61,693 nt of DNA from Asanoa hainanensis (GTDB lineage: Bacteria > Actinomycetota > Actinomycetes > Mycobacteriales > Micromonosporaceae). The DNA is taken from NCBI RefSeq assembly GCF_900188485.1, contig NZ_FZPH01000028.1, forward strand, positions 1 through 61,693. Reading direction: 5' to 3'. Below are positions 1 through 61,693 of this stretch, in pieces. Position 1 is the stretch's first letter, and every line of letters starts with the position of its first letter. The translations under genes and the position numbers were made by a program. The notes under the pieces were generated by a model. It was not told the DNA's origin and did no database searches. It was given only the letters and a program-made list of their open reading frames with translations.

Positions 1-114
1 CGCCATGCGCCGCGGGGCCGCCATCTCCTTGGCGGCAGGCCGTGCTGGTCGAGGCGCTTCGTTTAGCGGTGACGGCGGCGGTTCCCGGTTGACCAGGTCA
101 CCGCCGGAGAGTGG

Positions 115-510
115 CTACGGTCGGCTGGTGTGCCCGACGGTCCAGACGTCATCCTCGAATCTCCATGACCAGGGCAGGTGCCGGCCGGTGAGCCAGGCAC
201 CGATCGCGTCGACGAGGCGGTGGTGTACCGCGGCGTCGGCGGTGTGGTCGGTGCCGGTGGTGGTGAAGACCAGCAGCACGGTGGCGTCCGGGTCGGTCTC
301 CTCGTCGGTGACCGATCGGCGGTGCTCGGGATCGAACTGCACCGCGACGTGCGCGGCCGCGCCCCGGAACTCCTCGGCGGTCAGCAGCGTCACGCCGCTG
401 ACGGTGGTGTGGTGTCGGGGCGCGGCCGCCGGGTAGCCGGCGATGGTCAGCACGGCCTCGAACAGGTCGTGCGCGTCGGTCGGCTGTTAGACGATGACGG
501 CGCTGGTCAC
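115..510 (-). pseudogene. small hypothetical protein, start separated from body by an in-frame stop
   Basis: The body reads from a GTG at 453 as a 112-residue acidic protein of unknown family, containing a WSWRFEDDVW stretch near its C-terminus. Coding-like sequence continues upstream in the same frame (QPTDAHDLFEAV). Before that lies TAA at 489-487, and before that a GTG at 510-508 that overlaps the stop of the upstream coiled-coil gene (MTSAVIV, then stop). The natural start is therefore probably the coupled GTG at 510, with a nonsense codon at position 8, or translation restarts at 453. I do not recognise the family. A sequencing error at 487-489 would restore a 131-residue gene. Confidence 0.45.
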
Positions 511-512
511 GC

Positions 513-1613
513 TCAGCGGTCGATGCCCGTCGACGGCTGCGGGTCGTCCTCGCCCGCGGTTTGAGGCGTGAAACCGCCGGCGGCCAGGGCGGCGACGAGG
601 GCCTGGTAGCGCCGCTCGACGTCGTCGCGCTGCGCTTCGGCGGCGGTGGCCCGGCCGGTCAGCTCCTCGGCGTGGCGGCGCGCGTCGGCGTCGGCCTCCT
701 CGAGCGCGGCCTCGGCGACGGCGAGCTGGTCGGTGAGGGCGCGGGCCCGTGCGGTGGCCTGGTCGCGGTCGGTGGTCGCGGTGTCGAGGGCGGCCTGGGT
801 CTGTGCGATCTGGGTGGTCAGGTCGCTGTTGCGGGCGTCGGTGCGCTCGAGCTGGTGCTCGGCCGCGATCCGCTGGTCGTGTTCGGCGGTGGTCTGCGCC
901 CGGGCGGTGTCGAGGTCGGCGCGGGTGGCGTCGAGGTGGGCGCGGACGGCGGCGAGTTCGGTCTCGAAGGTCGCGGCGCGTTGGTCGGCGATCTCGCGGC
1001 GGCGGGTCTGGTCGGCCTGCGCGGCCCGGGCGGCCTCGGCCGCGGCGAGGGCTTGGCCGTGTTGGCGTTCGAGGTCGGCGAGCCGGTCGGTGGCCTCGCG
1101 GACGCGCCGCTCGGCGTCGCGGCGGGCGGCCTCGGCGCGCCGCTCGGCGTCGGCCGCAGTGGCTACGGCCCGGGCCCGTTCGGTGTCGGCCTGGTGCCGG
1201 TCGCGGTCGGCCTGGTCGCGGTCGCGCTCGGCGGCCTCGGCCCGGGCGAGCGCTTCCCCCATGGCCTGCTCGGCGTCGGCGATGCGGGCCAGGGCGCCGC
1301 CGTCGACGGCGCGCACGAGCGTGACCGTGTCGATGAGCTGGTCGGCGAGGGCGGCCGCGGCCTCGACCAGGGGGCCGGCCGCGCCGCGGAAGCCATCCAG
1401 GGGCACGTCGAGCCCGGTGGCGCGCTCGGCGGACTTGCGCGCGGCGTCCATCTGCTGGCAGGTCTTGCCGTCCGGCCAGCGCGGGTTCGGGTCGTCCGGG
1501 CAGAACTTCACCGGGCGGCCGCGCCCGGCGTACGGCGGGAGCAGCCGGCCGCAGGGCGGGTACGCGCACGGCCGTCGCCGGGAATCGGCGGTCACGATGG
1601 TCTCGACGGTCAC
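513..1613 (-). CDS. Cys-rich N-terminus plus long coiled-coil protein
   Basis: The 366-residue protein starts at a GTG. Residues about 16-53 carry four cysteines spaced like a zinc finger (CAYPPC, then FCPDD, then KTCQQ). From about residue 75 to 335 it is an almost uninterrupted Ala/Arg/Glu/Asp heptad-rich coiled coil. Similar Zn-finger/coiled-coil proteins are common on actinobacterial accessory elements, but their role is unknown; DNA or replisome tethering is only a guess. It is divergent from the gene at 1719 across an AT-rich spacer, and the gene downstream overlaps its stop codon. There is no clear Shine-Dalgarno upstream of the GTG, so a leaderless transcript is possible. Confidence 0.75.
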   Translation of the reverse strand: MTVETIVTADSRRRPCAYPPCGRLLPPYAGRGRPVKFCPDDPNPRWPDGKTCQQMDAARKSAERATGLDVPLDGFRGAAGPLVEAAAALADQLIDTVTLVRAVDGGALARIADAEQAMGEALARAEAAERDRDQADRDRHQADTERARAVATAADAERRAEAARRDAERRVREATDRLADLERQHGQALAAAEAARAAQADQTRRREIADQRAATFETELAAVRAHLDATRADLDTARAQTTAEHDQRIAAEHQLERTDARNSDLTTQIAQTQAALDTATTDRDQATARARALTDQLAVAEAALEEADADARRHAEELTGRATAAEAQRDDVERRYQALVAALAAGGFTPQTAGEDDPQPSTGIDR

Positions 1614-1661
1614 GCTGGACAGCCTACATTAAATCTTTCCAAGAAAAAATAACACTTAAAA

Positions 1662-1723
1662 ATTATCAAAAAAGATAATCTAGCCGGACTGTCTCCATAG
1701 GATAATGACTGTTATCCTATGGA
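1662..1723. promoter_or_regulatory. divergent control region with two inverted repeats
   Basis: The spacer between the divergent genes is strikingly AT-rich against a roughly 70% GC background. It holds ATTATC(1662-1667)-A6-GATAAT(1674-1679), and a perfect 12-bp inverted repeat TCCATAGGATAA (1694-1705), TGACTG, TTATCCTATGGA (1712-1723). Both are built from GATAA/TTATC half-sites in opposite orientations. The ATG of the next gene (1719-1721) lies inside the right arm, so a repressor bound here, or an RNA hairpin, would block its expression. GATAAT at 1701-1706 also resembles a -10 hexamer. I infer an autoregulatory operator for the + strand operon. Confidence 0.6.
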
Positions 1724-2228
1724 CGTGACGATGACCCCCGGCTCCTCCGAACCCGGCCCGCCCGACGACACCCCGGCCGGCCCGCTGTGGCTGAACCCCT
1801 CGCTGCGCGCGAGCATGGACGCCCGGCTGCGGGCGCTCGACCACCACCTCGCCGCCGGCGACGGGGACGGCGCCGCCCACGACCTGGACACGCTCGCCGC
1901 GACCGCGGCCCGCATCGCCCGGCAGCTGCGCGGGCAGGACGCCCAGGACGGCACCATCCGGCCGACGATCAGCGTCGGCACCGGGCCCCTCGACGCGGCC
2001 GACACTGTTCCCCATGACCCGGACGACCCGCGCGAGCACAACCTCGCGGTCGCCGGCCGCATCGCGGACGGCGACGCCGCCTCGCCGGCCGCCGTAGCGG
2101 CGCTGGCCCAAGGCCTGCTCGACATCGCCCAGCTCGCCATGCCCGACACCTACTTCGCGACCGACTCGCGCTGCCAGCTCGCCCGCGCGGTGCTCGCCGC
2201 GACCGCCGCCACCCCAAACCAGGGGTGA
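1719..2228 (+). CDS. hypothetical protein, first gene of coupled operon
   Basis: The 169-residue Ala/Asp-rich, predominantly helical protein belongs to no family I recognise. The N-terminal 25 residues are Pro/Gly-rich and probably disordered; the rest looks like two helical bundles (about 30-70 and 105-160). Its ATG sits inside the right arm of a 12-bp inverted repeat and no ribosome-binding site precedes it, which suggests leaderless translation. It ends in a GTGA overlap with the DUF4262 gene, so the two are translationally coupled and start the long operon that runs to the recombinase at 9424. Confidence 0.65.
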   Translation: MDVTMTPGSSEPGPPDDTPAGPLWLNPSLRASMDARLRALDHHLAAGDGDGAAHDLDTLAATAARIARQLRGQDAQDGTIRPTISVGTGPLDAADTVPHDPDDPREHNLAVAGRIADGDAASPAAVAALAQGLLDIAQLAMPDTYFATDSRCQLARAVLAATAATPNQG

Positions 2229-2686
2229 CCGCGATGGCCGGCACGCACCACGGCGACGCAGGCGCGCGGGACGCCGCCGACCAGCACAACCTGCGGGTCA
2301 TCGCCGAGCACGGCTGGATGGTCCAGAGCGTCTTCCCGGCCCGGGGCGGGAACGGGGCGCCGTTCGCCTACACCGTCGGCCTGACCGCCGCCGGCCTGCC
2401 CGAGCTGATCGTCTGCGGACTACCGGCCGACATCGCCGGCCACCTGCTCAACACGGCGGCCCACCGCAGCCTCGGCGCCGAACTGCGGCCGGGCGAGGCC
2501 CTCGACGAGATCGCCTCGGTCCCGTTGCGGGTCGTCGACGCGCCCACCGCACCGGTCACGACCGCCCACCGTCTCTACCCCGACCGGACCGTGCGCGCGC
2601 TGCAGCTCGTGTGGCCGGACCTACACGGCCACTACCCGGGCGATGACCGCTGGTCGCTCGGCGACGCCCAGCCGGTCCACGCCTGA
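2225..2686 (+). CDS. DUF4262 domain protein
   Basis: The 153-residue protein reads from a GTG that overlaps the previous stop; an ATG at 2234 is the alternative start. It shows the DUF4262 signature: HGW near residue 28, then PFAYTVGLT at about 45, PELIVCGLP at about 60 and HLLNTA at about 73. DUF4262 proteins are widespread small proteins of unknown activity, often found on actinobacterial plasmids and other mobile regions. A 24-nt gap separates its stop from the GTG of an apparent out-of-frame start, and the next real gene begins at 2732. Confidence 0.8.
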   Translation: MTAMAGTHHGDAGARDAADQHNLRVIAEHGWMVQSVFPARGGNGAPFAYTVGLTAAGLPELIVCGLPADIAGHLLNTAAHRSLGAELRPGEALDEIASVPLRVVDAPTAPVTTAHRLYPDRTVRALQLVWPDLHGHYPGDDRWSLGDAQPVHA

Positions 2687-2731
2687 TGGCCACCGACCTG
2701 CTGGCGCCGCGTGCGGGGACGGAGGACGACG

Positions 2732-3541
2732 GTGGCCGCTGACCGCGCCCGGAAGGTGCGCCTGTTCGCCCGCCGGCTGGAGCAGCGCTTCGGTGGCCGC
2801 TTCGAGGTCTCGTACGACACCGGCGCGAGGTGGCAGCTGGACTGGGTGGACGGGCCCGGCGAACCAGCCGTGCGCGCGCTGGCGGCCGCCGCCGATCTGG
2901 CCGGCGCCGACCTTCGCCTGTACCGGCGCTACTCGACCAAGGCGATCGCGGTCACGGCGATCCGGATGAAGACCGCGGGAAAGCTGGGCCGCCACGACGG
3001 TGGGCGCCATCCGCAGGAGATCGTCGAGTGGGAGGCCCTCGATCTGGACCACCCCGACCGTGGTACCGACGCGCTGCAGGACGCCCTGGCAGAGCTGCTC
3101 GTCGCCACGGCCATCGCGAAAGCGAAGACGGCCCGAGCCGACTGGGAAGCGACGCGGCCGCAACGGTGGGTGCCCGGCGGCAGCCCGGTGCCGCTGGACG
3201 CGACGGAAACCGCCGTCGACCTGATCCGCACGCGCGGCGTCGGCTGGCTCGTCGAACAGGTCATCGCCAACGGCGCGACGGTGCCGCCGCTGGTCGTGCT
3301 GTCCGCCCGCTACGCCGCGCACGCCGACGCCGGCGCCGCGGTCGCCTGGGCCCACCGGGCCCAACCCCTGCCGCTACACACCGCCGTCGCCCTCGCCCTA
3401 GCCGACGACGACCCGCCCGCCGCGGCGGGGGCGGCACTGCTCGCGCTCTTACCCGACCTGCGGGCCGAATGGGTCCGCACCGAAGCCGCCATCACCGCGG
3501 CCGCGCGTCGGGCCGGGCCGCCCGAGCCGGCCCCGCGCTAA
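2732..3541 (+). CDS. conserved hypothetical protein, paralogue of 6976-7779
   Basis: The 269-residue start at GTG 2732 is chosen because GGAGG (2721-2725) sits at ideal spacing; an in-frame GTG at 2711 lacks this. The protein is clearly paralogous along its length to the product of 6976-7779. Shared blocks include WVDGPG, AADLAGA, LYR-x-x-S, LDHPDR/LDSPDR, RGVGWL/RGLGWL, VLSARYA-x-HADA and LLALLPDLRA. The N-terminal RRLEQRFGG looks like an amphipathic helix. I recognise no catalytic motif. The spacing of the copies suggests an old duplication of an operon segment. Function is unknown. Confidence 0.75.
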   Translation: MAADRARKVRLFARRLEQRFGGRFEVSYDTGARWQLDWVDGPGEPAVRALAAAADLAGADLRLYRRYSTKAIAVTAIRMKTAGKLGRHDGGRHPQEIVEWEALDLDHPDRGTDALQDALAELLVATAIAKAKTARADWEATRPQRWVPGGSPVPLDATETAVDLIRTRGVGWLVEQVIANGATVPPLVVLSARYAAHADAGAAVAWAHRAQPLPLHTAVALALADDDPPAAAGAALLALLPDLRAEWVRTEAAITAAARRAGPPEPAPR

Positions 3542-3557
3542 GCGAAGGAGGGACACC

Positions 3558-3926
3558 GTGGGGTACGTCATCATCCGGCCGGCGGCCGACGCCGACGAGT
3601 ACGTCATCTGGTGCACCGGAACCGAACAGCCCTTGGCGGTCGGCGACCGCGACGAGATCGCGGCCGACGTGGCCGCGCTCGAGCCGGACCGCGGCGACAT
3701 CGTCGCGCGCCTCGACCACGTCGACCTGCACGGCTCGTCGATGACCGCCTACCCCTTCGGCTGGTGGGACCACGGCGCGTTCCTCTACCAGCACGGGCGC
3801 GGCCTGCTGCCCCGGAACCGCCTCGGCGAGGCGGCCCGCCTGCTCGCCGCCGCCGACCACGACACCGCGGCCGACGACCTTCTCGACCCGGTCGACGCCG
3901 GCGCCGAGGCACCCGGTGGCGACTAG
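3558..3926 (+). CDS. small acidic hypothetical protein
   Basis: The 122-residue protein starts at a GTG preceded by GAAGGAGGG. It is acidic, and its aromatic centre (PFGWWDHGAFLYQHGRG) suggests a compact fold with an exposed hydrophobic loop. It lies 16 nt after the preceding gene and is followed by a 154-nt spacer containing a hairpin, so it may end the first transcription unit. The family is not recognised. Confidence 0.65.
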   Translation: MGYVIIRPAADADEYVIWCTGTEQPLAVGDRDEIAADVAALEPDRGDIVARLDHVDLHGSSMTAYPFGWWDHGAFLYQHGRGLLPRNRLGEAARLLAAADHDTAADDLLDPVDAGAEAPGGD

Positions 3927-4036
3927 GTCAAACCGACGGCCGTTGTGCCAGCGGCACCCCGCCGTCCGGGTCCGATCCACACCCCGGGCGATCCCCCAGA
4001 CCACCGGTCCCTCCGGTGAAGATTGATATCCGAGCC

Positions 4037-4054
4037 CGTGGGCCGGCGCCCACG
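4037..4054. terminator. GC hairpin between operon segments
   Basis: CGTGGGC (4037-4043), loop CGGC, GCCCACG (4048-4054) is a perfect 7-bp stem. It has no T-run, so it is a weak factor-independent terminator at best. It may instead shape the leader of the gene starting at 4081, whose GGAGA ribosome-binding site lies just downstream. Confidence 0.35.
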
Positions 4055-4080
4055 ATCAGTCCCCACCGGAGAGACGGCCA

Positions 4081-4578
4081 ATGACCGACCTGCCCAACCT
4101 GTACCCGGACCCGCCGGCGCGCCCGGTGACCTACGCCGACGCGCAGCGGGTGCACCCGCTGCACCTGGCCCGCAGGGTCGGTGACGTGGTGCGCTGGCTC
4201 GGCGACACTGACCTGGCGCTCGACGTCCCGCCCGGCGAGCCGCGTCGCGTCGCGCGGCTGCCGCTGGAGCTGGAGCACCTCGCGAGCGTCCGCGCCCTGC
4301 ACGACCACCTCGGCCGCATCACCGCCAACCGGATCCACAACGCGGTGATCAGCGGCGCCACCGCCGAGCAGGTCACCCTCGCTACCGGGCTCAGCTCCGA
4401 CGAGGTCACCGCGATCTGGACCACCTGGTCAGACGGTCAGCGACAGCTCGAACGCGACCTGCCCGACCTGCCGCAGCACACCAGGGCCTACGACTACGTC
4501 GCGAAGGTCCTCGGCGTCGTCGACGGGCCTCCGGCCGCGGCGGCCGCGCCCGACGGCGGCCCGGGCGGGCAGCGATGA
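4081..4578 (+). CDS. hypothetical protein with HTH-like segment
   Basis: The 165-residue protein is preceded by CCGGAGAGACGGCC, a good ribosome-binding site. Residues about 85-130 (ANRIHNAVISGATAEQV, then LATGLSSDEV) resemble a helix-turn-helix of the type that judges 'which tables apply' in phage-like regulators. The C-terminal 20 residues are a low-complexity Ala/Pro/Gly tail. It overlaps the next gene by ATGA (4575-4578). A DNA-binding role is an inference from this segment; the family is not recognised. Confidence 0.6.
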   Translation: MTDLPNLYPDPPARPVTYADAQRVHPLHLARRVGDVVRWLGDTDLALDVPPGEPRRVARLPLELEHLASVRALHDHLGRITANRIHNAVISGATAEQVTLATGLSSDEVTAIWTTWSDGQRQLERDLPDLPQHTRAYDYVAKVLGVVDGPPAAAAAPDGGPGGQR

Positions 4579-5015
4579 CCCGCGAGCGGTACGACCACCG
4601 CGACCCGTGGACCACCCGGGACCGGCTCAGCGCCCGCTACGAAACCAGCGTGGCCGCCGCCGAGCCGATTCACCGGCTGTGGGCCGCCGTGACCGCGCAC
4701 GCCGAGCACGCCGCCAACGGCGGCGACGAGTACACCACCATGACCCCGACCGGAGAGATCCACTACCCGCTTCTGGGCCAGACCTTCCCCCGCCCGACCC
4801 CGCAGGACCTGCTCGACGGCCTGACGCTGGTCGACGAGACCCGCTACCACGCCGAGCGTCGCGAACTCGACCTGATCGACGCCGCGGTCGCCGCCGGCAT
4901 CGGCTGGCAGCAGATCGGCGTCGCGCTGGGACACACCGCCGCCACCGCCGTGCGGGCCGCGAAGGCCCGCCGGGCACAGCTCGCCCGGCTGATCACGCAA
5001 CACGAGACCCGGTGA
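4575..5015 (+). CDS. hypothetical protein with C-terminal HTH-like region
   Basis: The 146-residue protein is coupled by ATGA to the upstream gene and by GTGA to the downstream one. Residues about 100-140 (AVAAGIGWQQIGVALGHTAA, followed by an Arg/Ala-rich helix) look like the recognition-helix region of small actinobacterial helix-turn-helix proteins. The central segment, with LLGQTFPRPTPQDLLDGL, is of unknown fold. With the preceding gene it forms a pair of putative DNA-binding proteins. No family name can be given with confidence. Confidence 0.6.
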   Translation: MTRERYDHRDPWTTRDRLSARYETSVAAAEPIHRLWAAVTAHAEHAANGGDEYTTMTPTGEIHYPLLGQTFPRPTPQDLLDGLTLVDETRYHAERRELDLIDAAVAAGIGWQQIGVALGHTAATAVRAAKARRAQLARLITQHETR

Positions 5016-5434
5016 CCACGATGGACCTCATCCCCGCAGACGCGGTCCCCCGCTTCCAGACCCGACCGGACGGCGGGCTGGACATCGACACCGTCTACAC
5101 CCGCTGCCCGCAATGCGGCATCGTGGCCACCAGCACCGGCGTCGACTACGCGATCACCGCCGGCGGCGACTTCGACCCCGGGGAGCCCGTCGAGCTGGCC
5201 TGCCCCGCGTTGCACCATTACCGCGTGACCGTCGCGGACTTCCTGCCGCGCGACGCGTCCTGCTTCTGCGTACGGTGCGGCTCCCCGATCGTCGTGCCGG
5301 CCACCGCCGACCAGGTCGTCTGCCTCACCTGCCGGCTCTACCAGGACGGCCCAGCCCGGCCCACCGATGCTGTGAGCCACTTTGAGGCGGCCGACGCTCT
5401 GTCACGTCCCCCCAAAGCTGCCCTCAAACGGTGA
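5012..5434 (+). CDS. zinc-ribbon hypothetical protein
   Basis: The 140-residue protein starts at a GTG overlapping the previous stop (ATG 5021 is the alternative). It carries CPQC at about residue 31, a lone Cys at about 63, then CFCVRC at about 84 and a final C-x-x-C (CLTC) at about 104. The second half is a good four-cysteine zinc ribbon. Zinc ribbons of this type bind nucleic acid or protein, and no enzyme motif is visible. It ends with GTGA, suggesting another short coupled gene follows at about 5431, which appears disrupted. Confidence 0.65.
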   Translation: MTTMDLIPADAVPRFQTRPDGGLDIDTVYTRCPQCGIVATSTGVDYAITAGGDFDPGEPVELACPALHHYRVTVADFLPRDASCFCVRCGSPIVVPATADQVVCLTCRLYQDGPARPTDAVSHFEAADALSRPPKAALKR

Positions 5435-5528
5435 CCCGCTCGAAGATGACCAAGCCCGCCGCACCCGGTCCGCCGGGACCCGCCAGGAAGGCCTCGATGC
5501 ATCGTGATCGTTCGCGTACGGGATCATC

Positions 5529-5663
5529 ATGGCCTCGTTGTTCACCGCGGCCGTGACCACCCCGTGTCGGCTGTCTGACCAGTGGCCGCACGACCGCGCG
5601 CGGATCGCCGCCGCCCGGCGAGGCCTGCGACGAGCGGCGGCGTGGGCAGGTCGCCGTGGCTGA
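5529..5663 (+). CDS. possible small Arg/Ala-rich protein or frameshifted remnant
   Basis: An ATG at 5529 opens 44 codons ending TGA 5661-5663, overlapping the GTG of the next gene by eight bases. The product is basic (DRARIAAARRGLRRAAAW) with a plausible helix. Upstream, a GTG at 5431 overlapping the preceding stop opens a 41-codon frame that ends at about 5556 in another phase. Together they look like one gene of about 75 residues broken by a +1 shift near 5525, or two unrelated short frames. Confidence 0.35.
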   Translation: MASLFTAAVTTPCRLSDQWPHDRARIAAARRGLRRAAAWAGRRG

Positions 5664-6018
5664 CACCGACCGAAGCGCCAGCCAGCACGAAGAGCACGAG
5701 GCCATGTCGACCCTGATTCCCCCTCATCTGGTCCGGCAGGGCTGGGCCTCCGAGGAAGACCGCCACCGCGAGGGGCAGCAACGTGCGCTCGAGGCCGCCG
5801 CCCGGCACCTCGCGCAGGCCCTGTCGGCGGCCCAAGCCGGCAGCGCGGACCCCCACGCCTTGCGTCAACTGGTGACCGAGGCAGCCGAGGCGGACCGGCA
5901 CGGGGCCGCCGTGACCGCGATTGCTCGGCTCCGCTTCGCCCTGCCCGCGGCCGGCGCAGCCGAGCAACCACCGCCGCCTCGCACCGCACCGCAGGATTGG
6001 GACCCCAACGATGGTTGA
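5656..6018 (+). CDS. small hypothetical protein
   Basis: The 120-residue protein reads from GTG 5656; an internal ATG at 5704 (MSTLIPPHL) is an equally possible start. It is Ala/Glu/Arg-rich with a helical core (residues 35-95) and an acidic tail rich in Pro and Asp. Its stop overlaps the ATG of the next gene at 6011, continuing the chain of coupling. The family is not recognised. Confidence 0.6.
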   Translation: MADTDRSASQHEEHEAMSTLIPPHLVRQGWASEEDRHREGQQRALEAAARHLAQALSAAQAGSADPHALRQLVTEAAEADRHGAAVTAIARLRFALPAAGAAEQPPPPRTAPQDWDPNDG

Positions 6019-6976
6019 GCTCGCGCCGACACCGGACCTACTCGACGCCGCCCGCCGCTGCGGCCGCCGTGAATGGACCGTCGACACCGTCTCGATTAGC
6101 ACCAACCGGCACCTGGGCAAGCTGGTCGGCGCCGGCTTGGCCACGCTGTTCTACGTCACAGCGGAAGCCAAACACAGCGGGCAGCAGGACTACTGGCGGC
6201 TCACCGACGCCGGCGAACACTGGCTCGCCACCCACGACCAGGCACCCGCTTCGCCAATCGCGCCAGGCGCCGCTGCGCCCCGGGCACGCGGCCGCGGCGC
6301 CGAGCTTGCCCGGACCGCCGACGGGTTCGCGCCGGTCGCTGACCGGGACGTCGTCAGCGGCGAGGTCCTGGCCGCCGAGGAGCACTGGGAGACCGGCGAC
6401 ATCGTGTTGGCCGCCGACCGCTCCCTGTGGTGCCGCGCCCACCACGACGACATCGCTCAAGGGTGGCCGTGGGCGTACGCCGCCGAATACGCCCCGCGCC
6501 GGTCCGGCGGCTCCGTTCCGGAGGGTGCCGTCGAGGAACATGTCCCGGTGCGGCCGCTGACCCTGCTGCTGCGTGACGGGCGGCCGGTCATCACCGCGCC
6601 GCCGACCTTGGTTGGGTCGCCGTCGGTCGCCGCCCGGGCGGCCGAGCCCGAGCCGGCGCGGGCGCCGGCCGACCCGAACGCGTCGCTGCGCGCGGCGCTG
6701 CGGGACTGGGCCGCCTCCTGGGTACGCGGTGTACCTCCGCACCTGACCACAGAGGTCGCGGCCGGGGTCTTCGAGCGGCTGCTGGCGACCCATCCCGGCG
6801 CGGCGCCCGAAGTGATCGCCGTGGCGCTGATCGGCCAGGCCGATCAGTGGGACGAGGTCGACGCGGTGATCGCCGCCGTCCGGCGGTTCGTCGCGGCAGA
6901 CCCACCGCGGGACGCGCGGCGGGCCGCAGCAGACGCGCCCGGATCGCTCCGCGCGACGCCCGATACGGGGCGCTGA
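6011..6976 (+). CDS. hypothetical protein with winged-helix-like N-terminus
   Basis: The 321-residue protein reads from ATG 6011, which overlaps the preceding stop. Residues about 5-75 (TVDTVSISTNRHLGKLVGAG, then YWRLTDAGEHWL) look like a winged helix in the style of MarR/phage regulators, where the 'LTDAG' turn precedes the wing. A linker rich in Ala/Pro follows, then a middle segment with WCRAHHDDIAQGWPWAY and a helical C-terminal domain (RAALRDWAASWVRG). It overlaps the next gene at A6976. The role is unknown. Confidence 0.6.
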   Translation: MVELAPTPDLLDAARRCGRREWTVDTVSISTNRHLGKLVGAGLATLFYVTAEAKHSGQQDYWRLTDAGEHWLATHDQAPASPIAPGAAAPRARGRGAELARTADGFAPVADRDVVSGEVLAAEEHWETGDIVLAADRSLWCRAHHDDIAQGWPWAYAAEYAPRRSGGSVPEGAVEEHVPVRPLTLLLRDGRPVITAPPTLVGSPSVAARAAEPEPARAPADPNASLRAALRDWAASWVRGVPPHLTTEVAAGVFERLLATHPGAAPEVIAVALIGQADQWDEVDAVIAAVRRFVAADPPRDARRAAADAPGSLRATPDTGR

Positions 6977-7779
6977 TGACGGGCACCGACCGCCCCCGGC
7001 GGCTACGCACCCTGGCCCGCGAGCTGGAGAAGCGGTACGGCGCGCCGGTTGAGCCGACCCATGACAACGGTCCTGTCTGGCGGCTGGAGTGGACCGACGG
7101 GCCGGGCATGGCTACCGTCCGCGCGCTGGTCGACGCCGCTGACCTGGCCGGCGCGCAGGTCCGGCTCTACCGCAGCCACTCGATGATGGCGATCGCGCTG
7201 ACCGCGATCCGGCTCGCGGCCGCGGGCCGGCGCGGCCGCCTCGACGGAGGCAGCAGCCGGTCCGGTCCGCTGTGGCTGGTCGAATCTGAGCTTCGCGACC
7301 TCGACTCCCCCGACCGCCCCGATGACCCACTCCAGGAGGTCCTTGCCCGGCGTCTGCTGGCCGAGGCGACGGCAGCCGATCCCGGCGGCTACGTCGACGA
7401 CCAGATGGTCGCGTCCCTGGTCCGCGATCGCGGGCTGGGCTGGCTCCTGGCCGAGGCCGCGCAGGCTGGCGCCGAACTCGCGCCGCTGACCGTGCTGTCC
7501 GCCCGGTACGCGCCGCACGCCGACGCGGACCACGCCGTTGCGTGGCGGGAGCGCGGCGCACCGTTGCCGTTGCAGGCCGCTGTCGCCGCGGCGATCGGCG
7601 ACGACCACCTCAGCCCGGCGGCCGCGGTCGCGCTGCTCTCGGTGCTCCCCGACCTGCGCGCCGGGCTCTCCCGCACCGAGCAGCGTGCGGTCGTGGCCGC
7701 GCGCCGGTCCGGCCTGTCCGACGAGGCGATCGCCGCCGCGATGGTCGATCCTGCGGCCGCGTTGGCTGGTGGGCGCTGA
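6976..7779 (+). CDS. conserved hypothetical protein, paralogue of 2732-3541
   Basis: The 267-residue protein starts at an ATG within the TGATG junction. It is colinear with the product of 2732-3541, sharing RRLRTLARELEKRYG at the N-terminus, WTDGPG, AADLAGAQVRLYR, RGLGWLLAEA, VLSARYAPHADA and LSVLPDLRA. The C-terminal 25 residues (GLSDEAIAAAM) are extra and resemble a helical cap. The conservation of HADA-x-x-AVAW and SARYA between copies marks the likely functional core. I do not recognise the family. Confidence 0.75.
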   Translation: MTGTDRPRRLRTLARELEKRYGAPVEPTHDNGPVWRLEWTDGPGMATVRALVDAADLAGAQVRLYRSHSMMAIALTAIRLAAAGRRGRLDGGSSRSGPLWLVESELRDLDSPDRPDDPLQEVLARRLLAEATAADPGGYVDDQMVASLVRDRGLGWLLAEAAQAGAELAPLTVLSARYAPHADADHAVAWRERGAPLPLQAAVAAAIGDDHLSPAAAVALLSVLPDLRAGLSRTEQRAVVAARRSGLSDEAIAAAMVDPAAALAGGR

Positions 7780-8219
7780 TGGCTGGCGATCGTCCCGCAG
7801 TCGGCCCGGGGCAAGACGGGGCGGCTGGACCGATGGTGATGCACCTGGTCGCCGGGTTCGCGTCCTCCGGAGCGAGATGGCGTGCGGTCTGCTCGTGCGG
7901 TTACACGACCACGCCCCGCGTCGACGAGCGACGCGCCTTGGCCGCGCTACACACCGAGCATGAGCTCAGCGTTCCGGTCTGTGGCCTGTGCGGGCACGAC
8001 TACACCGGACGGTCCTGGCGGCAGCTCCGCGACGTCGACCTGCGCATCCTGGCCAGCGGCCCCGCCGGCGACCAGTTCCTGGCCTGCCGAGACCTGCCGC
8101 AATCCTGCCGCGACGGCGCCGCCCAACGCCAGATGCACCTGGACCGGGCCGCCCGCGAAGGCTTCGGGCTGCCGGTGCCGCCACCGCGACTCCGCGTCGT
8201 CCCCGGCGGCCGCCGATGA
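7779..8219 (+). CDS. Cys/His-rich hypothetical protein
   Basis: The 146-residue protein starts at the TGATG junction. Two paired-cysteine elements are visible: CSCGY at about residue 36 and CGLCGHDYTG at about 67, with single cysteines later. This suggests one or two treble-clef or zinc-ribbon sites. CGLCGHDYTGRSWRQL is the most distinctive stretch. It ends in ATGA overlap with the tyrosine recombinase gene, so it may be an accessory to recombination, for example an excisionase-like DNA-binding partner. That is inference from position only. Confidence 0.6.
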   Translation: MAGDRPAVGPGQDGAAGPMVMHLVAGFASSGARWRAVCSCGYTTTPRVDERRALAALHTEHELSVPVCGLCGHDYTGRSWRQLRDVDLRILASGPAGDQFLACRDLPQSCRDGAAQRQMHLDRAAREGFGLPVPPPRLRVVPGGRR

Positions 8220-9424
8220 CGGCGACCCCGCCCAGGCCGACGGGCACCATGGCGTTGAACCCGCACGAGGTGGGTCGCGCGCCCGCGTCGAGCGCCGCAG
8301 CGGACTGGGATCCAGCCGGCGCGCGGGTCGCCCGGCTCAGCGCCGACGTCGCCCGGCTGCCGGCCCTTCCGCCCGACGACGGCAGCCGGTACAGCATCCG
8401 CCGGCTGACCGTCGCCTGGCTGCTGGAGACCGAGTCACCGAAGACCGAGCAGGCCTACCAGCGAGACCTGTCCGTATACCTGCAGTGGTGCGAAACCGAA
8501 CGACTCGACCCGCTGTCCGCCCGCCCCACCGACGTCGGCCAATTCCGGGTATGGCGGTCGCTGCGCGGCCGCGCCGGCCGCGCGGCCGCACCGAGCACCG
8601 TTGCCCGGGCGCTGGCAGCCGTGTCCAGCTGGTACACGTACCTGGTCGTCAACACCGACGGCCGGATCACCCGGAACCCACTCGACGGCGTCAAACGCCC
8701 GAAAGTCCCCAACGAGTCGGCCACCGTGGGACTCACCCTCGACGAGGTCGACGCGCTGCTCGCCGCAGCGGACGCGCGGGCCGCCGACCGGGCCGCCCGC
8801 TGGAGGGCCAACCCATCCCCCACCCTGCTCGCCAGGTACCTGGCCGCGATGCGCGACCGGGCCTTGCTACACGTCCTCGCCGACCTCGGTCTCCGCATCG
8901 ACGAGGCCCTCGCCCGCGACGTTGACGACCTCAGTTACAACGCCAGCCACCGCACCCTGCGATTCGTGGGCAAGGGCGGCCGGCCCCGCGAACGACCGAT
9001 GCCACCGGACACTGGCGCCGCCGTCGACGACTACCTCCAAGCCCGCGCGGCGGCCGCCGGGCTCAGCGTGAACAGGCTGGCCGGTCCCCTTTTCGCGACC
9101 GGCACCGCCGGCACCGGGCGACTGGCCGCCCCGAACGTCTTCCTGCTGATCCGGCGTCTCGCGGCCAAGGCCGGCATCCCCTCGGCGGCACGGCTGTCCC
9201 CGCACTCGCTTCGACACGCATCCGCGACCGCTGCCAAGCAGTACGGCGTCGCGCTCGAGGACGTCCAGGACGCCATGGGTCACGCCGACCCCCGTACTAC
9301 CCGCCGCTACGACCGCGACCGGGAGAACCTCGACCGCGACCCCGCCTACGTTCTCGCATCGGGCCGGGCCACGCGCCGCGCCGCGAAGCGAAACGAACCC
9401 GCCGCTGGAGCACCGATCAGCTAA
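8216..9424 (+). CDS. tyrosine site-specific recombinase (XerC/D-like integrase)
   Basis: The 402-residue enzyme starts at an ATG overlapping the previous stop. The N-terminal SAM-like core-binding domain (about 65-165) includes KTEQAYQRDLSVYLQWC. The C-terminal catalytic domain carries the expected pentad: Arg in LGLRIDEAL (about 240), Lys in FVGKGGRPRERP (about 260), His-x-x-Arg in SPHSLRHASATAA (about 325), His in MGHADPRTT (about 350) and the nucleophile Tyr in TTRRYDRDREN (about 357). All key residues are intact, so it should be active in strand exchange. It ends the coupled operon begun at 1719. Its att site is not visible; plasmid dimer resolution or element integration are both possible. 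Confidence 0.92.
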   Translation: MTATPPRPTGTMALNPHEVGRAPASSAAADWDPAGARVARLSADVARLPALPPDDGSRYSIRRLTVAWLLETESPKTEQAYQRDLSVYLQWCETERLDPLSARPTDVGQFRVWRSLRGRAGRAAAPSTVARALAAVSSWYTYLVVNTDGRITRNPLDGVKRPKVPNESATVGLTLDEVDALLAAADARAADRAARWRANPSPTLLARYLAAMRDRALLHVLADLGLRIDEALARDVDDLSYNASHRTLRFVGKGGRPRERPMPPDTGAAVDDYLQARAAAAGLSVNRLAGPLFATGTAGTGRLAAPNVFLLIRRLAAKAGIPSAARLSPHSLRHASATAAKQYGVALEDVQDAMGHADPRTTRRYDRDRENLDRDPAYVLASGRATRRAAKRNEPAAGAPIS

Positions 9425-9466
9425 CCCCCTCCGCCTTAGTGCTGAGTAGAAGACAGGAACCGAACC

Positions 9467-9532
9467 ATGGACCCCATCACGGCAACCCAGCACGACAAGC
9501 CCCTGACCGTCGAAGAGCTCGAACGGGACTGA
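9467..9532 (+). CDS. possible 21-residue peptide
   Basis: ATG 9467 with AGGA upstream opens MDPITATQHDKPLTVEELER plus Asp, then TGA. It lies alone in the 167-bp gap after the recombinase. It may be a leader peptide or a degraded gene end; the TVEELERD ending resembles the start of many helical domains. Confidence 0.3.
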   Translation: MDPITATQHDKPLTVEELERD

Positions 9533-9591
9533 CGTCCAACGGCGCCCGGCCGCCGGCACCAGCCCCATCCGCACCTCGTTTGAGGGAGCCA

Positions 9592-10527
9592 ATGCGCTAC
9601 CAGTACACCGTCACCGAGTTCGACGCCGCCACGGCGGAGATCGATCGGCACACCGGCGACGACACCGCCGATTGGGATTTGGACGGCGGCCACCGCCTCA
9701 CCGCCGCGCGGATCGCCCGGACGATCGCCAACCAGTGGAAGCCGGCGACGCCGGCCGCGACGGCGTGGAGGGTTCAGGTACACGCCGGCGGCGAAGACGC
9801 CGAGGCGTGGGATCCAGCGAGCCGCGCCGGCCATGGAGGGCCACCGCCGCTGACCCGGGCGCAGTTGGGCGCCCAGCAGACCGCCGCGGCGCGGGCCGTC
9901 ACCGAGGTGCTGGACCGGGTCGGCCGCGAGGTCGACACCGCGGGTGACCTTGCCGCTTTGATGGCGGCGTTACCGGCCCACACGCCGGTCAGCGTCGCCG
10001 AGACCATCCACATCGACCCCGACCTGCCCCCGGACGTCCCGACGGCCACCGCGACGACCGTGAAGAGCGTCAACCTGCTGGACCCTGACGGGGTCGACGT
10101 CATCGAGGACGACGGCCGGGTCCGGGAGTACGGGCGGCTCGTTCCCGGCGTGCAGCTGGGGGCCGTGGTCGTCGCCGAGGGGCGGCCGGTCCCGGCCACG
10201 ACGGTGCCGTGGCCAGCGGCCGAGCGCGCGCTTGACGCCCTGGCCCGCGCTGACGCCGTCAGCGCGCTCGCCGCCTACGTGCGGCTGCTCGGAGAGGTCG
10301 CCGACCTGATCACCGACACCCCCGCTGGGCCTGACGGCACACCCGAGACGGTGCCGTCGTTCGTCAACGACGCCGGACTGCGCCAGCAACTCACGGTCGA
10401 GGCCGACCGGCTACGCCATGGCGCCGGCCGCCTGGAGGCGCTGCGGCAACAGATCGCCGCCCACGAGGCAGCCGAGGCCGCTCGGGACGCCCGGGACGCG
10501 GAAGAGGATCGTCGGTGGGACCGGTGA
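9592..10527 (+). CDS. hypothetical protein
   Basis: The 311-residue protein reads from ATG 9592, chosen for GAGGGAGCC immediately upstream. Residues 1-70 (RYQYTVTEFDAATAEIDRHT) form a mixed alpha/beta domain. Residues about 80-130 are a helical stretch, and about 130-220 is a Val/Pro/Asp-rich beta domain (VSVAETIHIDPDLPPDVP). The C-terminal 60 residues are a charged coiled coil (ARDARDAEEDRRWDR). The family is unknown. It overlaps the next gene by GTGA, so both are one transcription unit, perhaps continuing from the recombinase. Confidence 0.65.
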   Translation: MRYQYTVTEFDAATAEIDRHTGDDTADWDLDGGHRLTAARIARTIANQWKPATPAATAWRVQVHAGGEDAEAWDPASRAGHGGPPPLTRAQLGAQQTAAARAVTEVLDRVGREVDTAGDLAALMAALPAHTPVSVAETIHIDPDLPPDVPTATATTVKSVNLLDPDGVDVIEDDGRVREYGRLVPGVQLGAVVVAEGRPVPATTVPWPAAERALDALARADAVSALAAYVRLLGEVADLITDTPAGPDGTPETVPSFVNDAGLRQQLTVEADRLRHGAGRLEALRQQIAAHEAAEAARDARDAEEDRRWDR

Positions 10528-11951
10528 CCGGCAGCAGGACGGCGCCGCCGCCGTCACAGCAGTGGGCGACGTTGAACCGGGTCCAGCAGGAGCTGCTTCT
10601 TGCGACGTACGTGCTTGACCAGGCGGCAGAGGCGCACGAGCGGGACGCGTGGTCCGACGGCCGGCGGCGTCGGCCTGCTGAGGAATGGCGGTGGCACCGG
10701 TTCGGGTACGTCGATGCCGGACCCGGCGCTCCGCCCGGCAAGGTGCGCGCCGCTCTGGACGCGACCACCCGACGCAGCAGGCGACTGCTGACCGCCCCGG
10801 CCGAGCTCGCCGATCTCGGCCTGGTCGACCAGCGCCTGGAGGAGGTTCCGCAGGGCTCGGAGCGGTGGTGGCAGCCACAGGTCCGGCTGCTATCGCTGCG
10901 GATGACCACCCGCGGTCGGCGAGTTGCCCGGACCAGCGGCGTCGACGACCGCAACGCCGGTCGGCCACCGCGCGGCCTCGTCTCGCAGTGGCTGTGGGAG
11001 GTCATTGTCGAGCTGTGGCGGGCTGGGCCTGGCGGCGTCCCCGCCGACACCCGATGGTCCGCCTGGCAATACCTCGAGGGGCGAAAGACAGGGCCGCTGA
11101 TCGAGCGGGTGGCCCTCACCGCGCAGACGGCATCCCGCTGGAAGTATGCCGTCGCGGGCGCGCCGGGCTGGGCGCTCAACGATGCCGGCCGCGACCACTA
11201 CCGGCGGCATTTCGCCACCTACGCCCGCGTGTACCCGGCGGTACGGGCCCCCGACCCGACCGGGCGGCTCACGTGGCCCGGCGAGGTCGACAAACACCTG
11301 TCCGCACTGGGCAGCGTGGCATGGTCGCTGCGGCAGCGCCTCGACGACGTCATCGCCCGGCGTGAAGAGCTGCAGCGGGATGGTGCCCGCCACGAGGCGC
11401 CCCGTTGTCCTACCGACCAGACGCCGCCGGTCAGCGCTGAGGCCGCACACCGCGAGGTGCTGCGGGCCGCGGCCGACGCTCTCGACGCAGACCACTGGCG
11501 CCAGCGCACCGCGTTGCTCGCGGAGCACGAGCCGGTCCTGCGTGCCCTCGTGCGGACCTCAGCCGCTCGGCACGCCGCGGCGGCGATCGCGGCGATCTGC
11601 GCCTGCATCGCCGGCCACGAGCCAACATCGGCCGTCATTGCCGCTGAACCGCTCCCCCTCGATCACGACGGCCGACCGGCTGATCTGCCCGTCTTGACCA
11701 CCGGTCTACCCGGCATCGACGCCGAACTCGCCACCCGCCGCGCGGCGGCGCTCGCCGCCAGCCCGCCCGCAGCCCAGCGCCGCGGCCGCGGCCGGCGACA
11801 ACCACCGGCGACGCCATCGCTCGAGCCAGCGGCGGTTGAGCTCTCTGTCTACGCAGCACATCTGGCCGATCTCGTCGCTGGTGGCCAGCTGCAACGCCTG
11901 CTGCTCCGCACCGACCAGCAGACAGACGCTGCTGCCCCTACAACAGCGTGA
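10524..11951 (+). CDS. large hypothetical protein
   Basis: The 475-residue protein reads from GTG 10524, overlapping the preceding stop (GTG 10515 is the alternative). The first 230 residues are Trp/Arg-rich with a winged-helix feel (TSRWKYAVAGAPGWALNDAG, 'LNDAGRDHY' as wing). The middle is helical, and the last 100 residues are Ala/Arg-rich with an RRGRGRRQPP basic patch. The basic patch and the helix-turn pattern suggest nucleic-acid binding. No enzyme motif is recognised. A GC hairpin follows the stop. Confidence 0.65.
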   Translation: MTGSRTAPPPSQQWATLNRVQQELLLATYVLDQAAEAHERDAWSDGRRRRPAEEWRWHRFGYVDAGPGAPPGKVRAALDATTRRSRRLLTAPAELADLGLVDQRLEEVPQGSERWWQPQVRLLSLRMTTRGRRVARTSGVDDRNAGRPPRGLVSQWLWEVIVELWRAGPGGVPADTRWSAWQYLEGRKTGPLIERVALTAQTASRWKYAVAGAPGWALNDAGRDHYRRHFATYARVYPAVRAPDPTGRLTWPGEVDKHLSALGSVAWSLRQRLDDVIARREELQRDGARHEAPRCPTDQTPPVSAEAAHREVLRAAADALDADHWRQRTALLAEHEPVLRALVRTSAARHAAAAIAAICACIAGHEPTSAVIAAEPLPLDHDGRPADLPVLTTGLPGIDAELATRRAAALAASPPAAQRRGRGRRQPPATPSLEPAAVELSVYAAHLADLVAGGQLQRLLLRTDQQTDAAAPTTA

Positions 11952-11989
11952 ACAGGGACGTGCCCCTCGTGATGTGACCCATGGGGCTC

Positions 11990-12004
11990 GGCGCTCCGAG
12001 CGCC
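11990..12004. terminator. short GC hairpin after 11951
   Basis: GGCGCT-CCG-AGCGCC forms a perfect 6-bp stem 39 nt after the stop codon, without a T-tract. It could help end the preceding operon. Confidence 0.3.
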
Positions 12005-12147
12005 CAGGTCGGAGCCGCGCCGAATTAAGTGCGCCGCGCCATGGGGGCCGCTGACCCCGCACGTGGTTGGACCCGACGGAGGGAGCCAGCCCTGCGCCCG
12101 CGTGTCCCCTCGCCCGGCAGCGGACAGCGTCGTTTACCGTCGCGGAC

Positions 12148-12564
12148 ATGTCCCGACGCCCTGACCTCGTCCAGCTCGGAGACCGAATCTGGTACCTGCC
12201 CGACGGGATGATCGAGCTGCGGTGCATTGCCCGCGTCGTCCAGAAGAGGCGGCGCTGTCGGAACGCCGTCGAAACCAGCCAGATGGCCGGCTGGACGCAG
12301 TTGCGCTCGGACCGAGGGCTCATCACCGTTTACGACTGCGGCGGACTCGACGACGCGACGGTCCGACGCTGGCTGGAGCAGCACTGCACGGTGCACGACA
12401 GCCCCGACGCGGTCGACTTTTCGGCACCGGAGTGGGAGCCCTTCGACCCGGTCAGGCACGCCGAGATGGTGACCACTCTGGACGCGCAGGTCGAGGCGTA
12501 CGAACGGCAACTGCGCGATGGCGTAACCGGCGATTGGCGGCCCTGGTACCCATCACCGATGTAG
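12148..12564 (+). CDS. hypothetical protein
   Basis: The 138-residue protein reads from ATG 12148 (MSRRPDLVQLGDRIWYLPDG). A TTG at 12067 would add 27 low-complexity residues and is less likely. Basic residues (QKRRRCRN) at about 35 precede an acidic beta/alpha region with VRRWLEQHC. The C-terminus is Trp/Pro-rich. Nothing identifies a family. It stands apart from the preceding operon and is followed by a 170-bp gap with no recognised feature, beyond which the strand of transcription changes. Confidence 0.55.
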   Translation: MSRRPDLVQLGDRIWYLPDGMIELRCIARVVQKRRRCRNAVETSQMAGWTQLRSDRGLITVYDCGGLDDATVRRWLEQHCTVHDSPDAVDFSAPEWEPFDPVRHAEMVTTLDAQVEAYERQLRDGVTGDWRPWYPSPM

Positions 12565-12734
12565 CCTTCGTCGTCGTGCCCGCACCGGGATCGCTGTTGC
12601 CGGCGGTGGCGCCTTCCGGAGGCGCCTCACGGGACTCCGGCGGGGTTTCGAAAAGCGACCCGGCACGGAAAGCCGGCAATCCTGCTGGACGCCCGCTCGG
12701 ATCCCGCGGGAGGAGATCTGGTAGCGGGGTTCTG

Positions 12735-13001
12735 CTACGTTCGCTTCCCGCGATGCCACACCCGCAGCCGGTCGAATGCCAAACCGCACAGCACGGAGCT
12801 AACAACGAAGCGCACAACCTTGTTCACGCCGAACTCATCAAGCGTCGCCGTGATGGCCATGATGACGCTCAAGGCCAACAACGCCCGGACGGCCGTCTGC
12901 AGCCGAAGATCATCGGTGCTCCTCGGTGCCTCGTCCTCTCCGTCGGGCGCGCTCGTCAGATATTTCCACGACAACCGCTGGCGCCAGCGCGGCTCTACCA
13001 T
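12735..13001 (-). CDS. small two-TM membrane protein
   Basis: The 88-residue protein has a charged N-terminus, one clear hydrophobic helix (TAVRALLALSVIMAITATL, about 36-54) and a second weaker one (VVRFVVSSVLCGLAFDRL, about 61-78), ending in a basic tail. It probably sits in the cytoplasmic membrane. It is convergent with the gene ending at 12564 and lies downstream of, and on the same strand as, the mycosin-like protease, after a 111-bp gap. Confidence 0.5.
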   Translation of the reverse strand: MVEPRWRQRLSWKYLTSAPDGEDEAPRSTDDLRLQTAVRALLALSVIMAITATLDEFGVNKVVRFVVSSVLCGLAFDRLRVWHRGKRT

Positions 13002-13112
13002 TGGCCACCCCTCAACTCAACGCGCAGCCTTCGCGCGACCGGGACGGGACAGAGAGACGGGACGATACCGTGGTCCCGCCACCGTTGGACCATCTGCTCA
13101 GCTTTGGTGCGG

Positions 13113-14303
13113 CTACGTCCTAGATCTGCCGCGCACGAGAATAGCCACACCGAAGGCGAGCACAAGGATCACAACAGCTGCTATGACGATCGCGACGACC
13201 AGCGTCGGGAAGCCGTTGCCGGTATCTGCCCGGTCCCGGACCTCCGCAACTGCGGGGTCACTAGCGAACGCTGTGGCGGCCGTCGGCGTGCCAAGGGGAT
13301 TGTGGTCGACGGTGGCGACGTCGGCGGTGAGGGCGCCGAGGGGATTGACTACGCCGTAGCCGTACGACTCGTCGCGGCCCTTCGGCCCAAGGTCGGTCGC
13401 TGTCTTGAGGAGCCGGTTGACGACGTTGGCGGCGTCGAGGTCGGGGTAGCGGGCGCGCACCAGGGCGGCGACGCCGGACACCATCGCGGCCGCGGGGCTG
13501 GTCGCGGCGTCCGTCACGTAGGCGTAGTTGGTGGCGCCGCGGTTGACGGCGACGGGGATCTTTGCCCCCGGCGCCGCGATCGCCAGCGACGGGCCGTGGT
13601 TGGTCAGCGGCGACACCTCGTTGTCGGGGTCGACGGCGTTCACCGCAATGACGCCCGGCGCCTTGGCGGTGGCGGCGACGTCTGCGCCGCTGTTGCCGGC
13701 GCTCGCGACGACCACGATGTCGTTCCGCACGGCATCGGCGATGGCATCGAGCAGCTCTGGGTCCGGCGTGCCCGTCGCGTCGGTCCCGAGGGACAGGTTC
13801 ATCACGCCCGGCTTCTGCTCCGTCGCCCAACGAATGGCCTGGACCAGCGCTTGCGAGCCCTGGCCGTTGCTGCCGGCGCCGGCGTTCGCCGGCAGGATCT
13901 TGGCCTTCGGCGCGATGCCCAACATGTGATCAGCGCCGCCGCCCTTGCCTGCGATGATGCTGGCCATCGAGGTGCCGTGACTGCCCTCGGCGTCGACGTC
14001 GGTGCGGCCGTCGTTGCCGACTCCGGGCGCGAACCCCTTGCCCGGCAGAACCTGGCCCCGCAGGTCCCGGTGGTTGGCGTTGACGCCGCTGTCGATGACA
14101 GCGACGACGACGCCGGTGCCTTGGCTGATCCGGTGAACTCGGTCGATCTTGAACGTGTCGAGGTGCCAGGAGAGCTCGCGCACGTTGTCGGCGGCGCGCG
14201 CGGCTGGCGCCGCGACGAGCGTCGAAAGCACGCCGACCGTGACGGCCGCCGTGCCACGTGCGACGAGCCTGAACCGATTACGCATGATCATGAACCGCCT
14301 CAT
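13113..14303 (-). CDS. mycosin-like secreted subtilisin-family serine protease
   Basis: The 396-residue S8 protease has a signal peptide (residues about 10-37, ending AARA-ADN). The Asp of the triad lies in VVAVIDSGVN (about 70), the His in GSHGTSMASI (about 108) and the Ser in ATSPAAAMVSG (about 272). NLSLGT and VVASAGNSG, which form the substrate groove and oxyanion hole, are also present. A C-terminal membrane helix (about 367-390) ends in a basic anchor. This layout of signal peptide, protease and TM tail is that of MycP mycosins, the membrane proteases of type VII secretion. No other T7SS gene is present, so it is an orphan here. The Gly that usually precedes the catalytic Thr-Ser (GTSxA) is replaced by Ala. 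Confidence 0.85.
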   Translation of the reverse strand: MRRFMIMRNRFRLVARGTAAVTVGVLSTLVAAPAARAADNVRELSWHLDTFKIDRVHRISQGTGVVVAVIDSGVNANHRDLRGQVLPGKGFAPGVGNDGRTDVDAEGSHGTSMASIIAGKGGGADHMLGIAPKAKILPANAGAGSNGQGSQALVQAIRWATEQKPGVMNLSLGTDATGTPDPELLDAIADAVRNDIVVVASAGNSGADVAATAKAPGVIAVNAVDPDNEVSPLTNHGPSLAIAAPGAKIPVAVNRGATNYAYVTDAATSPAAAMVSGVAALVRARYPDLDAANVVNRLLKTATDLGPKGRDESYGYGVVNPLGALTADVATVDHNPLGTPTAATAFASDPAVAEVRDRADTGNGFPTLVVAIVIAAVVILVLAFGVAILVRGRSRT

Positions 14304-14395
14304 CCCCCGTGCTGACGGCCGTGGATATCGGTCGTCATGCGTGCTGCGGCGGCAGTCTAATGACGAACGGCGCCAGGGTTCGCCCCTCGAGCGGG

Positions 14396-15166
14396 TCAGC
14401 GGTGGTCGGTCTCGGCGTACTCGCCGGCGTTAGCCGCCCTGGCGCACGTGGTGGAGCAGACGGTGAGTTTGCGGGATAAGGGCGTGGCGACCTCGATGGT
14501 CCGCGCGACGTCGGCGCCCACGATGCGCGCGCAGATCTGGCAGGTGACCTCGTGCCCCGCCGGCCCGCACATCGGGATGCCGTCCGCGACGGGCTCGAGG
14601 ACAAGCTCGCCGAGCGCTCTGCCGAGTTGATGCAAGTGGTGGGAGGTGCGCAGCAGGGTCGCCGCGGTGTGCTGGCGTGGCATCGGGTTCACGCCGCGGC
14701 TCGCGGTGACCCTGATGGTTCTGCGCAGGTCCGCCCTGATGGCCACGGTCAGGAGCCGTCCGGTGTCCGTGAAGTCAGGTGGGGTGAGCTCCACGACGCC
14801 GGCGTACGCGCGGGCGGTGGTGGCCACTTCCTGCTCGATCGCGTCGAGGTTTCCCAGCCGGTCGCTGGCCCGCTCCATGCTCAGGCCCTCAGCTGCCACC
14901 GTCAACGCTTTGTCCGTGATGTATGCGGCGCTGCTGGCGACCTCCTCCCACCGTTCTCGGCGCTGCTCGTCGACGGGCTTGTCCGGGAAGTCGAGGTCGC
15001 CGGCCGCCGCGGCCAGGAGCTTGGCGGCGAACCACAAGGCCTCGATCTCAGGGCGCGGCCGCGCGCTCATGTCCGGGCCGAGCGCGGCGAAGAGCAGCTC
15101 GGCGGCCTCGTGCGCGGCTGAACTGACCCGCGGCGGCAGAGCGGTCGGGTCCGGCTGGTCGTTCAT
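14396..15166 (-). CDS. hypothetical protein with C-terminal cysteine cluster
   Basis: The 256-residue protein reads from ATG 15166 with GGGAAAGAG upstream. Residues 1-185 are an all-helical domain (FAALGPDM, EIEALWFAAKLL). The last 65 residues hold CGPAGHEVTCQICARIVG and CSTTCARAANAG, that is, two C-x2/3-C pairs plus a leading Cys, a probable zinc site. It is downstream of an apparent promoter region shared divergently with nothing obvious. The family is not recognised. Confidence 0.6.
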   Translation of the reverse strand: MNDQPDPTALPPRVSSAAHEAAELLFAALGPDMSARPRPEIEALWFAAKLLAAAAGDLDFPDKPVDEQRRERWEEVASSAAYITDKALTVAAEGLSMERASDRLGNLDAIEQEVATTARAYAGVVELTPPDFTDTGRLLTVAIRADLRRTIRVTASRGVNPMPRQHTAATLLRTSHHLHQLGRALGELVLEPVADGIPMCGPAGHEVTCQICARIVGADVARTIEVATPLSRKLTVCSTTCARAANAGEYAETDHR

Positions 15167-15434
15167 CGGGGGCTGCTCTTTCCCTCGTCGGTGCGGGTCG
15201 TGTGCCGATGGTGTCGACCTCGTGTAGGCCGGCGGGCCGTTGATGACCGACCCTCGGCCGGGGACGGCACCGGGCGAACGGTGAGCGAGCGGTCCGGACT
15301 GACTACGGCGGCGCCGTGCTGGTCAATGGTAGGAGTGCGCCAGGCGCCCACGGCGACGCCTCCACGATGGGGCGCCGGCGCCGGGGGCCGGCCCGTCTGA
15401 TCTGGACGGTTGCTTGGCTTCCCGCGAAACTTAC

Positions 15435-15677
15435 AGGGGCGTGTCTCGCGTCGCGGTCAAGCTCACCCCTAGCCAGGTCCGCTCCACCTGACCCGGATCG
15501 CGGCGACCGTCACAGCGCCCGCGGAGACGAATGACCCTCGCGGCCAGGGCGCCCACTGTGGGCGAGGTGCCCGAGTAGGCGACTACCCCGGCGTTGCTCG
15601 AGATGCCCAACGTGGACGGCGCCGCCGACACCGGCTCGATCGAAATCTCTGTGCGCGCTCTCGCAACGACCCGCTGA
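15435..15677 (+). pseudogene. possible degraded gene upstream of the hairpin
   Basis: One + strand frame has coding-like composition from about 15435 (GVSRVAVKLTPSQVRST), stops at TGA 15489-15491, resumes as MTLAARAPTVGEVPE, stops at TAG 15576-15578 and resumes as ALLEMPNVDGAADTGSIEIS to TGA 15675. The pieces share one phase and could be a gene killed by two nonsense codons. The rest of the 15167-15892 gap, apart from the hairpin, shows nothing I can support. Confidence 0.25.
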
Positions 15678-15728
15678 CCGCACCAGAACTGCTGCTTCGT
15701 AGGCTCCAGTAGTTCTGGTGTGGTCAGC
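15673..15728. repeat. 22-bp near-perfect inverted repeat (large hairpin)
   Basis: The left arm 15673-15694 begins GCTGACCGCACCAGAACT and the right arm 15707-15728 ends AGTTCTGGTGTGGTCAGC. They pair over 22 bp with only two mismatches, both G-T. An RNA from the + strand would therefore form an unbroken 22-bp stem with a 12-nt loop. No T-run follows. It lies 165 bp upstream of the 15893-17136 operon encoding a candidate replication protein. It could be a replication or recombination hairpin, a transcription stop or an RNA-stability element. Confidence 0.7.
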
Positions 15729-15892
15729 CCGCTCAGCCACCTCAAGATCAGCGGCGAGACACCTAGGCCGGAGCACGGCACTCTTGCTGTCGGGCCCGCT
15801 GATCGGCAGGCCGGTAGACGAGCCTCCCGCTCGCCTCGACCGTAGGAAGAAGCGGCGAGCGGGGACTCTGCCGAACGTAGGGAGACTCGCAC

Positions 15893-16084
15893 ATGCTGGG
15901 CGTCGACGACCAGTCCGGATGGGCCGCCACGGCCCTGCTGGCCATACTCCCCGCGCTGGTGCTGCCAGCCGGCGTGGTCTTGGTGGCCCTGCTGGCCTTG
16001 GCAGCGCGCAAACCGCGCACCCGCCGCCATTGCCTCGACGTGCTGTCCCAACTCACCCGCTACGCAGGTCGGAGCAGGCGATGA
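15893..16084 (+). CDS. small single-span membrane protein
   Basis: The 63-residue protein is preceded by GTAGGGAG. It has one or two hydrophobic helices (ATALLAILPALVLPAGVVLV and following) and a very basic C-terminal tail (RKPRTRRH, RYAGRSRR). The TGA overlaps the ATG of the next gene, so it is translationally coupled to the candidate Rep. It is probably anchored in the membrane with its tail facing the cytoplasm, where the tail might bind DNA or the Rep protein; that is inference. Confidence 0.6.
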   Translation: MLGVDDQSGWAATALLAILPALVLPAGVVLVALLALAARKPRTRRHCLDVLSQLTRYAGRSRR

Positions 16085-17136
16085 CGGACGCGACAACCGC
16101 GCCTGCGCCGGGGCGACCACGTGCGTCGCGGCCACCGCGCAGCGCGATCAACGACCGGCTGCAGAGCGCGAGCGACGGGCCGGCCGGCAGCACGCCGCTG
16201 CACGTCGAGGTCCAGCAGAACCTGGAGCACCTGTGGAACACCGGGGGACGCCGCGGCGCCACCGAGGCGGGCCGCCGGCCGGATTGGATCTACCTCCGGC
16301 CATCGTTCATCGTCCAGCACCCCGACGATCCCAGAGGACCAGCCCTGGCCCGACTCGTGCCGGCCAAAGGGCTCCCGCTGCGCATGGAGCTGCTGATGCT
16401 CTTCGACGCGCAGTGCCGATTCGCTCCCGGGGAAACGGTCCGGCTGCGGCGCACGATCGAGGCTGTGGAGGACGAGCGCTACCAGAGCTGGCAGAAGCTA
16501 GTCCTGTCCGACTCGAGCTCGGACTACCGGCAGGCCGCCGACCTACGCGCCAGACAGATCAAAAAGGCGTTACGCGTGCTCGACGACCCCCACGGTCTGG
16601 TCCACGTCGGCCGCGAGAAAGGACGGCCTGCTCGGCGCGACTACGACCACCTGCAGCTGCGGTCCGAGGCCAGCACACCGGTGTACCGGCCGCGCTACAC
16701 CGTGCCCGAGAGCGGCTCGGGGGTGCGCATCTCCCGGCATTTCTTCACCAGCCTGTGGGTCTTCGCCCTGACCAACACCGAAATCGCGGCGTTCCTCGCG
16801 TTGTCGTTCAAGCGCGCGCAGTTCCCGCTCACCCACCTCAACACCGGCATCTACGCGGCGTCAACCACCCGCGGGAGCCAGTTCGGGCTCAAGGAGAACA
16901 CCTGGCGCAGCGCCCGCCAGCTCCACGCCTTCGGTCTGGTCGACCGTCAACACGACGCCAACCGAGACCCAACCAACGGGATGATCAGCGACTTTGGTGG
17001 CCGCTGGAAACGACACGAGGTCATGCCTACGACGTTCACCATCGTGGACCAGGCCCTACAAAACCACGCCGTGCCGACAATCCATCGGGTCCTGCGCGAG
17101 CCGACCTACACCGACCAGCTGCGCCTCGTCCTCTGA
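16081..17136 (+). CDS. candidate plasmid replication initiator (winged-helix type)
   Basis: The 351-residue protein reads from ATG 16081, overlapping the preceding stop. The N-terminal 45 residues are basic and disordered. A tandem winged-helix-like architecture follows: LPLRMELLMLFDAQCRF (about 100), QIKKALRVLDDPHGLVHVG (about 160-180), then a second domain with FFTSLWVFALTNTEIAAFLA (about 220-240) and ENTWRSARQLHAFGLVDRQ (about 280-298), each ending in a recognition-helix/wing pattern. This is the look of actinobacterial RepA/TrfA-like initiators, but I cannot name a family firmly. A 22-bp hairpin upstream and lsr2 downstream fit a plasmid maintenance role. Confidence 0.5.
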   Translation: MTDATTAPAPGRPRASRPPRSAINDRLQSASDGPAGSTPLHVEVQQNLEHLWNTGGRRGATEAGRRPDWIYLRPSFIVQHPDDPRGPALARLVPAKGLPLRMELLMLFDAQCRFAPGETVRLRRTIEAVEDERYQSWQKLVLSDSSSDYRQAADLRARQIKKALRVLDDPHGLVHVGREKGRPARRDYDHLQLRSEASTPVYRPRYTVPESGSGVRISRHFFTSLWVFALTNTEIAAFLALSFKRAQFPLTHLNTGIYAASTTRGSQFGLKENTWRSARQLHAFGLVDRQHDANRDPTNGMISDFGGRWKRHEVMPTTFTIVDQALQNHAVPTIHRVLREPTYTDQLRLVL

Positions 17137-17241
17137 TCCGTGCCGCGCGTACGGGCAATGGTGATCTCGGTCTGTCCCTGCGCCGGATGCGCTTGTAATG
17201 TCGCGAGCAAACCTCACATCTCATGCGAACGGGCGGCCCGG

Positions 17242-17619
17242 GTGGCAAAAAGGACTGAGGTCAAGCTCCTCGACGACCTGACCGGTGGCGATGCCGACGA
17301 GACAGTTGCGTTCGGCCTCGACGGAACCCACTACGAGATCGACCTGTCCAAGGAGAACGCCGACAAGCTCCGCGGAATCCTCGACCTCTACATGCGAGCT
17401 GGCCGGAAGGTCACCCCTCGTGGCCCCGCGGCGGCCCGCCGCGCTACGAAGGCCCGCACCGGCAACGGCGCCCACGAGTCGCAAGACAAGGCGATCCGGG
17501 CCTGGGCCGAGAGCGAGGGCAAGCCGCTGCCCGCCCGCGGCCGCATCCGCCGGTCTGTCGTCGACGAGTACAACACCCGAGCCTCTCGTAGGCCCCCGGC
17601 GGCGGTGTTCAGTTCTTAA
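17242..17619 (+). CDS. lsr2: Lsr2-family nucleoid-associated protein
   Basis: The 125-residue protein reads from GTG 17242. The N-terminal dimerisation domain shows KRTEVKLLDDLTGGDADETV and FGLDGTHYEIDLS, the Lsr2 hallmark. The C-terminal DNA-binding domain contains IRAWAESEGKPLPARGRIRR; the RGR motif inserts into the minor groove of AT-rich DNA. Lsr2 proteins silence horizontally acquired DNA by bridging it. A copy on an accessory element may damp the element's own cost, including the peptide cluster, or modulate host genes. It follows the candidate Rep by about 105 bp. Confidence 0.93.
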   Translation: MAKRTEVKLLDDLTGGDADETVAFGLDGTHYEIDLSKENADKLRGILDLYMRAGRKVTPRGPAAARRATKARTGNGAHESQDKAIRAWAESEGKPLPARGRIRRSVVDEYNTRASRRPPAAVFSS

Positions 17620-17836
17620 CCGGTAGCTCTGGCGGTCCACCGCGACCATGGACGATCGGCGCCGACAGCGGAACGGCATCCCTCGATCGTGCCCGCTCCC
17701 CCGAACGGCGAAGGCACAGTCCCCTTTTCACCTGAGCCCCACGGCGTGAACGAACCGTGACCTCCGCGTAACGGCCAGCAACGTGGACACGCCTGACCGA
17801 TCGCCAGCGCCACCTGCACCAAGACAAGATCGAGCG

Positions 17837-18085
17837 ATGGAACGTGACGGGTGGGAACCAACCCAAGGCTTCCGGCAGATCTTCACCAGACTCGACCTCG
17901 GCCAGGAGAGGCAGATCGCGGTCCTCGGACCCGCCGACGCCATCGAGTGGGCACGCGCTCATGGCTACCGGGTCCGAGAGGTGTGGTTCGGGGAGACAAA
18001 GGCGTACGAGCTCTCGTCCGCCGTCAGCGACGACGAACATTCGGCACCCAGCCGCGGCGGTCGGCGCCTGTGGCCCTTCCGTTAA
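17837..18085 (+). CDS. small hypothetical protein
   Basis: The 82-residue protein reads from ATG 17837 (MERDGWEPTQGFRQIF); GTG 17783 would add 18 Pro/Arg-rich residues. The centre, LGQERQIAVLGPADAIEWARAHGYRVREVW, looks like a small alpha/beta domain. The tail is basic (GGRRLWPFR). The 217-bp gap before it holds nothing I can support. The family is unknown. Confidence 0.45.
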   Translation: MERDGWEPTQGFRQIFTRLDLGQERQIAVLGPADAIEWARAHGYRVREVWFGETKAYELSSAVSDDEHSAPSRGGRRLWPFR

Positions 18086-18172
18086 TGGCAGAAGGCTGCG
18101 GATCCGCGCGAGACTTGCCCGGCCCCGTCTGTGGCCCACCGCGTTACGACGTCGGCGCCCCGGGTTCGTCCG

Positions 18173-18409
18173 CTAGGTGAAGGCTCCCCGGGGTACCCAG
18201 ATGTAGTGCCACGGGCGCGTCCCGGGCGGCCCGACCGATTCGATCTCGTAGTGGCCCGAGGTGTCCGCGTCCAAGAGTTCGCCGCCGTATGCGACGAACA
18301 AATCGGTCTCGCTCACGATCGCTGGTGGGTAGCCGTCGTCGTCCACGTCGACCTCCATGAGGCGACCGTTGAGCGGGCCGCCTACGCAGGGGATGTCGAC
18401 CTTGGGCAC
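18173..18409 (-). CDS. small beta-rich hypothetical protein
   Basis: The 78-residue protein reads from GTG 18409 (VPKVDIPCVGGPLNG). A longer open frame upstream is Arg/Ser-rich and unlike real protein. GGPLNGRLMEV and YEIESVGPPG, with the aromatic end WHYIWVPRGAF, suggest a compact beta-sheet fold. Similar 'GGPLDG-x-x-x' small proteins occur in actinobacterial phages and elements. It lies 28 bp downstream of the DUF4231-like gene on the same strand. Confidence 0.55.
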   Translation of the reverse strand: MPKVDIPCVGGPLNGRLMEVDVDDDGYPPAIVSETDLFVAYGGELLDADTSGHYEIESVGPPGTRPWHYIWVPRGAFT

Positions 18410-18437
18410 GCCCCGATCATGGGCACGTCGGCAGCGA

Positions 18438-18926
18438 TTACGTCGCCGTTTGCCCAGATTCCACCGCTTGGACCGGCTGGCTTCCCTCGACCTGCGCCGT
18501 TCCCCGCTGCCACGTCTCCAGGAAGCCTTGATCGGCGACGTCCCGGATAGCCTCGATCCGCTCGACAAACATCTCGAAGGTGCGGCTGGTCGCGTACGGT
18601 CCGGCGACCATCAGGAACAGGTTCAGCTCGCGCTCGAGGGCGTTGGACACCTTCATCGCGGTCACGCCGGACGACTGCCACTGCATGATCTGGGCGATCC
18701 CGCCGGAGGCCGCAGCGACCGCGCCAAGCGCTCCGAGGACAACCGTGGGGATCACGTCCCACGCGGCGAGCACCGGCACGGACGCGCCGGCGACCACGAC
18801 CACGACGGCCGACCAGCGGTGGCGGCGGATTTGCCGAGCAGAGTAGGCGCTGACCTTCGCGATCTCGGCTTGCACGCCTTGGAGGTACTGCTTCTCGCCT
18901 AGCGCTTTGACGGTCGGGTTGGTCAA
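18438..18926 (-). CDS. two-TM DUF4231/SLATT-like membrane protein
   Basis: The 162-residue protein starts at a TTG overlapping the stop of the upstream gene (TTGA), so the long upstream extension is not used. A short charged helix (KALGEKQYLQGVQAEIAKV) precedes two membrane helices (about 33-55 and 58-80), and a C-terminal helical domain follows (ALERELNLFLMVAGPY, FVERIEAIRDV). This matches the DUF4231/SLATT layout, whose members are proposed membrane effectors in nucleotide-signal conflict systems. No cyclase or sensor is adjacent, so the link to defence is only a possibility. Confidence 0.65.
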   Translation of the reverse strand: MTNPTVKALGEKQYLQGVQAEIAKVSAYSARQIRRHRWSAVVVVVAGASVPVLAAWDVIPTVVLGALGAVAAASGGIAQIMQWQSSGVTAMKVSNALERELNLFLMVAGPYATSRTFEMFVERIEAIRDVADQGFLETWQRGTAQVEGSQPVQAVESGQTAT

Positions 18927-19132
18927 CTGTCGTTGCCGGGCTGTTCGGCAGGCTCGGTGGGCGTCTGGGCGGGCTCGGCCTCGGTCCCTGACCAGTTGTC
19001 GATGAGGCTGCTTGGGGTGGTTGAGGTGTCGAGGTCGGTGTCCCATCGGCTGCGGCGCTCGTCGGGCTCGTAGTCCCAGGCTTCGACCCGGCGGATCTCT
19101 TCGGTCACGGGTGCCCCCTTTGTCGCGGTCAC
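18923..19132 (-). CDS. small acidic hypothetical protein
   Basis: The 69-residue protein reads from GTG 19132, or from GTG 19108 after AAGGGGGCACCC. It is strongly acidic and probably mostly disordered (AWDYEPDERRSRWDTDL, then a Thr/Pro/Glu-rich tail). It overlaps both the upstream 46-residue gene (GTGA) and the downstream DUF4231-like gene (TTGA). It may act as an antitoxin-like or regulatory partner of the membrane protein; that is positional inference. Confidence 0.55.
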   Translation of the reverse strand: MTATKGAPVTEEIRRVEAWDYEPDERRSRWDTDLDTSTTPSSLIDNWSGTEAEPAQTPTEPAEQPGNDS

Positions 19133-19269
19133 ATTAGCGCCGCCGGGCTCGGAGGTCTGCCGGACCGGGGTAGGACTTTCGCGTCGTCCCAGGTGGATGA
19201 TTGGGCGCTGGCGAACACGAATGGGCGAGGCTGCTCGGTGAGCGGGTCAGGCTCGTCGGAGTCGACCAC
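19129..19269 (-). CDS. 46-residue protein heading the mini-operon
   Basis: GTG 19269 is preceded by GGGAAAGGTGG. The frame encodes MVDSDEPDPLTEQPRPFVFA and a further 26 residues, ending ATGTGA so that its stop overlaps the next start. The tight coupling and good ribosome-binding site support a real gene. It is rich in Asp, Pro and Ser, like its downstream neighbour. It diverges from the gene starting at 19305. Confidence 0.5.
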   Translation of the reverse strand: MVDSDEPDPLTEQPRPFVFASAQSSTWDDAKVLPRSGRPPSPAALM

Positions 19270-19304
19270 GGCGCCACCTTTCCCACAGGTCGGCGGCCCA
19301 CACG

Positions 19305-20276
19305 GTGTCGTACCACCACGGCATCATCAAACTCATGGTGATGCGCGAAGACCAACCCGCTGACGCGCGGCCACCGGCGGTGCAGCGGCTCCTGGCCGAG
19401 CACTCCGGCGCCCGAGAGCGGATCGTTGACGACCACATGTTCGTCTTCCAGCGGCACGGCTACCCGCCCTCGACGTTCCGCCTGCAACTCTTCACCCAGC
19501 TGGGACTGCGCCCGGTCGCCGTCGTCACCCAGACGGCCGGTGAGGGTGCCTCGCTGATAAATCGCGCCGAGCGGTACGTCGAGGCCGTCTGGCAGCGGCA
19601 CTGCACCGACGACCCGACGCCCCCGATCTGGATCCAGCACCAACTGCTACGCGAAGACGCTGCGGACGACCTTCGCCACGCGGCCTTCGACGTCACCGGC
19701 CCGCACCAGGTGGGCAGCCCGCCCCGGTGGGGCGCCCGGCTCGCCCCGGGCGACCTGGCCGAGCTGGTGAGCGCACCGGTCGACCTTGGCCGCGGCAGCG
19801 GCTTCCTACCCCGACCGCCCGAGCCAGAGCCTCAGCTGCGATACACCACCGCGCTGGTCGCGCTGCTCCCCCGCCCCGACCTCGAAACCGACCAGCGGCC
19901 GTGCATGCGCGTGGGGCTGGGATGGTGGCATCGGGTCGGCCGGCAGCTCAGGCCCACCCACACCGGCCGGAGCTGCTGCTGGTACCACCGCGGCGACTGG
20001 CACGAGGTCTCTCGTATGGCGATCGCGACAGCAACCGCAGCCCTGCGCCACGGAGTCGAGGTCGAGGACGTCGCCGCCTACGTGCTCAGCCACGCCACAG
20101 CCGACCATCGCCTCGAAGGCTGGTCGCTCGAAGCGCTGGAGAGCCTGTTTGTCGAGCCGATCGAGACACATCGGCCGATCGGATACGTCGGCGGCCGCCA
20201 CCGCGCCAAGGCCATGATGGACGCCGGCGTCCGCCGCACCCTTGTCGTTCTCTATACCTCCTCGCATGGCGATTAG
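19305..20276 (+). CDS. hypothetical protein
   Basis: The 323-residue protein starts at GTG 19305; ATG 19338 (MREDQPADARPP) is an alternative. A first domain, about 10-110, contains MFVFQRHGYPPSTFRLQLFT and QTAGEGASLINRAERYVEAV, resembling alpha/beta folds with a nucleotide-type loop but no true Walker motif. The centre is Pro/Arg-rich. The C-terminal third is helical and has a CCWYHRGDWHEV element. The family is unknown. It is divergent from the three-gene mini-operon with a 35-bp spacer. Confidence 0.6.
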   Translation: MSYHHGIIKLMVMREDQPADARPPAVQRLLAEHSGARERIVDDHMFVFQRHGYPPSTFRLQLFTQLGLRPVAVVTQTAGEGASLINRAERYVEAVWQRHCTDDPTPPIWIQHQLLREDAADDLRHAAFDVTGPHQVGSPPRWGARLAPGDLAELVSAPVDLGRGSGFLPRPPEPEPQLRYTTALVALLPRPDLETDQRPCMRVGLGWWHRVGRQLRPTHTGRSCCWYHRGDWHEVSRMAIATATAALRHGVEVEDVAAYVLSHATADHRLEGWSLEALESLFVEPIETHRPIGYVGGRHRAKAMMDAGVRRTLVVLYTSSHGD

Positions 20277-20384
20277 CCACGATGATCCCCTTCAGCAGCC
20301 CCAACCTGCTGCGCGAGGGCGGTCCACTGATCTACCGCAGGTTGACAATGACGACGGCTGCGAAAACGCGGTGCGGGCCGCCGT

Positions 20385-20705
20385 TCATGCGTCAAAATCG
20401 CCTCGGTGCCACGCTTCCACGTCGGCATCGAAATCCTCGTCCGATACCATTGGCGGGTCCGGCACGCGATCGAGCCATTCCTGGAACAAGGCGGCGAACG
20501 TGCTGGACGTGGATAGTTCGATCATCGGGTGGACCGCGAAGAACGCTAGCAGGCCACTTGCCGCGGGATCGTCACGGTGGCAGACCGGGCACAGGTGCTG
20601 TCGGTACATCGCAGCGGGGAACCGGGGATGCGGCCGGTCTGCGGCGAGGATGATCTCAGTGTCGCAGACCGGGCACCGGTTGCCGTTGCTGGCGATGGCG
20701 GTCAT
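20385..20705 (-). CDS. zinc-ribbon protein coupled to dnaE
   Basis: The 106-residue protein starts at an ATG that overlaps the dnaE stop (ATGA). A four-cysteine ribbon is formed by RCPVCDTEI (about residue 11) and LCPVCHRDD (about 40). The rest is helical and acidic (FAALFQEWLDRVP, DADVEAWHRGDFDA). Coupling to dnaE suggests co-expression, perhaps as an accessory to the extra polymerase. It could also be unrelated. The family is not recognised. Confidence 0.6.
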   Translation of the reverse strand: MTAIASNGNRCPVCDTEIILAADRPHPRFPAAMYRQHLCPVCHRDDPAASGLLAFFAVHPMIELSTSSTFAALFQEWLDRVPDPPMVSDEDFDADVEAWHRGDFDA

Positions 20706-23700
20706 GAGTCTAGGCATCCTGCCCCGAGTAAGCCCTTGAGTTCGCTGTTGAGCGCCGGTGACGGCTCGACCCGGACGGCAAGCTGAAGCTCAGTGACCCG
20801 GGCGCCGTTGCGCAACTTGACGTGTACCGGTGATTTGCCTGGGTAGCCCTGCAGTACGTGTTTTAGATCGTTGACGAGCACCGCGTTGACCCGGGCCACG
20901 TCCATGATGAGTTTGATTGGCGGGTGTTCGGCGAGGTCGCTGTCGGATAGTTCGAGAATCTTCAGATCCGAGCCAAAGATGCTTACGGCCCCGTCGCGAT
21001 GGTTGACTCGACCTTGCACGGCGACGATTCGATCGGCGACGAGCTCATGGCCGAACAGTTCGTAGGTCTTGGCGAAGAAGAGCACGTCGATGCTGCCGGT
21101 AAGGTCTTCGAGCTTGACTATCGCCCAGATTTTTCCTTCTTTGGTGACTCGGCGCTCGACAGCGGATATCAGCCCTGCGAGCACGACGGGTTGCCGCTCC
21201 GGAGTTTCCTCGTTGAGTTCGGCGATTACCGTGTCGGCTACCTTTTTCAGCGACCGCTCGGCGCCGGCGAGTGGATGATCGGAGATATAAAGACCAAGCA
21301 TGTCTCGCTCGAAGGCGAGTTTGGTCTTGCGGTCCCATTCGCTGGTGGAGTAGTCGGCTGGCAAGCCGACCCCGGTCGCGGGGGCTCCTGCGGTGGAGGG
21401 TTCGCTGAACAGGTCGAACTGGCCGTACGCTTCCTTCCTCTTGACGTCCACGGCGACATCCACGGCCATCTCGTGCTTCTCAAGCAGGCCTTTGCGGGTG
21501 GCGCCGAGCGAGTCGAACGCACCGGCTTTGATCAGGGATTCAATCACGCGCTTGTTGCATGCCACGACGTCGATCTTTTCGATGAAGTCGTTGAACGAGG
21601 TGAAACGACCCTTGTCGACCCTAGACAGGATGATCGAATCTACAACGTTGGCGCCGATGTTCCGTACCGCATTCAGCCCGAAGCGAATCTTCCCGTCGAC
21701 TGGAGTAAAGGGGCCGGTGGATTCGTTCACGTCCGGCGCCAGGACGGTTACGCCCATGCGGCGGCACTCGTTGAGATAGATTGCCATCTTGTCTTTGTCG
21801 TCACCGACGCTTGTCAGCAAGGCCGCCATGTACTCAGCCGGGTAGTGGGTCTTTAGGTAGGCGGTCCAGTAGCTGATGATGCCGTAACCGGCGGTATGAG
21901 ATTTGTTGAACGCGTAGCCGGAGAACGGCAGCAATACGTCCCACAGCGCTTGGATCGCTTCGTCGGAGAAGTCGTTGGCCTTCATCCCGGCCCTGAAGTT
22001 GACAAACTCCTTCTCGAGGATGTCCGCCTTCTTCTTGCCCATGGCGCGGCGCAGCAGGTCGGCTGCGCCCAGCGAGTATCCGGCGACGCGCTGAGCGGCC
22101 TTTTGCACCTGTTCCTGGTAGACGATCAGCCCATAGGTCTCGTCGACGATGTCGGCGAGCGGCTCACGCAGCTCCTCGTGGATCGGCACGACTGGTTTGC
22201 GGCCGTTCTTGCGGTCGGCGTAGTCGTTGTGAGCGTTGACCGCCATCGGGCCGGGTCGGTAGAGGGCGAGAACGGCCGCGATATCGGTAAACGCTGTCGG
22301 GGCCATCGACTTGAGCAGGGCACGCATCGGGCCGCCGTCAAGCTGGAACACCCCGAGGGTCTCGCCGGTGGCCAGCATCTCGTAGGTCTCGGCGTCTTCG
22401 AGCCAGCCATGGTGAGCCGACAGCTCGAAGTTTGGGTCATGGTTGGCGCGGACGTTGTTCACCGCGTCGTCAAGGATTTTCAGATTGCGCAGGCCGAGGA
22501 AGTCCATCTTCAGAAGGCCGAGCGATTCGCAGGCCGGGTAGTCCCAGCCGCTGATGATGGTCCCGTCGTCGGGGCGGCGGATCACGGGGATCACGTCCTG
22601 CAAGGGATCCCCGGACAAGATGGTGCCGGCCGCGTGCACCCCGGTTTGGCGGATCAGCCCCTCGATCCCCCGCGCGGTGTCGATGACCTTTCTGACGTCG
22701 GCATCCTGCTCGTACAGGCTTCGAACTTCACCAGCCTCGTGGTAGCGCTTATGTGAAGGGTCGAAGATGCCGGCCAGCGGGATGCCTTTGCCCATGACGT
22801 CCGGCGGTAGGGCTTTCGTGATCTTGTCGCCGACAGCGAATGGGTAGCCGAGCACACGGGCGGCGTCCTTGACGGCAGCCTTGGCCTTGATCGTGCCGAA
22901 GGTAACGATCTGGCAGACATTGTCGCTGCCGTACGTGTCGGTCATGTACCGGATGATTTCGCCGCGCCGACTTTCGTCGAAGTCGAGGTCGATGTCAGGC
23001 ATCGAGATGCGCTCGGGATTGAGGAACCGCTCGAAGATCAGCCCGTGGTGGATCGGGTCGAGTTCGATGATCTCCAAGGCGTAGGCCACGTCGCATCCGG
23101 TCGCCGAGCCGCGGCCCGGCGCGTACCGGATCTTTCGTTCCCGAGCGAAGCGCAGCAGGTCGGCAACGACCAAGAAGTAGGACGGGAAGCCCATCTGCTC
23201 GATGATGCCGAGCTCGTACTCGCATCGGGCGAGGTGCTCCGGCGGGATTCCGGCGGGAAACCGGCGAGACATTCCTGCCAGGGTTTCCTTGCGCAGCCAG
23301 GACATCTGCGTCTCACCATCGGGCACCGGAAACAGTGGCATACGGTTCTTCTCGGCGAACACCTCGGCGTACGGCTCGACCCGGCTCGCGACCAGAAGCG
23401 TGTTGGTGCAGCCCTCCTGCCACGCATCGGAGCTGTCGACTGCCCGCATCTGCTCGGCGGACTTGATGAAGTAGCCGTTCCCGTCGAACCGGAACCGGTC
23501 TGGATCCGCGATGTTGCTGCCCGTCTGCACGCACAACAGCACGTCGTGGGCCTCGGCTTGCGCCTCGTGGGTGTAATGGGAGTCGTTGGTGACTAGAGGC
23601 GGGATGCCGAGCTTCTTGCCAATCTCCAACAGGCCATCGCGGACCTGGCGCTCGATCGGCAGGCCGTGGTCCATGATCTCGAGGAAGTAGTTCTCCTTCC

Positions 23701-24244
23701 CGAGGGCATCTTGGTACGTCGCGGCGGATTTGAGCGCCTCGTCGAACTGTCCGAGCCGCAGCCGGGTCTGCACCGCGCCGGATGGGCAGCCGGTGGTGCC
23801 CATGATGCCCTCTGCGTGCTCCGCGATCAGGTCGAGATCCATGCGCGGGTACTTGCCGAACTGTCCTTCGATGGAGGCTCGCGAGTTCAGCTTGAACATG
23901 TTGCGCAGGCCCGTCGGGTTGCGCGCCCAGATGGTCATGTGGGTGTAGGCGCCGCTGCCGGCGACATCGTCCCGCTTCTGTTCAGGCCGGCCCCATTTAA
24001 CGCGATTTCTGTTGAACCGCGAGTCGGGCGCGACATACGCTTCGACCCCGATGATCGGCGTAACGCCGGCGGCAACAGCCTGCTGGTGGAAGTCGTACGC
24101 TCCGTGAATGTTGCCGTGGTCCGTGATCGCCGCGGCGGGCATCCCCAGCCGTTTTGCCTCGGCCAGGAGTTCCTTAAGCCTCGCAGCGCCGTCGAGCATT
24201 GAATACTCAGTGTGCACATGCAGATGCACAAACGAGTCTGCCAC
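20702..24244 (-). CDS. dnaE: DNA polymerase III alpha subunit (additional copy)
   Basis: The 1180-residue enzyme reads from GTG 24244 (ADSFVHLHVHTEYSML), the normal DnaE1 start; an in-frame upstream extension is Arg-rich and rejected. The PHP domain has HVHTEYS and ITDHGN. The palm carries the catalytic PDIDLDFDESRRGEI pair and the third Asp in LLKMDFLGLRNL. GRGSATGCDVAY, the beta-clamp motif QFDLF (about 935) and a C-terminal OB-fold (VVLAGLISAVERRVTKEGKI) are all present. It looks full-length and catalytically intact, unlike DnaE2/ImuC-type short forms. By eye its GC is lower than that of the flanking genes. It shares strand with the XRE regulator and faces away from the peptide cluster. 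It is either a plasmid replication aid or a resistant target copy. Confidence 0.95.
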   Translation of the reverse strand: MADSFVHLHVHTEYSMLDGAARLKELLAEAKRLGMPAAAITDHGNIHGAYDFHQQAVAAGVTPIIGVEAYVAPDSRFNRNRVKWGRPEQKRDDVAGSGAYTHMTIWARNPTGLRNMFKLNSRASIEGQFGKYPRMDLDLIAEHAEGIMGTTGCPSGAVQTRLRLGQFDEALKSAATYQDALGKENYFLEIMDHGLPIERQVRDGLLEIGKKLGIPPLVTNDSHYTHEAQAEAHDVLLCVQTGSNIADPDRFRFDGNGYFIKSAEQMRAVDSSDAWQEGCTNTLLVASRVEPYAEVFAEKNRMPLFPVPDGETQMSWLRKETLAGMSRRFPAGIPPEHLARCEYELGIIEQMGFPSYFLVVADLLRFARERKIRYAPGRGSATGCDVAYALEIIELDPIHHGLIFERFLNPERISMPDIDLDFDESRRGEIIRYMTDTYGSDNVCQIVTFGTIKAKAAVKDAARVLGYPFAVGDKITKALPPDVMGKGIPLAGIFDPSHKRYHEAGEVRSLYEQDADVRKVIDTARGIEGLIRQTGVHAAGTILSGDPLQDVIPVIRRPDDGTIISGWDYPACESLGLLKMDFLGLRNLKILDDAVNNVRANHDPNFELSAHHGWLEDAETYEMLATGETLGVFQLDGGPMRALLKSMAPTAFTDIAAVLALYRPGPMAVNAHNDYADRKNGRKPVVPIHEELREPLADIVDETYGLIVYQEQVQKAAQRVAGYSLGAADLLRRAMGKKKADILEKEFVNFRAGMKANDFSDEAIQALWDVLLPFSGYAFNKSHTAGYGIISYWTAYLKTHYPAEYMAALLTSVGDDKDKMAIYLNECRRMGVTVLAPDVNESTGPFTPVDGKIRFGLNAVRNIGANVVDSIILSRVDKGRFTSFNDFIEKIDVVACNKRVIESLIKAGAFDSLGATRKGLLEKHEMAVDVAVDVKRKEAYGQFDLFSEPSTAGAPATGVGLPADYSTSEWDRKTKLAFERDMLGLYISDHPLAGAERSLKKVADTVIAELNEETPERQPVVLAGLISAVERRVTKEGKIWAIVKLEDLTGSIDVLFFAKTYELFGHELVADRIVAVQGRVNHRDGAVSIFGSDLKILELSDSDLAEHPPIKLIMDVARVNAVLVNDLKHVLQGYPGKSPVHVKLRNGARVTELQLAVRVEPSPALNSELKGLLGAGCLDS

Positions 24245-24332
24245 TCTGTCACCCCTGTCCCGCCGACCAGCGAACCAGCCTAGCGGCCAAGGGGTGGCCG
24301 TCGCGGTGTGCGGTTGAATGACACTCCAGAGG

Positions 24333-24378
24333 CCGCAGGCGACCCCGGTCGTGGCCCGCAGGCGACCCCGGTCTTGGC
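24333..24378. repeat. tandem 23-bp duplication upstream of dnaE
   Basis: CCGCAGGCGACCCCGGTC followed by GTGGC (24333-24355) is repeated as the same 18 bp followed by TTGGC (24356-24378), 22 of 23 bases identical. It lies 89-134 bp upstream of the dnaE start, in the 208-bp gap after the regulator gene. It could be a binding site pair for dnaE control or a slippage product. Confidence 0.6.
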
Positions 24379-24452
24379 GCCCGGACAACGCTCAGTGGGC
24401 AGGTCGGTCTCTTGCGAGGGCCTGCTGGCAGGTGGCTTCCTCAAGCAGTCGA

Positions 24453-25649
24453 TCAATCCTCGATGCCCATCCAATTGGCGACACTTCGCAGCGTTGATGT
24501 TGAGCGGCGCTCCGTTTGGGCGAGGGTGATGACGGTGTCGCGCGCCAGCGGGTGGTGACGGACTTGTTGGGGTGTGATTGACCGTGCGGTGAGCAGGGAT
24601 CGCAGCGCGGCATCGCGGCGGCCGTGCAGGAGCTGAGCGCGTGCTAGGTCGATGTAGTGGTGCCCAGCGCGTTCAGGAGGCGTCGAGGGGGTCAGGTGCA
24701 CGTGTTGGGCGCGCTCGAGCGCCTGCGCGCTGTCCATCAACTCGACGCCGAGAGCTGTGCCCCATATAGCAACGTTCGTCGGGCCAAACGCAAGGCGATA
24801 GTGATCTTGATCGGTGGCGAGACTTTCAGCGGCGGCTCGGGCTTCTTCGTAGTGCGCCCACGTGGCGGCGGAGTCCTTCGCGTGGGCTGCCATGTATGCG
24901 GACATGAGGTGCAGCCATCCCCACACCGACAAATCGCTCGACGACCGTGCGTGGAGATCAAATCTTGAGGTGGTCATGCGGAGGACGGTCCGGGCGCTGC
25001 GGCAATCGCCGACGGAGTCAAGATCACCGGCACGTAGGACATCCGCGAGGGCCTGCAAATGTGGGTTCCCCGCCTGCCCCGCTGCCCACCCATAGCGGTC
25101 CGCGAGCAACGACGTCAGGTCGAAGTAGCCAAGCTTGTGAGTGAGCTGCCGGGCGGCGTAATACACCTCGGCGAGCATTGCCATGACGGCTTCCCTTGCC
25201 GTTCCTGAGGTCGCGTGTGTGGCATGTCTGAGCTGTTGCAGGGCCAGCGGCAATGCGGTACCGAGGGCATCGAAGTCGGCCCGGTGGCGCATCGCCGACA
25301 CCTTGGCGGTGAGCGCGCCCAGGGCCGCCAAGTCCGGTGTGGGCACCTCGTCTTCAGGCGGCATCTGGTACGAGGCCAGTTCTCGGCGAATCGCGGTCAC
25401 CGACGCGTGCACGTTGTTCTCACCGCGGTCCCGGGTCAGATACGGCTGGCCTGTGAGCGTCCCACGGTCGATCCCGAGGTAGCGCGAAGCGGCAGAGATC
25501 ACCGAGCCTGTCGCGGCGCGCTCGCCACGCTCGATCTTCTGGATAAGGCTCAAGGAGGTGTTCGTACCTTCGGCCAATTGACGCTGAGTATGCCCACGTA
25601 TCCGTCGCCATGTCGCAATCCGTGCGCCGATGTGCTCGTCGTTGCGCAT
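24453..25649 (-). CDS. XRE-family regulator with TPR-like C-terminal domain
   Basis: The 398-residue protein has an N-terminal helix-turn-helix (residues about 8-62: RRIRGHTQRQLAEGTNTSLS, then IQKIERGERAA). A long, all-helical region rich in paired-helix repeats follows (YAARQLTHKLG, LADVLRAGD, AHYEEARAAAESLA, LARAQLLHGRRDAALRSL), typical of TPR sensor domains. Actinobacterial regulators of this form often sit beside antibiotic clusters and respond to peptide or small-molecule ligands. It is divergent from the NRPS operon across a 395-bp spacer holding a 29-bp palindrome, so it probably controls the cluster and itself. Confidence 0.85.
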   Translation of the reverse strand: MRNDEHIGARIATWRRIRGHTQRQLAEGTNTSLSLIQKIERGERAATGSVISAASRYLGIDRGTLTGQPYLTRDRGENNVHASVTAIRRELASYQMPPEDEVPTPDLAALGALTAKVSAMRHRADFDALGTALPLALQQLRHATHATSGTAREAVMAMLAEVYYAARQLTHKLGYFDLTSLLADRYGWAAGQAGNPHLQALADVLRAGDLDSVGDCRSARTVLRMTTSRFDLHARSSSDLSVWGWLHLMSAYMAAHAKDSAATWAHYEEARAAAESLATDQDHYRLAFGPTNVAIWGTALGVELMDSAQALERAQHVHLTPSTPPERAGHHYIDLARAQLLHGRRDAALRSLLTARSITPQQVRHHPLARDTVITLAQTERRSTSTLRSVANWMGIED

Positions 25650-25806
25650 GAATCAACCATCACGCCGAGCGCAGAGCCCCGTCAACTGCCGAAACCGCGC
25701 GCGCGATGCCTCACTGGAGCCCACCTGAGGGTTGACCTTCGGCAGCGCTCCTTGTCGCCTCAGTCGCAGCGCGGACCAGCCACAGATCAGCATCGTGGCG
25801 CAAGCC

Positions 25807-25835
25807 GGGAACGCGCACAAATTGTGCGCGTTCCC
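25807..25835. promoter_or_regulatory. perfect 29-bp palindrome, candidate operator
   Basis: GGGAACGCGCACAA (25807-25820), central A, TTGTGCGCGTTCCC (25822-25835) is a perfect 14+1+14 palindrome. It is 158 bp from the regulator start and 210 bp from the first biosynthetic gene. The spacer also holds CCTGCGCAGG (25861-25870) and GTAACG/CGTTAC half-sites (25893-25898, 25913-25918). The rest of the 395-bp spacer shows no other gene. The palindrome is the best candidate binding site for the divergent XRE protein. Confidence 0.75.
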
Positions 25836-26044
25836 AGGCCAGTCGGCTCTCGACACGCAGCCTGCGCAGGAAGCACAGTGGTCAATGCGTTCGTAACGTC
25901 TGCGCCACCCTCCGTTACCTCACCGTCGTGTGATCAGCACAACCCGCCGCAGAAGCGCTTGGCTAGCCAGCGCCGCGACATTCCCGATCGGAACGGTCGC
26001 GCACGTCTCGCAGTGCGGTTCGCCTGGTAGAGGAAGGAAACAGC

Positions 26045-26869
26045 GTGACAACGTCCACCGCTCCTCCGCTAGACACCAGCCGGTATCCGCGGGTAGCCGC
26101 GTATCTGGACGCTTACTGCTCAGGACCCGGGGCCGGCACCGAGAACGAACCCCACGCCGCCGAGCTCGCCTTCTCTATCGGCCGCGCCCGCGTTTCCCAG
26201 GAGCCGTTCACCGTCGCCACGGTCGACGGTTTCCTCCCCGACCCCCTGTACCAGGACGTGCTGCGCGACTGGCCGCAGCTGACGTTGAACCCCGTCAACG
26301 TCGGGGGCGGCAGCGCCAAACATGTCGGCTCACGCCACAGCGCCGGGCTGCAGAGCTGGAAGCCCGAAACCGTCGACCCGCCGGACACCTGGGGAAGCCT
26401 GGCTCGGCTCACACGCTCGGCTCCGCTCACCCGCGCCTTGTTCACCCGCTTCGCCGACGTCGTCGAGGAAAACCTCGCTCACCCCGATGTACGGAACATC
26501 ACCCAGCCCGGGTTCCGGCTATGGGCCAACCAAGACCAGGGCCAGGCAGAAGCCCTCGGAGCCCACGTCGACTCGCTGCCGAAGCTGCTAACCATCGTGC
26601 TCTACCTCGACCTGCGCGGACCAACCACCGACGAATCACCGGGCCGATGGGGAACCACCACGTACGCCATCGCGCCCGACGAGGTCGAAACCGTGTCCTT
26701 CAGCCCGAACACCGGCCGGACACCGGCCGGACACATCTACTTTTGCCCCAACCGCGCCTTCATCATGCCCAACTGCTCCAGCGCACTACACGGCGTCACC
26801 GGCGGCGAAGCCGGTGTCACCCGGCGCTCACTCATGTGGGGTTACTGGCTGATCACCGCGAAGTCCTGA
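26045..26869 (+). CDS. Fe(II)/2-oxoglutarate oxygenase (prolyl-hydroxylase-like)
   Basis: The 274-residue protein starts at GTG 26045 after AGAGGAAGGAAA. TVATVDGFLPDPLYQDVLRD (about 56-75) is the usual N-terminal entry of P4H-like oxygenases. The iron triad is H-x-D in GAHVDSLPK (about 179-181) and a distal His near LHGVTGG (about 250), with Arg in VTRRSLMWGYW to hold 2-oxoglutarate. It should hydroxylate an amino acid or peptide intermediate. It is the first gene of the biosynthetic operon. Its substrate is not predictable; a beta- or side-chain hydroxylation of the Asn-like unit is one option. Confidence 0.8.
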   Translation: MTTSTAPPLDTSRYPRVAAYLDAYCSGPGAGTENEPHAAELAFSIGRARVSQEPFTVATVDGFLPDPLYQDVLRDWPQLTLNPVNVGGGSAKHVGSRHSAGLQSWKPETVDPPDTWGSLARLTRSAPLTRALFTRFADVVEENLAHPDVRNITQPGFRLWANQDQGQAEALGAHVDSLPKLLTIVLYLDLRGPTTDESPGRWGTTTYAIAPDEVETVSFSPNTGRTPAGHIYFCPNRAFIMPNCSSALHGVTGGEAGVTRRSLMWGYWLITAKS

Positions 26870-26919
26870 TCCGGGCCTCGTCGTCTCCTCCCGCCCTCTT
26901 CCTCCCCGGAGCAACCCAC

Positions 26920-28917
26920 ATGCCTCTCGTCATCGGCTACAACCTCAGCCACGACAGCAGCGTCTGCCTGGTCGACGACGGCCGGATCCGTGCCGCGGCA
27001 GCGCTCGAGCGCAGCTGCCGCATCAAGCGGGGTGTCGTAGCAGCGCATGCCTACGCCGCCGCGATGGCCCGGCTCACCCGCGAAGTCCTCGACGGCGAGC
27101 GGCTTTCGGCCGCCGACATCGACCACTGGATCGCGACATCCACCGAATCACGCGACCAGCAGGACGAGGATCAGCTTGCCGACAGCCTCGGCCTCATCGT
27201 GCCCGCGGCCAAGCGGCTCGCAATGCCGCATCCGGCGCACCACCTCGCGCACGCCTCAGCGGCGTTCTACACCTCCGGATTCGAGCAGGCCTCGGCGCTG
27301 GTCGTCGACGCCTACGGCTCGCGCTACGGCGCCGGCCGCGAACGCGAGACGGGGTTCGCCTTCCGGCCGGGCGAGATGCCGCAGGTCGTCCTGCGCACCG
27401 AGCGCGACCATCATCGGATCGCGGGCCGAATACGGCAGGACGGGACGATCGGGCTGCCCGAGCAGCTCAGCGGCATCGGAGAGCTCTACCGCGTGATCAC
27501 CCTGGCTCTCGGGTTCTTCGAAGCCGGCACGTACGACGATGCCGGCAAGACGATGGGTCTTGCTCCGTTCGGCAAGCGGATTAGCAGGGAAAACCTGTTC
27601 ATCGACGTGACGCCGGGCGGGCTGAGGTTCGACCGCGCCGCCGCGTCGCTCGTCGACCTCGGCTTCGCCGTCCGCGACGCCGCGGGCCTGCGCCTGCTGC
27701 CCCGTCCGGCCGGCGCACCGCTGCAGGACAAACATCGCGACCTCGCCGCCCAGATCCAGATTGAGTTCGAGGAAGCCTGCCTATACCTGGTCCGTGACCT
27801 CGTCTCACGAACCAACCTGCCGTCGCTGGTTCTCAGTGGCGGATGCTTCCTCAACTCCGTGCTCAACGCCCGGCTGCTCAGAGACGCGCCGATCGACCGG
27901 CTGTCGGTCTTTCCCGCCGCCACCGACGACGGCAACGCTGCCGGCGCCGCGTTGTACGCACACCACAACCTCACCGCGGCTGCGGGCCGGCAGCTCAAGG
28001 CCGGGCCGGCACCGCGGCTACAGCACGTCTATTTCGGGCCGCCCCGGCTGACCGGCCGGGACATTCCCGCGTTGGCGCGGGAATGGGGACTGGAGCCGAT
28101 CGAGCATTCCTCGATGGCGGACGCCGCCGCCGCGGCCGCCAAGGCCATCGCGGAGGGACAGATCATCGGTTGGTTCGACGACCGCGGTGAGCTCGGCCCC
28201 CGCGCTCTGGGCGCCCGCTCCATCCTGTGCCACCCTGGGATCCCTGGCATGAAGGACCTCCTCAACCACAAGGTCAAGTACCGGGAGACGTTCCGCCCGT
28301 TCGCCGGCGCGGTGCTGGCCGAGCGGGCCGACAAGTGGTTCGAGATGGCTACCGCCGACAGCCCGTTCATGCTGCAGGTGTGGCCGGTGGCGCAGCACGC
28401 CCGCGGCCAGGTCACCGAGATCGTCCATGTCGACGGCACCTGCCGGGTGCAAACAGTGGCAGCCGACCTGCCCGGCAGCTTCCGGGGGCTGCTGGAGGCA
28501 TTCGACCGGCTAACCGGGCTACCGGTGCTGCTGAACACGTCGTTCAACCTTCGCGGAATGCCCATCGTGGAAAGGCCAGAGGAAGCCCTCGACTGCCTCT
28601 ACGGGTCGCGATTGGACCGGGTGTTTCTCGGGCCGGTCGAGGTCCCGGCCCCGGACTTCGGAGCTCTCGCACCGGCGGCCATCGACATCGCCGAGGCGCA
28701 AACCGATGGTGTCGCGGCCGCGGTGCTGCAGTTGGCCGACGGCGACCGTCCTCTCACGGCCATCGCGCAGGTCGCCGGGGCGAGCGTCGACGACGTCATC
28801 GACATCGCGCTGGACCTTCGCCGCCGAAAGCTGCTGCGCTGGAACAACGGGTTGCCGGCGCTCACACCACCGTCGCTGCCGCTGCCGCAGTACGAAGCGC
28901 AGCCGACGGGACAGTGA
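26920..28917 (+). CDS. carbamoyltransferase (NodU/CmcH/TobZ family)
   Basis: The 665-residue protein reads from ATG 26920 with CCCGGAGC upstream. The N-terminal Kae1-like half has GYNLSHDSSVCLVDDG, metal-binding histidines in HPAHHLAHASAAFY (about 108) and VVDAYGSRYG, with LSGGCFLNSVLN (about 305). The YrdC-like half has RGELGPRALGARSIL (about 423), FRPFAGAVL and LNTSFNLRGMPIV (about 535). It would make carbamoyl-AMP from carbamoyl phosphate and ATP, then carbamoylate a hydroxyl (or amine) of the product. The last about 70 residues (VLQLADGDRPLTAIAQVAG, then a basic helix) are an extra PqqD-like winged-helix-like tail that might bind a carrier or peptide. Confidence 0.93.
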   Translation: MPLVIGYNLSHDSSVCLVDDGRIRAAAALERSCRIKRGVVAAHAYAAAMARLTREVLDGERLSAADIDHWIATSTESRDQQDEDQLADSLGLIVPAAKRLAMPHPAHHLAHASAAFYTSGFEQASALVVDAYGSRYGAGRERETGFAFRPGEMPQVVLRTERDHHRIAGRIRQDGTIGLPEQLSGIGELYRVITLALGFFEAGTYDDAGKTMGLAPFGKRISRENLFIDVTPGGLRFDRAAASLVDLGFAVRDAAGLRLLPRPAGAPLQDKHRDLAAQIQIEFEEACLYLVRDLVSRTNLPSLVLSGGCFLNSVLNARLLRDAPIDRLSVFPAATDDGNAAGAALYAHHNLTAAAGRQLKAGPAPRLQHVYFGPPRLTGRDIPALAREWGLEPIEHSSMADAAAAAAKAIAEGQIIGWFDDRGELGPRALGARSILCHPGIPGMKDLLNHKVKYRETFRPFAGAVLAERADKWFEMATADSPFMLQVWPVAQHARGQVTEIVHVDGTCRVQTVAADLPGSFRGLLEAFDRLTGLPVLLNTSFNLRGMPIVERPEEALDCLYGSRLDRVFLGPVEVPAPDFGALAPAAIDIAEAQTDGVAAAVLQLADGDRPLTAIAQVAGASVDDVIDIALDLRRRKLLRWNNGLPALTPPSLPLPQYEAQPTGQ

Positions 28918-28921
28918 CCCG

Positions 28922-29791
28922 ATGAAGCTGAGCGTTGTCGCGATCGCCCGGAACGAAACGCCGTACCTGCTGGAGTGGGTGGCCTACCAGAGGGTGATCG
29001 GCGCTGACCGCGTCATCATCTACGACAACGGTCACGACGTCGCCGGACACCGCCTGCTCCACGCGCTCGACCGTGCCGGCGCCATCATCTGCGTCCCCTG
29101 GACCGGCCGCTTCCGACACGGACCGCAAGTTCCGGCATACGAGGACGCGTTGGGGCGTCTGCGAGGCACCAGCGACTGGGTGCTGTTCTGCGACCTCGAC
29201 GAGTTCGCCGTCCCTGTCGAGGCCACCCGCCTTACCGATGTTCTCGCCACCGTCGATGACCTGGACGGCATGTGGCTTCCATGGCTGATCTTCGGGTCGA
29301 GCGGGGAACTCGTCCATCGTCCGGAACCCGTCATCGAACGTTTCCAGCGGCGCCAGCACGCAGACGACGACACTGTGACCCCCGTCAAGAGTGTCGTCAG
29401 GCCCGCCCGGGTCGTGCGCCCCCACCTGCATGTGCACCATCTCGACACAGCCGCCTACGCCAACCCGCGCGGAGAGCGTGACTTCCTGCTTGCGCGCGAC
29501 GGCGTCAGCCGCAGGTCCGCTCAGCTGGCCCGCGGTATGGACATCGTCCGGATCCACCACTACATGACCAAGTCGCAACTCGAGTGGCGGGCAAAGGTCG
29601 CCCGCGGCCGCGCCGACAGAGGATGGGCGGACGAATCCGTCTCTCGCGAACATGACGAGTTCGCCCAATGGAACCGAAACGAGGTGCGTGACGCCACGGC
29701 GCTGCGGTTCCTTCCCGCACTGCGTCAGCAGATGGCTGCACTCGCGCAGCTAACTGCCGGCGAGGACACCTCCGCCGGGGCACCGCTATGA
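28922..29791 (+). CDS. glycosyltransferase family 2/92-like protein
   Basis: The 289-residue protein starts 4 nt after the carbamoyltransferase. The N-terminus SVVAIARNETPYLLEWVAYQ, IIYDNGHDVAGH (about 35-50) and the metal/nucleotide-sugar motif CDLDEFAVP (about 96) define a GT-A fold of the Glyco_tranf_2_4/GT92 type. HHYMTKSQLEWRAKVARG (about 215-232) is the conserved C-terminal acceptor-side element of the group. It probably transfers a sugar to the peptide or its precursor, which the carbamoyltransferase could then modify. No sugar-biosynthesis gene is in the cluster, so a common host nucleotide sugar would be used. Confidence 0.8.
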   Translation: MKLSVVAIARNETPYLLEWVAYQRVIGADRVIIYDNGHDVAGHRLLHALDRAGAIICVPWTGRFRHGPQVPAYEDALGRLRGTSDWVLFCDLDEFAVPVEATRLTDVLATVDDLDGMWLPWLIFGSSGELVHRPEPVIERFQRRQHADDDTVTPVKSVVRPARVVRPHLHVHHLDTAAYANPRGERDFLLARDGVSRRSAQLARGMDIVRIHHYMTKSQLEWRAKVARGRADRGWADESVSREHDEFAQWNRNEVRDATALRFLPALRQQMAALAQLTAGEDTSAGAPL

Positions 29792-31077
29792 ACGGCCACA
29801 CCTTCTCGGCCGGACAGGTGGGCACCGCGCGCTTCCCGTTGACCTGCATCGACCTGGCCGATCCGGTCTTGTACACCGCGCCCGACGGCGGCCTCGACCT
29901 GCTGCGCCAGCTGCAGCGTGAACACCCGGTCTACTGGAATCACCGTCCCGGCGGTGCCGGATTCTGGGCGTTCACGCGCTACGCCGACGCGGTGACGGTC
30001 TTTCGGAGCAAGAACGCTTTCACCAGCCGACAGGGCATCCAGGTCGGCCAGGCCGGAGGCATGGAACAGCCCGCTGCCGGCACGATGCTCGTCCAAGCTG
30101 ACCGTGGCGATCACCGCCGCATCAAGGCCACGCTCAGCCCGCATCTGAGCGAAACCGCGATGCAACAGCTCCTGCCTGTATTACGTGCCGCCGCTCGAAT
30201 GGCGGTGGACAAGCACGCCGACGGAACCGAGTTCGACTTCATGACCGAGATCGCCGCCGAACTGACATGGTCGGTGCTCGGCGCCATCCTCGGGATCCCA
30301 GCCGCTGACCGCAGGACGGTGGCACGGTGGACCGAGACGGCGTTCGGAGCGACGAGCGGCCAGAGGCAAGACCATCCCGCTGCCGAAGGCGGCGGCACCG
30401 CTTCGCCGGCCGTCACCGCGAACGCCGAACTCTTCGGGTACTTCGCGGATCGCCTCCGCGAGCGTCGCAGAAACCCGGGCGACGACATCATCAGTGCCCT
30501 GGCCCGCCCCCAGGCGGGCAACGACACCGGCCTCACGCCCACGGAGATCCTCGTCAACGCGCACCTCCTGCTCGCCGGTGGGCACGAGACGACACGCCAC
30601 GCGCTGGCCGGCGCCGTTGTCGCACTGGCCGAGCATCCCGGGCAGTGGGCCCGCCTGCGCAAAGACCCATCGCTCATGCCGGCCGCCGTGGAAGAAATCA
30701 TCCGATGGTCCGCGCCCAGCCTGAACATCGTGCGTACCGCGACCACGGACATCGAGATCGCTGGTCAGAGGGTCAGGGCGGGGCAGCAGGTGAGTCTGTG
30801 GCCGCCGATCGCCAACCGGGACCATGCCGCGTTCCCGGACGCCGAGTCGTTCGATGTGGGCCGGGAACCAAACCGGCACCTGAGCTTCGGGATGGGGAGC
30901 CACTTTTGCCTCGGCGCGTGGACCGCCCGGCAGGAGATTCGGATCCTGCTCGAAGAACTGGCCACACGCGCAACGGTCCCGGAAGTCAGCGGCAGCGCCC
31001 GCCGAATGCGGTCCAACCGCACCTGGGGCTACCAGACCTTGCCCGTCAGGCTCATCACCGCCCACCCGTCGACATGA
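29788..31077 (+). CDS. cytochrome P450
   Basis: The 429-residue protein overlaps the preceding gene by ATGA. The I-helix has LLLAGGHETTRHAL (about 267), the K-helix ExxR is EEIIR (about 310), and the haem loop is FGMGSHFCLGAW (about 366-377) with the thiolate Cys. The I-helix Gly-Gly-His-Glu-Thr-Thr retains the acid-alcohol pair for oxygen activation. It is bacterial class I, needing an external ferredoxin and reductase, neither encoded nearby. It should hydroxylate or crosslink a cluster intermediate; many NRPS P450s act on carrier-bound amino acids. Confidence 0.94.
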   Translation: MNGHTFSAGQVGTARFPLTCIDLADPVLYTAPDGGLDLLRQLQREHPVYWNHRPGGAGFWAFTRYADAVTVFRSKNAFTSRQGIQVGQAGGMEQPAAGTMLVQADRGDHRRIKATLSPHLSETAMQQLLPVLRAAARMAVDKHADGTEFDFMTEIAAELTWSVLGAILGIPAADRRTVARWTETAFGATSGQRQDHPAAEGGGTASPAVTANAELFGYFADRLRERRRNPGDDIISALARPQAGNDTGLTPTEILVNAHLLLAGGHETTRHALAGAVVALAEHPGQWARLRKDPSLMPAAVEEIIRWSAPSLNIVRTATTDIEIAGQRVRAGQQVSLWPPIANRDHAAFPDAESFDVGREPNRHLSFGMGSHFCLGAWTARQEIRILLEELATRATVPEVSGSARRMRSNRTWGYQTLPVRLITAHPST

Positions 31078-34000
31078 GCTACAACCCCGCGCCGAGAAAG
31101 GAGAGCCCGTTGAGCACGAGCACCGCCGACGCTGAAGCGCTCAGCGAATCGCAGCTCGCGCTGCTACACCTGACCCACCGAGCCGGTCAGCATCACCCTC
31201 GGTTGACCGCGGTCAGCGTCTGGCCGCGCCCGATCGACGTCGACATGTTCGCGGCGGCCGTGAACTGGCTGAGCGACCGATACCTCGCGCTGCGGTCCGC
31301 GGTCGACGTCACGGCCGGCCGGCCGGCCTGGATCGAGCGGCCGGGCACCGTTCCGGCGATCGTCTTCGCCGGCAGCGGCCCGGGCGCAGCCAATATTCTT
31401 TCCGAGGTACGCAGTGAGCCCTTGGCCATGCAAGAAGCTCCTTTGATCAAGTTCGTCCTGGTGGAACGCGACAGCACCGTCGAGGTGCACACCGTCAGCC
31501 ACCCGGCGCTGCTCGATCCCGCATCGGCGGCCACCCTGCACCGGCAGTTACGCGCCCGATACACCGGTGCGCCCACGGAACTCGCTAACGGCACGCGGGC
31601 CGCGACGGCAATCGACGTTGAGAGTCCTCGAGGGCCGCAAGGAGCGCGTCGCGACGGCGTCTTACCCGCTGAGGCCCTCCCGGACACGCCGACGGAAGGC
31701 TGGGCAGAAACCTTCGTCGACTTCGTCCCGAGCACCCCGGCATTCTGGGCACACGGCTCCGCACGGGACGCAGCGGAGACCGTCGTGCGGATGCCGCTGC
31801 CCGACGACGTCAACGCCAGGCTGGGCCGCTTCGCCGACCGCTGCGGGATCTCCCTGGCCGACGCGGCGCTGACCGCCCACGTCAAGGCGGTAGCCCTCGC
31901 CACCGGACGTTCCGACCTCGCCGTCGGAGTCGAGACCACACCCACCGACACCGAGCACGCCGTTCCTGTCGGCGCGCGCTGCGTCACCGTCCCTGTACGC
32001 GTAAGGACCGGGGGCGGGACCTGGGCCGACCTGTCCCGGGAAGTGACCGCTGCCCGGGACCGGGCCGCGCGTGCCACCGACCGGTCAATGCTGCGGCTGC
32101 ACCACCGGCTGCGGTCCGACCGGATCCTCGACACCACGTTCGCCGTGACCGTCCTGCCCGATCCGTGCTCGGCTTCAGACCTGGACCGCGCAACCTCGGA
32201 GCACATCGAGTTCAGCGCACCGTTTGACGGAACCTGCCGGGTGGACGTCCTGCACCACCCGGACAGCAGCCAGTTGACGCTACAAATCACCGCGGGGCCC
32301 GAAATAACTGCCGGGCAGGCACGCGAACTGCTGCGGCTGCATGCCACCGCGCTCGGCGCCATCGACGCCTCCGCCAACCACCAAGACGTTTCATCGCTGA
32401 CCGGCGACCAGGAGGAGTTGGTCCTGCATCAGTGGAACGGCCGGAACATCGCGTACCCGCCGCCTTACTGCGTTCATGAGTTGTTCGAGCAACAGGCCCG
32501 GCGAACACCCGACGCGGTCGCGGTCGTCGGCACGCACGAACGGCTGACCTACCGACAGCTGAACGAGCGGTCAAACCAGCTCGCTCACAAGTTGCGAGCG
32601 GACGGCATCACCGTCGGGTCGGTCGTGGGGATCTACGCCCGACGAGACGTCTCCATGATCGTCGCCTTCCTCGCCGTACTGAAGGCCGGCGCCGCCTACC
32701 TTCCCCTGGAGCCGGGACAGCCCGCAGATCGGATCCTCTACCTGCTGCAGGATGCGGGCGTCTCGACCGTCCTCACCGACGCCGTCTACCACGCCCAGGT
32801 GCCGGCCGGCGCCTGGACGGTGCGGCGGATGGACGTCGGCGACACGCTCCAAGAGCCGGTTACCGCCCTTGGCCGCACCTGCAGCCCGCAGGACCTGATG
32901 TACGTGATTTACACGTCCGGGTCGACCGGAGTTCCCAAAGGCGTCGAGGTTCCCCACGCCGGCGTGGCGAACTACCTGCGCTGGTGCGTGCAGGAGTACG
33001 CCTCTCACGGTGACGGCGGGGCCGCGCTGTTTTCCTCCGTGGCCTTCGACATGGTGGTGCCCAACGTCTACACGCCGCTGATCATGGGCCAGCGGGTGTG
33101 CGTTCTCGACGAGACGCTCGACACCGGTCAGGTCGCGCGGCGCCTAAACGAGCTCGCCCCCTTCAGCTTCCTCAAACTCACCCCAGGTCAGCTGGCGGTC
33201 CTCGGTGAGCTGCTCACACCGGAACAGGCACGCTCGCTGGCGCACTTCCTCGCCGTGGGAGCCGACGCCTTCCCGGTGCGGATCATGCGGAGCTGGCGCC
33301 GGATCGACGACGCGACACCGATGATCAACGAATACGGGCCGACCGAGGCGTCCGTCGGCAACTGCGTGCACACGGTCACCGGAGACGAAGTCGGCGAGTC
33401 CCTGCCGATCGGCCGGCCCATCCCCAACACCACCATGTACGTCCTCGACGACGCATTGCGCCCGGTTTCCGTGGGAGTCCCCGGCGAGCTCTACATCGGA
33501 GGCGCCTGCGTCGTGCGCGGCTACACCGGCAAGCCACATCTCACCGAGGAGAAGTTCCTGCCGGACCCGTTCAGCTCCGTGCCGGACGCCCGGATGTATC
33601 GCACCGGCGACATCGGCCGGTGGCTTCCTACCGGCCTGCTGGAGTTCCTCGGCCGCATCGACGATCAAGTGAAGATCCGCGGCTACCGCGTGGAGCCCGC
33701 CGAAGTCGAGGCCGCCCTGGTCGCCCACCCCTCCATCGACGCGGCCGTGGTCACCGTGGTCGGGGCGACGCGAGCAACGTTCGCTCTGGCGGGGTACTAC
33801 GTGTCAGCCGACGGACTCGCCCCGGACGAGGCGCGCGCCCACCTCAACAGGCACCTGCCGGACTACCTCGTCCCCTCACAGCTGCACCGCATCCCCGCCG
33901 TACCGCTCAACGACAATGGCAAGGTCGACCGGAAAGCGCTGCACGCACAGGGGGCCACCGGGTCAGCACAGCGGCGCCGGCGAGCCGCCCTGGACGGGCC

Positions 34001-34244
34001 GGCCGGTCAAGCGCTGCGAGACGCATGGACCACCGTGTTCGGACGCCCCCCTGCGGATCCGGACGAACGGCTGCCCGACGACGACATGTTCGCCGCCAAC
34101 GCGATCCGTCTGGCGGCACTCGTCACGGCCGAAGGAGCCGTCACGGCACCCGCGGCATTCCGGCTGACCTGCGTCGCCGCCACGGTCGGTGAGCTGGCGG
34201 AACTGCTCGAGCAGAGCGCCCACAAGCCGAGACCACGACCCTGA
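31074..34244 (+). CDS. NRPS protein: degenerate C - A (Asn-like) - degenerate T
   Basis: The 1056-residue protein reads from ATG 31074 (ATGA overlap); a TTG at 31110 with GAAAGGAG is a rival start. The condensation-like domain (about 20-420) has SHPALLDP instead of HHxxxDG, so it looks inactive. The adenylation domain (about 445-950) is complete: YTSGSTGVPKG (611), NEYGPTE (751), YRTGD, GRIDDQVKIRGYR (859) and NGKVDRKAL (945). By hand alignment its ten-residue code is DMPKLVEVGK, closest to the Asn code DLTKLGEVGK that I recall. The carrier-like tail reads DDDMFAANAIRL (1001): the Ser for phosphopantetheine is Arg, so it cannot be loaded. It probably aminoacylates a separate T domain in trans. 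Confidence 0.88.
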   Translation: MSYNPAPRKESPLSTSTADAEALSESQLALLHLTHRAGQHHPRLTAVSVWPRPIDVDMFAAAVNWLSDRYLALRSAVDVTAGRPAWIERPGTVPAIVFAGSGPGAANILSEVRSEPLAMQEAPLIKFVLVERDSTVEVHTVSHPALLDPASAATLHRQLRARYTGAPTELANGTRAATAIDVESPRGPQGARRDGVLPAEALPDTPTEGWAETFVDFVPSTPAFWAHGSARDAAETVVRMPLPDDVNARLGRFADRCGISLADAALTAHVKAVALATGRSDLAVGVETTPTDTEHAVPVGARCVTVPVRVRTGGGTWADLSREVTAARDRAARATDRSMLRLHHRLRSDRILDTTFAVTVLPDPCSASDLDRATSEHIEFSAPFDGTCRVDVLHHPDSSQLTLQITAGPEITAGQARELLRLHATALGAIDASANHQDVSSLTGDQEELVLHQWNGRNIAYPPPYCVHELFEQQARRTPDAVAVVGTHERLTYRQLNERSNQLAHKLRADGITVGSVVGIYARRDVSMIVAFLAVLKAGAAYLPLEPGQPADRILYLLQDAGVSTVLTDAVYHAQVPAGAWTVRRMDVGDTLQEPVTALGRTCSPQDLMYVIYTSGSTGVPKGVEVPHAGVANYLRWCVQEYASHGDGGAALFSSVAFDMVVPNVYTPLIMGQRVCVLDETLDTGQVARRLNELAPFSFLKLTPGQLAVLGELLTPEQARSLAHFLAVGADAFPVRIMRSWRRIDDATPMINEYGPTEASVGNCVHTVTGDEVGESLPIGRPIPNTTMYVLDDALRPVSVGVPGELYIGGACVVRGYTGKPHLTEEKFLPDPFSSVPDARMYRTGDIGRWLPTGLLEFLGRIDDQVKIRGYRVEPAEVEAALVAHPSIDAAVVTVVGATRATFALAGYYVSADGLAPDEARAHLNRHLPDYLVPSQLHRIPAVPLNDNGKVDRKALHAQGATGSAQRRRRAALDGPAGQALRDAWTTVFGRPPADPDERLPDDDMFAANAIRLAALVTAEGAVTAPAAFRLTCVAATVGELAELLEQSAHKPRPRP

Positions 34245-34295
34245 CGGCCCGCAGCGCCTGCGCATGGACAGCGACCAGCGGCGAAAGGCACCCCG

Positions 34296-35555
34296 ATGAC
34301 CTCGACAACAGGCACAGATCTCCTCAGCGTCGACGCGGGACGGCTGCTCGACCACCTTCGCCGGCTCGCCGAGATCGGCAAAGATCCCGCCGGCGGCATC
34401 ACCCGCCCGGGCTTCAGCCCGGGCGCATCACTCGCCAACGACTTCGTCGCCGAGATCGCCCACTCGCGAGGGCTCGACGCACGGATCGACGCCGGCGGCA
34501 ATCTGCTGATCTCCCACAACGCCGCGCCGCCCGCCCGGCCGGCACTTCTCCTCGGGTCTCACCTCGACACCGTCGTCAACGGCGGTTGGCTCGACGGCGC
34601 GTACGGGGTGCTGGCCGCGGTCGAAGTCCTGCTCACCCTCACCGAACACGACACTGACCTGCACACCGATGTCGTGGTCGCGGCCTTCGCCAACGAGGAG
34701 GGAGCGCTGTTCCCGCAGCCCTTCTGGGGATCTATGGTGCTCGCCGGCATGAGCTGCGACTTGCCCGCCGCGCCGACCGACTACCACGGCAACCCGCTAT
34801 CGGCCGCCCTGCAACGCGCCGGAGGCGACCTGGCGAACCTCGCCTCGGCGGCCTGGCCCCCCTCCGTGCTGGCAGGCTACCTCGAACTGCATATCGAGCA
34901 AGGCCCAGTCCTGGCCGACGAAGGCGCCCACATCGGCGTCGTCGACGCCATCGTCGGGCGCACCGTGCTGTCCATCGAACTGCTCGGTGTCGCCGCACAC
35001 GCCGGCACCACCCCGATGCGAAGCCGCCGCGATCCTCTCGTCGCCGCCGCGGACCTGACCATGTTCGTACACCAACTGCCGGACGACGGCCGAACCTGCC
35101 AGGTCGCCACCGTGGGACGGATCGAGGTGGAACCGAACTCCGCCAACACCGTGCCCGGCCGAGCCCGACTCACCGTCGACCTGCGCGCCACCGACCCCGG
35201 CCGGCTGGACGCCGCAGACGAGGCGGTCCGCGCATACCTGCACGCCCTCGACCGCCGGTACGGCATCAGCCACCGTTGCACTCTGGCGGTCGGCTCGCGC
35301 CCTGCGGTCATGTCTCCGAACCTGCGCAGAGCCATCAGAGCCGCCGCCGACGACCTGGGGCTTCGGGCCCGTGACATGAACAGCGGCGCCGGACACGACG
35401 CCCAGATCATGGCCACCGTCACCCCAGCCGCGATGATCTTCGTCCCCAGCATCGGTGGCGTCAGCCACGTCCCCGACGAGAACAGCCATGATCAAGACCT
35501 CGTCGCTGGAGCGCAGGTCCTGCTCCATACCGTCCACCGGCTGGCGGCGCGGTGA
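34296..35555 (+). CDS. M20-family Zn amidohydrolase (N-carbamoyl-amino-acid hydrolase type)
   Basis: The 419-residue protein has the beta-ureidopropionase/allantoate amidohydrolase/L-N-carbamoylase layout. Motifs are GSHLDTVVNGGWLDGAYGVL (about 88-107, metal His and Asp), ANEEGALF (about 131), LELHIEQGPVL (about 195), AHAGTTPM (about 236, lid domain), SGAGHDAQ (about 364) and GGVSHVPDE (about 389). All metal ligands are present. Family members cleave N-carbamoyl or amide groups. Next to a carbamoyltransferase it may remove an N-carbamoyl protecting group or process a ureido amino-acid precursor. It is coupled by GTGA to the next NRPS gene. Confidence 0.88.
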   Translation: MTSTTGTDLLSVDAGRLLDHLRRLAEIGKDPAGGITRPGFSPGASLANDFVAEIAHSRGLDARIDAGGNLLISHNAAPPARPALLLGSHLDTVVNGGWLDGAYGVLAAVEVLLTLTEHDTDLHTDVVVAAFANEEGALFPQPFWGSMVLAGMSCDLPAAPTDYHGNPLSAALQRAGGDLANLASAAWPPSVLAGYLELHIEQGPVLADEGAHIGVVDAIVGRTVLSIELLGVAAHAGTTPMRSRRDPLVAAADLTMFVHQLPDDGRTCQVATVGRIEVEPNSANTVPGRARLTVDLRATDPGRLDAADEAVRAYLHALDRRYGISHRCTLAVGSRPAVMSPNLRRAIRAAADDLGLRARDMNSGAGHDAQIMATVTPAAMIFVPSIGGVSHVPDENSHDQDLVAGAQVLLHTVHRLAAR

Positions 35556-38500
35556 GACCGCGCGATCCGGCATCTGCCGCCAGCGATGACGATCTCGCGC
35601 ACTGGGTGCTGCACGAACTCGCCTCACGTCGTGGTGTTGGCAACCGCATGGCGGCGGCTTCCACATCCGTCACAGTGCGGGCGGACCTTGCTAGCCAGGC
35701 AATGGACACGCTCCTGACCCGCTATCCCCGTTTGCGCCGAACGTTCGGCGCGGGACCGCGGGCCGCCGGGACCTACGTCGCCGAGTTGCCGGAATCGTCG
35801 CGCGCCACAACCATCGAGATGGCCCTCGGCAGCAGCGATCCCGCCAGGACTGGCACCGGCGGGCATGCCAGCCCTGGGGGAACGTCCGTGCCATCGACCG
35901 ACGCAGTCCGCGTCCAGGTCGACGAGTTGGGCAACCGCCGCTTCGACGCCGGCGACCTGCTGCTGCGCCTCGCGCTGCTGCGTGCACCTGCGGGAACGGT
36001 GGTTGTCCTGGTCACTCATCAGCTGGCGTCCGGACCGCTCGACGCCGGCCGCCTTCTCGCTGAGCTGCTCACGACGTACGACACCCTTGCCGCAGGGCGC
36101 CCCCTTGCCGCGCAGCGTCCCGCCTCAGCCATGGATACGCCGCCGGATCACCCGTGTCTCGTCGGCTCGGTACCGGATCGCCTGCCGATGGGCACTGCCC
36201 GCACCCCGTCCGGCCGGCCCGGGTTCGAACGCCGGATGCGGCGGCGCCGGCTCGGCCCGTCCGGCCGCAGGGCCCTGGATGCCATCGCGCATCGGCACGG
36301 TGTCACACCGCCGGTGGCCCTTCTGGCGCTGTACGCCATGCTGCTGACCCAGCACGGCGCCGGCTCCGACATCGCCGTCGGCCTACCCGAGGAGCTGTGC
36401 CGCACGGGCACCGGGCGAGGCGCGACCGTACGATTGCAGATCACCGCGCAGGCCACGTTCGCAAGCCTGCTCTCGGCCACCGAATCCGCTCTCGAGTCCG
36501 CGACCGCCGCCGGCTCGTGCGGCCCCGGCTGCCCCGGCGCCGCGGTCAGGTGGCCGAATCTGCTGTTCCGGCACACCTTGGACGTGCACTCTCCCGGCGG
36601 TCCGCTGGACTCGGTCACCCTCGAGGGACAACGTGTCACGTCGGTGCCCACCACGGCGCCGGCCACCACCGAGGACCTGCACCTGCTCGTATCGATCCAT
36701 GCCGACGGAATGGACCTCGATGCCTCCTTCAATCCGGCGGTGCACGAGGCCGCCGACATCGCGGCGTTCCTGGCACGCTACGAGCACCTGCTGCACCACG
36801 CCGGCCCGCATACCTCGCCCGTCATCCCCCTGCTCACCGCATCCGACCAGTCCCGCGTCGCCGCGAGGCGATCCCTACGATGCGGCCGACCAGGCGAGAC
36901 GGCTCTCACGGACGTCCCGCCGGAACCGGTAGCGGAACTCGTGCTCGACCAGGCTCGCCGTACTCCCGGCTCCCTCGCCGTCGACACTCTCACGTACGAA
37001 GGCCTGGTCAGCGCCGCGGCCGGGATCTGTCGCCGCCTCGTCGACGCAGGTGTCCGACCGGGCGGCGTGGTCGCCGTCACCGGGCCCCGCGGCGCCATGC
37101 TGGCGGCGGGGCTGCTCGGCGTCTGGCTGGCTGGTGCCGCGTACCTTCCGGTCGGGGATCGGATGCCGGCCGGCCGGCTGATCACACAACTCGGCCAATC
37201 CGGCGCCACGGTCATCCTCCGTACCGGCGGCAGCGCACCGGCCGTGGCAGGTTGGCCGGTGATCGATGCCGAGAGCGCCGGCGGCGCCCCGGGCCACGCG
37301 CCAGTCGTCAACAGGCGGGCCTATGTGCTGTTCACCTCCGGTTCCACCGGCGAGCCCAAAGGCGTCCTGATCACGCACAACTCACTGTCGAACCTGATCA
37401 CCGACATGACCGGGCGGCTGCCGATCCGCGCTGCGGATCACGTGCTCTGGTCCACCTCGGTCACCTTCGACATCTCCGCCCTCGAGCTGTGGGCCCCATT
37501 GACCGTCGGCGCCCGGGTGACCTCCGTTGCCGACAGCACGCTGCTGGACCCGAACGAGGTGCTCGACGTCATCGCCGGACGCGGCATCACCGTGGCGCAG
37601 GGCACTCCGACGCTGTGGCAGCACGTGGCGGCCGCTGCGGATGGGCGGCTGCGTGACCGACTCCTGCTCGTGGGCGGTGAGCCCTTCCCCGCAGATCTGG
37701 CCGAACGGCTGCTCGCCGCAGGAGCGCGGGTCCGCAACATGTACGGGCCAACGGAAACGACGATCTGGTCCACGACGCACGCCCTCACCGCACCGGTGCC
37801 CGATCCGGTGCCCATCGGCACAGCGATCAGCCGCACATCCGTGCAGGTCGTCGGTGACCACGGCCGCCCCGTATTCCCCGGAGTGCCGGGCGAACTCATC
37901 ATCGGCGGCGTCGGCGTCGCGGACGGCTACTGCCAGGACCCGCCAGACGGCCGGAGCCCGTTCGGCTCCGACGGTGCCGAGCGTTTCTACCGCACCGGCG
38001 ACCGTGTCCGGCAGCGCGCCGACGGCGTCTTGGAGTTCCTCGGCCGCCGGGACCGTCAGGTCAAAGTCAACGGCCACCGGATCGAGCTCGCCGAGGTCGA
38101 GGCGGTCCTGAGCTCCCATCCCGATGTCAGCGCGGCAGCGGTCGTGGCCAGCAGCGACCCGTCAGGGCGTGCGCGGCTGTCCGCCGCGATCACGACCTCC
38201 GAATCCGGCGACCACGCGACACTCACCGCCGCAGTACGGCGGCACGCCGCGAACCACCTCCCGCGGGTGGCGGTGCCGGCGCCGCTGCTCGTCCTGGACA
38301 CGTTACCGACCACCCCGAACGGCAAGACCGACTACAGCTCAGTAGCAGCGCTCACCGGCAGGCACACCACGGCGGCGGCCGGTGCAGCGCACGACGACGG
38401 CACAAGCTGGACCACAGGTCCTTCGGCCCCGCCCGGGGAACTTGGGACGCCCGAGGACATGCCGCGGCTTCTGCTCGGTCTCCTCCGAAGCGAGGCGCAA

Positions 38501-38686
38501 CGACCGGACCTCGCCCCCGACGGCGACTTCTTCCGGCACGGAGGCACCGTCGCGCAAGCTCTGGCCCTCGCCGACCGCATCGCTCAGTGCACCGGCCGGA
38601 CGGTGCCCCTCACGGCGCTGTTCCGGGCCCCGACCGTCGACACGCTCCACCGTGCTCTGATCACCAAGGAGGCACCCCAGCCATGA
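35552..38686 (+). CDS. NRPS protein: degenerate C - A (Gly-like) - degenerate T
   Basis: The 1044-residue protein starts at the GTGA overlap. The condensation-like region (about 10-420) has THQLASG at about 154 where HHxxxDG is expected, with Thr for the first His and Ser for Asp. The adenylation domain is intact: FTSGSTGEPKG (593), NMYGPTETT (728), YRTGD, GRRDRQVKVNGHR (830) and NGKTDY (923). The hand-aligned code is DILQLGMIWK, one residue from the Gly code DILQLGLIWK as I recall it. The carrier domain (991) reads DFFRHGGTVAQ: Val replaces the essential Ser. As in the Asn-type protein, glycine must be passed to another carrier in trans. Confidence 0.88.
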   Translation: MRPRDPASAASDDDLAHWVLHELASRRGVGNRMAAASTSVTVRADLASQAMDTLLTRYPRLRRTFGAGPRAAGTYVAELPESSRATTIEMALGSSDPARTGTGGHASPGGTSVPSTDAVRVQVDELGNRRFDAGDLLLRLALLRAPAGTVVVLVTHQLASGPLDAGRLLAELLTTYDTLAAGRPLAAQRPASAMDTPPDHPCLVGSVPDRLPMGTARTPSGRPGFERRMRRRRLGPSGRRALDAIAHRHGVTPPVALLALYAMLLTQHGAGSDIAVGLPEELCRTGTGRGATVRLQITAQATFASLLSATESALESATAAGSCGPGCPGAAVRWPNLLFRHTLDVHSPGGPLDSVTLEGQRVTSVPTTAPATTEDLHLLVSIHADGMDLDASFNPAVHEAADIAAFLARYEHLLHHAGPHTSPVIPLLTASDQSRVAARRSLRCGRPGETALTDVPPEPVAELVLDQARRTPGSLAVDTLTYEGLVSAAAGICRRLVDAGVRPGGVVAVTGPRGAMLAAGLLGVWLAGAAYLPVGDRMPAGRLITQLGQSGATVILRTGGSAPAVAGWPVIDAESAGGAPGHAPVVNRRAYVLFTSGSTGEPKGVLITHNSLSNLITDMTGRLPIRAADHVLWSTSVTFDISALELWAPLTVGARVTSVADSTLLDPNEVLDVIAGRGITVAQGTPTLWQHVAAAADGRLRDRLLLVGGEPFPADLAERLLAAGARVRNMYGPTETTIWSTTHALTAPVPDPVPIGTAISRTSVQVVGDHGRPVFPGVPGELIIGGVGVADGYCQDPPDGRSPFGSDGAERFYRTGDRVRQRADGVLEFLGRRDRQVKVNGHRIELAEVEAVLSSHPDVSAAAVVASSDPSGRARLSAAITTSESGDHATLTAAVRRHAANHLPRVAVPAPLLVLDTLPTTPNGKTDYSSVAALTGRHTTAAAGAAHDDGTSWTTGPSAPPGELGTPEDMPRLLLGLLRSEAQRPDLAPDGDFFRHGGTVAQALALADRIAQCTGRTVPLTALFRAPTVDTLHRALITKEAPQP

Positions 38687-39627
38687 ACTTCCCGCACCTG
38701 GTGAACGCCCCGCACCGCGGCACCGACCTGAGGACATGGCTGGAGGGCCACGCCGGCCACGTCGACGAGGCTCTCGCTGGGGCCGGTGCCATCCTGCTCC
38801 GCGGCTTCGACGTCACCAGCGCAGAGCAATTCCACGATCTCGCGACTGTCCCGCTGGGACCGCTAATGCAGTACGTCGAAGGCGCGTCACCGCGGGCCGC
38901 CCGCGGCGAGGGTGTCTACACCTCGACCGAATACGCGGCTGACCTCACTGTGTCGATGCACAACGAGCTGTCCTACAGCCACCGGTGGCCGGCGCGGGTC
39001 GCGTTCTTCTGTCGGGTACCGGCCGCCGACGGCGGGCACACACCGATCGCCGACAGCCGGCGCCTGTACCAGCGGCTCGCCGCACGCGGCCTGCTGCCGG
39101 ACACGGTCCAGTACCGCCGACGGATGCCACCTGACAAAGGTTTCGGTCTGTCTTGGCCTACGGTCTTCGGCACCACCAACCAGCAAGCGGTCAACGAATA
39201 CTGCCGGGACGCCGAGATCGACGCCACCTGGCTCCCGGACGGCACACTGATCACCCGTCAGGTGCGCCCCACCGCGGTGGTCCATCCGGTGACCGGCGAC
39301 AAGGTGTGGTTCAACCAGGCACACCAGTGGCATCCCTCCAACTCCGGCCCCGAGTCCGAGGCCGCGCTGCGCGAACTATTCGGCGACGAGCTGCCGATGG
39401 ACGCGCGCGCCGGTGACGGAACACCGCTGGCCCCCGCCGCACTCGACGCCATCCGCGAGGCGTACGAGCAGGAGACCACATCATTCGCCTGGAAGGCCGG
39501 CGACGTGATGATCATCGACAACATGTTGTCGGCGCATGGACGAACCCCGTTCACCGGAGACCGGGAGGTCCTGGTGGCCATGGGAACCCCGGTGAGCCTG
39601 GCCGACGTGAAACAGGTGGCGGCGTGA
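38683..39627 (+). CDS. TauD/SyrP-like Fe(II)/2-oxoglutarate oxygenase
   Basis: The 314-residue protein reads from ATG 38683 (ATGA overlap, AAGGAGG upstream). LLRGFDVTSAEQF (about 38-50) is the TauD-fold entry. SMHNELSYSHRWP (about 88-100) gives the HxE variant of the iron facial triad used by amino-acid hydroxylases such as AsnO, VioC and SyrP. NMLSAHGRTPF (about 283-293) supplies the distal His and REVLVAMG the 2-oxoglutarate Arg. It would beta-hydroxylate a free or carrier-bound amino acid. The Asn-like adenylation code nearby makes hydroxy-Asn an attractive but unproven product. Confidence 0.9.
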   Translation: MNFPHLVNAPHRGTDLRTWLEGHAGHVDEALAGAGAILLRGFDVTSAEQFHDLATVPLGPLMQYVEGASPRAARGEGVYTSTEYAADLTVSMHNELSYSHRWPARVAFFCRVPAADGGHTPIADSRRLYQRLAARGLLPDTVQYRRRMPPDKGFGLSWPTVFGTTNQQAVNEYCRDAEIDATWLPDGTLITRQVRPTAVVHPVTGDKVWFNQAHQWHPSNSGPESEAALRELFGDELPMDARAGDGTPLAPAALDAIREAYEQETTSFAWKAGDVMIIDNMLSAHGRTPFTGDREVLVAMGTPVSLADVKQVAA

Positions 39628-42311
39628 CCACCGACAACCCGCACATCCCCGAGCTGGTACGTACCTGGGCGTCGCGGACTCCCGACGCCGTGGCTCTGGA
39701 GAGCTCCGCCGGCGCGCTGACCTACCGGCAGCTGCACGACGCCGCAGCCGCTGCGGCCGCCCGCATCAGCCGATGGTCAGTTCCCGGGGATGTCGTCGCC
39801 GTCGAGGCGGCCCACACCGCGGAGACTGTCGTCGCGATCCTGGCGGCGCTGCAGGCCGGCTGCACCTACCTGCCCCTGGACTTCGATGCTCCCGCGACCT
39901 GCGCCGAGATCCTCGAACGCGTAACACCAACCCTGCTGATCTCCGCCGGCCCAGCGCCGGAGTGTGCCCAGACGATCCATCGGACCACGATCGATACTCA
40001 GGACACCGCGCCTCATGCAGGGCGCGCGTTCCTCCCAGGCTCGGTCGACGTCCCGGCGTACCTCATGCCGACGTCCGGCAGCACCGGGACCACCAAAATC
40101 GTCGAAGTCGGGCATCGCAACGTGTGCTACAACGTCCGCGCGCTGAACGAGACGATCGGGGGCATCACCTCCAACGACGCCTACCTGCATTTCGCGTCGT
40201 TCGCGTTCTCCTCGTCGGTCCGGCAGCTGTTCCTGCCGCTGTCCCGTGGTGCCCGGGTGGTGCTCGCCGCTTCTGCGGAACGGCGCGACCCCGCAGAACT
40301 GCTGAGGCGGGTCAGGGCCAGCAAGGTGACCGTCGTCGACGTCATCCCGTCATTGCTGGCAGTCCTGCTCGACGCCGCCGAGGCGACAGACGGCGGCTTC
40401 GGGACGGACCTTCGGCTCTTGTTGACCGCCAGCGAACGGCTGCCCGGCGAACTGGTTCGCCGCTGGCACCCACTCGCGCCGGCGGGGTGCCGGTTCTTCA
40501 ACATGTACGGACAGACCGAGACCACCGGCATCGTCTCGGTCCACCCGGTCACCGCGGCCGACGCCCAGCGCGCGGTCGTGCCGATCGGGCAGCCGATCCC
40601 GGAGACGTCCCTCACGCTGGTCGGATCGGCCGGGGCGCCGGTCCCGCCTGGTGGCATCGCGGAAATCGTCGTCACCGGTCCCGGCCTCGCCCGCGGATAC
40701 GCCGGTGATCCCGGCCGCACCGCGGCGGCGTTCCCGGTGTCGGCCGCGAGCGCGCGCACTTACCGCACCGGGGACCTGGGCCGGTACGACGGGCAGACCC
40801 TGCGGTTCGCCGGCCGACGCGACGCCCAGGTCAAAGTCCGTGGCCACCGGGTCGACCTGACCGAGGTCGAACTGATGCTGAGCCAGCACCCAGCCGTCGC
40901 GGAGGCGGTCGTGGTCGACATCGGTAACACCGAGGTACGGGTGGCAGCCGCCGTCCAGCTACGGCCCGGGCACCTGGACGCTGCGGTGCTGCAACGGCTG
41001 CGGGAGTTGCCCGACGGTCCCCGCGTGCTCGACCTCAACCCGCCAGAGACCGACTTCATGTTCGACGAGATCTTCACGCGTGAGGTCTACCTTCAGCACG
41101 GGATCGTCCTACCCCGTGATGCATGCGTCATCGACGCCGGCGCCAACATCGGCCTGTTCACCCTCTTCGCCGCTCGGCGGGCACCGCACGGCCGGATCAT
41201 CGCCGTCGAGCCAGCGGGCCCGGCCGCCGAGACGTTGCGGATCAACCTCGCCGCCAACGGATGTACCAACGCGGTGGTCCGCGAGGTGGCGCTCGGCGAC
41301 CACCGCGGCACGGCGACGCTGACGTTCTACCCGCACAGCGTCGGCATGAGCTCGATCCACGCCGACCCCGCCCGCGAGGCCCGCACCATCTCCTCCATCA
41401 TCGGCAACCAGGTGGCGGCCGGAGACGTACCCGGCGAGCTGCGCGAGGTAACCGGAGAGCTGGCCGATGCGAAATTAGTGCCGCAGAAGTTCCCCTGCAC
41501 GCTGACCCGGCTGTCCGACATGCTCACCGCCGAGGCCGTCGAGCACGTCGACCTCCTGAAGATCGACGTGCAGGACTCGGAGCTTGATCTGCTCGCCGGC
41601 ATCGACGACGCGGACTGGCTCCGCATCGCCCAGGTCGTGGCCGAAGCCCATGACGTCGACGGTCGACTCGCACGCACGGTCGCGCTTCTTCGCCAGCGCG
41701 GATTCCACGTCGCCACCGCGCAGGACGCTATGTTCGCCGGAACGGATATGTACTACGTGTACGCCCGCCGTCCCGGCTACGAACAGCAGCCGGCCCAACG
41801 GGTGCGCACGACGGCCTCGACCCCGGCATTGCCTCGCCCGGTGACGACCGGGCAACTCCTCGAGCACCTGCGAGATCGGCTACCCGATCACCACGTCCCC
41901 GTCCTACTGCTGATCCTCACCCAGATACCGCACACCTCCAGCGGCAAGGCCGACCGCCCTCGGATTGCTGACGCCCTGCGAGCCCACCTGCGACGCCTCC
42001 CGCAACAGGTCGGCACCAATGACGATCCCGTCGTGACCGTCGTCGCTGAGGTATGGAGGGAGGTCCTGGGCCGGCCTGTCTCCGCCGGCGACGACTTCTT
42101 CGAGATCGGCGGGAACTCGCTCACCGCCGCGCGCGTCATCACCCGGCTTCGCGACCGCCTCGGCCGCGAGATTCCGCTCCGCCTCATCTTCGCCACCCCC
42201 GAGCTGGTCGCGTTCGCCTCCGAGCTTCGGCCCGAGACCACTCCACCGGCGGTGAGCCCGGCGAGCGGCACCGCCGGCGCGCCAGCACCGGACACGGAGA
42301 CCGTCCGATGA
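39624..42311 (+). CDS. NRPS protein: A interrupted by FkbM-type methyltransferase - T
   Basis: The 895-residue protein has no condensation domain, so it is the likely initiation module. The adenylation core has PTSGSTGTTK (148), NMYGQTETT (292), YRTGDLGRY and GRRDAQVKVRGHR (395). A methyltransferase is inserted before A10: VIDAGANIGLFTL (502), IIAVEP and LLKIDVQDSELDLL, which fits the FkbM family (usually O-methylation). A10 is SGKADRP (771). The T domain DDFFEIGGNSLTAAR (824) has the modifiable Ser. The binding pocket reads FAFSSSVRQ, so Asp235, which holds the alpha-amine in amino-acid-specific domains, is Ser. The substrate is therefore probably not a normal alpha-amino acid. Confidence 0.9.
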   Translation: MTTDNPHIPELVRTWASRTPDAVALESSAGALTYRQLHDAAAAAAARISRWSVPGDVVAVEAAHTAETVVAILAALQAGCTYLPLDFDAPATCAEILERVTPTLLISAGPAPECAQTIHRTTIDTQDTAPHAGRAFLPGSVDVPAYLMPTSGSTGTTKIVEVGHRNVCYNVRALNETIGGITSNDAYLHFASFAFSSSVRQLFLPLSRGARVVLAASAERRDPAELLRRVRASKVTVVDVIPSLLAVLLDAAEATDGGFGTDLRLLLTASERLPGELVRRWHPLAPAGCRFFNMYGQTETTGIVSVHPVTAADAQRAVVPIGQPIPETSLTLVGSAGAPVPPGGIAEIVVTGPGLARGYAGDPGRTAAAFPVSAASARTYRTGDLGRYDGQTLRFAGRRDAQVKVRGHRVDLTEVELMLSQHPAVAEAVVVDIGNTEVRVAAAVQLRPGHLDAAVLQRLRELPDGPRVLDLNPPETDFMFDEIFTREVYLQHGIVLPRDACVIDAGANIGLFTLFAARRAPHGRIIAVEPAGPAAETLRINLAANGCTNAVVREVALGDHRGTATLTFYPHSVGMSSIHADPAREARTISSIIGNQVAAGDVPGELREVTGELADAKLVPQKFPCTLTRLSDMLTAEAVEHVDLLKIDVQDSELDLLAGIDDADWLRIAQVVAEAHDVDGRLARTVALLRQRGFHVATAQDAMFAGTDMYYVYARRPGYEQQPAQRVRTTASTPALPRPVTTGQLLEHLRDRLPDHHVPVLLLILTQIPHTSSGKADRPRIADALRAHLRRLPQQVGTNDDPVVTVVAEVWREVLGRPVSAGDDFFEIGGNSLTAARVITRLRDRLGREIPLRLIFATPELVAFASELRPETTPPAVSPASGTAGAPAPDTETVR

Positions 42312-43990
42312 CCCCTACACCCACGGCGGCGAACCGCCCCGGCCCGGACACGAACACTGCGGCGCCCGGTCAGGTCCGGCACCTGTCCGCGGGGCAACAC
42401 GGAATCGCGATGCAGCAGCAACGGGCCGGCGACAGCCCGATCTTCAACGTGCCCGCCGCGATCGAGATCATCGGCGACCTCGACATCGCCTCGCTACGGC
42501 GAGGCCTCAGCGAGTTGATCCGGCGGCACGACGTCCTGCGCTCCAGGCTGGTCCACGACGGGCCCGCCTTCGCCCAGGTCGTCGACGAGCCGCAGCCTGC
42601 CTTGATGACAGTGCACGATCTGCAGGATCTACCCCAGCAGCAGCGCGAGAACGCCGCCCATGCCCTGTTGGACAGGGAGGCGGCACGTCCGTTCGACCTG
42701 TACACCGAGCACGGCCTGCGGCTCGTCCTGGTGATCCTGGCCCCACGGCGGCACGTGTTCTTCTGGACCATGCACCACCTCTACTGCGACGGCTGGTCTA
42801 AGAGCGTCTTCGCCCGGGACCTTTCGTTCCTCTACGCCGGGCGGGACACGCAACTACCCGCCCTCGACGCCGACTACGGCGACTTCGTCATGGCTCAGGC
42901 GCAGGCCGACGCGGCGACCGAGCAGGATCACCTGGCGTACTGGCAGCGCCAGCTCGCGGGAATCGCAACGCTTCCCGGACTACGGCACGACCATCCCGCG
43001 GTCCCGGCGCCGCAGCCTCGCGGCGCGGAAGTCCCGTTGCGGATCCCGGCAACAGACCGGGTCCGGATCGAGGCACTCGCGCGTACCCGCAGGGCGACCA
43101 CGTTCATGGTGCTGCAGGCCGCACTGGTTGCGCTGATGCACCATGCCAGCGGGCAGCCCGACATCGTCATCAGCGTCCCGTACGGCGGCCGCCCCGCCGC
43201 GGCGTTCGAGCCGTTGATCGGCTTCTTCGTCAACGTGCTTGCCTTGCGGTCACGAGTCGCCGGCGCCATGACGTTCGAGAACCTGATGGACCAGGTCCGT
43301 GATACTGCGTTGGACGGGTACGAGCACCACGCGGTGCCGTTCCAGCGCGTCGTCGAACGCGTGGGCGGGGCGGCGGTGCTCCAGCAGACCTCGCTAGCGT
43401 TCGCCAACCTGCCGTACCAGGACATCGTCCTGCCGGGAGCCGAGATCCGCGCCTTCCCCGTCACCCGCGTCGACATCCGCTACGAACTGGAATGGCACGT
43501 GTGGGAGGACGACTGTTCCGGTGGCCTCGGCGGCCGGCTGATCTACCGATCCGACCTGTTCGACGAGTCCAGCGCCACCGCGCTGGCCACCGCCTACCAG
43601 CAGTTGCTCGCCGCGGCCGCCAACGACGCCGGCCGGCGGATCGCTGATCTGGCCGCCATGCTGCCGGTCTCCGCGGCCAGTCTGGGACACCAAGACGTGC
43701 TGAGCGGTGCCGCCGCTGGTGACGTCCCGGCGCCGCCGCGAACCCCGACGGAGGAAGCCGTCCACGATATCTGGGTGGATCTGCTGCACCGCGACGAGAT
43801 CGGAGTGTTCGAGGACTTCTTTGACGCCGGTGGCAACTCGTTGCTGCTCGCCTTCCTGTCCGCCCGGATCCGGGAGGACCTCGACGCCGAGCTGACGATC
43901 CAGCACCTGGTAGGGCACCCGACAATCGCCGCTATCGCCGCGGCGATCGACGGTGCCGGGACAGGCGAGAGGGACACCAGTGCCCGGTAG
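42308..43990 (+). CDS. NRPS protein: C - T
   Basis: The 560-residue protein is coupled by ATGA to the A-MT-T gene. The condensation domain (about 25-470) is canonical, with TMHHLYCDGWS (155), YGDFVMAQ and GFFVNVLALR. The T domain DFFDAGGNSLLLAF (503) has its Ser. It lacks an adenylation domain, so its carrier must be charged in trans, most simply by the Asn-type or Gly-type protein. It would extend the starter unit from the preceding protein. Confidence 0.92.
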   Translation: MTPTPTAANRPGPDTNTAAPGQVRHLSAGQHGIAMQQQRAGDSPIFNVPAAIEIIGDLDIASLRRGLSELIRRHDVLRSRLVHDGPAFAQVVDEPQPALMTVHDLQDLPQQQRENAAHALLDREAARPFDLYTEHGLRLVLVILAPRRHVFFWTMHHLYCDGWSKSVFARDLSFLYAGRDTQLPALDADYGDFVMAQAQADAATEQDHLAYWQRQLAGIATLPGLRHDHPAVPAPQPRGAEVPLRIPATDRVRIEALARTRRATTFMVLQAALVALMHHASGQPDIVISVPYGGRPAAAFEPLIGFFVNVLALRSRVAGAMTFENLMDQVRDTALDGYEHHAVPFQRVVERVGGAAVLQQTSLAFANLPYQDIVLPGAEIRAFPVTRVDIRYELEWHVWEDDCSGGLGGRLIYRSDLFDESSATALATAYQQLLAAAANDAGRRIADLAAMLPVSAASLGHQDVLSGAAAGDVPAPPRTPTEEAVHDIWVDLLHRDEIGVFEDFFDAGGNSLLLAFLSARIREDLDAELTIQHLVGHPTIAAIAAAIDGAGTGERDTSAR

Positions 43991-45287
43991 CCCGGATCTG
44001 CCCGGGCCCGCACCGGACAGCATCCTGGACCCCGCGTTGTCTGCACCTCAGCTGGGGATCCTCGCCGCGGAGACCTGGGCGCCGGATCCCGCCACCTACA
44101 CCGTCGTCAGCCCGGTCGAGGTATCCGGGGTGCCGACGTGGGAGGAACTGCCGGAGGCAGCACGGGCCACCATCACCCGCCACGAGGTGTTCGCCTGGCA
44201 ACCCGCCGTCAGCCCTGCCGGGGACATCATCGTCACCGTCGAAGACAGCGACGTCCTCGCCACGGAAAATGTGGATCTACGCGCGGCGGATCCGGAGCAC
44301 GCCGGCACGACGATCCAGAAACGGCTCCGGCGGGAGCGACACCGCTACGTCCAGGTCCTCGAGCGGGCCGCGCGGCCGCACACCACCATCATCTTCTTTC
44401 GCCGCGGCCAGGACAGCGGGGTCTGCGCCCTCGTCACGCACCACCTTTTCGTCGACGAACACGCCGTCGATCTACTCTGGAACGAGATCTTCCGCCGGGC
44501 GGCCGGACAGCCGGTGCCGACCGGCCACGACCCGCGCTACAGATGCTGGGCACAGACGACCATCAGCGAACCTGCACGTGCGGCTGGCCGGCAGGCCACG
44601 CTGGAGGCCGCCACCGCGTTACGGGACGCCACCCTGACGAGCACCGGCACCAGCACCGTGCGCAGAGCGGAGCCGACAGCTCTGCTCAGATTCGCCATCC
44701 CACCCGAGGTGACCGACGGCTGCGCCCGCCAGGCCCGCATCGCGCGGGTTCCCGTCGCGGCCGTGTACGGCGCCGCCTTCGGCGACGTCCTTCGCGACCA
44801 TTTCGGCAGCCCGGCTGTGACCGTCGCGGTTCCCGTCTCACGCCGCGCGGACCTCGCTGACCACGACGTCGTCGGATGCTACGTCAACACGGTGTGGGTG
44901 CCGGCCCGCCCCGCGGCCGGCACAGTCGAGACCATCCGCCGCTGGCAGCACGACCTGGAGTTCGCGGCCGCGCGATCCCACGCCGACATCGCCCAGCTCC
45001 GCCCGCTCCTCGGTGGCGAGCCCCACGCCATGCTGTCCTTCGAGTCCCGTGCTGGGCACCGCGCCACCGGTTCCGTCCGGTGGCGTCAGCTTCCTCCTCC
45101 GGACAGCCCGGCCAAGGCTGGCCTCGCCTGCTTCCTGGCGCCAGGGACCCGCCAAACGCCCGGCGACGGGCGGCTGCTGTGGCGCGACGGAGTTCTCGAC
45201 GACGCGGCGGCAGGTTGCATGACCCGCTCGTTCCTCGAAACGCTCGCCCGGTACGCCGGGCTCGCCACGGATCAGGAGCACAGATGA
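43980..45287 (+). CDS. stand-alone NRPS condensation domain
   Basis: The 435-residue protein reads from GTG 43980 (GAGAGGGACACCA upstream), overlapping the previous stop by 11 nt. VTHHLFVDEHAVDLL (about 153) keeps both His and the Asp of HHxxxDG, with Glu for Gly, and VGCYVNTVWVP (about 296) matches the GFFVNT motif. The sequence is more divergent than the C-T protein. With the lone carrier encoded next it makes up a split C + T module, again without its own adenylation domain. Confidence 0.85.
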   Translation: MPGSPDLPGPAPDSILDPALSAPQLGILAAETWAPDPATYTVVSPVEVSGVPTWEELPEAARATITRHEVFAWQPAVSPAGDIIVTVEDSDVLATENVDLRAADPEHAGTTIQKRLRRERHRYVQVLERAARPHTTIIFFRRGQDSGVCALVTHHLFVDEHAVDLLWNEIFRRAAGQPVPTGHDPRYRCWAQTTISEPARAAGRQATLEAATALRDATLTSTGTSTVRRAEPTALLRFAIPPEVTDGCARQARIARVPVAAVYGAAFGDVLRDHFGSPAVTVAVPVSRRADLADHDVVGCYVNTVWVPARPAAGTVETIRRWQHDLEFAAARSHADIAQLRPLLGGEPHAMLSFESRAGHRATGSVRWRQLPPPDSPAKAGLACFLAPGTRQTPGDGRLLWRDGVLDDAAAGCMTRSFLETLARYAGLATDQEHR

Positions 45288-45619
45288 GCGATGACGTCCG
45301 CGCAGCCGGCAGCCAACCTCCGTCGGCAGCCGAACCCGAGACCGCGACCTGTTCCGGTGCCGCCGCGGCGGCGCCGGGACCTGCCCTGACCGCCGAACAG
45401 ATCGCCGCGTTGTGTACGGGCATCGCGGGAACCCCGATCGGCGCCGACGACGACATACTCCTGGCCGGTCTGAGCAGCCTCGACCTGGTCCGGCTCACCG
45501 GGGCAGTCCAGCAGGCCGTCGGTGCGCGACTCACCGCTCTGGACGTCCTCGACCATCCCACCCCGCGCGCACTCGCGACACTCCTACACACCCGACCACA
45601 GACCGCCGGCCATGGCTGA
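45284..45619 (+). CDS. stand-alone peptidyl carrier protein
   Basis: The 111-residue protein overlaps the preceding gene by ATGA. After an about 38-residue Ala/Pro/Glu-rich linker comes one four-helix carrier domain: DDDILLAGLSSLDLVRLTGA (about 55-74), in which the second Ser of GLSS is the phosphopantetheine site, and LDVLDHPTPRALATLL at the end. It is a natural acceptor for the trans-acting adenylation domains whose own carriers are dead. Confidence 0.87.
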   Translation: MSDDVRAAGSQPPSAAEPETATCSGAAAAAPGPALTAEQIAALCTGIAGTPIGADDDILLAGLSSLDLVRLTGAVQQAVGARLTALDVLDHPTPRALATLLHTRPQTAGHG

Positions 45620-48600
45620 CACGACGGCCCCCAGCTCACCGGTGCGCGTGACCGGCGTGTTCGCCGCCACCGGTGGTGAGCCGTTCCTGCCGGCGCATCC
45701 CGCTCAACGCGGCCTGCTGCTGTCCCGGGCCGCCGGCGGTGAGGGCATCAACTGTGCCTACGCGTACACCGTCACTGGCGCCCTCGATAGCGACCGTCTC
45801 TGCGCGGCCTACCGGAAGACGTTGGCGACCTACGACGCCCTGTACCTGACCTGGCACCCCCGCCACGGCTGGGCACGGGGCACAACACCGCGTGTTGAGG
45901 TGCGCTACGTGGACGCGCGAGCCACCCCCGACGCCAACGAATGGTTGCGGGATCAAGTCGACCGTCACCGGCGACGCCGCTTCGATCCTGCCGCAGGCCC
46001 CCTCGCGGCCGTGGAGGTCTTGCGACTGAACGACGACAGATGGGCAGTCGTCGAGATAATCGATCACATCGTCGCCGACGGCCAGTCGATGGCCCTGCTG
46101 CACCGAGCGGTCGCCACACGGTACCGGCACGACGAGACGGCGACACCGCCCGAGCTGCGGCAGCCGCCGGCCTACTCGGCGGCGCTGTCCGCCGCAACCG
46201 ATGCCGACGAACACACCCGTTCGTACTGGGCACGCCAGTTCGAGGGGTTCACCCCCACCAGCGGCGCCGCCGATGGCAGCGATGCCCAGGTCTGGCGCAC
46301 GACCCTCGACAGCATCACGCTTGGCGACATCGATCGTGGCGCTGCCCGGGCGCGCGCGACCCGGGCGGGTGTCCTTCTGGCCGCCCACGCCCACGCACTC
46401 GCCCGGTACCAGGGCCGTGGAGACGTCACCACCTTCGTCGCGATCGACACCAGAACTGCGAATCAGCTGGACATGTTCGGCCAGATGACGACCGTGGTGC
46501 CGGTGCGGATCCAGCACGACTGGGCAGACACGCTCGGCGTTCACGTCGGCCGGGTAACCCGATGCCTGCTGGAACTGCGTGAGCACGCCGCAGTCGACGC
46601 CACGCTGTTGGACGAGCTGGGCGCACCCGCCGCCCTCACCACGCCCGACGCCGCGGTGCTCGTCGTGCAGCGACGCGACGACCCCGCCATCGCCGATAAC
46701 GACGCCACGGCCCGGCGCATCGACCTGCCGAGCACCGACCAGGCCGGCGGCCTCATCACCATGGCGACACAAAACCCGGACGGGCGTCTGGACCTCGTCG
46801 TCCGCGCCCCGGCGGGCAGTTCCTTCGCCAAACACCTGCCCGCGCTCGGCGCCACGATAGGTGCCTTTCTTTGTGCCTTCGTCGACGCGCCCGCGACACC
46901 GCTGCATAGCGACACCCTCTTACCCGCCGACGCGCGGGCAGCCGTCGAGCGGACCGCGACCCCGCGCCGGCCCTACCCGTTCCGCGCCGTCGAGGCCGCC
47001 GCGATGGCAACCTTGCTGGAACACCCCGAAATCGTCGTGGTCGAGGACGGCGGGCTGACCTACACCGCGAGGCAGCTGCACCGGAGCGCCGAGGAGATGA
47101 TCCAGGCGCTGCGGTCCGTCGCCAAGCCCGGCGACTGCGTCAGCGTGGGCGGCCTACCCTTGATCGACCGTATCGCCGCCTTCCTCGCGACGCTGACCGT
47201 GAACGCGGTCTACGTGCCGTTCGACGACTCGACCGGCACCGATCCGGCACCGATGGAACGGCGATGCCGGGCCGTCGCCCGCATCACCGCCACCGGTGTC
47301 GACCGTCTCCGCGTATCACCCGGTCATGCTCGGCCGCCAGCCGGGCCGGATAGCCCTGCCTACATCATCTTCACGTCCGGCACAACCGGAACCCCCAAGG
47401 GCGTTGTGGTCAGCCGGGCCGCGTTATCGAACCTGATCCAAGGAGAGGCGCAGCGATTCGAGATCTCCGCCGGCAGCAGAGTCCTGCTGATCGCACCCCC
47501 GGTCGTCGACCCGTGGATCTGCCACGTGGCCGGCTCGTTGACGGCAGGAGCGACCCTCGTCCATGTCGATCCGGCGACAAGCGACCTGAGTTCCGCTCTG
47601 GTGAGCGCCCGAGTGACCCACGCCTTCCTGCCCGCACCCATGGTGCGCCTGCTCGCCGGTGCCGACGCGCCCGCCCTACAGATGCTCGCCTCGGCCGGGG
47701 ACCATTGCCGAAGTGCGGACCTCGCCTCCGCGCCCGGCGCGCGGCATTTCAACATCTACGGCCCCACCGAGGCGACCGTCACCGCCGCCGTCGCCACCGT
47801 GACCGGCGGCGCAGAGCCGGTGCCGGTCGGCGCGCCCATCCGCGGGCTCGGCGCCCGGGTGCTCATCGACAACGCCGCTTCCGCACCGCCGGGCGTGTCC
47901 GGCCACCTGCTGCTCACCGGCGCTGGCGTCGCTCTTGGATACCTCGAGGACGCCGAGCTGACCCGCCAACGGTTCCGCGACGACCCTTGCTCGCCCGGCC
48001 GCCGCGGCTACCTCACCGGAGACGTGGCGCTGCTCGACCATGACGGGCAACTGGTGATCACTGGACGGACGGACCGGCAGGTCAAGATTCGCGGAACCCG
48101 CGTCGAGCTCGACGCCGTCGAGGCGGCAGCCCGGTCAACCCGGCTGTGCACCGACGCCTGCGCGACAACGACCGTACGGGACGCGGCGGCCGATCTGGAA
48201 CTGATCCTGTTCGTCGCTGGCTGCCCGGATGCCGCACAGTTGGACCGGGCCCTACGCCGCGACCTGCCGCCGGCGGCGGTTCCGCACCGGCTCGTGCCGG
48301 TAACCGCCATCCCGCGGACCCCATCGGGACAGGTGGATCAGACGGCGTTGCCGCTCCCCGAGCCCGTGACCGCAGCCCGGCGCCCCGGGGAAACGGGCCC
48401 GCTCGCCACGGCGTGGACGGCCGTCCTGGGGACGCCGCCGGCCGACGACGACGACTTCTTCGCTGCCGGCGGGGACTCGCTGACCGTGCTGCGTCTGGTC
48501 CGCACCGCCCGCGACAGCGGGCTGACCGTGAGCCCGGCCGATGTGTATTCCCACCCTCGCTTCATCGACCTGCAGCAGCTGTGTAGCCCCGCACCGCGTG

Positions 48601-51062
48601 AGGCAACCATGCCCGCACCGGCCACCGTCATCGAGCTGAGCCCCACGCAACGATGGTTCTTCGCCCTACAGCTTGCCCAGCCGCACCGCTGGCAGCAGCG
48701 CCATCTCATCTCGTTCGATGTGCTGCCGCCGCGAACAACGCTGGAACAGGCGATGTCCGCGCTGATCGGCGCGACACCGGTTCTGCGCGCGGTCTTCGAC
48801 ACCCCGGACTCTCCCGCACATGCCGCGCACGTTGACTACGTCGCCGTCGAGGTCCTGGACAGCGATGCCACCGACCAGCGGCTGGAGGCGGCGATCTCGT
48901 CGCTGCACGACGCCGTCGACCACCGCGCCGCCCCGCTGCTGCGCGCCCTCGCCGTCCGCGACCAGCACGGTTCCGGGGTGCTCGTCCTGGCCGCGCATCA
49001 CCTCGTCATTGACGTGTGGTCATGGCGGGTGCTGGAAGACCGGCTCCTTGCGCTGCTGTCCGGGGAACCGGCTCAACCCGACAACGGCTTCTCCGCGTTC
49101 ACCGACGCCGTCCTGCGGCAGCACCGGGCAGGGGCGTTCACGCTCGATGCCGCCGAGTGGCGGCAGCGACTGGCAGCCGGCCGCACCGGACGAATGGACG
49201 CCCAGCCCCGGCGCGGCCACCGACTGACCGTCGAGCTCGGACCTGCCGACCGGATCCGCAGCCGCTGGCAACGCCCACCGTCTCGGGTGCTACCCGCCGC
49301 TCTTGGCCACGCGCTAGCCGTGACTGAAGGCCCGGGAGCCACCGTCGTCGACGTGGAACGCAACGGCCGCACCACCGTTGACGAGATGGATCTCAGCGCG
49401 GCCGTCGGCTGGTTCGGCCTCCACCACCCCATCGTCGTCGAACACGTCCCGCTGACCGAGTCCGCCGTCGACCGGATCAACGCCGGCCTTGAGGAGGCGC
49501 CCGACGCCGGGCTCAGCTACGGTGCGCTGCGCTGGTTACCGGCCGAGCACGACGATCTGCGGATCGGCCGGTTCGCTATGGATCTCCGTCTCGACGACGA
49601 CGCGACGCAGCCACACAGCACACCGCTGATCCGCCGGCTCGCCGCCGTGCCCGCGTCCGCCGCAGGCGCCGGCAATCTTCTGCCCTACGAGGCGGCCATC
49701 ACCTTCCGCCAGCAATACGCAGACATCCAGGCAGTCCTCGACTTCGACCCAGACCGTCTCCCGGACGCCCACGCCGCCGCGATACTCGACGCCCTAGCCG
49801 ACGCGATTCGCCGCACGACGCCGGCCGCCGACACACCGGCACGCCTCCGCCCAGCGAGCACGATCCCGGCCAGCGCAATGCAACAGATGATGCTGCACCA
49901 CGCCACCGGAGGCCCCGGCCGTTACCTGCCCCGGCAGCTGATCGCCGTCTCCGGCGTCGCGGACACCGCGGCATTCGTCGACCTGCTGGGCGACCTTTGC
50001 GCGCGCTTCGACCCCTTCCACCGGCGTTTCGACACCGACGGCCGCACCATCGTCCAGCGGTGGTTGCCAGACGGCGCCCCCGCGATCAGCCTCGCTCCTG
50101 GCGGCCGTCCCGCAGCCCTGCAATGGGTCGACGGCCCCGACACCGTCAGCGCCGCCGACGCCGTGACCGGGTCGCCGCTGGTCGACATCACGCTCTTCTC
50201 CCAGGACGACACACTTCTGCTCGGCATGCAGACTCACCACGCCCTGATGGACGGAGCCAGCAACCGCGCCTTCCTGCACCTGCTCGACGCCCTGGCCGCA
50301 CACCTCGACGGGGGGCCCGCGCCGCACCTACCGTCATCCGCGCGGATGCGCCGGCTGCTGTGCAAGCACGTCGCCGCAGAGACGGCGAACATCAGCGTCC
50401 CGATCAGCCACGGGCCACCACCACCTCCAACTGCCGGGGCAGGCCCGGTCCTGCTCGACGTGGAGGTCTCAGCAGCCACGATGAGTCAGCTACGCGGCTG
50501 GGCCCGGGACCGCCGCGTCGACACGAAAGCCGCTCTGGCATCCGTCGTCGCCCACGCCGGCCGTGACACCGTCGGCGCACGCACGCTGCACGTGGTGACC
50601 AGCGGCCGCGACCCCGACATCCCCGGCTCGGACGCGGCCCTGGGCATGCTTTGGTACCTGCACCCCTTAGGCATCGACGGCGACCGGGACTCCATCGCCC
50701 ACTCCGTCCACCAAGGCTCGCCCGCACTACCCGCAGCCCGCGCAGCGGCCGCAGGATGGCCTGGCTGGAACACCCCTGCGATCAGCTTCAACTACCTCAA
50801 GCAGCACCCGCCTGAAGAACGCAGCAGGATCCGGCAACTGGCGTACCGCGACGTGTTCCATTTTCCCGTCCAAGTTGAGGCCACCGTGCGCGCGGACGAC
50901 AGCGCCCGGATCCGCTGCACCACCCTCGGCGATCGCGATCAGGACGCGGTACACCGGCTCGCTCGGCGGCTAATGGAACGACTGGACGGCGGGGAGATCG
51001 TGCCGGCGCAACCCCACCCGCCGGGACGGCCCGGGACAGAAGGCCGGCATGCGACGCCCTAA
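45612..51062 (+). CDS. NRPS protein: C - A - T - E - C
   Basis: The 1816-residue protein overlaps the carrier gene. C1 has IDHIVADGQS (150; second His and DG kept). A has IFTSGTTGTPKG (585), NIYGPTEAT (712), YLTGD and GRTDRQVKIRGTR. Its A10 is PSGQVDQTAL (904), with Gln replacing the catalytic Lys. The hand-aligned code is DPCFAAIVT plus Gln, with no match I recall. T is DFFAAGGDSLTVL (946). The epimerisation domain has HHLVIDVWSWRVL (1127) and AVGWFGLHHP (1264). A final condensation domain has THHALMDGAS (1540). There is no thioesterase. The last residue should become D-configured, and the terminal C domain probably releases the peptide by amide or ester formation with a free nucleophile, or by cyclisation. 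Confidence 0.92.
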   Translation: MADTTAPSSPVRVTGVFAATGGEPFLPAHPAQRGLLLSRAAGGEGINCAYAYTVTGALDSDRLCAAYRKTLATYDALYLTWHPRHGWARGTTPRVEVRYVDARATPDANEWLRDQVDRHRRRRFDPAAGPLAAVEVLRLNDDRWAVVEIIDHIVADGQSMALLHRAVATRYRHDETATPPELRQPPAYSAALSAATDADEHTRSYWARQFEGFTPTSGAADGSDAQVWRTTLDSITLGDIDRGAARARATRAGVLLAAHAHALARYQGRGDVTTFVAIDTRTANQLDMFGQMTTVVPVRIQHDWADTLGVHVGRVTRCLLELREHAAVDATLLDELGAPAALTTPDAAVLVVQRRDDPAIADNDATARRIDLPSTDQAGGLITMATQNPDGRLDLVVRAPAGSSFAKHLPALGATIGAFLCAFVDAPATPLHSDTLLPADARAAVERTATPRRPYPFRAVEAAAMATLLEHPEIVVVEDGGLTYTARQLHRSAEEMIQALRSVAKPGDCVSVGGLPLIDRIAAFLATLTVNAVYVPFDDSTGTDPAPMERRCRAVARITATGVDRLRVSPGHARPPAGPDSPAYIIFTSGTTGTPKGVVVSRAALSNLIQGEAQRFEISAGSRVLLIAPPVVDPWICHVAGSLTAGATLVHVDPATSDLSSALVSARVTHAFLPAPMVRLLAGADAPALQMLASAGDHCRSADLASAPGARHFNIYGPTEATVTAAVATVTGGAEPVPVGAPIRGLGARVLIDNAASAPPGVSGHLLLTGAGVALGYLEDAELTRQRFRDDPCSPGRRGYLTGDVALLDHDGQLVITGRTDRQVKIRGTRVELDAVEAAARSTRLCTDACATTTVRDAAADLELILFVAGCPDAAQLDRALRRDLPPAAVPHRLVPVTAIPRTPSGQVDQTALPLPEPVTAARRPGETGPLATAWTAVLGTPPADDDDFFAAGGDSLTVLRLVRTARDSGLTVSPADVYSHPRFIDLQQLCSPAPREATMPAPATVIELSPTQRWFFALQLAQPHRWQQRHLISFDVLPPRTTLEQAMSALIGATPVLRAVFDTPDSPAHAAHVDYVAVEVLDSDATDQRLEAAISSLHDAVDHRAAPLLRALAVRDQHGSGVLVLAAHHLVIDVWSWRVLEDRLLALLSGEPAQPDNGFSAFTDAVLRQHRAGAFTLDAAEWRQRLAAGRTGRMDAQPRRGHRLTVELGPADRIRSRWQRPPSRVLPAALGHALAVTEGPGATVVDVERNGRTTVDEMDLSAAVGWFGLHHPIVVEHVPLTESAVDRINAGLEEAPDAGLSYGALRWLPAEHDDLRIGRFAMDLRLDDDATQPHSTPLIRRLAAVPASAAGAGNLLPYEAAITFRQQYADIQAVLDFDPDRLPDAHAAAILDALADAIRRTTPAADTPARLRPASTIPASAMQQMMLHHATGGPGRYLPRQLIAVSGVADTAAFVDLLGDLCARFDPFHRRFDTDGRTIVQRWLPDGAPAISLAPGGRPAALQWVDGPDTVSAADAVTGSPLVDITLFSQDDTLLLGMQTHHALMDGASNRAFLHLLDALAAHLDGGPAPHLPSSARMRRLLCKHVAAETANISVPISHGPPPPPTAGAGPVLLDVEVSAATMSQLRGWARDRRVDTKAALASVVAHAGRDTVGARTLHVVTSGRDPDIPGSDAALGMLWYLHPLGIDGDRDSIAHSVHQGSPALPAARAAAAGWPGWNTPAISFNYLKQHPPEERSRIRQLAYRDVFHFPVQVEATVRADDSARIRCTTLGDRDQDAVHRLARRLMERLDGGEIVPAQPHPPGRPGTEGRHATP

Positions 51063-52863
51063 CCGCCGCGAGACCGCCGACCACATCGCGACGCTTGTGA
51101 CGTCGGCCCTCGTGCCAGTAGGTCTGCTGACACCTGCCTGGTGGCTGCTGAGCTTGCTGGCTGCCGACCTACTGACCGAGGCATGCCGCGACAGTCTGGG
51201 TGCCTCCAACCGCGCGGTGCAGAACCGGAGCGCCGTCGCTAGGGCGGGCCTTCGCGGCGTCGCTGCGCTAGCCGGGCTCGCCGCCGTCCAGAGCCGGGCG
51301 TTGCCGGTGATCGCCGGTTTCGCGGTGCTGGTCTGCTCCCAACTCGGCGCTGTCGGGCTATCGCTTCTGCGGCGGCAGCTCGCGCAGCACCGAACTTTGC
51401 CATTCATCACCCGCAACATCGACCTGGCCGAGCTTCGTATCCCTGCCCCACCTGGCCAGTTGTTGCGACTCATCGACCCCGGCGTGGAAAGATTCGGGAC
51501 CAGCGCGATAGCGGTCGCGGTCGCCGCGACCGCCGCCACCGACCGGCCGGCGGTCGCAATATCCACTGCAGTAACGGTCCTGACAGGTGAGACTGCATGT
51601 GCTGTCGCCCTGTCGGCTCACGTGCGCCGCAACAAGCATCTGGCGAACCGACGATCCGTGATCGACGTCATCCGGCGCCAGGTGGAGAGCTTCCAGCCAC
51701 GACTGATGCTGTACGCACTCAGCCATCCGACCGACCGCATCCACGTCGCGATGTGGCTGCCCGTATTCGAGCGGCTGCCAATGCCGACCATCATCGTGAT
51801 GAGAGATCGCGAGATCTCCTACCTGATCGAGGAGGACTCCTTCGAACTCAACCCGCCGTCCTGCCCGCTTCTCGTCGGTGCGTCGTTCGGCGACCTGAGA
51901 GCCGTCATGCCACAGGATGTGGCCATCACATTCTTCCCCAGCGGCCTGATGGACAACTATCTCGTTGCAGCGCACCTACCCTCGTCACGGCTTGTCCTGT
52001 TGAACCACGGGGACAGTGACAAGAACAGCAGCGCCAGTCGCGCTGACCTCCTGTACGACCAGGTATGGGTGGCCGGTCGGATCGGGCGGGAGCGCTATCT
52101 GCGCGCCCCTTTTCATCTCGACGAGGACCGCATCGTGGAGATCGGCCGCCCACAGCTCGCCGGGTTGTCCGCCACAACACGGCGCAATTGGAACACGCCG
52201 TTCGGCATGACCGTACTATATGCGCCGACGTGGGAGGCGTGGAACGCCGACAACAACTACTCGTCGCTAGCAGAACGTGGCACCGCCATAATCGATGCGC
52301 TTCTGGCGCACCCAACAGAGCTGCGAGTGTGGTTCAAACCTCACCCGAAGACGGGATTTTTCTCCGAACAGGCACGCCGGGCGCGAGACGACATCTCCCA
52401 GCGCCTAGAGGCGGCGAACGCGTCGGCTCCACCTTCTGCCGCACCCGAGCAACCGCACCGCACCATTACTGACTCCCAGCGGATGCTCCACGAATACTTT
52501 GATGAAGTGGACCTTCTCATTACCGACGTCTCCGGAGTAGCGTCCGACTTCGTTGCCACCCAGCGGCCATTTGCTATGGTCAACATGACTTCGCATACAA
52601 ACGACGAGTTCAGGCATAATTTCCCGGTGGCGGCGGGCGCCTACATCATCGGCCGAACCGCGAATGACGTCGGCGACTTCATCGACGCATGTATGCGGTC
52701 GTACCCCGACGATCCCCTCGCCGACGCCCGTAGAGATCTGGCTAATAGTCTTCTCGGGTCGGACTATCAAGACTCATTCCCACGATTCGAACTGGCAGCT
52801 AACGACCTCCTGAACTCCGGCCGGATGGGGCTGCGGGACCACCCGGCCCACGAAGGCGGCTAG
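51049..52863 (+). CDS. membrane-anchored CDP-glycerol glycerophosphotransferase-like protein
   Basis: The 604-residue protein starts inside the end of the NRPS gene. Hydrophobic helices lie at about 15-42, 64-105 and 145-190. The C-terminal half is TagB/TagF-like: WVAGRIGRERYL (about 341), VEIGRPQLAGL, VLYAPTWEAWNADNN (about 387), WFKPHPKTGFF (about 428) and VDLLITDVSGVASDFVATQR (about 484), the paired nucleotide-phosphate and acceptor motifs of the family. It might add a glycerol-phosphate to the product or to the cell wall. It might also have kept only its membrane role. Being coupled to the NRPS operon argues for function in the pathway, in export or in self-protection. Confidence 0.75.
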   Translation: MRRPNRRETADHIATLVTSALVPVGLLTPAWWLLSLLAADLLTEACRDSLGASNRAVQNRSAVARAGLRGVAALAGLAAVQSRALPVIAGFAVLVCSQLGAVGLSLLRRQLAQHRTLPFITRNIDLAELRIPAPPGQLLRLIDPGVERFGTSAIAVAVAATAATDRPAVAISTAVTVLTGETACAVALSAHVRRNKHLANRRSVIDVIRRQVESFQPRLMLYALSHPTDRIHVAMWLPVFERLPMPTIIVMRDREISYLIEEDSFELNPPSCPLLVGASFGDLRAVMPQDVAITFFPSGLMDNYLVAAHLPSSRLVLLNHGDSDKNSSASRADLLYDQVWVAGRIGRERYLRAPFHLDEDRIVEIGRPQLAGLSATTRRNWNTPFGMTVLYAPTWEAWNADNNYSSLAERGTAIIDALLAHPTELRVWFKPHPKTGFFSEQARRARDDISQRLEAANASAPPSAAPEQPHRTITDSQRMLHEYFDEVDLLITDVSGVASDFVATQRPFAMVNMTSHTNDEFRHNFPVAAGAYIIGRTANDVGDFIDACMRSYPDDPLADARRDLANSLLGSDYQDSFPRFELAANDLLNSGRMGLRDHPAHEGG

Positions 52864-53274
52864 CTAGGGCCTGGCGCAGATGGTCGACCAACTGCTGTCA
52901 GCGGCTGACGAGGCACAGACCGCAACTTGCACCGTACTGCTGACGGCTTGGGCGACCGCAGTACCGGCCCCCGCCCACGACAACACCGACCCGGACGTAA
53001 AGATCATGTAAGCCGGATCATGCGGCCCGGTCTCCGCGCAAGACCGCGCGGCGAATGCGAAAGCGATTCCGGTGGTGATGCACCTCTACCGGGGGGCCCG
53101 TGCGAGCAGACCGATGCTCCCTGCTCACGTTTCCGCTAACGACAATTCGCTGCAGTTGCCCCGGGGCTACGGCCTTCGCGACAGCGCCGAAGGGAAGACG
53201 CTCATGAGGACGGGCCGCACCTTCCGCGCCGCGCTGCGGTCACTCCCGCGCACCGTGCCACAGGGAGTAGCTCG
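52864..53274. other. 411-bp gap with two weak short frames
   Basis: ATG 52880 to TAA 53011 encodes 43 residues (MVDQLLSAADEAQTATCTVL and so on) without a clear ribosome-binding site. A frame from about 53075 (MHLYRGARASRPMLPAH) runs to TGA 53278 and overlaps the next start by ATGA. Either could be a small gene or a remnant; I cannot decide. No terminator hairpin for the biosynthetic operon is obvious. Confidence 0.3.
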
Positions 53275-53577
53275 ATGAGCCAGGATCCGTTTGGCGCCCG
53301 GTTTGTCGCAGGCTACGACGAGCCTCCCATCGAGGCCTGCGTGCGGACTCGGCTGATCATGACGATGCTTGGCCCGCAGCCCGACCCTGACCGGCAGCAC
53401 ACGAGCCCCCGGCTGATCGAGTTCGACTTCGACCCGGCCAAGCAGGACCCCATCGTGGGGTGGCAGGTGGTCACCACCAGCGAAGCCTGCCTCCGCTGCC
53501 TGCGCCCGGTCGAAGCCGGCGAGCACATGGCCATCACCGTCCGCGGGCGGAAGCTGTGCACCGACTGCGCCACCTGA
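53275..53577 (+). CDS. small zinc-binding hypothetical protein
   Basis: The 100-residue protein is preceded by CAGGGAG. The first 65 residues are mixed, with RLIEFDFDPAKQDPIVGWQV. The C-terminal EACLRCLRPVEAGEHM and KLCTDCAT give two CxxC pairs, a probable zinc knuckle. The open frame continues past the TGA for about 85 codons without a start, which I regard as chance in GC-rich DNA. Function is unknown. Confidence 0.65.
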   Translation: MSQDPFGARFVAGYDEPPIEACVRTRLIMTMLGPQPDPDRQHTSPRLIEFDFDPAKQDPIVGWQVVTTSEACLRCLRPVEAGEHMAITVRGRKLCTDCAT

Positions 53578-53843
53578 ACCCGCACGTTCGGGCCCCCGGA
53601 TGGCAAGCTGCCGACCCCCGAAAGGTCACCCGTCACGACGGCGGCCCTCACCGACCAAGGCCAGCCAACCGCGACGCTGGCAGCAAGACCAAGACCAAGT
53701 GACTGCGATTACCGGCGCATCGACGGGGCCTACAGCGTAACCGCTAACGGTTTGCCGCGAGAATTGCGCGGGCCCGTGCCGTTGTCCAGAGATCAGGGCA
53801 ACCCGAGAAGCGCCCCGGTCCAGTGAGCGAAGGAGCCCCGCTG

Positions 53844-53987
53844 GTGATCGCCAAGGAAGGGTTGCCAACAGCCCCGGCCGCGTACGACGCGGACCACTTC
53901 GCGTGCGGCGGCCACGCCAGCGGTGAGCCAGCACACTCGCTCTGCCGGGCCGGCAGGCTAGCGTGCGGATCTCTACCCCACGTGTAG
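53844..53987 (+). CDS. 47-residue Cys/His-containing protein
   Basis: GTG 53844 is preceded by GCGAAGGAG at good spacing. The product has ADHFACGGHASGEPAHSLCR and a further Cys, a possible metal site. It lies in the otherwise empty 53578-54040 interval. That interval also holds two CACGTG palindromes (53979-53984, 53988-53993) that overlap the end of this frame and precede the DUF2637 gene. Confidence 0.42.
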   Translation: MIAKEGLPTAPAAYDADHFACGGHASGEPAHSLCRAGRLACGSLPHV

Positions 53988-54040
53988 CACGTGACGCCTG
54001 GCCTGTTGTATGGAACCGCAGACCATCAGGAGGACACTCG

Positions 54041-55372
54041 ATGAAGCTCGTACTGCCCGCCACCGTCCCGATATGGCAGTGGATTTTCGGTGCCGTTCTG
54101 GGGCTGCTGCTGATGACCGTCGGCTTCTGGGCCCTGCGGAAGGCCGCACGTAATCGCACGGAAGCGCGGCGGTTGCGTGATCAGCTGCGCGAACTGCAGA
54201 GGAGCAGGCCCGGCTCTGCTGACGAACAGGCCAAGGCTGCGGAGGCCCGTTCGAACGCCCGCACGGCCGATCGACTGGTAAAATTTGCCGCTACCGTCTG
54301 CATCCTGCTCTACATTGGGCTTTTCGCATCGAGCTTCCAGGCGATCGCCGGCTTCGCTGAGGACTTCCTCGGCCGTCACGGCGTCATGGTGCCGGCCACG
54401 CCGCTCACCCTCGACGGCGTCGTCATCGGTGCGCTGCTGTTGTCGCTCGCCTTCGTTGCCAAGCGAAAGAGCCCGGCCAAAGCCCACATGCTCATCTGGG
54501 GCATGACGATCTTTTCCGCCTTCTGCGGCTTCCAGTACGGCGAGGGTGGCGCCGACGGCTCGATGGCGGCAGGTCTGTACTACGCCGTGATGAGCATCGT
54601 CGGGATGTTCATGTTCCACATGGTCCTCGAGCTGTTCATGCCCGACGGTGACTTCGTCAAGTCGAAGTACCCATCGATGGGCTGGCGTTGGTTCACACAC
54701 TGGTCGACGATCCCGGTGATGCTGTGCTGGATCAACCACCCGCCGCGGCGCCGCGAAGAGGGCCAGCGGCCCAGCGTCCGCGAGGCGATCGACCACTGGC
54801 AGCACGTCAAGACCATCAGGGTCCGGGCACGAGCCGCCGCGGCCGCGGCGGTGCATGCCCGCAATCTGGAGGATGCCCGCCGCCAGGGCGAGCTCACCGC
54901 CATCCGCCGCGAGATGGAAGAGGCCGCAGCCAGGGCATCCGCACCGGCCCAGAAGCCCGCTGCCGGCTTCACCGCCGCCCGGAGCATCCACGCGGCAAGC
55001 CGGCCGACTGTTGGCGCCCTCGACACCGCCGCGCGGCCGGCGTCGGTCACCGCCTCGGTGCCCGAGGCGCCAGAGGCCGAGACGGCCCAACAGGTGAAGG
55101 TGCCGTCAACGGCGGAGGCGTGCGCTACCTGGATGGACCAGTGGGTCAGGCTCGCCGCCGCCTACCCCCAGTTCGCTGACGGCAGCCGCGGCATCAAGAA
55201 TGAGGACGCGCAGAGCTCCGCCGGCTGTAGCGACCGACAGGCTCGCTTCGTCCGCGACGCAGCCCGCTCCGGACAGCTGCGCGCCAGGGCCGCCGAAGTC
55301 GGCGTGCCGGTGCCCGACGCCTACCAGGACCGGCCGGAGAACGATCGGAGGATGACTGCAGTCGCATCGTGA
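54041..55372 (+). CDS. DUF2637/Spd-like membrane protein
   Basis: The 443-residue protein reads from ATG 54041 after CAGGAGGAC. The first membrane helix is at about 8-28 (WQWIFGAVLGLLLMTVGFWA), followed by a basic coiled segment. DUF2637-type helices lie at about 85-105 (VKFAATVCILLYIGLFASSF), 128-143, 148-165 and 180-200. The C-terminal 200 residues are cytoplasmic and charged, with an HTH-like end (SSAGCSDRQARFVRDAARSG). DUF2637 proteins with such tails occur on actinobacterial conjugative elements and are linked to plasmid spread through mycelium. No FtsK-like TraB translocase is visible in the window. Confidence 0.75.
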   Translation: MKLVLPATVPIWQWIFGAVLGLLLMTVGFWALRKAARNRTEARRLRDQLRELQRSRPGSADEQAKAAEARSNARTADRLVKFAATVCILLYIGLFASSFQAIAGFAEDFLGRHGVMVPATPLTLDGVVIGALLLSLAFVAKRKSPAKAHMLIWGMTIFSAFCGFQYGEGGADGSMAAGLYYAVMSIVGMFMFHMVLELFMPDGDFVKSKYPSMGWRWFTHWSTIPVMLCWINHPPRRREEGQRPSVREAIDHWQHVKTIRVRARAAAAAAVHARNLEDARRQGELTAIRREMEEAAARASAPAQKPAAGFTAARSIHAASRPTVGALDTAARPASVTASVPEAPEAETAQQVKVPSTAEACATWMDQWVRLAAAYPQFADGSRGIKNEDAQSSAGCSDRQARFVRDAARSGQLRARAAEVGVPVPDAYQDRPENDRRMTAVAS

Positions 55373-55373
55373 C

Positions 55374-56310
55374 TTAGGCGAGCCACCAGCGCGATGGGGG
55401 AATCTTCCCTCGGCCCCGTCGTCGTGTCCGGTCCAGGACGGCACTCGCCATACCACGCGGCGTACAGTCCGCGGTCATGATTGGCGAAACTCCTGGTGGT
55501 GCGTGAGTCCGCACGGCGCCCTCCCCTACAAAGCCGCCGAGGGTGCGATGGAGGTGCGGCGGCAAGACGGCCGCCGGCCGCGGCCCGATAGGCGCTGCTG
55601 ATGACCGAACTCGACGGGCCAGCACCCCCTTGGCGGCGTCGCCAGCGGCCGGCACAAGTTGGCGATGAGCTGGGTCATCTCCGTGGGCCCCGGTAACGCC
55701 CGGGTGTCGATGGCCAAGCCGACGCGCCCTAGCTTCGGCGTGGCGGCGGCGAGCCGTTGCGCGTCGTCCCGAGTCTTGGCCCCCAATTCGCCCTCGCAGC
55801 CCGAATATCCGGCGTACGGGTCCCACGACGAGCCGCCGGGCCGTACGGATGACCCGGCGATGACGGCGGCGATCGCCTCCGGCTGTGGCCGAGGTGCACT
55901 GCCGGGCGCGCGTGGCCGGCTTGCCGCAGTCGGCCGAGGCCCTCACAGTTGACCAAGGTGGACCACAGGATCGAGTTCGGCGCGAGCGCGCCTAGCGGCT
56001 GGCGGTCGATCACCTGGTAGTTGTGCGCCGGAACCCGCTCTTTATGTCGCGTGAGATGCGCGAACCCGCTCAGGGCCCCGGTCAGCGCCGCGGTACGGTG
56101 TCCTTTCCGACCGCGGACGGCCCATAGAGGACACTCCCCTATTTCGCGAACTCTCGCCAACGCGGGCGTCCGCCGGCACCCATGCCGGGTCAACTCGGCC
56201 GAGAACGTGGCTGCGCTTCCGAGTCGGCTGCCGAAGCTAAGCCTGGCCGCACCAACGGAGTCGCCAGAGGCGGAGAAGGTCCCCCCGATACGAGTGGCGA
56301 TAAGGCCCAC
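55374..56310 (-). pseudogene. frameshifted remnant of an unrecognised gene
   Basis: Coding-like segments occur in three phases of the minus strand in order. From about 56260 to 55940 one reads VREIGECPLWAVRGRKGH and HNYQVIDRQPLGALAPNSIL. From about 55900 to 55640 a second phase reads EAIAAVIAGSSVRPGGSSWD, KTRDDAQRLAAATPKLGRVG and EMTQLIANLC. From about 55640 to 55374 a third phase reads AAVLPPHLHRTLGGFVGEGA. The pieces suggest one protein of about 300 residues broken by at least two frameshifts. I do not recognise the family. This fills most of the 1,063-bp stretch between the DUF2637 gene and the next intact gene. Confidence 0.5.
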
Positions 56311-56435
56311 GCCGGGATCGTGACCTTGGGCGGCAGCTTCCGTACGGTCACTCGGACGGGTTTTCCAAGGAAATACAGCGACACGCCGATCCTTAAACCT
56401 AGGAATGTGTCGCCGGCGGGTAGAGGATCTTCACC

Positions 56436-56714
56436 ATGCCACGACCAGCAGGACGCCGCGTGCGTCGCCATTCCGATCCCGGAAAGCTGGCGACGCTGTA
56501 CGCCGAGGTTGACCCCAGCGCCAAGGAGTTCTTCAGCAAGATCGCTGTGGCACTCAACTGCAGCCTCGCCGAGGCTGTGGAGCGCGTTGTTCAGCGTCTG
56601 GAGCCGCCAGGCACTGACCCAGAGGCGTTGCCCGAGTGGGTCCAGCAGGAAGTGGCCCGTACCCAGCTTCCCAGCGGGGAGGGTTCAGCGGGCGGCCGCC
56701 TGGCGGCTGCCTGA
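56436..56714 (+). CDS. small ribbon-helix-helix-like protein
   Basis: The 92-residue protein is preceded by GTAGAGGATC. After a basic arm (RPAGRRVRRHSD) it shows LATLYAEVDPSAKEFFSKIA and LNCSLAEAVERVVQRL, a beta strand plus two helices as in CopG/Arc-like DNA-binding dimers. It precedes the candidate replication gene at 56881 by 166 bp, a position typical of plasmid copy-number or partition regulators. The call rests on pattern only. Confidence 0.5.
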   Translation: MPRPAGRRVRRHSDPGKLATLYAEVDPSAKEFFSKIAVALNCSLAEAVERVVQRLEPPGTDPEALPEWVQQEVARTQLPSGEGSAGGRLAAA

Positions 56715-56880
56715 TCAGGACACTCGAACGCTCGGTAGAGCGAGCCTGGAAGGAGTGTGTCTCCTACAAGTTCATAAAAGACAACGACGGCCCCTGGTTC
56801 TGAGCTTGCCGGCTTTTCCAGGAACCGCCGTTCATCCCTAACCGAAGGATCAGCATGCGCCGACCTCCGGGCGGGACCAC

Positions 56881-58626
56881 ATGTCTTTGTGGCGACCCGC
56901 TCTCACTGTAACGGAGGCGGCCGACAGTTTCGACGGGCAGGGCACGTTTTTCCCGCGTGTCCTGGCTCAGGGTGCCCTTTCGCGTGACAAGACGACCGAT
57001 TTGTCACACGAAGAGCATATCGCGACTGTGGCCGCCCCCGACACCAGACACCCGGAAACGGGCTGGACCAAACCGTCCGGGCGCCGCACCGGGCGCGCCC
57101 GTGTCCACCGACTCTCCCACGCTGTTACGCGCCGGCACCCCGCTGGAGAGCAACGTGAGTGCGAGCCGTGCGCCATCGCCGGCCGCCACAAGATGGGTGT
57201 CACCCGGGCGCCCGGTCTGGTCGCCTGCCTGCGCTGCTGGGAGACCCACGATCGCGCCGGCGTGCGTCCCGGCGAGCACAACCCGCACGACGTCGACGCC
57301 TGCCGGCTCTGCCGCCCGTCCGCCGAGCCGGAGGACGCGGCCGCGGAGGCGCCGATTCTCGGCTCGCTGCTGCCGTACAACCCCGTCGACCGTCCACTAT
57401 CGGCGAGCCGCCCGGCTCTGAGCAATCCGTGGCAGGTCGTCGAGATCGCTCAGCAGCTCGCCGACGAGCACGCGGCCTCTGGCCGCCCCGTGCGCTACGG
57501 GCACGACTTCGGGCGCGTAGAAGTTGCTGTGGCTGAGGTCTACGCGGGTCTCACGGCCTCGTATGGCCCCGTGGTGCGCCCGTCGGTGCATGAGGTGTAC
57601 ACACGGGTCGGCTGCAGCGAGCGGCGCGCTCAGTACGCCCTGCGGGCGCTGCAGCGGGCGGGGCTGCTCTACCAGCACGCGGACGGTTGCATGGTGCGCG
57701 AGAAGAACGGCGCCATGCAGCGCCTGGCCGCGGAGTACGAGTTGCGTGTCCCAGTTGCTTACCTGGACCGAGGACACGCCATGGACGAGGTGGAGGACCA
57801 CGTCGATCGAGAGCAGCTCGACGCCTACCTGGTGGCCACCCAGAGCGCCCGCGAGATGATGGCAACGCAGCCCGAGGAAGGCCCGCCCGCCGCGCCTGTG
57901 GATGATCTCTGCACCCCACTTATGGGTTTGGTTTCTACTGAGGAGAGTGGATCTTCATCCCGTAGGAAGACCCCCCAAAAGAGGGATTCTTCTCAAAAAA
58001 CCCTCGTCGACGGGCGAGCTGGGGCACTCCCCCTACGGCATCCTAGGACGCGAAGGGGTTATGCGCTTGCTCGCAGGTTGCTCGAGCGAGCGCCGCGCTG
58101 GCAGGTTGTACCCCTCCCCTACCTCGCCGGTGCACTTCAGCCCTTGGCCGAGCGCGGCTGGACCGCGTTCCTGGTCGACCGGGCCGCCGAGACATACGGG
58201 CCGGTCACCTCGAGCTCGGGTCTCTCTCGCGTCCTGCAGGCCGTCGTCGCCTACGTAGTCGGTGAGGAGTATCGCCGGCAGGCCCAGGTGTCTCGCATGG
58301 CCGCCCGCATTGTCGATGCGGCTCTAGCGGCGCAGCGCGGGCCGGCGGTGTGGAGCGACACCAGCAGCGCGGCCAAGGCCGCCCACGACATCGCGGCCGC
58401 GGCTCGGGCGCGCCGCCCAGGGAAGACCGCACCCGCAGGGTGGGATCGGCTTGTGGAGCTGACGGATTCTCCCGCCGTCGCCGCTCCAGCCCTCGTCGCT
58501 GCGGAGACCGCCGGAACGGCCGACCGCAGTGCGCGGATCCTGGCCTTGGCCCGGCGCCGGGCCGCAACGGAGCGAGTTCGCCGCGCCGCAGACCAACTGC
58601 CCACGCCGCCTGAGACCGCGTCCTGA
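56881..58626 (+). CDS. candidate replication protein with zinc-binding and winged-helix regions
   Basis: The 581-residue protein reads from ATG 56881; the true start may lie later, since the first 80 residues look poorly conserved. Residues about 93-145 hold RECEPCAIAGRHK, CLRCWETHD and DACRLCRP, a probable zinc site. Residues about 238-262 (PSVHEVYTRVGCSERRAQYA, then LRALQRAGLLYQH) form a winged helix like those in plasmid replication initiators. A Ser/Lys-rich linker (about 355-375) and a helical C-terminal domain follow. Its position between a ribbon-helix-helix-like gene and the convergent par operon supports a replication role, but the family is not certain. Confidence 0.5.
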   Translation: MSLWRPALTVTEAADSFDGQGTFFPRVLAQGALSRDKTTDLSHEEHIATVAAPDTRHPETGWTKPSGRRTGRARVHRLSHAVTRRHPAGEQRECEPCAIAGRHKMGVTRAPGLVACLRCWETHDRAGVRPGEHNPHDVDACRLCRPSAEPEDAAAEAPILGSLLPYNPVDRPLSASRPALSNPWQVVEIAQQLADEHAASGRPVRYGHDFGRVEVAVAEVYAGLTASYGPVVRPSVHEVYTRVGCSERRAQYALRALQRAGLLYQHADGCMVREKNGAMQRLAAEYELRVPVAYLDRGHAMDEVEDHVDREQLDAYLVATQSAREMMATQPEEGPPAAPVDDLCTPLMGLVSTEESGSSSRRKTPQKRDSSQKTLVDGRAGALPLRHPRTRRGYALARRLLERAPRWQVVPLPYLAGALQPLAERGWTAFLVDRAAETYGPVTSSSGLSRVLQAVVAYVVGEEYRRQAQVSRMAARIVDAALAAQRGPAVWSDTSSAAKAAHDIAAAARARRPGKTAPAGWDRLVELTDSPAVAAPALVAAETAGTADRSARILALARRRAATERVRRAADQLPTPPETAS

Positions 58627-58703
58627 ATAGCAGGCGGGGCACCGCCCGTCTGGCGCGATGCCCCGCCTCACTCCCCTGCTCTGCTGCGCCTCGCCTTTGC
58701 CCG

Positions 58704-58970
58704 TCACGCTCCCGGTACGCGGCCCCCGGGTAGCCGCCCCGGACGCTCCGCGAAGGGATCGCCGTCGTTGTACTCCTTCTCGAGATCAGTCGTGTACCGG
58801 CGAATGGCCTCTTCAACCCAACTGGCCCAGGTCAGGTGGGCCACCTCGGGAATTGCCCGGGTTGCCCAAAACGCGTTCTGGGCTCGTGAGTGGACCGCCC
58901 CGTCGACGCGGGTTCCAAGCGCCTTAGACGCGGCCGCCGACTCTGCGCCGATTGCCTCGTTGTCAGCCAC
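58704..58970 (-). CDS. small centromere-binding-type partner of ParA
   Basis: The 88-residue protein starts at a GTG close to the ParA stop (the two genes overlap by 8 nt). Residues about 42-70, AHLTWASWVEEAIRRYTTDL followed by EKEYNDGDPF, match the conserved C-terminal block I associate with small proteins next to actinobacterial plasmid parA genes. Its basic/hydrophobic pattern fits a ribbon-helix-helix-like dimer. It may bind the centromere and stimulate ParA, in addition to or instead of the large ParB upstream. Confidence 0.6.
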   Translation of the reverse strand: MADNEAIGAESAAASKALGTRVDGAVHSRAQNAFWATRAIPEVAHLTWASWVEEAIRRYTTDLEKEYNDGDPFAERPGRLPGGRVPGA

Positions 58971-59835
58971 GAGCCACCCTTCGCTTACGCATCTCCTTGA
59001 CCACCTCCCGGAACGCCGTGTCCGCTGGCCCACCCGGGTCATAGACGCACATCGGCTCGCCGTAGCCCGGCGCCTCTGGCACCCGGACGCTGCGCGGCAC
59101 CACCGTGTCGAGCAGCGCCTCGGGATACTTCTCCCCCAGCCGCTGCCGCGTCTGGGTGGCGATGGACTCGCGCCGGTCGTAGTCGGTGATCAAAATGAAG
59201 TCGATCTTCAGGTTGGGCAGCTTGAAGGCCACGCCGGTCTTCTTGATCGTGGTGTCCAGCCGCTGCAGCCCCTTGAGCTCGAGCGTGCCTGGGCTGACCG
59301 GCACCATCACCTCGTCCGACGCGACCAGGCCGTTGATCGTGGCGATGCCCAACGAACCGGGACAGTCGATCAGGATCCGCCGATAGCGTCGCCGCAGCCG
59401 GTCGACGTGCGTCGCCAGGATGGTGTGCGCGGTCAACTCGCCGGCGAGCGTGGCGTCCAAGCGATGCATCTCCGGGTGGCCCGGGATGACGTCGACGCCG
59501 TACTTCGTGCGCTTGACGGCGTCGAGCGGGTCAAGGTCCTCATCGAGCATCAGCGCGATGATGCCGTGTTCCCTGGGGTTCGGAGTGCGTACCTTGGGAT
59601 CCATGTTCGGCACCACGCCGAGACTCTCGGTCACATCACACTGGTCGTCCAGATCGATGACCAGAGTGTCGCCTTCCAACTCGGACGGTTGAATGCCGAG
59701 ATCCTCCGCACGGTCCGCTGCCTCGGAAGCGGCGCAGTTTCCCGCTGCGGTGCTCTTCCCGGTGCCGCCTTTCTGGTTGGCATAGGTCGTGGCGATGCCG
59801 GCGGCGTCGCCGGCGTTGGTCTGCGCGGGGTTCAC
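58963..59835 (-). CDS. parA: ParA-family partition ATPase
   Basis: The 290-residue protein reads from GTG 59835, overlapping the parB stop (GTGA). The deviant Walker A is YANQKGGTGKSTAAGN (about 18-32), the A' motif VIDLDDQCDVTESLG (about 58) and Walker B RRILIDCPGSLG (about 155). VPVSPGTLELKGLQRL follows as in ParA/Soj. It lacks a long N-terminal DNA-binding domain, so it is Type Ib-like in size. It forms a three-gene operon parB-parA-small gene, which segregates the replicon to daughter cells or spores. Confidence 0.95.
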   Translation of the reverse strand: MNPAQTNAGDAAGIATTYANQKGGTGKSTAAGNCAASEAADRAEDLGIQPSELEGDTLVIDLDDQCDVTESLGVVPNMDPKVRTPNPREHGIIALMLDEDLDPLDAVKRTKYGVDVIPGHPEMHRLDATLAGELTAHTILATHVDRLRRRYRRILIDCPGSLGIATINGLVASDEVMVPVSPGTLELKGLQRLDTTIKKTGVAFKLPNLKIDFILITDYDRRESIATQTRQRLGEKYPEALLDTVVPRSVRVPEAPGYGEPMCVYDPGGPADTAFREVVKEMRKRRVARG

Positions 59836-61448
59836 TGGCCGGTCTCCGATCTGGAGGAAGAGGGGGTCGGAGCCGCGAGGAGCTGGGTCATCTCCCACGG
59901 GGTCGGTTCGTATTCGGCCTCGTCCTGGAGCCGCCGCAGATGCGCGACCTCGCGCTCGCTCCACTCGAGACTCTTGGCGACGTGCATCTCGTCCAGGGCG
60001 AGGTCGAGCGCATACGCGAAGTGGGTCCGCAGCCGTAGGTCGCCGGCGGCCGACATGTGCGCGACGTAGTCACCGTCGGACAGATCCGCAGGGCCGATGT
60101 TGTTGGCGCGGAGCCACTCGGCCGCCAACCGAGCCGCCCCCGCGTGCCCGTTGTGATCCGGTGACAGCATCCGCGACACCAGCCGGTTGAGCACCTGATC
60201 ACGTGCTGGAACGCTGGCCGCCAGCCGCCGGCAGGCTGCCGCGCGCGCCTGGGCGGCAGCTCGCCGCTCGACCGCGTTGACGTCGACGTTCCGCGCCCGG
60301 GGAACCCGACCCGCCGCAGCGGTGATACCGCCGGCATCACCGGGCGTGACCACGGGGTGCGCATTGGCGTCCGTCGCCTCCGAGCGCTGGCGGGGGTCGG
60401 CGCCGGGAGCATCAGCGGGCGCGGCGCCGTCGCCGCCAGGCTCAGCTAAGGACAGGTCGCCGGCAGGTTCAGGCAAGGACAGCCGGAAGTAGTAGGTATC
60501 GCCGTTGCTCGTAATCTGCGCTGCTAGATCACCGGCCGCCTTGGCCGCGTCGACCTCGGACATGACATCGAGTCGGTGTAGGGATACCTCTGAGCCGAAC
60601 CGTTCGACGGGGTCGTCCAGCACGGTGATACCGGCTGCATGAGCCTTAGCGCGGGCATCAGCGACCCGCTGCTCCTGAGCCGCTGTCCGTTTGACCCGGT
60701 CGAGGATCTCCCGGCGCTGGGCTAGGTTCTTCTCCTCGTCGTCTCCGGCGACGGCAAGCATCTCAGCGAGCGCGGCCGCGACGCGCTCTGGTCCCAGCTG
60801 ACCCAGACCGTTTGCGATCTCAGAGTTGATCTTCCGCGCGTGCAGGGCCTGCTGCACATCCTCGGGAAGGTCCAGCAGACGTAGGCGCCGCGACACGTGC
60901 GCCTGGCTCTTCTTGACGACCTGAGCCACTTTGCGCTGCGACTTGTACTCGAGCATCAACAGGTGGTACTGCTCGGCTTCCTCGATCTCGCTGAGGTCAA
61001 GTCGGTGGATGTTCTCCAAGATCCGGTCTTTGATGATGTCCGTGGCCGAGATGTCACGGTCTTCGACGATCGCTGGGTACGTCTCCCGACCCGCGGCCTT
61101 GCTTCCGGCCCAGCGTCGCGCACCCCACACGATGACGTAGTCGGCCTTTGGATTATGGAGCTCGCTGACGTCACCTCCGGTCCGAACGTACGTCGCCACC
61201 GGGATCACTTGGCCCGGCGACTTGACTCCGTCCTGCCGGATGCTCTCCACGAAGTCGTCGTCGACCTCGAGTCGGCTTACCGAGTTGCCGGGGTGCGGGG
61301 AGACCGCGTCGATCGGAAGGTCCTGCACCACCTTGCCAGGTGCCGTTGTCGGCGCCTCGTCGATGACGTTCTGCATCGCCGCAAGCTGATCACCGGCGTC
61401 CGCGAGAGCGGACGGAGCGAGGCCGCGGCGCCTACCGCCGGATGCCAT
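59832..61448 (-). CDS. parB: ParB-family centromere-binding protein, large form
   Basis: The 538-residue protein, from ATG 61448, has the ParB/Srx CTPase-type domain: LPIDAVSPHPGNS (about 44), VWGARRWAGSKAAG (about 107, equivalent to the GERRxRA box), ILENIHRLDLSEIEEAEQY (about 143) and the helix-turn-helix QRKVAQVVKKSQAHVSRRLR (about 170). The C-terminal half (about 300-538) is much longer than in chromosomal ParB, with an Ala/Pro/Asp-rich linker and a helical end domain (LDEMHVAKSLEWSEREVAHL). The gene order, with parB before parA, is unusual. Confidence 0.92.
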   Translation of the reverse strand: MASGGRRRGLAPSALADAGDQLAAMQNVIDEAPTTAPGKVVQDLPIDAVSPHPGNSVSRLEVDDDFVESIRQDGVKSPGQVIPVATYVRTGGDVSELHNPKADYVIVWGARRWAGSKAAGRETYPAIVEDRDISATDIIKDRILENIHRLDLSEIEEAEQYHLLMLEYKSQRKVAQVVKKSQAHVSRRLRLLDLPEDVQQALHARKINSEIANGLGQLGPERVAAALAEMLAVAGDDEEKNLAQRREILDRVKRTAAQEQRVADARAKAHAAGITVLDDPVERFGSEVSLHRLDVMSEVDAAKAAGDLAAQITSNGDTYYFRLSLPEPAGDLSLAEPGGDGAAPADAPGADPRQRSEATDANAHPVVTPGDAGGITAAAGRVPRARNVDVNAVERRAAAQARAAACRRLAASVPARDQVLNRLVSRMLSPDHNGHAGAARLAAEWLRANNIGPADLSDGDYVAHMSAAGDLRLRTHFAYALDLALDEMHVAKSLEWSEREVAHLRRLQDEAEYEPTPWEMTQLLAAPTPSSSRSETGQ

Positions 61449-61516
61449 ACGTGGGGTCCTTTCACGGGCTCTTCGTGATGATGAAACGGCGTCGGCCAGG
61501 CCTCCCCGACCGTCCA

Positions 61517-61540
61517 GCTAGCGAACCTAGTTTTGCTAGC
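61517..61540. promoter_or_regulatory. GCTAGC repeats upstream of parB
   Basis: Two GCTAGC palindromes (61517-61522 and 61535-61540) flank CTAG at 61527-61530 in a locally AT-rich segment 69-92 bp upstream of the parB start. Repeated palindromes here could be the autoregulatory operator or a partition site. The rest of 61449-61693 shows no gene. Confidence 0.4.
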
Positions 61541-61693
61541 AGAGGCATCGTATCCACAAAAGACGGCGAAACTCGCGCCGACCCGCGCGGATTGCGCTGC
61601 CGATCCCCGCGTGCTGATACCGACGGAATCACCTCGCGCCGCCGACCCAGCTCGGGAGCGCGCGCGGCCCGCGGGCCAGGCGATGCGCGACCT

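What the first reader, a model, noticed from the sequence alone, without database searches (positions are those of the whole stretch)
26045..52863. Uncharacterised dissociated NRPS cluster with trans-loaded carriers
Two A-domain proteins (31074-34244, 35552-38686) have lost the carrier Ser (Arg and Val in its place) and have broken HHxxxDG motifs. Intact carriers without cognate A domains sit in the C-T protein and a lone T protein. Counting intact-looking parts gives 4 A, 4 T and 4 C. This fits a starter (A-MT-T), two trans-charged steps (C-T; C plus T) and a final C-A-T-E-C step. I know of no characterised cluster with this exact set, though single-domain NRPS lines such as the uridyl peptide antibiotics share the trans-loading idea.
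Basis: partly seen in the sequence, partly recalled or inferred. Interest (0 to 1): 0.92.

Follow-up and report, generated by a model that had tools for sequence, protein, structure and literature searches.

The report
Dissociated NRPS cluster with spare DnaE
A soil-bacterium plasmid carries enzymes for an unknown small peptide, built on separately loaded carrier proteins, beside a spare copy of the cell's main DNA-copying enzyme, which suggests that the peptide is a rare kind of antibiotic that blocks bacterial DNA replication.

Summary
Two A proteins (31074-34244, 35552-38686) have broken condensation motifs and carriers without Ser, and four intact carriers sit elsewhere. The contig is plasmid-like, from an Asanoa species. 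(1) The cluster is not unique: nine further orthologous clusters turned up in Asanoa, Streptomyces, Actinacidiphila, Streptosporangium and Nonomuraea. Eight of the nine lack the second (glycine-type) A protein but keep the other broken A protein and the four carriers, so three A domains serve four carriers and trans loading is old. (2) A second dnaE (replicative DNA polymerase alpha) with a DUF6300 gene lies beside 8 of the 10 clusters. It comes from two unrelated dnaE lineages, and in Streptomycetaceae one dnaE type was paired separately with deeply diverged clusters. The polymerase looks active and is under purifying selection. Best reading: a roughly four-unit carbamoylated peptide that inhibits DnaE, with the extra dnaE as self-resistance, as proposed for nargenicin (a polyketide). 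Against it: dnaE-DUF6300 is a common plasmid module, one close dnaE relative has no cluster, the Streptosporangium cluster has no dnaE nearby, and no resistance residue stands out. Product, specificities and resistance are inferred.

The parts
20388..20705 (-). DUF6300 small protein, overlaps the end of dnaE
   Evidence: Pfam DUF6300 2.9e-16; 39% to a DUF6300 that follows dnaE on a Streptomyces plasmid
20702..24244 (-). second dnaE, DNA polymerase III alpha; ORF open to 24388; proposed self-resistance target copy
   Evidence: Pfam; 59% to own chromosomal DnaE1; catalytic Asp motifs kept; dN/dS 0.054 against A. siamensis
24453..25649 (-). HTH/XRE regulator between dnaE and the cluster
   Evidence: Pfam HTH_3 5e-9
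26045..26869 (+). probable 2OG-Fe(II) oxygenase, orthologs in the other clusters
   Evidence: 40-51% to the 'hypothetical' genes of L004, L005, L006, L012; conserved H-x-D...H; 5 of 7 family members hit 2OG-FeII_Oxy_3, best E 0.011, the window member itself none
26920..28917 (+). O-carbamoyltransferase (NodU/CmcH type)
   Evidence: Pfam Carbam_trans_C 4.6e-59; 55-60% to orthologs. My searches used 26923-28914, one residue shorter
28922..29791 (+). glycosyltransferase (Glyco_tranf_2_4/GT92-like), seen in Asanoa clusters only
   Evidence: Pfam 1.8e-15; no hit in the other clusters searched
29788..31077 (+). cytochrome P450
   Evidence: Pfam 8e-25; 49-57% to orthologs
31074..34244 (+). C*-A-T* trans-acting adenylation protein 1, Asn-like pocket; C motif broken, carrier Ser replaced by Arg
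   Evidence: Pfam, conserved in orthologs
34296..35555 (+). M20 hydantoinase/carbamoylase-family amidase
   Evidence: TIGR01879 356.7 bits against a cut-off of 204
35552..38686 (+). C*-A-T* trans-acting adenylation protein 2, Gly-like pocket, Asanoa only; C motif broken, carrier Ser replaced by Val
   Evidence: Pfam
38683..39627 (+). TauD-family dioxygenase
   Evidence: Pfam 4.8e-39
39624..42311 (+). A-FkbM methyltransferase-T; unusual A domain (FSSSVRQ, no Asp in the usual place)
   Evidence: Pfam
42308..43990 (+). C-T didomain, intact carrier without own A domain
   Evidence: Pfam
43980..45287 (+). stand-alone C domain with HHxxxDE motif
   Evidence: Pfam 1.7e-10; motif kept in 10 of 10 clusters
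45284..45619 (+). lone carrier protein (GLSSL)
45612..51062 (+). C-A-T-E-C protein; terminal C, no thioesterase found
   Evidence: Pfam; E and C told apart by motifs read (recalled motifs)
51049..52863 (+). protein with hydrophobic N-terminus and a CDP-glycerol glycerophosphotransferase-like domain; role unknown
   Evidence: Pfam 3.2e-7

Best explanation
This is a plasmid-borne, dissociated NRPS pathway for a small carbamoylated peptide of about four units, and the product probably inhibits the bacterial replicative polymerase DnaE. Shown: two A proteins lack the carrier Ser that would hold a substrate; four intact carriers sit on other proteins; the layout is conserved; a second, intact, selected dnaE lies beside it. 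Inferred: A-FkbM-T starts with an O-methylated acid or unusual amino acid; the Asn-like A protein (and in Asanoa the Gly-like one) charges the C-T carrier and the lone T in trans; the HHxxxDE C domain works with the lone T; C-A-T-E-C adds and epimerises the last unit, and its terminal C domain releases the chain in place of a thioesterase; two dioxygenases, a P450, the carbamoyltransferase and the M20 amidase tailor it. The extra dnaE keeps replication running while the product is made, as a drug-insensitive target copy.
For: Domain anatomy and conservation in 10 clusters. dnaE-DUF6300 lies 0.4-2.6 kb from the biosynthetic genes in the window, A. siamensis, the annotated S. cellulosae record, NBC_00015, A. 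glaucinigra, NBC_01724, A012304 and S. diastatochromogenes. Asanoa: a third dnaE in exactly the 2 of 6 genomes that have the cluster. Plasmids: 11 of 67 dnaE records are at least 88.9% identical to the NBC_00015 copy (itself included); 10 of these 11 hold the cluster carbamoyltransferase and the 11th (NBC_00280) has another NRPS cluster 2 kb away sharing the FSSSxRQ A domain, the Asn-like A domain and the HHxxxDE C plus T. Other plasmid-type dnaEs: 0 of 28 sampled have an NRPS hit in the 4.5-8 kb fetched on either side. Two origins: holding the Asanoa and Streptomycetaceae cluster dnaEs (with the NBC_00280 copy) together is rejected. One dnaE type sits beside two cluster lineages at distance about 1.7, while the dnaEs differ by 0.04-0.14; within lineages the cluster/dnaE ratio is 1.9-4.1, between them 12-44. 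In 6 comparisons between the two lineages the fetched flanks share one stretch outside cluster and dnaE (0.7 kb, 69%). Polymerase and PHP motifs intact, dN/dS 0.054. Precedents: narR/ngnU beside the nargenicin cluster (PMC8922275, passages) and a second dnaN (griR, mypR) in griselimycin/mycoplanecin NRPS clusters (PMC10817943, passages).
Against: dnaE-DUF6300 is a widespread plasmid module without NRPS neighbours, and the window contig has ParA/ParB, so dnaE may serve the plasmid. A. siamensis shares the surrounding DNA too, so that pair cannot separate the two. The Streptosporangium cluster is complete without dnaE on its contig; Nonomuraea MG754425 has none on its contig, which ends inside the cluster. 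A prediction noted was not borne out: the one new close dnaE relative (G704, 88.6%) has no NRPS hit in the 22.8 kb and 31.6 kb fetched on its two sides. The split pairing rests on distances from quick trees. Candidate resistance residues overlap no more than chance (3 shared columns, P 0.07, control pairs 0 to 8), and the three nargenicin-contacting residues are unchanged.
Confidence: 0.61

Rival explanations
1. The NRPS is a trans-loaded peptide pathway, but dnaE-DUF6300 is a plasmid maintenance or replication module and its closeness to the cluster is incidental (shared plasmid ancestry or an insertion hotspot next to dnaE).
For: dnaE-DUF6300 occurs on many actinobacterial plasmids with varied neighbours; the window contig carries ParA, ParB, Lsr2 and an integrase; the S. 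cellulosae, NBC_00015 and A. glaucinigra plasmids show a single place at E up to 1e-200, so the cluster-linked copy is their only such dnaE; Streptosporangium has the cluster without dnaE nearby; G704 has the dnaE type without a cluster.
Against: NBC_01724 carries two dnaEs about 214 kb apart and only the cluster-type one lies at the cluster; the cluster-type dnaE was paired separately with two deeply diverged cluster lineages and a third NRPS; a second unrelated dnaE lineage sits beside the Asanoa cluster; in 6 comparisons the fetched flanks of the two Streptomycetaceae cluster lineages share one 0.7 kb stretch (69%) outside cluster and dnaE.
Confidence: 0.28
2. A conventional collinear NRPS in decay: the two A proteins are dying modules and the cluster is non-functional in Asanoa.
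For: Broken C and T domains in two proteins; A10 lysine replaced in the C-A-T-E-C protein of Asanoa and Nonomuraea.
Against: For the first A protein the same losses are shared by orthologs at about 41-50% identity, with open frames except in S. diastatochromogenes; dN/dS of the 12 biosynthetic genes tested is 0.12-0.57 between the two Asanoa clusters.
Confidence: 0.06
3. dnaE marks a DNA-damaging product (bypass or repair polymerase) rather than a DnaE-binding inhibitor.
For: Extra polymerases can help damaged cells (recalled); dnaE is the only replication gene I identified at the cluster.
Against: By tree it is a DnaE1-type replicative polymerase with intact PHP motifs, not of the DnaE2 type (the 31% copies); I saw no repair gene among the proteins I scanned or in the annotated orthologous clusters.
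Confidence: 0.05

Closest known systems
Nargenicin biosynthetic cluster with narR/ngnU (dnaE homologue)
   Same: A second dnaE immediately next to a biosynthetic cluster, proposed self-resistance; the product blocks DnaE (PMC8922275, passages)
   [quoted passage not shown] here an NRPS. The three nargenicin-contact residues are unchanged in the cluster DnaEs. The narR/ngnU sequence itself was not compared
Griselimycin and mycoplanecin clusters (griR, mypR = dnaN)
   Same: NRPS cluster with a duplicated replication gene as self-resistance (PMC10817943, passages)
   Different: Target there is the clamp DnaN; here the polymerase subunit DnaE and a dissociated NRPS
Uridyl peptide antibiotics (pacidamycin type)
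   Same: Dissociated NRPS with stand-alone carriers and trans loading (recalled)
   Different: No nucleoside assembly genes seen among the window proteins scanned; carbamoyltransferase, A-FkbM-T starter and dnaE are here instead
GE81112 cluster
   Same: Unusual dissociated NRPS with dioxygenases and a carbamoylated residue (recalled)
   Different: Not compared by sequence; recalled target is translation initiation and I recall no dnaE there

Membership tests
Dissociated, trans-loaded NRPS | A domains on proteins without a functional carrier | tested here: met
   Ser absent in both window A proteins; Arg, Gln or eroded in the orthologs of the first that cover the site
Dissociated, trans-loaded NRPS | Intact carriers without own A domain | tested here: met
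   C-T and lone T keep Ser in all 10 clusters
Dissociated, trans-loaded NRPS | Transfer of the aminoacyl group in trans | not testable with these tools
   needs purified proteins and mass spectrometry
Uridyl peptide antibiotics | Genes for the modified uridine and its attachment | tested here: not met
   none among the window proteins scanned; not every small ORF was scanned
Target-duplication self-resistance cluster | Second copy of an essential target gene adjacent to the cluster, on top of the housekeeping copy | tested here: met
   three dnaE-type genes in G000: window, DnaE1 at C16:256675 and a DnaE2-like at C16:198779; that DnaE is the target is inferred
Target-duplication self-resistance cluster | Linkage kept across independent lineages | tested here: met
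   8 of 10 orthologous clusters, two dnaE origins, separate pairings; exceptions Streptosporangium and Nonomuraea (truncated contig); G704 has the dnaE type without a cluster
Target-duplication self-resistance cluster | Copy looks functional | tested here: met
   motifs intact, dN/dS 0.054
Target-duplication self-resistance cluster | Copy is insensitive to the product | not testable with these tools
   product unknown
Target-duplication self-resistance cluster | Shared resistance substitutions in the copies | tested here: inconclusive
   window 674 and 676 (630 and 632 in the M. tuberculosis chain) changed in both lineages, but the overlap is not above chance and the non-cluster NBC_00846 copy shares the change
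Nargenicin-type cluster | Polyketide macrolide assembly genes | tested here: not met
   no ketosynthase in the Pfam hits; not every small ORF was scanned
Griselimycin/mycoplanecin type | dnaN copy in the cluster | tested here: not met
   the copy is dnaE; no dnaN in the Pfam hits

The most novel reading that the evidence does not exclude
A rare family of plasmid-borne NRPS pathways builds a shared DnaE-binding core (unusual FSSSxRQ starter domain, Asn-like trans A domain, HHxxxDE condensation domain plus lone carrier) used in at least two different peptide types, and actinobacterial plasmids carry dnaE-DUF6300 modules as an exchangeable reservoir of polymerase-inhibitor tolerance that is captured repeatedly by such clusters.
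Probability: 0.4. Interest if true: 0.87.

Novelty: new variant of a known kind. Interest (0 to 1): 0.74.

Why it matters
Among the polymerase inhibitors tabulated in PMC7694242 (passages), nargenicin is the only one acting on DnaE that I recognise as a natural product. A conserved NRPS family tied to extra dnaE copies would give a second, chemically unrelated class with the target named in advance and named strains that carry it (S. diastatochromogenes ATCC 21481, A. siamensis NBRC 107932). It would also supply a clear natural test case for trans-loaded NRPS logic with three A domains for four carriers.

Tried and rejected
Rejected: decay of a normal NRPS (losses of the first A protein conserved). 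Rejected: dnaE as the chromosomal DnaE1 displaced onto the contig (the chromosomal copy is present, 59% identical). Not supported: a shared resistance substitution. Tried without use: AlphaFold of the 26045-26869 protein alone (mean pLDDT 33.5; discarded); profile search of that family against PDB sequences (no match up to E 1); PDB search of 51049-52863 (no match up to E 1). A prediction from the dnaE side was checked and failed in its single new case (G704). From the cluster side, 7 of 392 Streptomyces genomes matched: two are the known clusters and the five weak hits lack HHxxxDE; 341 genomes of the Nonomuraea family gave only the two known. Counts are lower bounds, because only 4 or 5 candidates per genome were scored. 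A-domain pocket codes were read by eye with recalled anchor positions, not with a predictor. L027, L028, L029, L032, L034, L035 hold a related carbamoyltransferase in other NRPS clusters, and L036 (a Myxococcales MAG) a distant one (32%); these seven were left out of the ortholog set and used only in the carbamoyltransferase tree. The dnaE tree holds only matches that came with loci; I left out partial or DnaE2-type sequences (L009, L055-L059) and two duplicates (L049, L054), and the frameshifted S. diastatochromogenes dnaE. Papers are open-access PMC only; passages, not whole papers, were read.
Full report
What is there. The window is one whole contig (C8, 61,693 bases) of an 8.64 Mb genome. 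ParA and ParB (58966-61448), Lsr2 (17242-17619) and a phage-type integrase (8249-9424) make it plasmid-like. The gene set from 20388 to 52863 is listed under parts.

Check of the observation. Four carriers are intact. I add that the lone C domain reads HHxxxDE, that the first C of the large protein reads DHxxxDG, that its A domain has Gln for the A10 Lys in Asanoa, and that the A domain of the A-FkbM-T protein lacks the usual Asp (FSSSVRQ). Motif roles are recalled.

Orthologous clusters. The core (oxygenase, carbamoyltransferase, P450, C*-A-T*, M20 amidase, TauD, A-FkbM-T, C-T, C, T, C-A-T-E-C) was found in nine further clusters: A. siamensis (88-97% protein identity, cut at a contig end); S. 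cellulosae/althioticus plasmids (seven records that score alike, counted once; one was read in full), NBC_00015, A. glaucinigra and NBC_01724; Streptomyces A012304, S. diastatochromogenes ATCC 21481 (frameshifted assembly), Streptosporangium KLBMP 9127 and Nonomuraea MG754425 (contig ends inside the last gene). The family is rare: 2 of 354 genomes of the window's own family, the two Asanoa; 2 of 392 Streptomyces (five weaker hits lack the motif); 2 of 341 of the Nonomuraea family. The Gly-type A protein and the glycosyltransferase were found only in the two Asanoa clusters, and the last gene only in the window, where the A. siamensis contig is cut. In the other eight clusters three A domains face four intact carriers. 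Pockets read by eye are Asn-like for protein 1 and Gly-like for protein 2 (recalled codes).

The second dnaE. The Asanoa genome has three dnaE-type genes: the window copy, the chromosomal DnaE1 (59%) and a DnaE2-like copy (31%). Within the genus only the 2 of 6 genomes with the cluster have the third copy. In a sample of 61 genomes of the family no other copy than that of A. siamensis (96%) exceeds 67%. The dnaE-DUF6300 pair stands 0.4-2.6 kb from the biosynthetic genes in 8 of the 10 clusters. In Asanoa it is upstream, behind an XRE regulator; in Streptomycetaceae it is downstream, in two orientations.

Is the linkage more than shared ancestry? The dnaE tree puts the Asanoa copies and the Streptomycetaceae cluster copies in different parts, and holding them as one clade, the NBC_00280 copy included, is rejected (log-likelihood loss 382, p-AU 1e-104; long branches are involved). 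The tree of nine concatenated biosynthetic proteins separates S. cellulosae/NBC_00015 from A. glaucinigra/NBC_01724/A012304/S. diastatochromogenes, with Asanoa and Streptosporangiaceae between them (the tool warns of long branches). Cluster distance between these lineages is about 1.7 while their dnaEs differ by 0.04-0.14; within lineages the cluster-to-dnaE ratio is 1.9-4.1, between them 12-44 (S. diastatochromogenes not included). The same dnaE type was therefore paired separately with each lineage, or exchanged there. In 6 comparisons between the lineages the fetched flanks share one stretch outside cluster and dnaE (0.7 kb, 69%); the NBC_00280 flanks share short stretches with S. cellulosae (0.9 and 0.25 kb) and NBC_00015 (0.9 kb). 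The close copy on NBC_00280 lies 2 kb from a different NRPS that shares the FSSSIRQ A domain, the Asn-like A domain and the HHxxxDE C plus T (best E 2e-43 and 6e-13 for C and T).

Controls. dnaE is common on actinobacterial plasmids (67 records at E up to 1e-200, of which 60 were listed). Of 11 records at 88.9% or more to the NBC_00015 copy, 10 are the records with the cluster carbamoyltransferase and one is NBC_00280; the other 56, all under 80%, are not among the 10. Seven of those 10 score alike, so these are about four independent cases. Other plasmid-type dnaEs had no NRPS hit nearby in 12 of 12 named records (6-8 kb on each side where the record allows, checked by tblastn; Amycolatopsis AA4 lies by a YcaO/TfuA pair) and in 17 of 17 stretches of unnamed Streptomyces genomes (about 4.5-8 kb on each side). 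One stretch is the same DNA as S. cynarae's, so 0 of 28 in all. In 392 Streptomyces genomes three have the close dnaE type: two with the cluster, and G704 without any NRPS hit in the 58 kb fetched. I had noted the opposite prediction beforehand, so this counts against the reading. Streptosporangium has the full cluster and no dnaE on that contig; by eye its flanks look like ABC exporters (not scanned), which could be another route to self-protection.

Is the copy functional? Catalytic Asp motifs, PHP motifs and the residues that correspond to M. tuberculosis Gln638, Arg667 and His787, which contact nargenicin (PMC8922275, passages), are intact. dN/dS between the two Asanoa copies is 0.054, lower than for chromosomal DnaE1 (0.088), the regulator (0.088) and the 12 biosynthetic genes tested (0.12-0.57). 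Three otherwise conserved columns are changed in both lineages, two of them (window 674 and 676) just before the Gln638 equivalent. The overlap is not above chance (P 0.07), control pairs overlap at 0 to 8 columns, and one non-cluster plasmid copy (NBC_00846) shows the same change. An insensitive enzyme is thus plausible but not shown.

How it most likely works. A-FkbM-T loads and methylates an unusual starter; C-T and the lone T are charged in trans by the A proteins; the stand-alone HHxxxDE C domain serves the lone T; C-A-T-E-C adds a last, epimerised unit and releases it through its terminal C domain, as no thioesterase domain was found. Dioxygenases, P450, carbamoyltransferase and M20 amidase tailor the product. 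DnaE is its probable target and the adjacent dnaE the self-resistance copy. Domain facts and linkage are shown; substrates, order, product and target are inferred.

Literature. Precedents are nargenicin (narR/ngnU, a dnaE homologue; PMC8922275, passages) and griselimycin/mycoplanecin (griR/mypR, dnaN copies; PMC10817943, passages). In the listings of searches (25 of 48 shown; 15 of 18 shown), 67, 71, 92 and 93 of the open-access library I saw no report of a dnaE-linked NRPS cluster; subscription papers and MIBiG were not available.

Noticed in passing
L112/L115 (NZ_CP108060.1, 122597-144060): A second NRPS type on the NBC_00280 plasmid shares three modules with this cluster and sits beside the same dnaE type; a peptide deformylase gene follows it. 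The S. cellulosae plasmid (L004 31683-32249) also has a peptide deformylase next to its dnaE.
   Followed up: partly
L122 (Amycolatopsis sp. AA4 plasmid, NZ_CP024895.1): dnaE-DUF6300 lies near YcaO, TfuA and MFS genes, with a radical SAM gene about 5 kb away; possibly another biosynthetic cluster next to a spare dnaE.
   Followed up: no
L109-L111, L118-L120, L122: dnaE followed by DUF6300 is a recurrent pair on actinobacterial plasmids; I do not know a function for it.
   Followed up: partly
G003 (Asanoa), C3:1344461-1347991 (in L107): One Asanoa genome shows only a divergent DnaE1 (62% to the window copy) besides its DnaE2-like copy; five of the non-Asanoa genomes sampled carry two replicative-type dnaEs.
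   Followed up: no
window 2741-3525 and 6988-7721: About 70% similar DNA segments repeated within the plasmid backbone (inferred from cross-matches in the comparison).
   Followed up: no
L027, L028, L029, L032, L034, L035: Related carbamoyltransferases (55-63%) stand next to other, different NRPS genes in Micromonospora, Catenulispora, Nonomuraea, Saccharothrix and Streptomyces.
   Followed up: partly
window 45612-51062: The A10 lysine of the large protein's A domain is Gln in both Asanoa clusters and in Nonomuraea, so this A domain may be weak or need help in trans.
   Followed up: no
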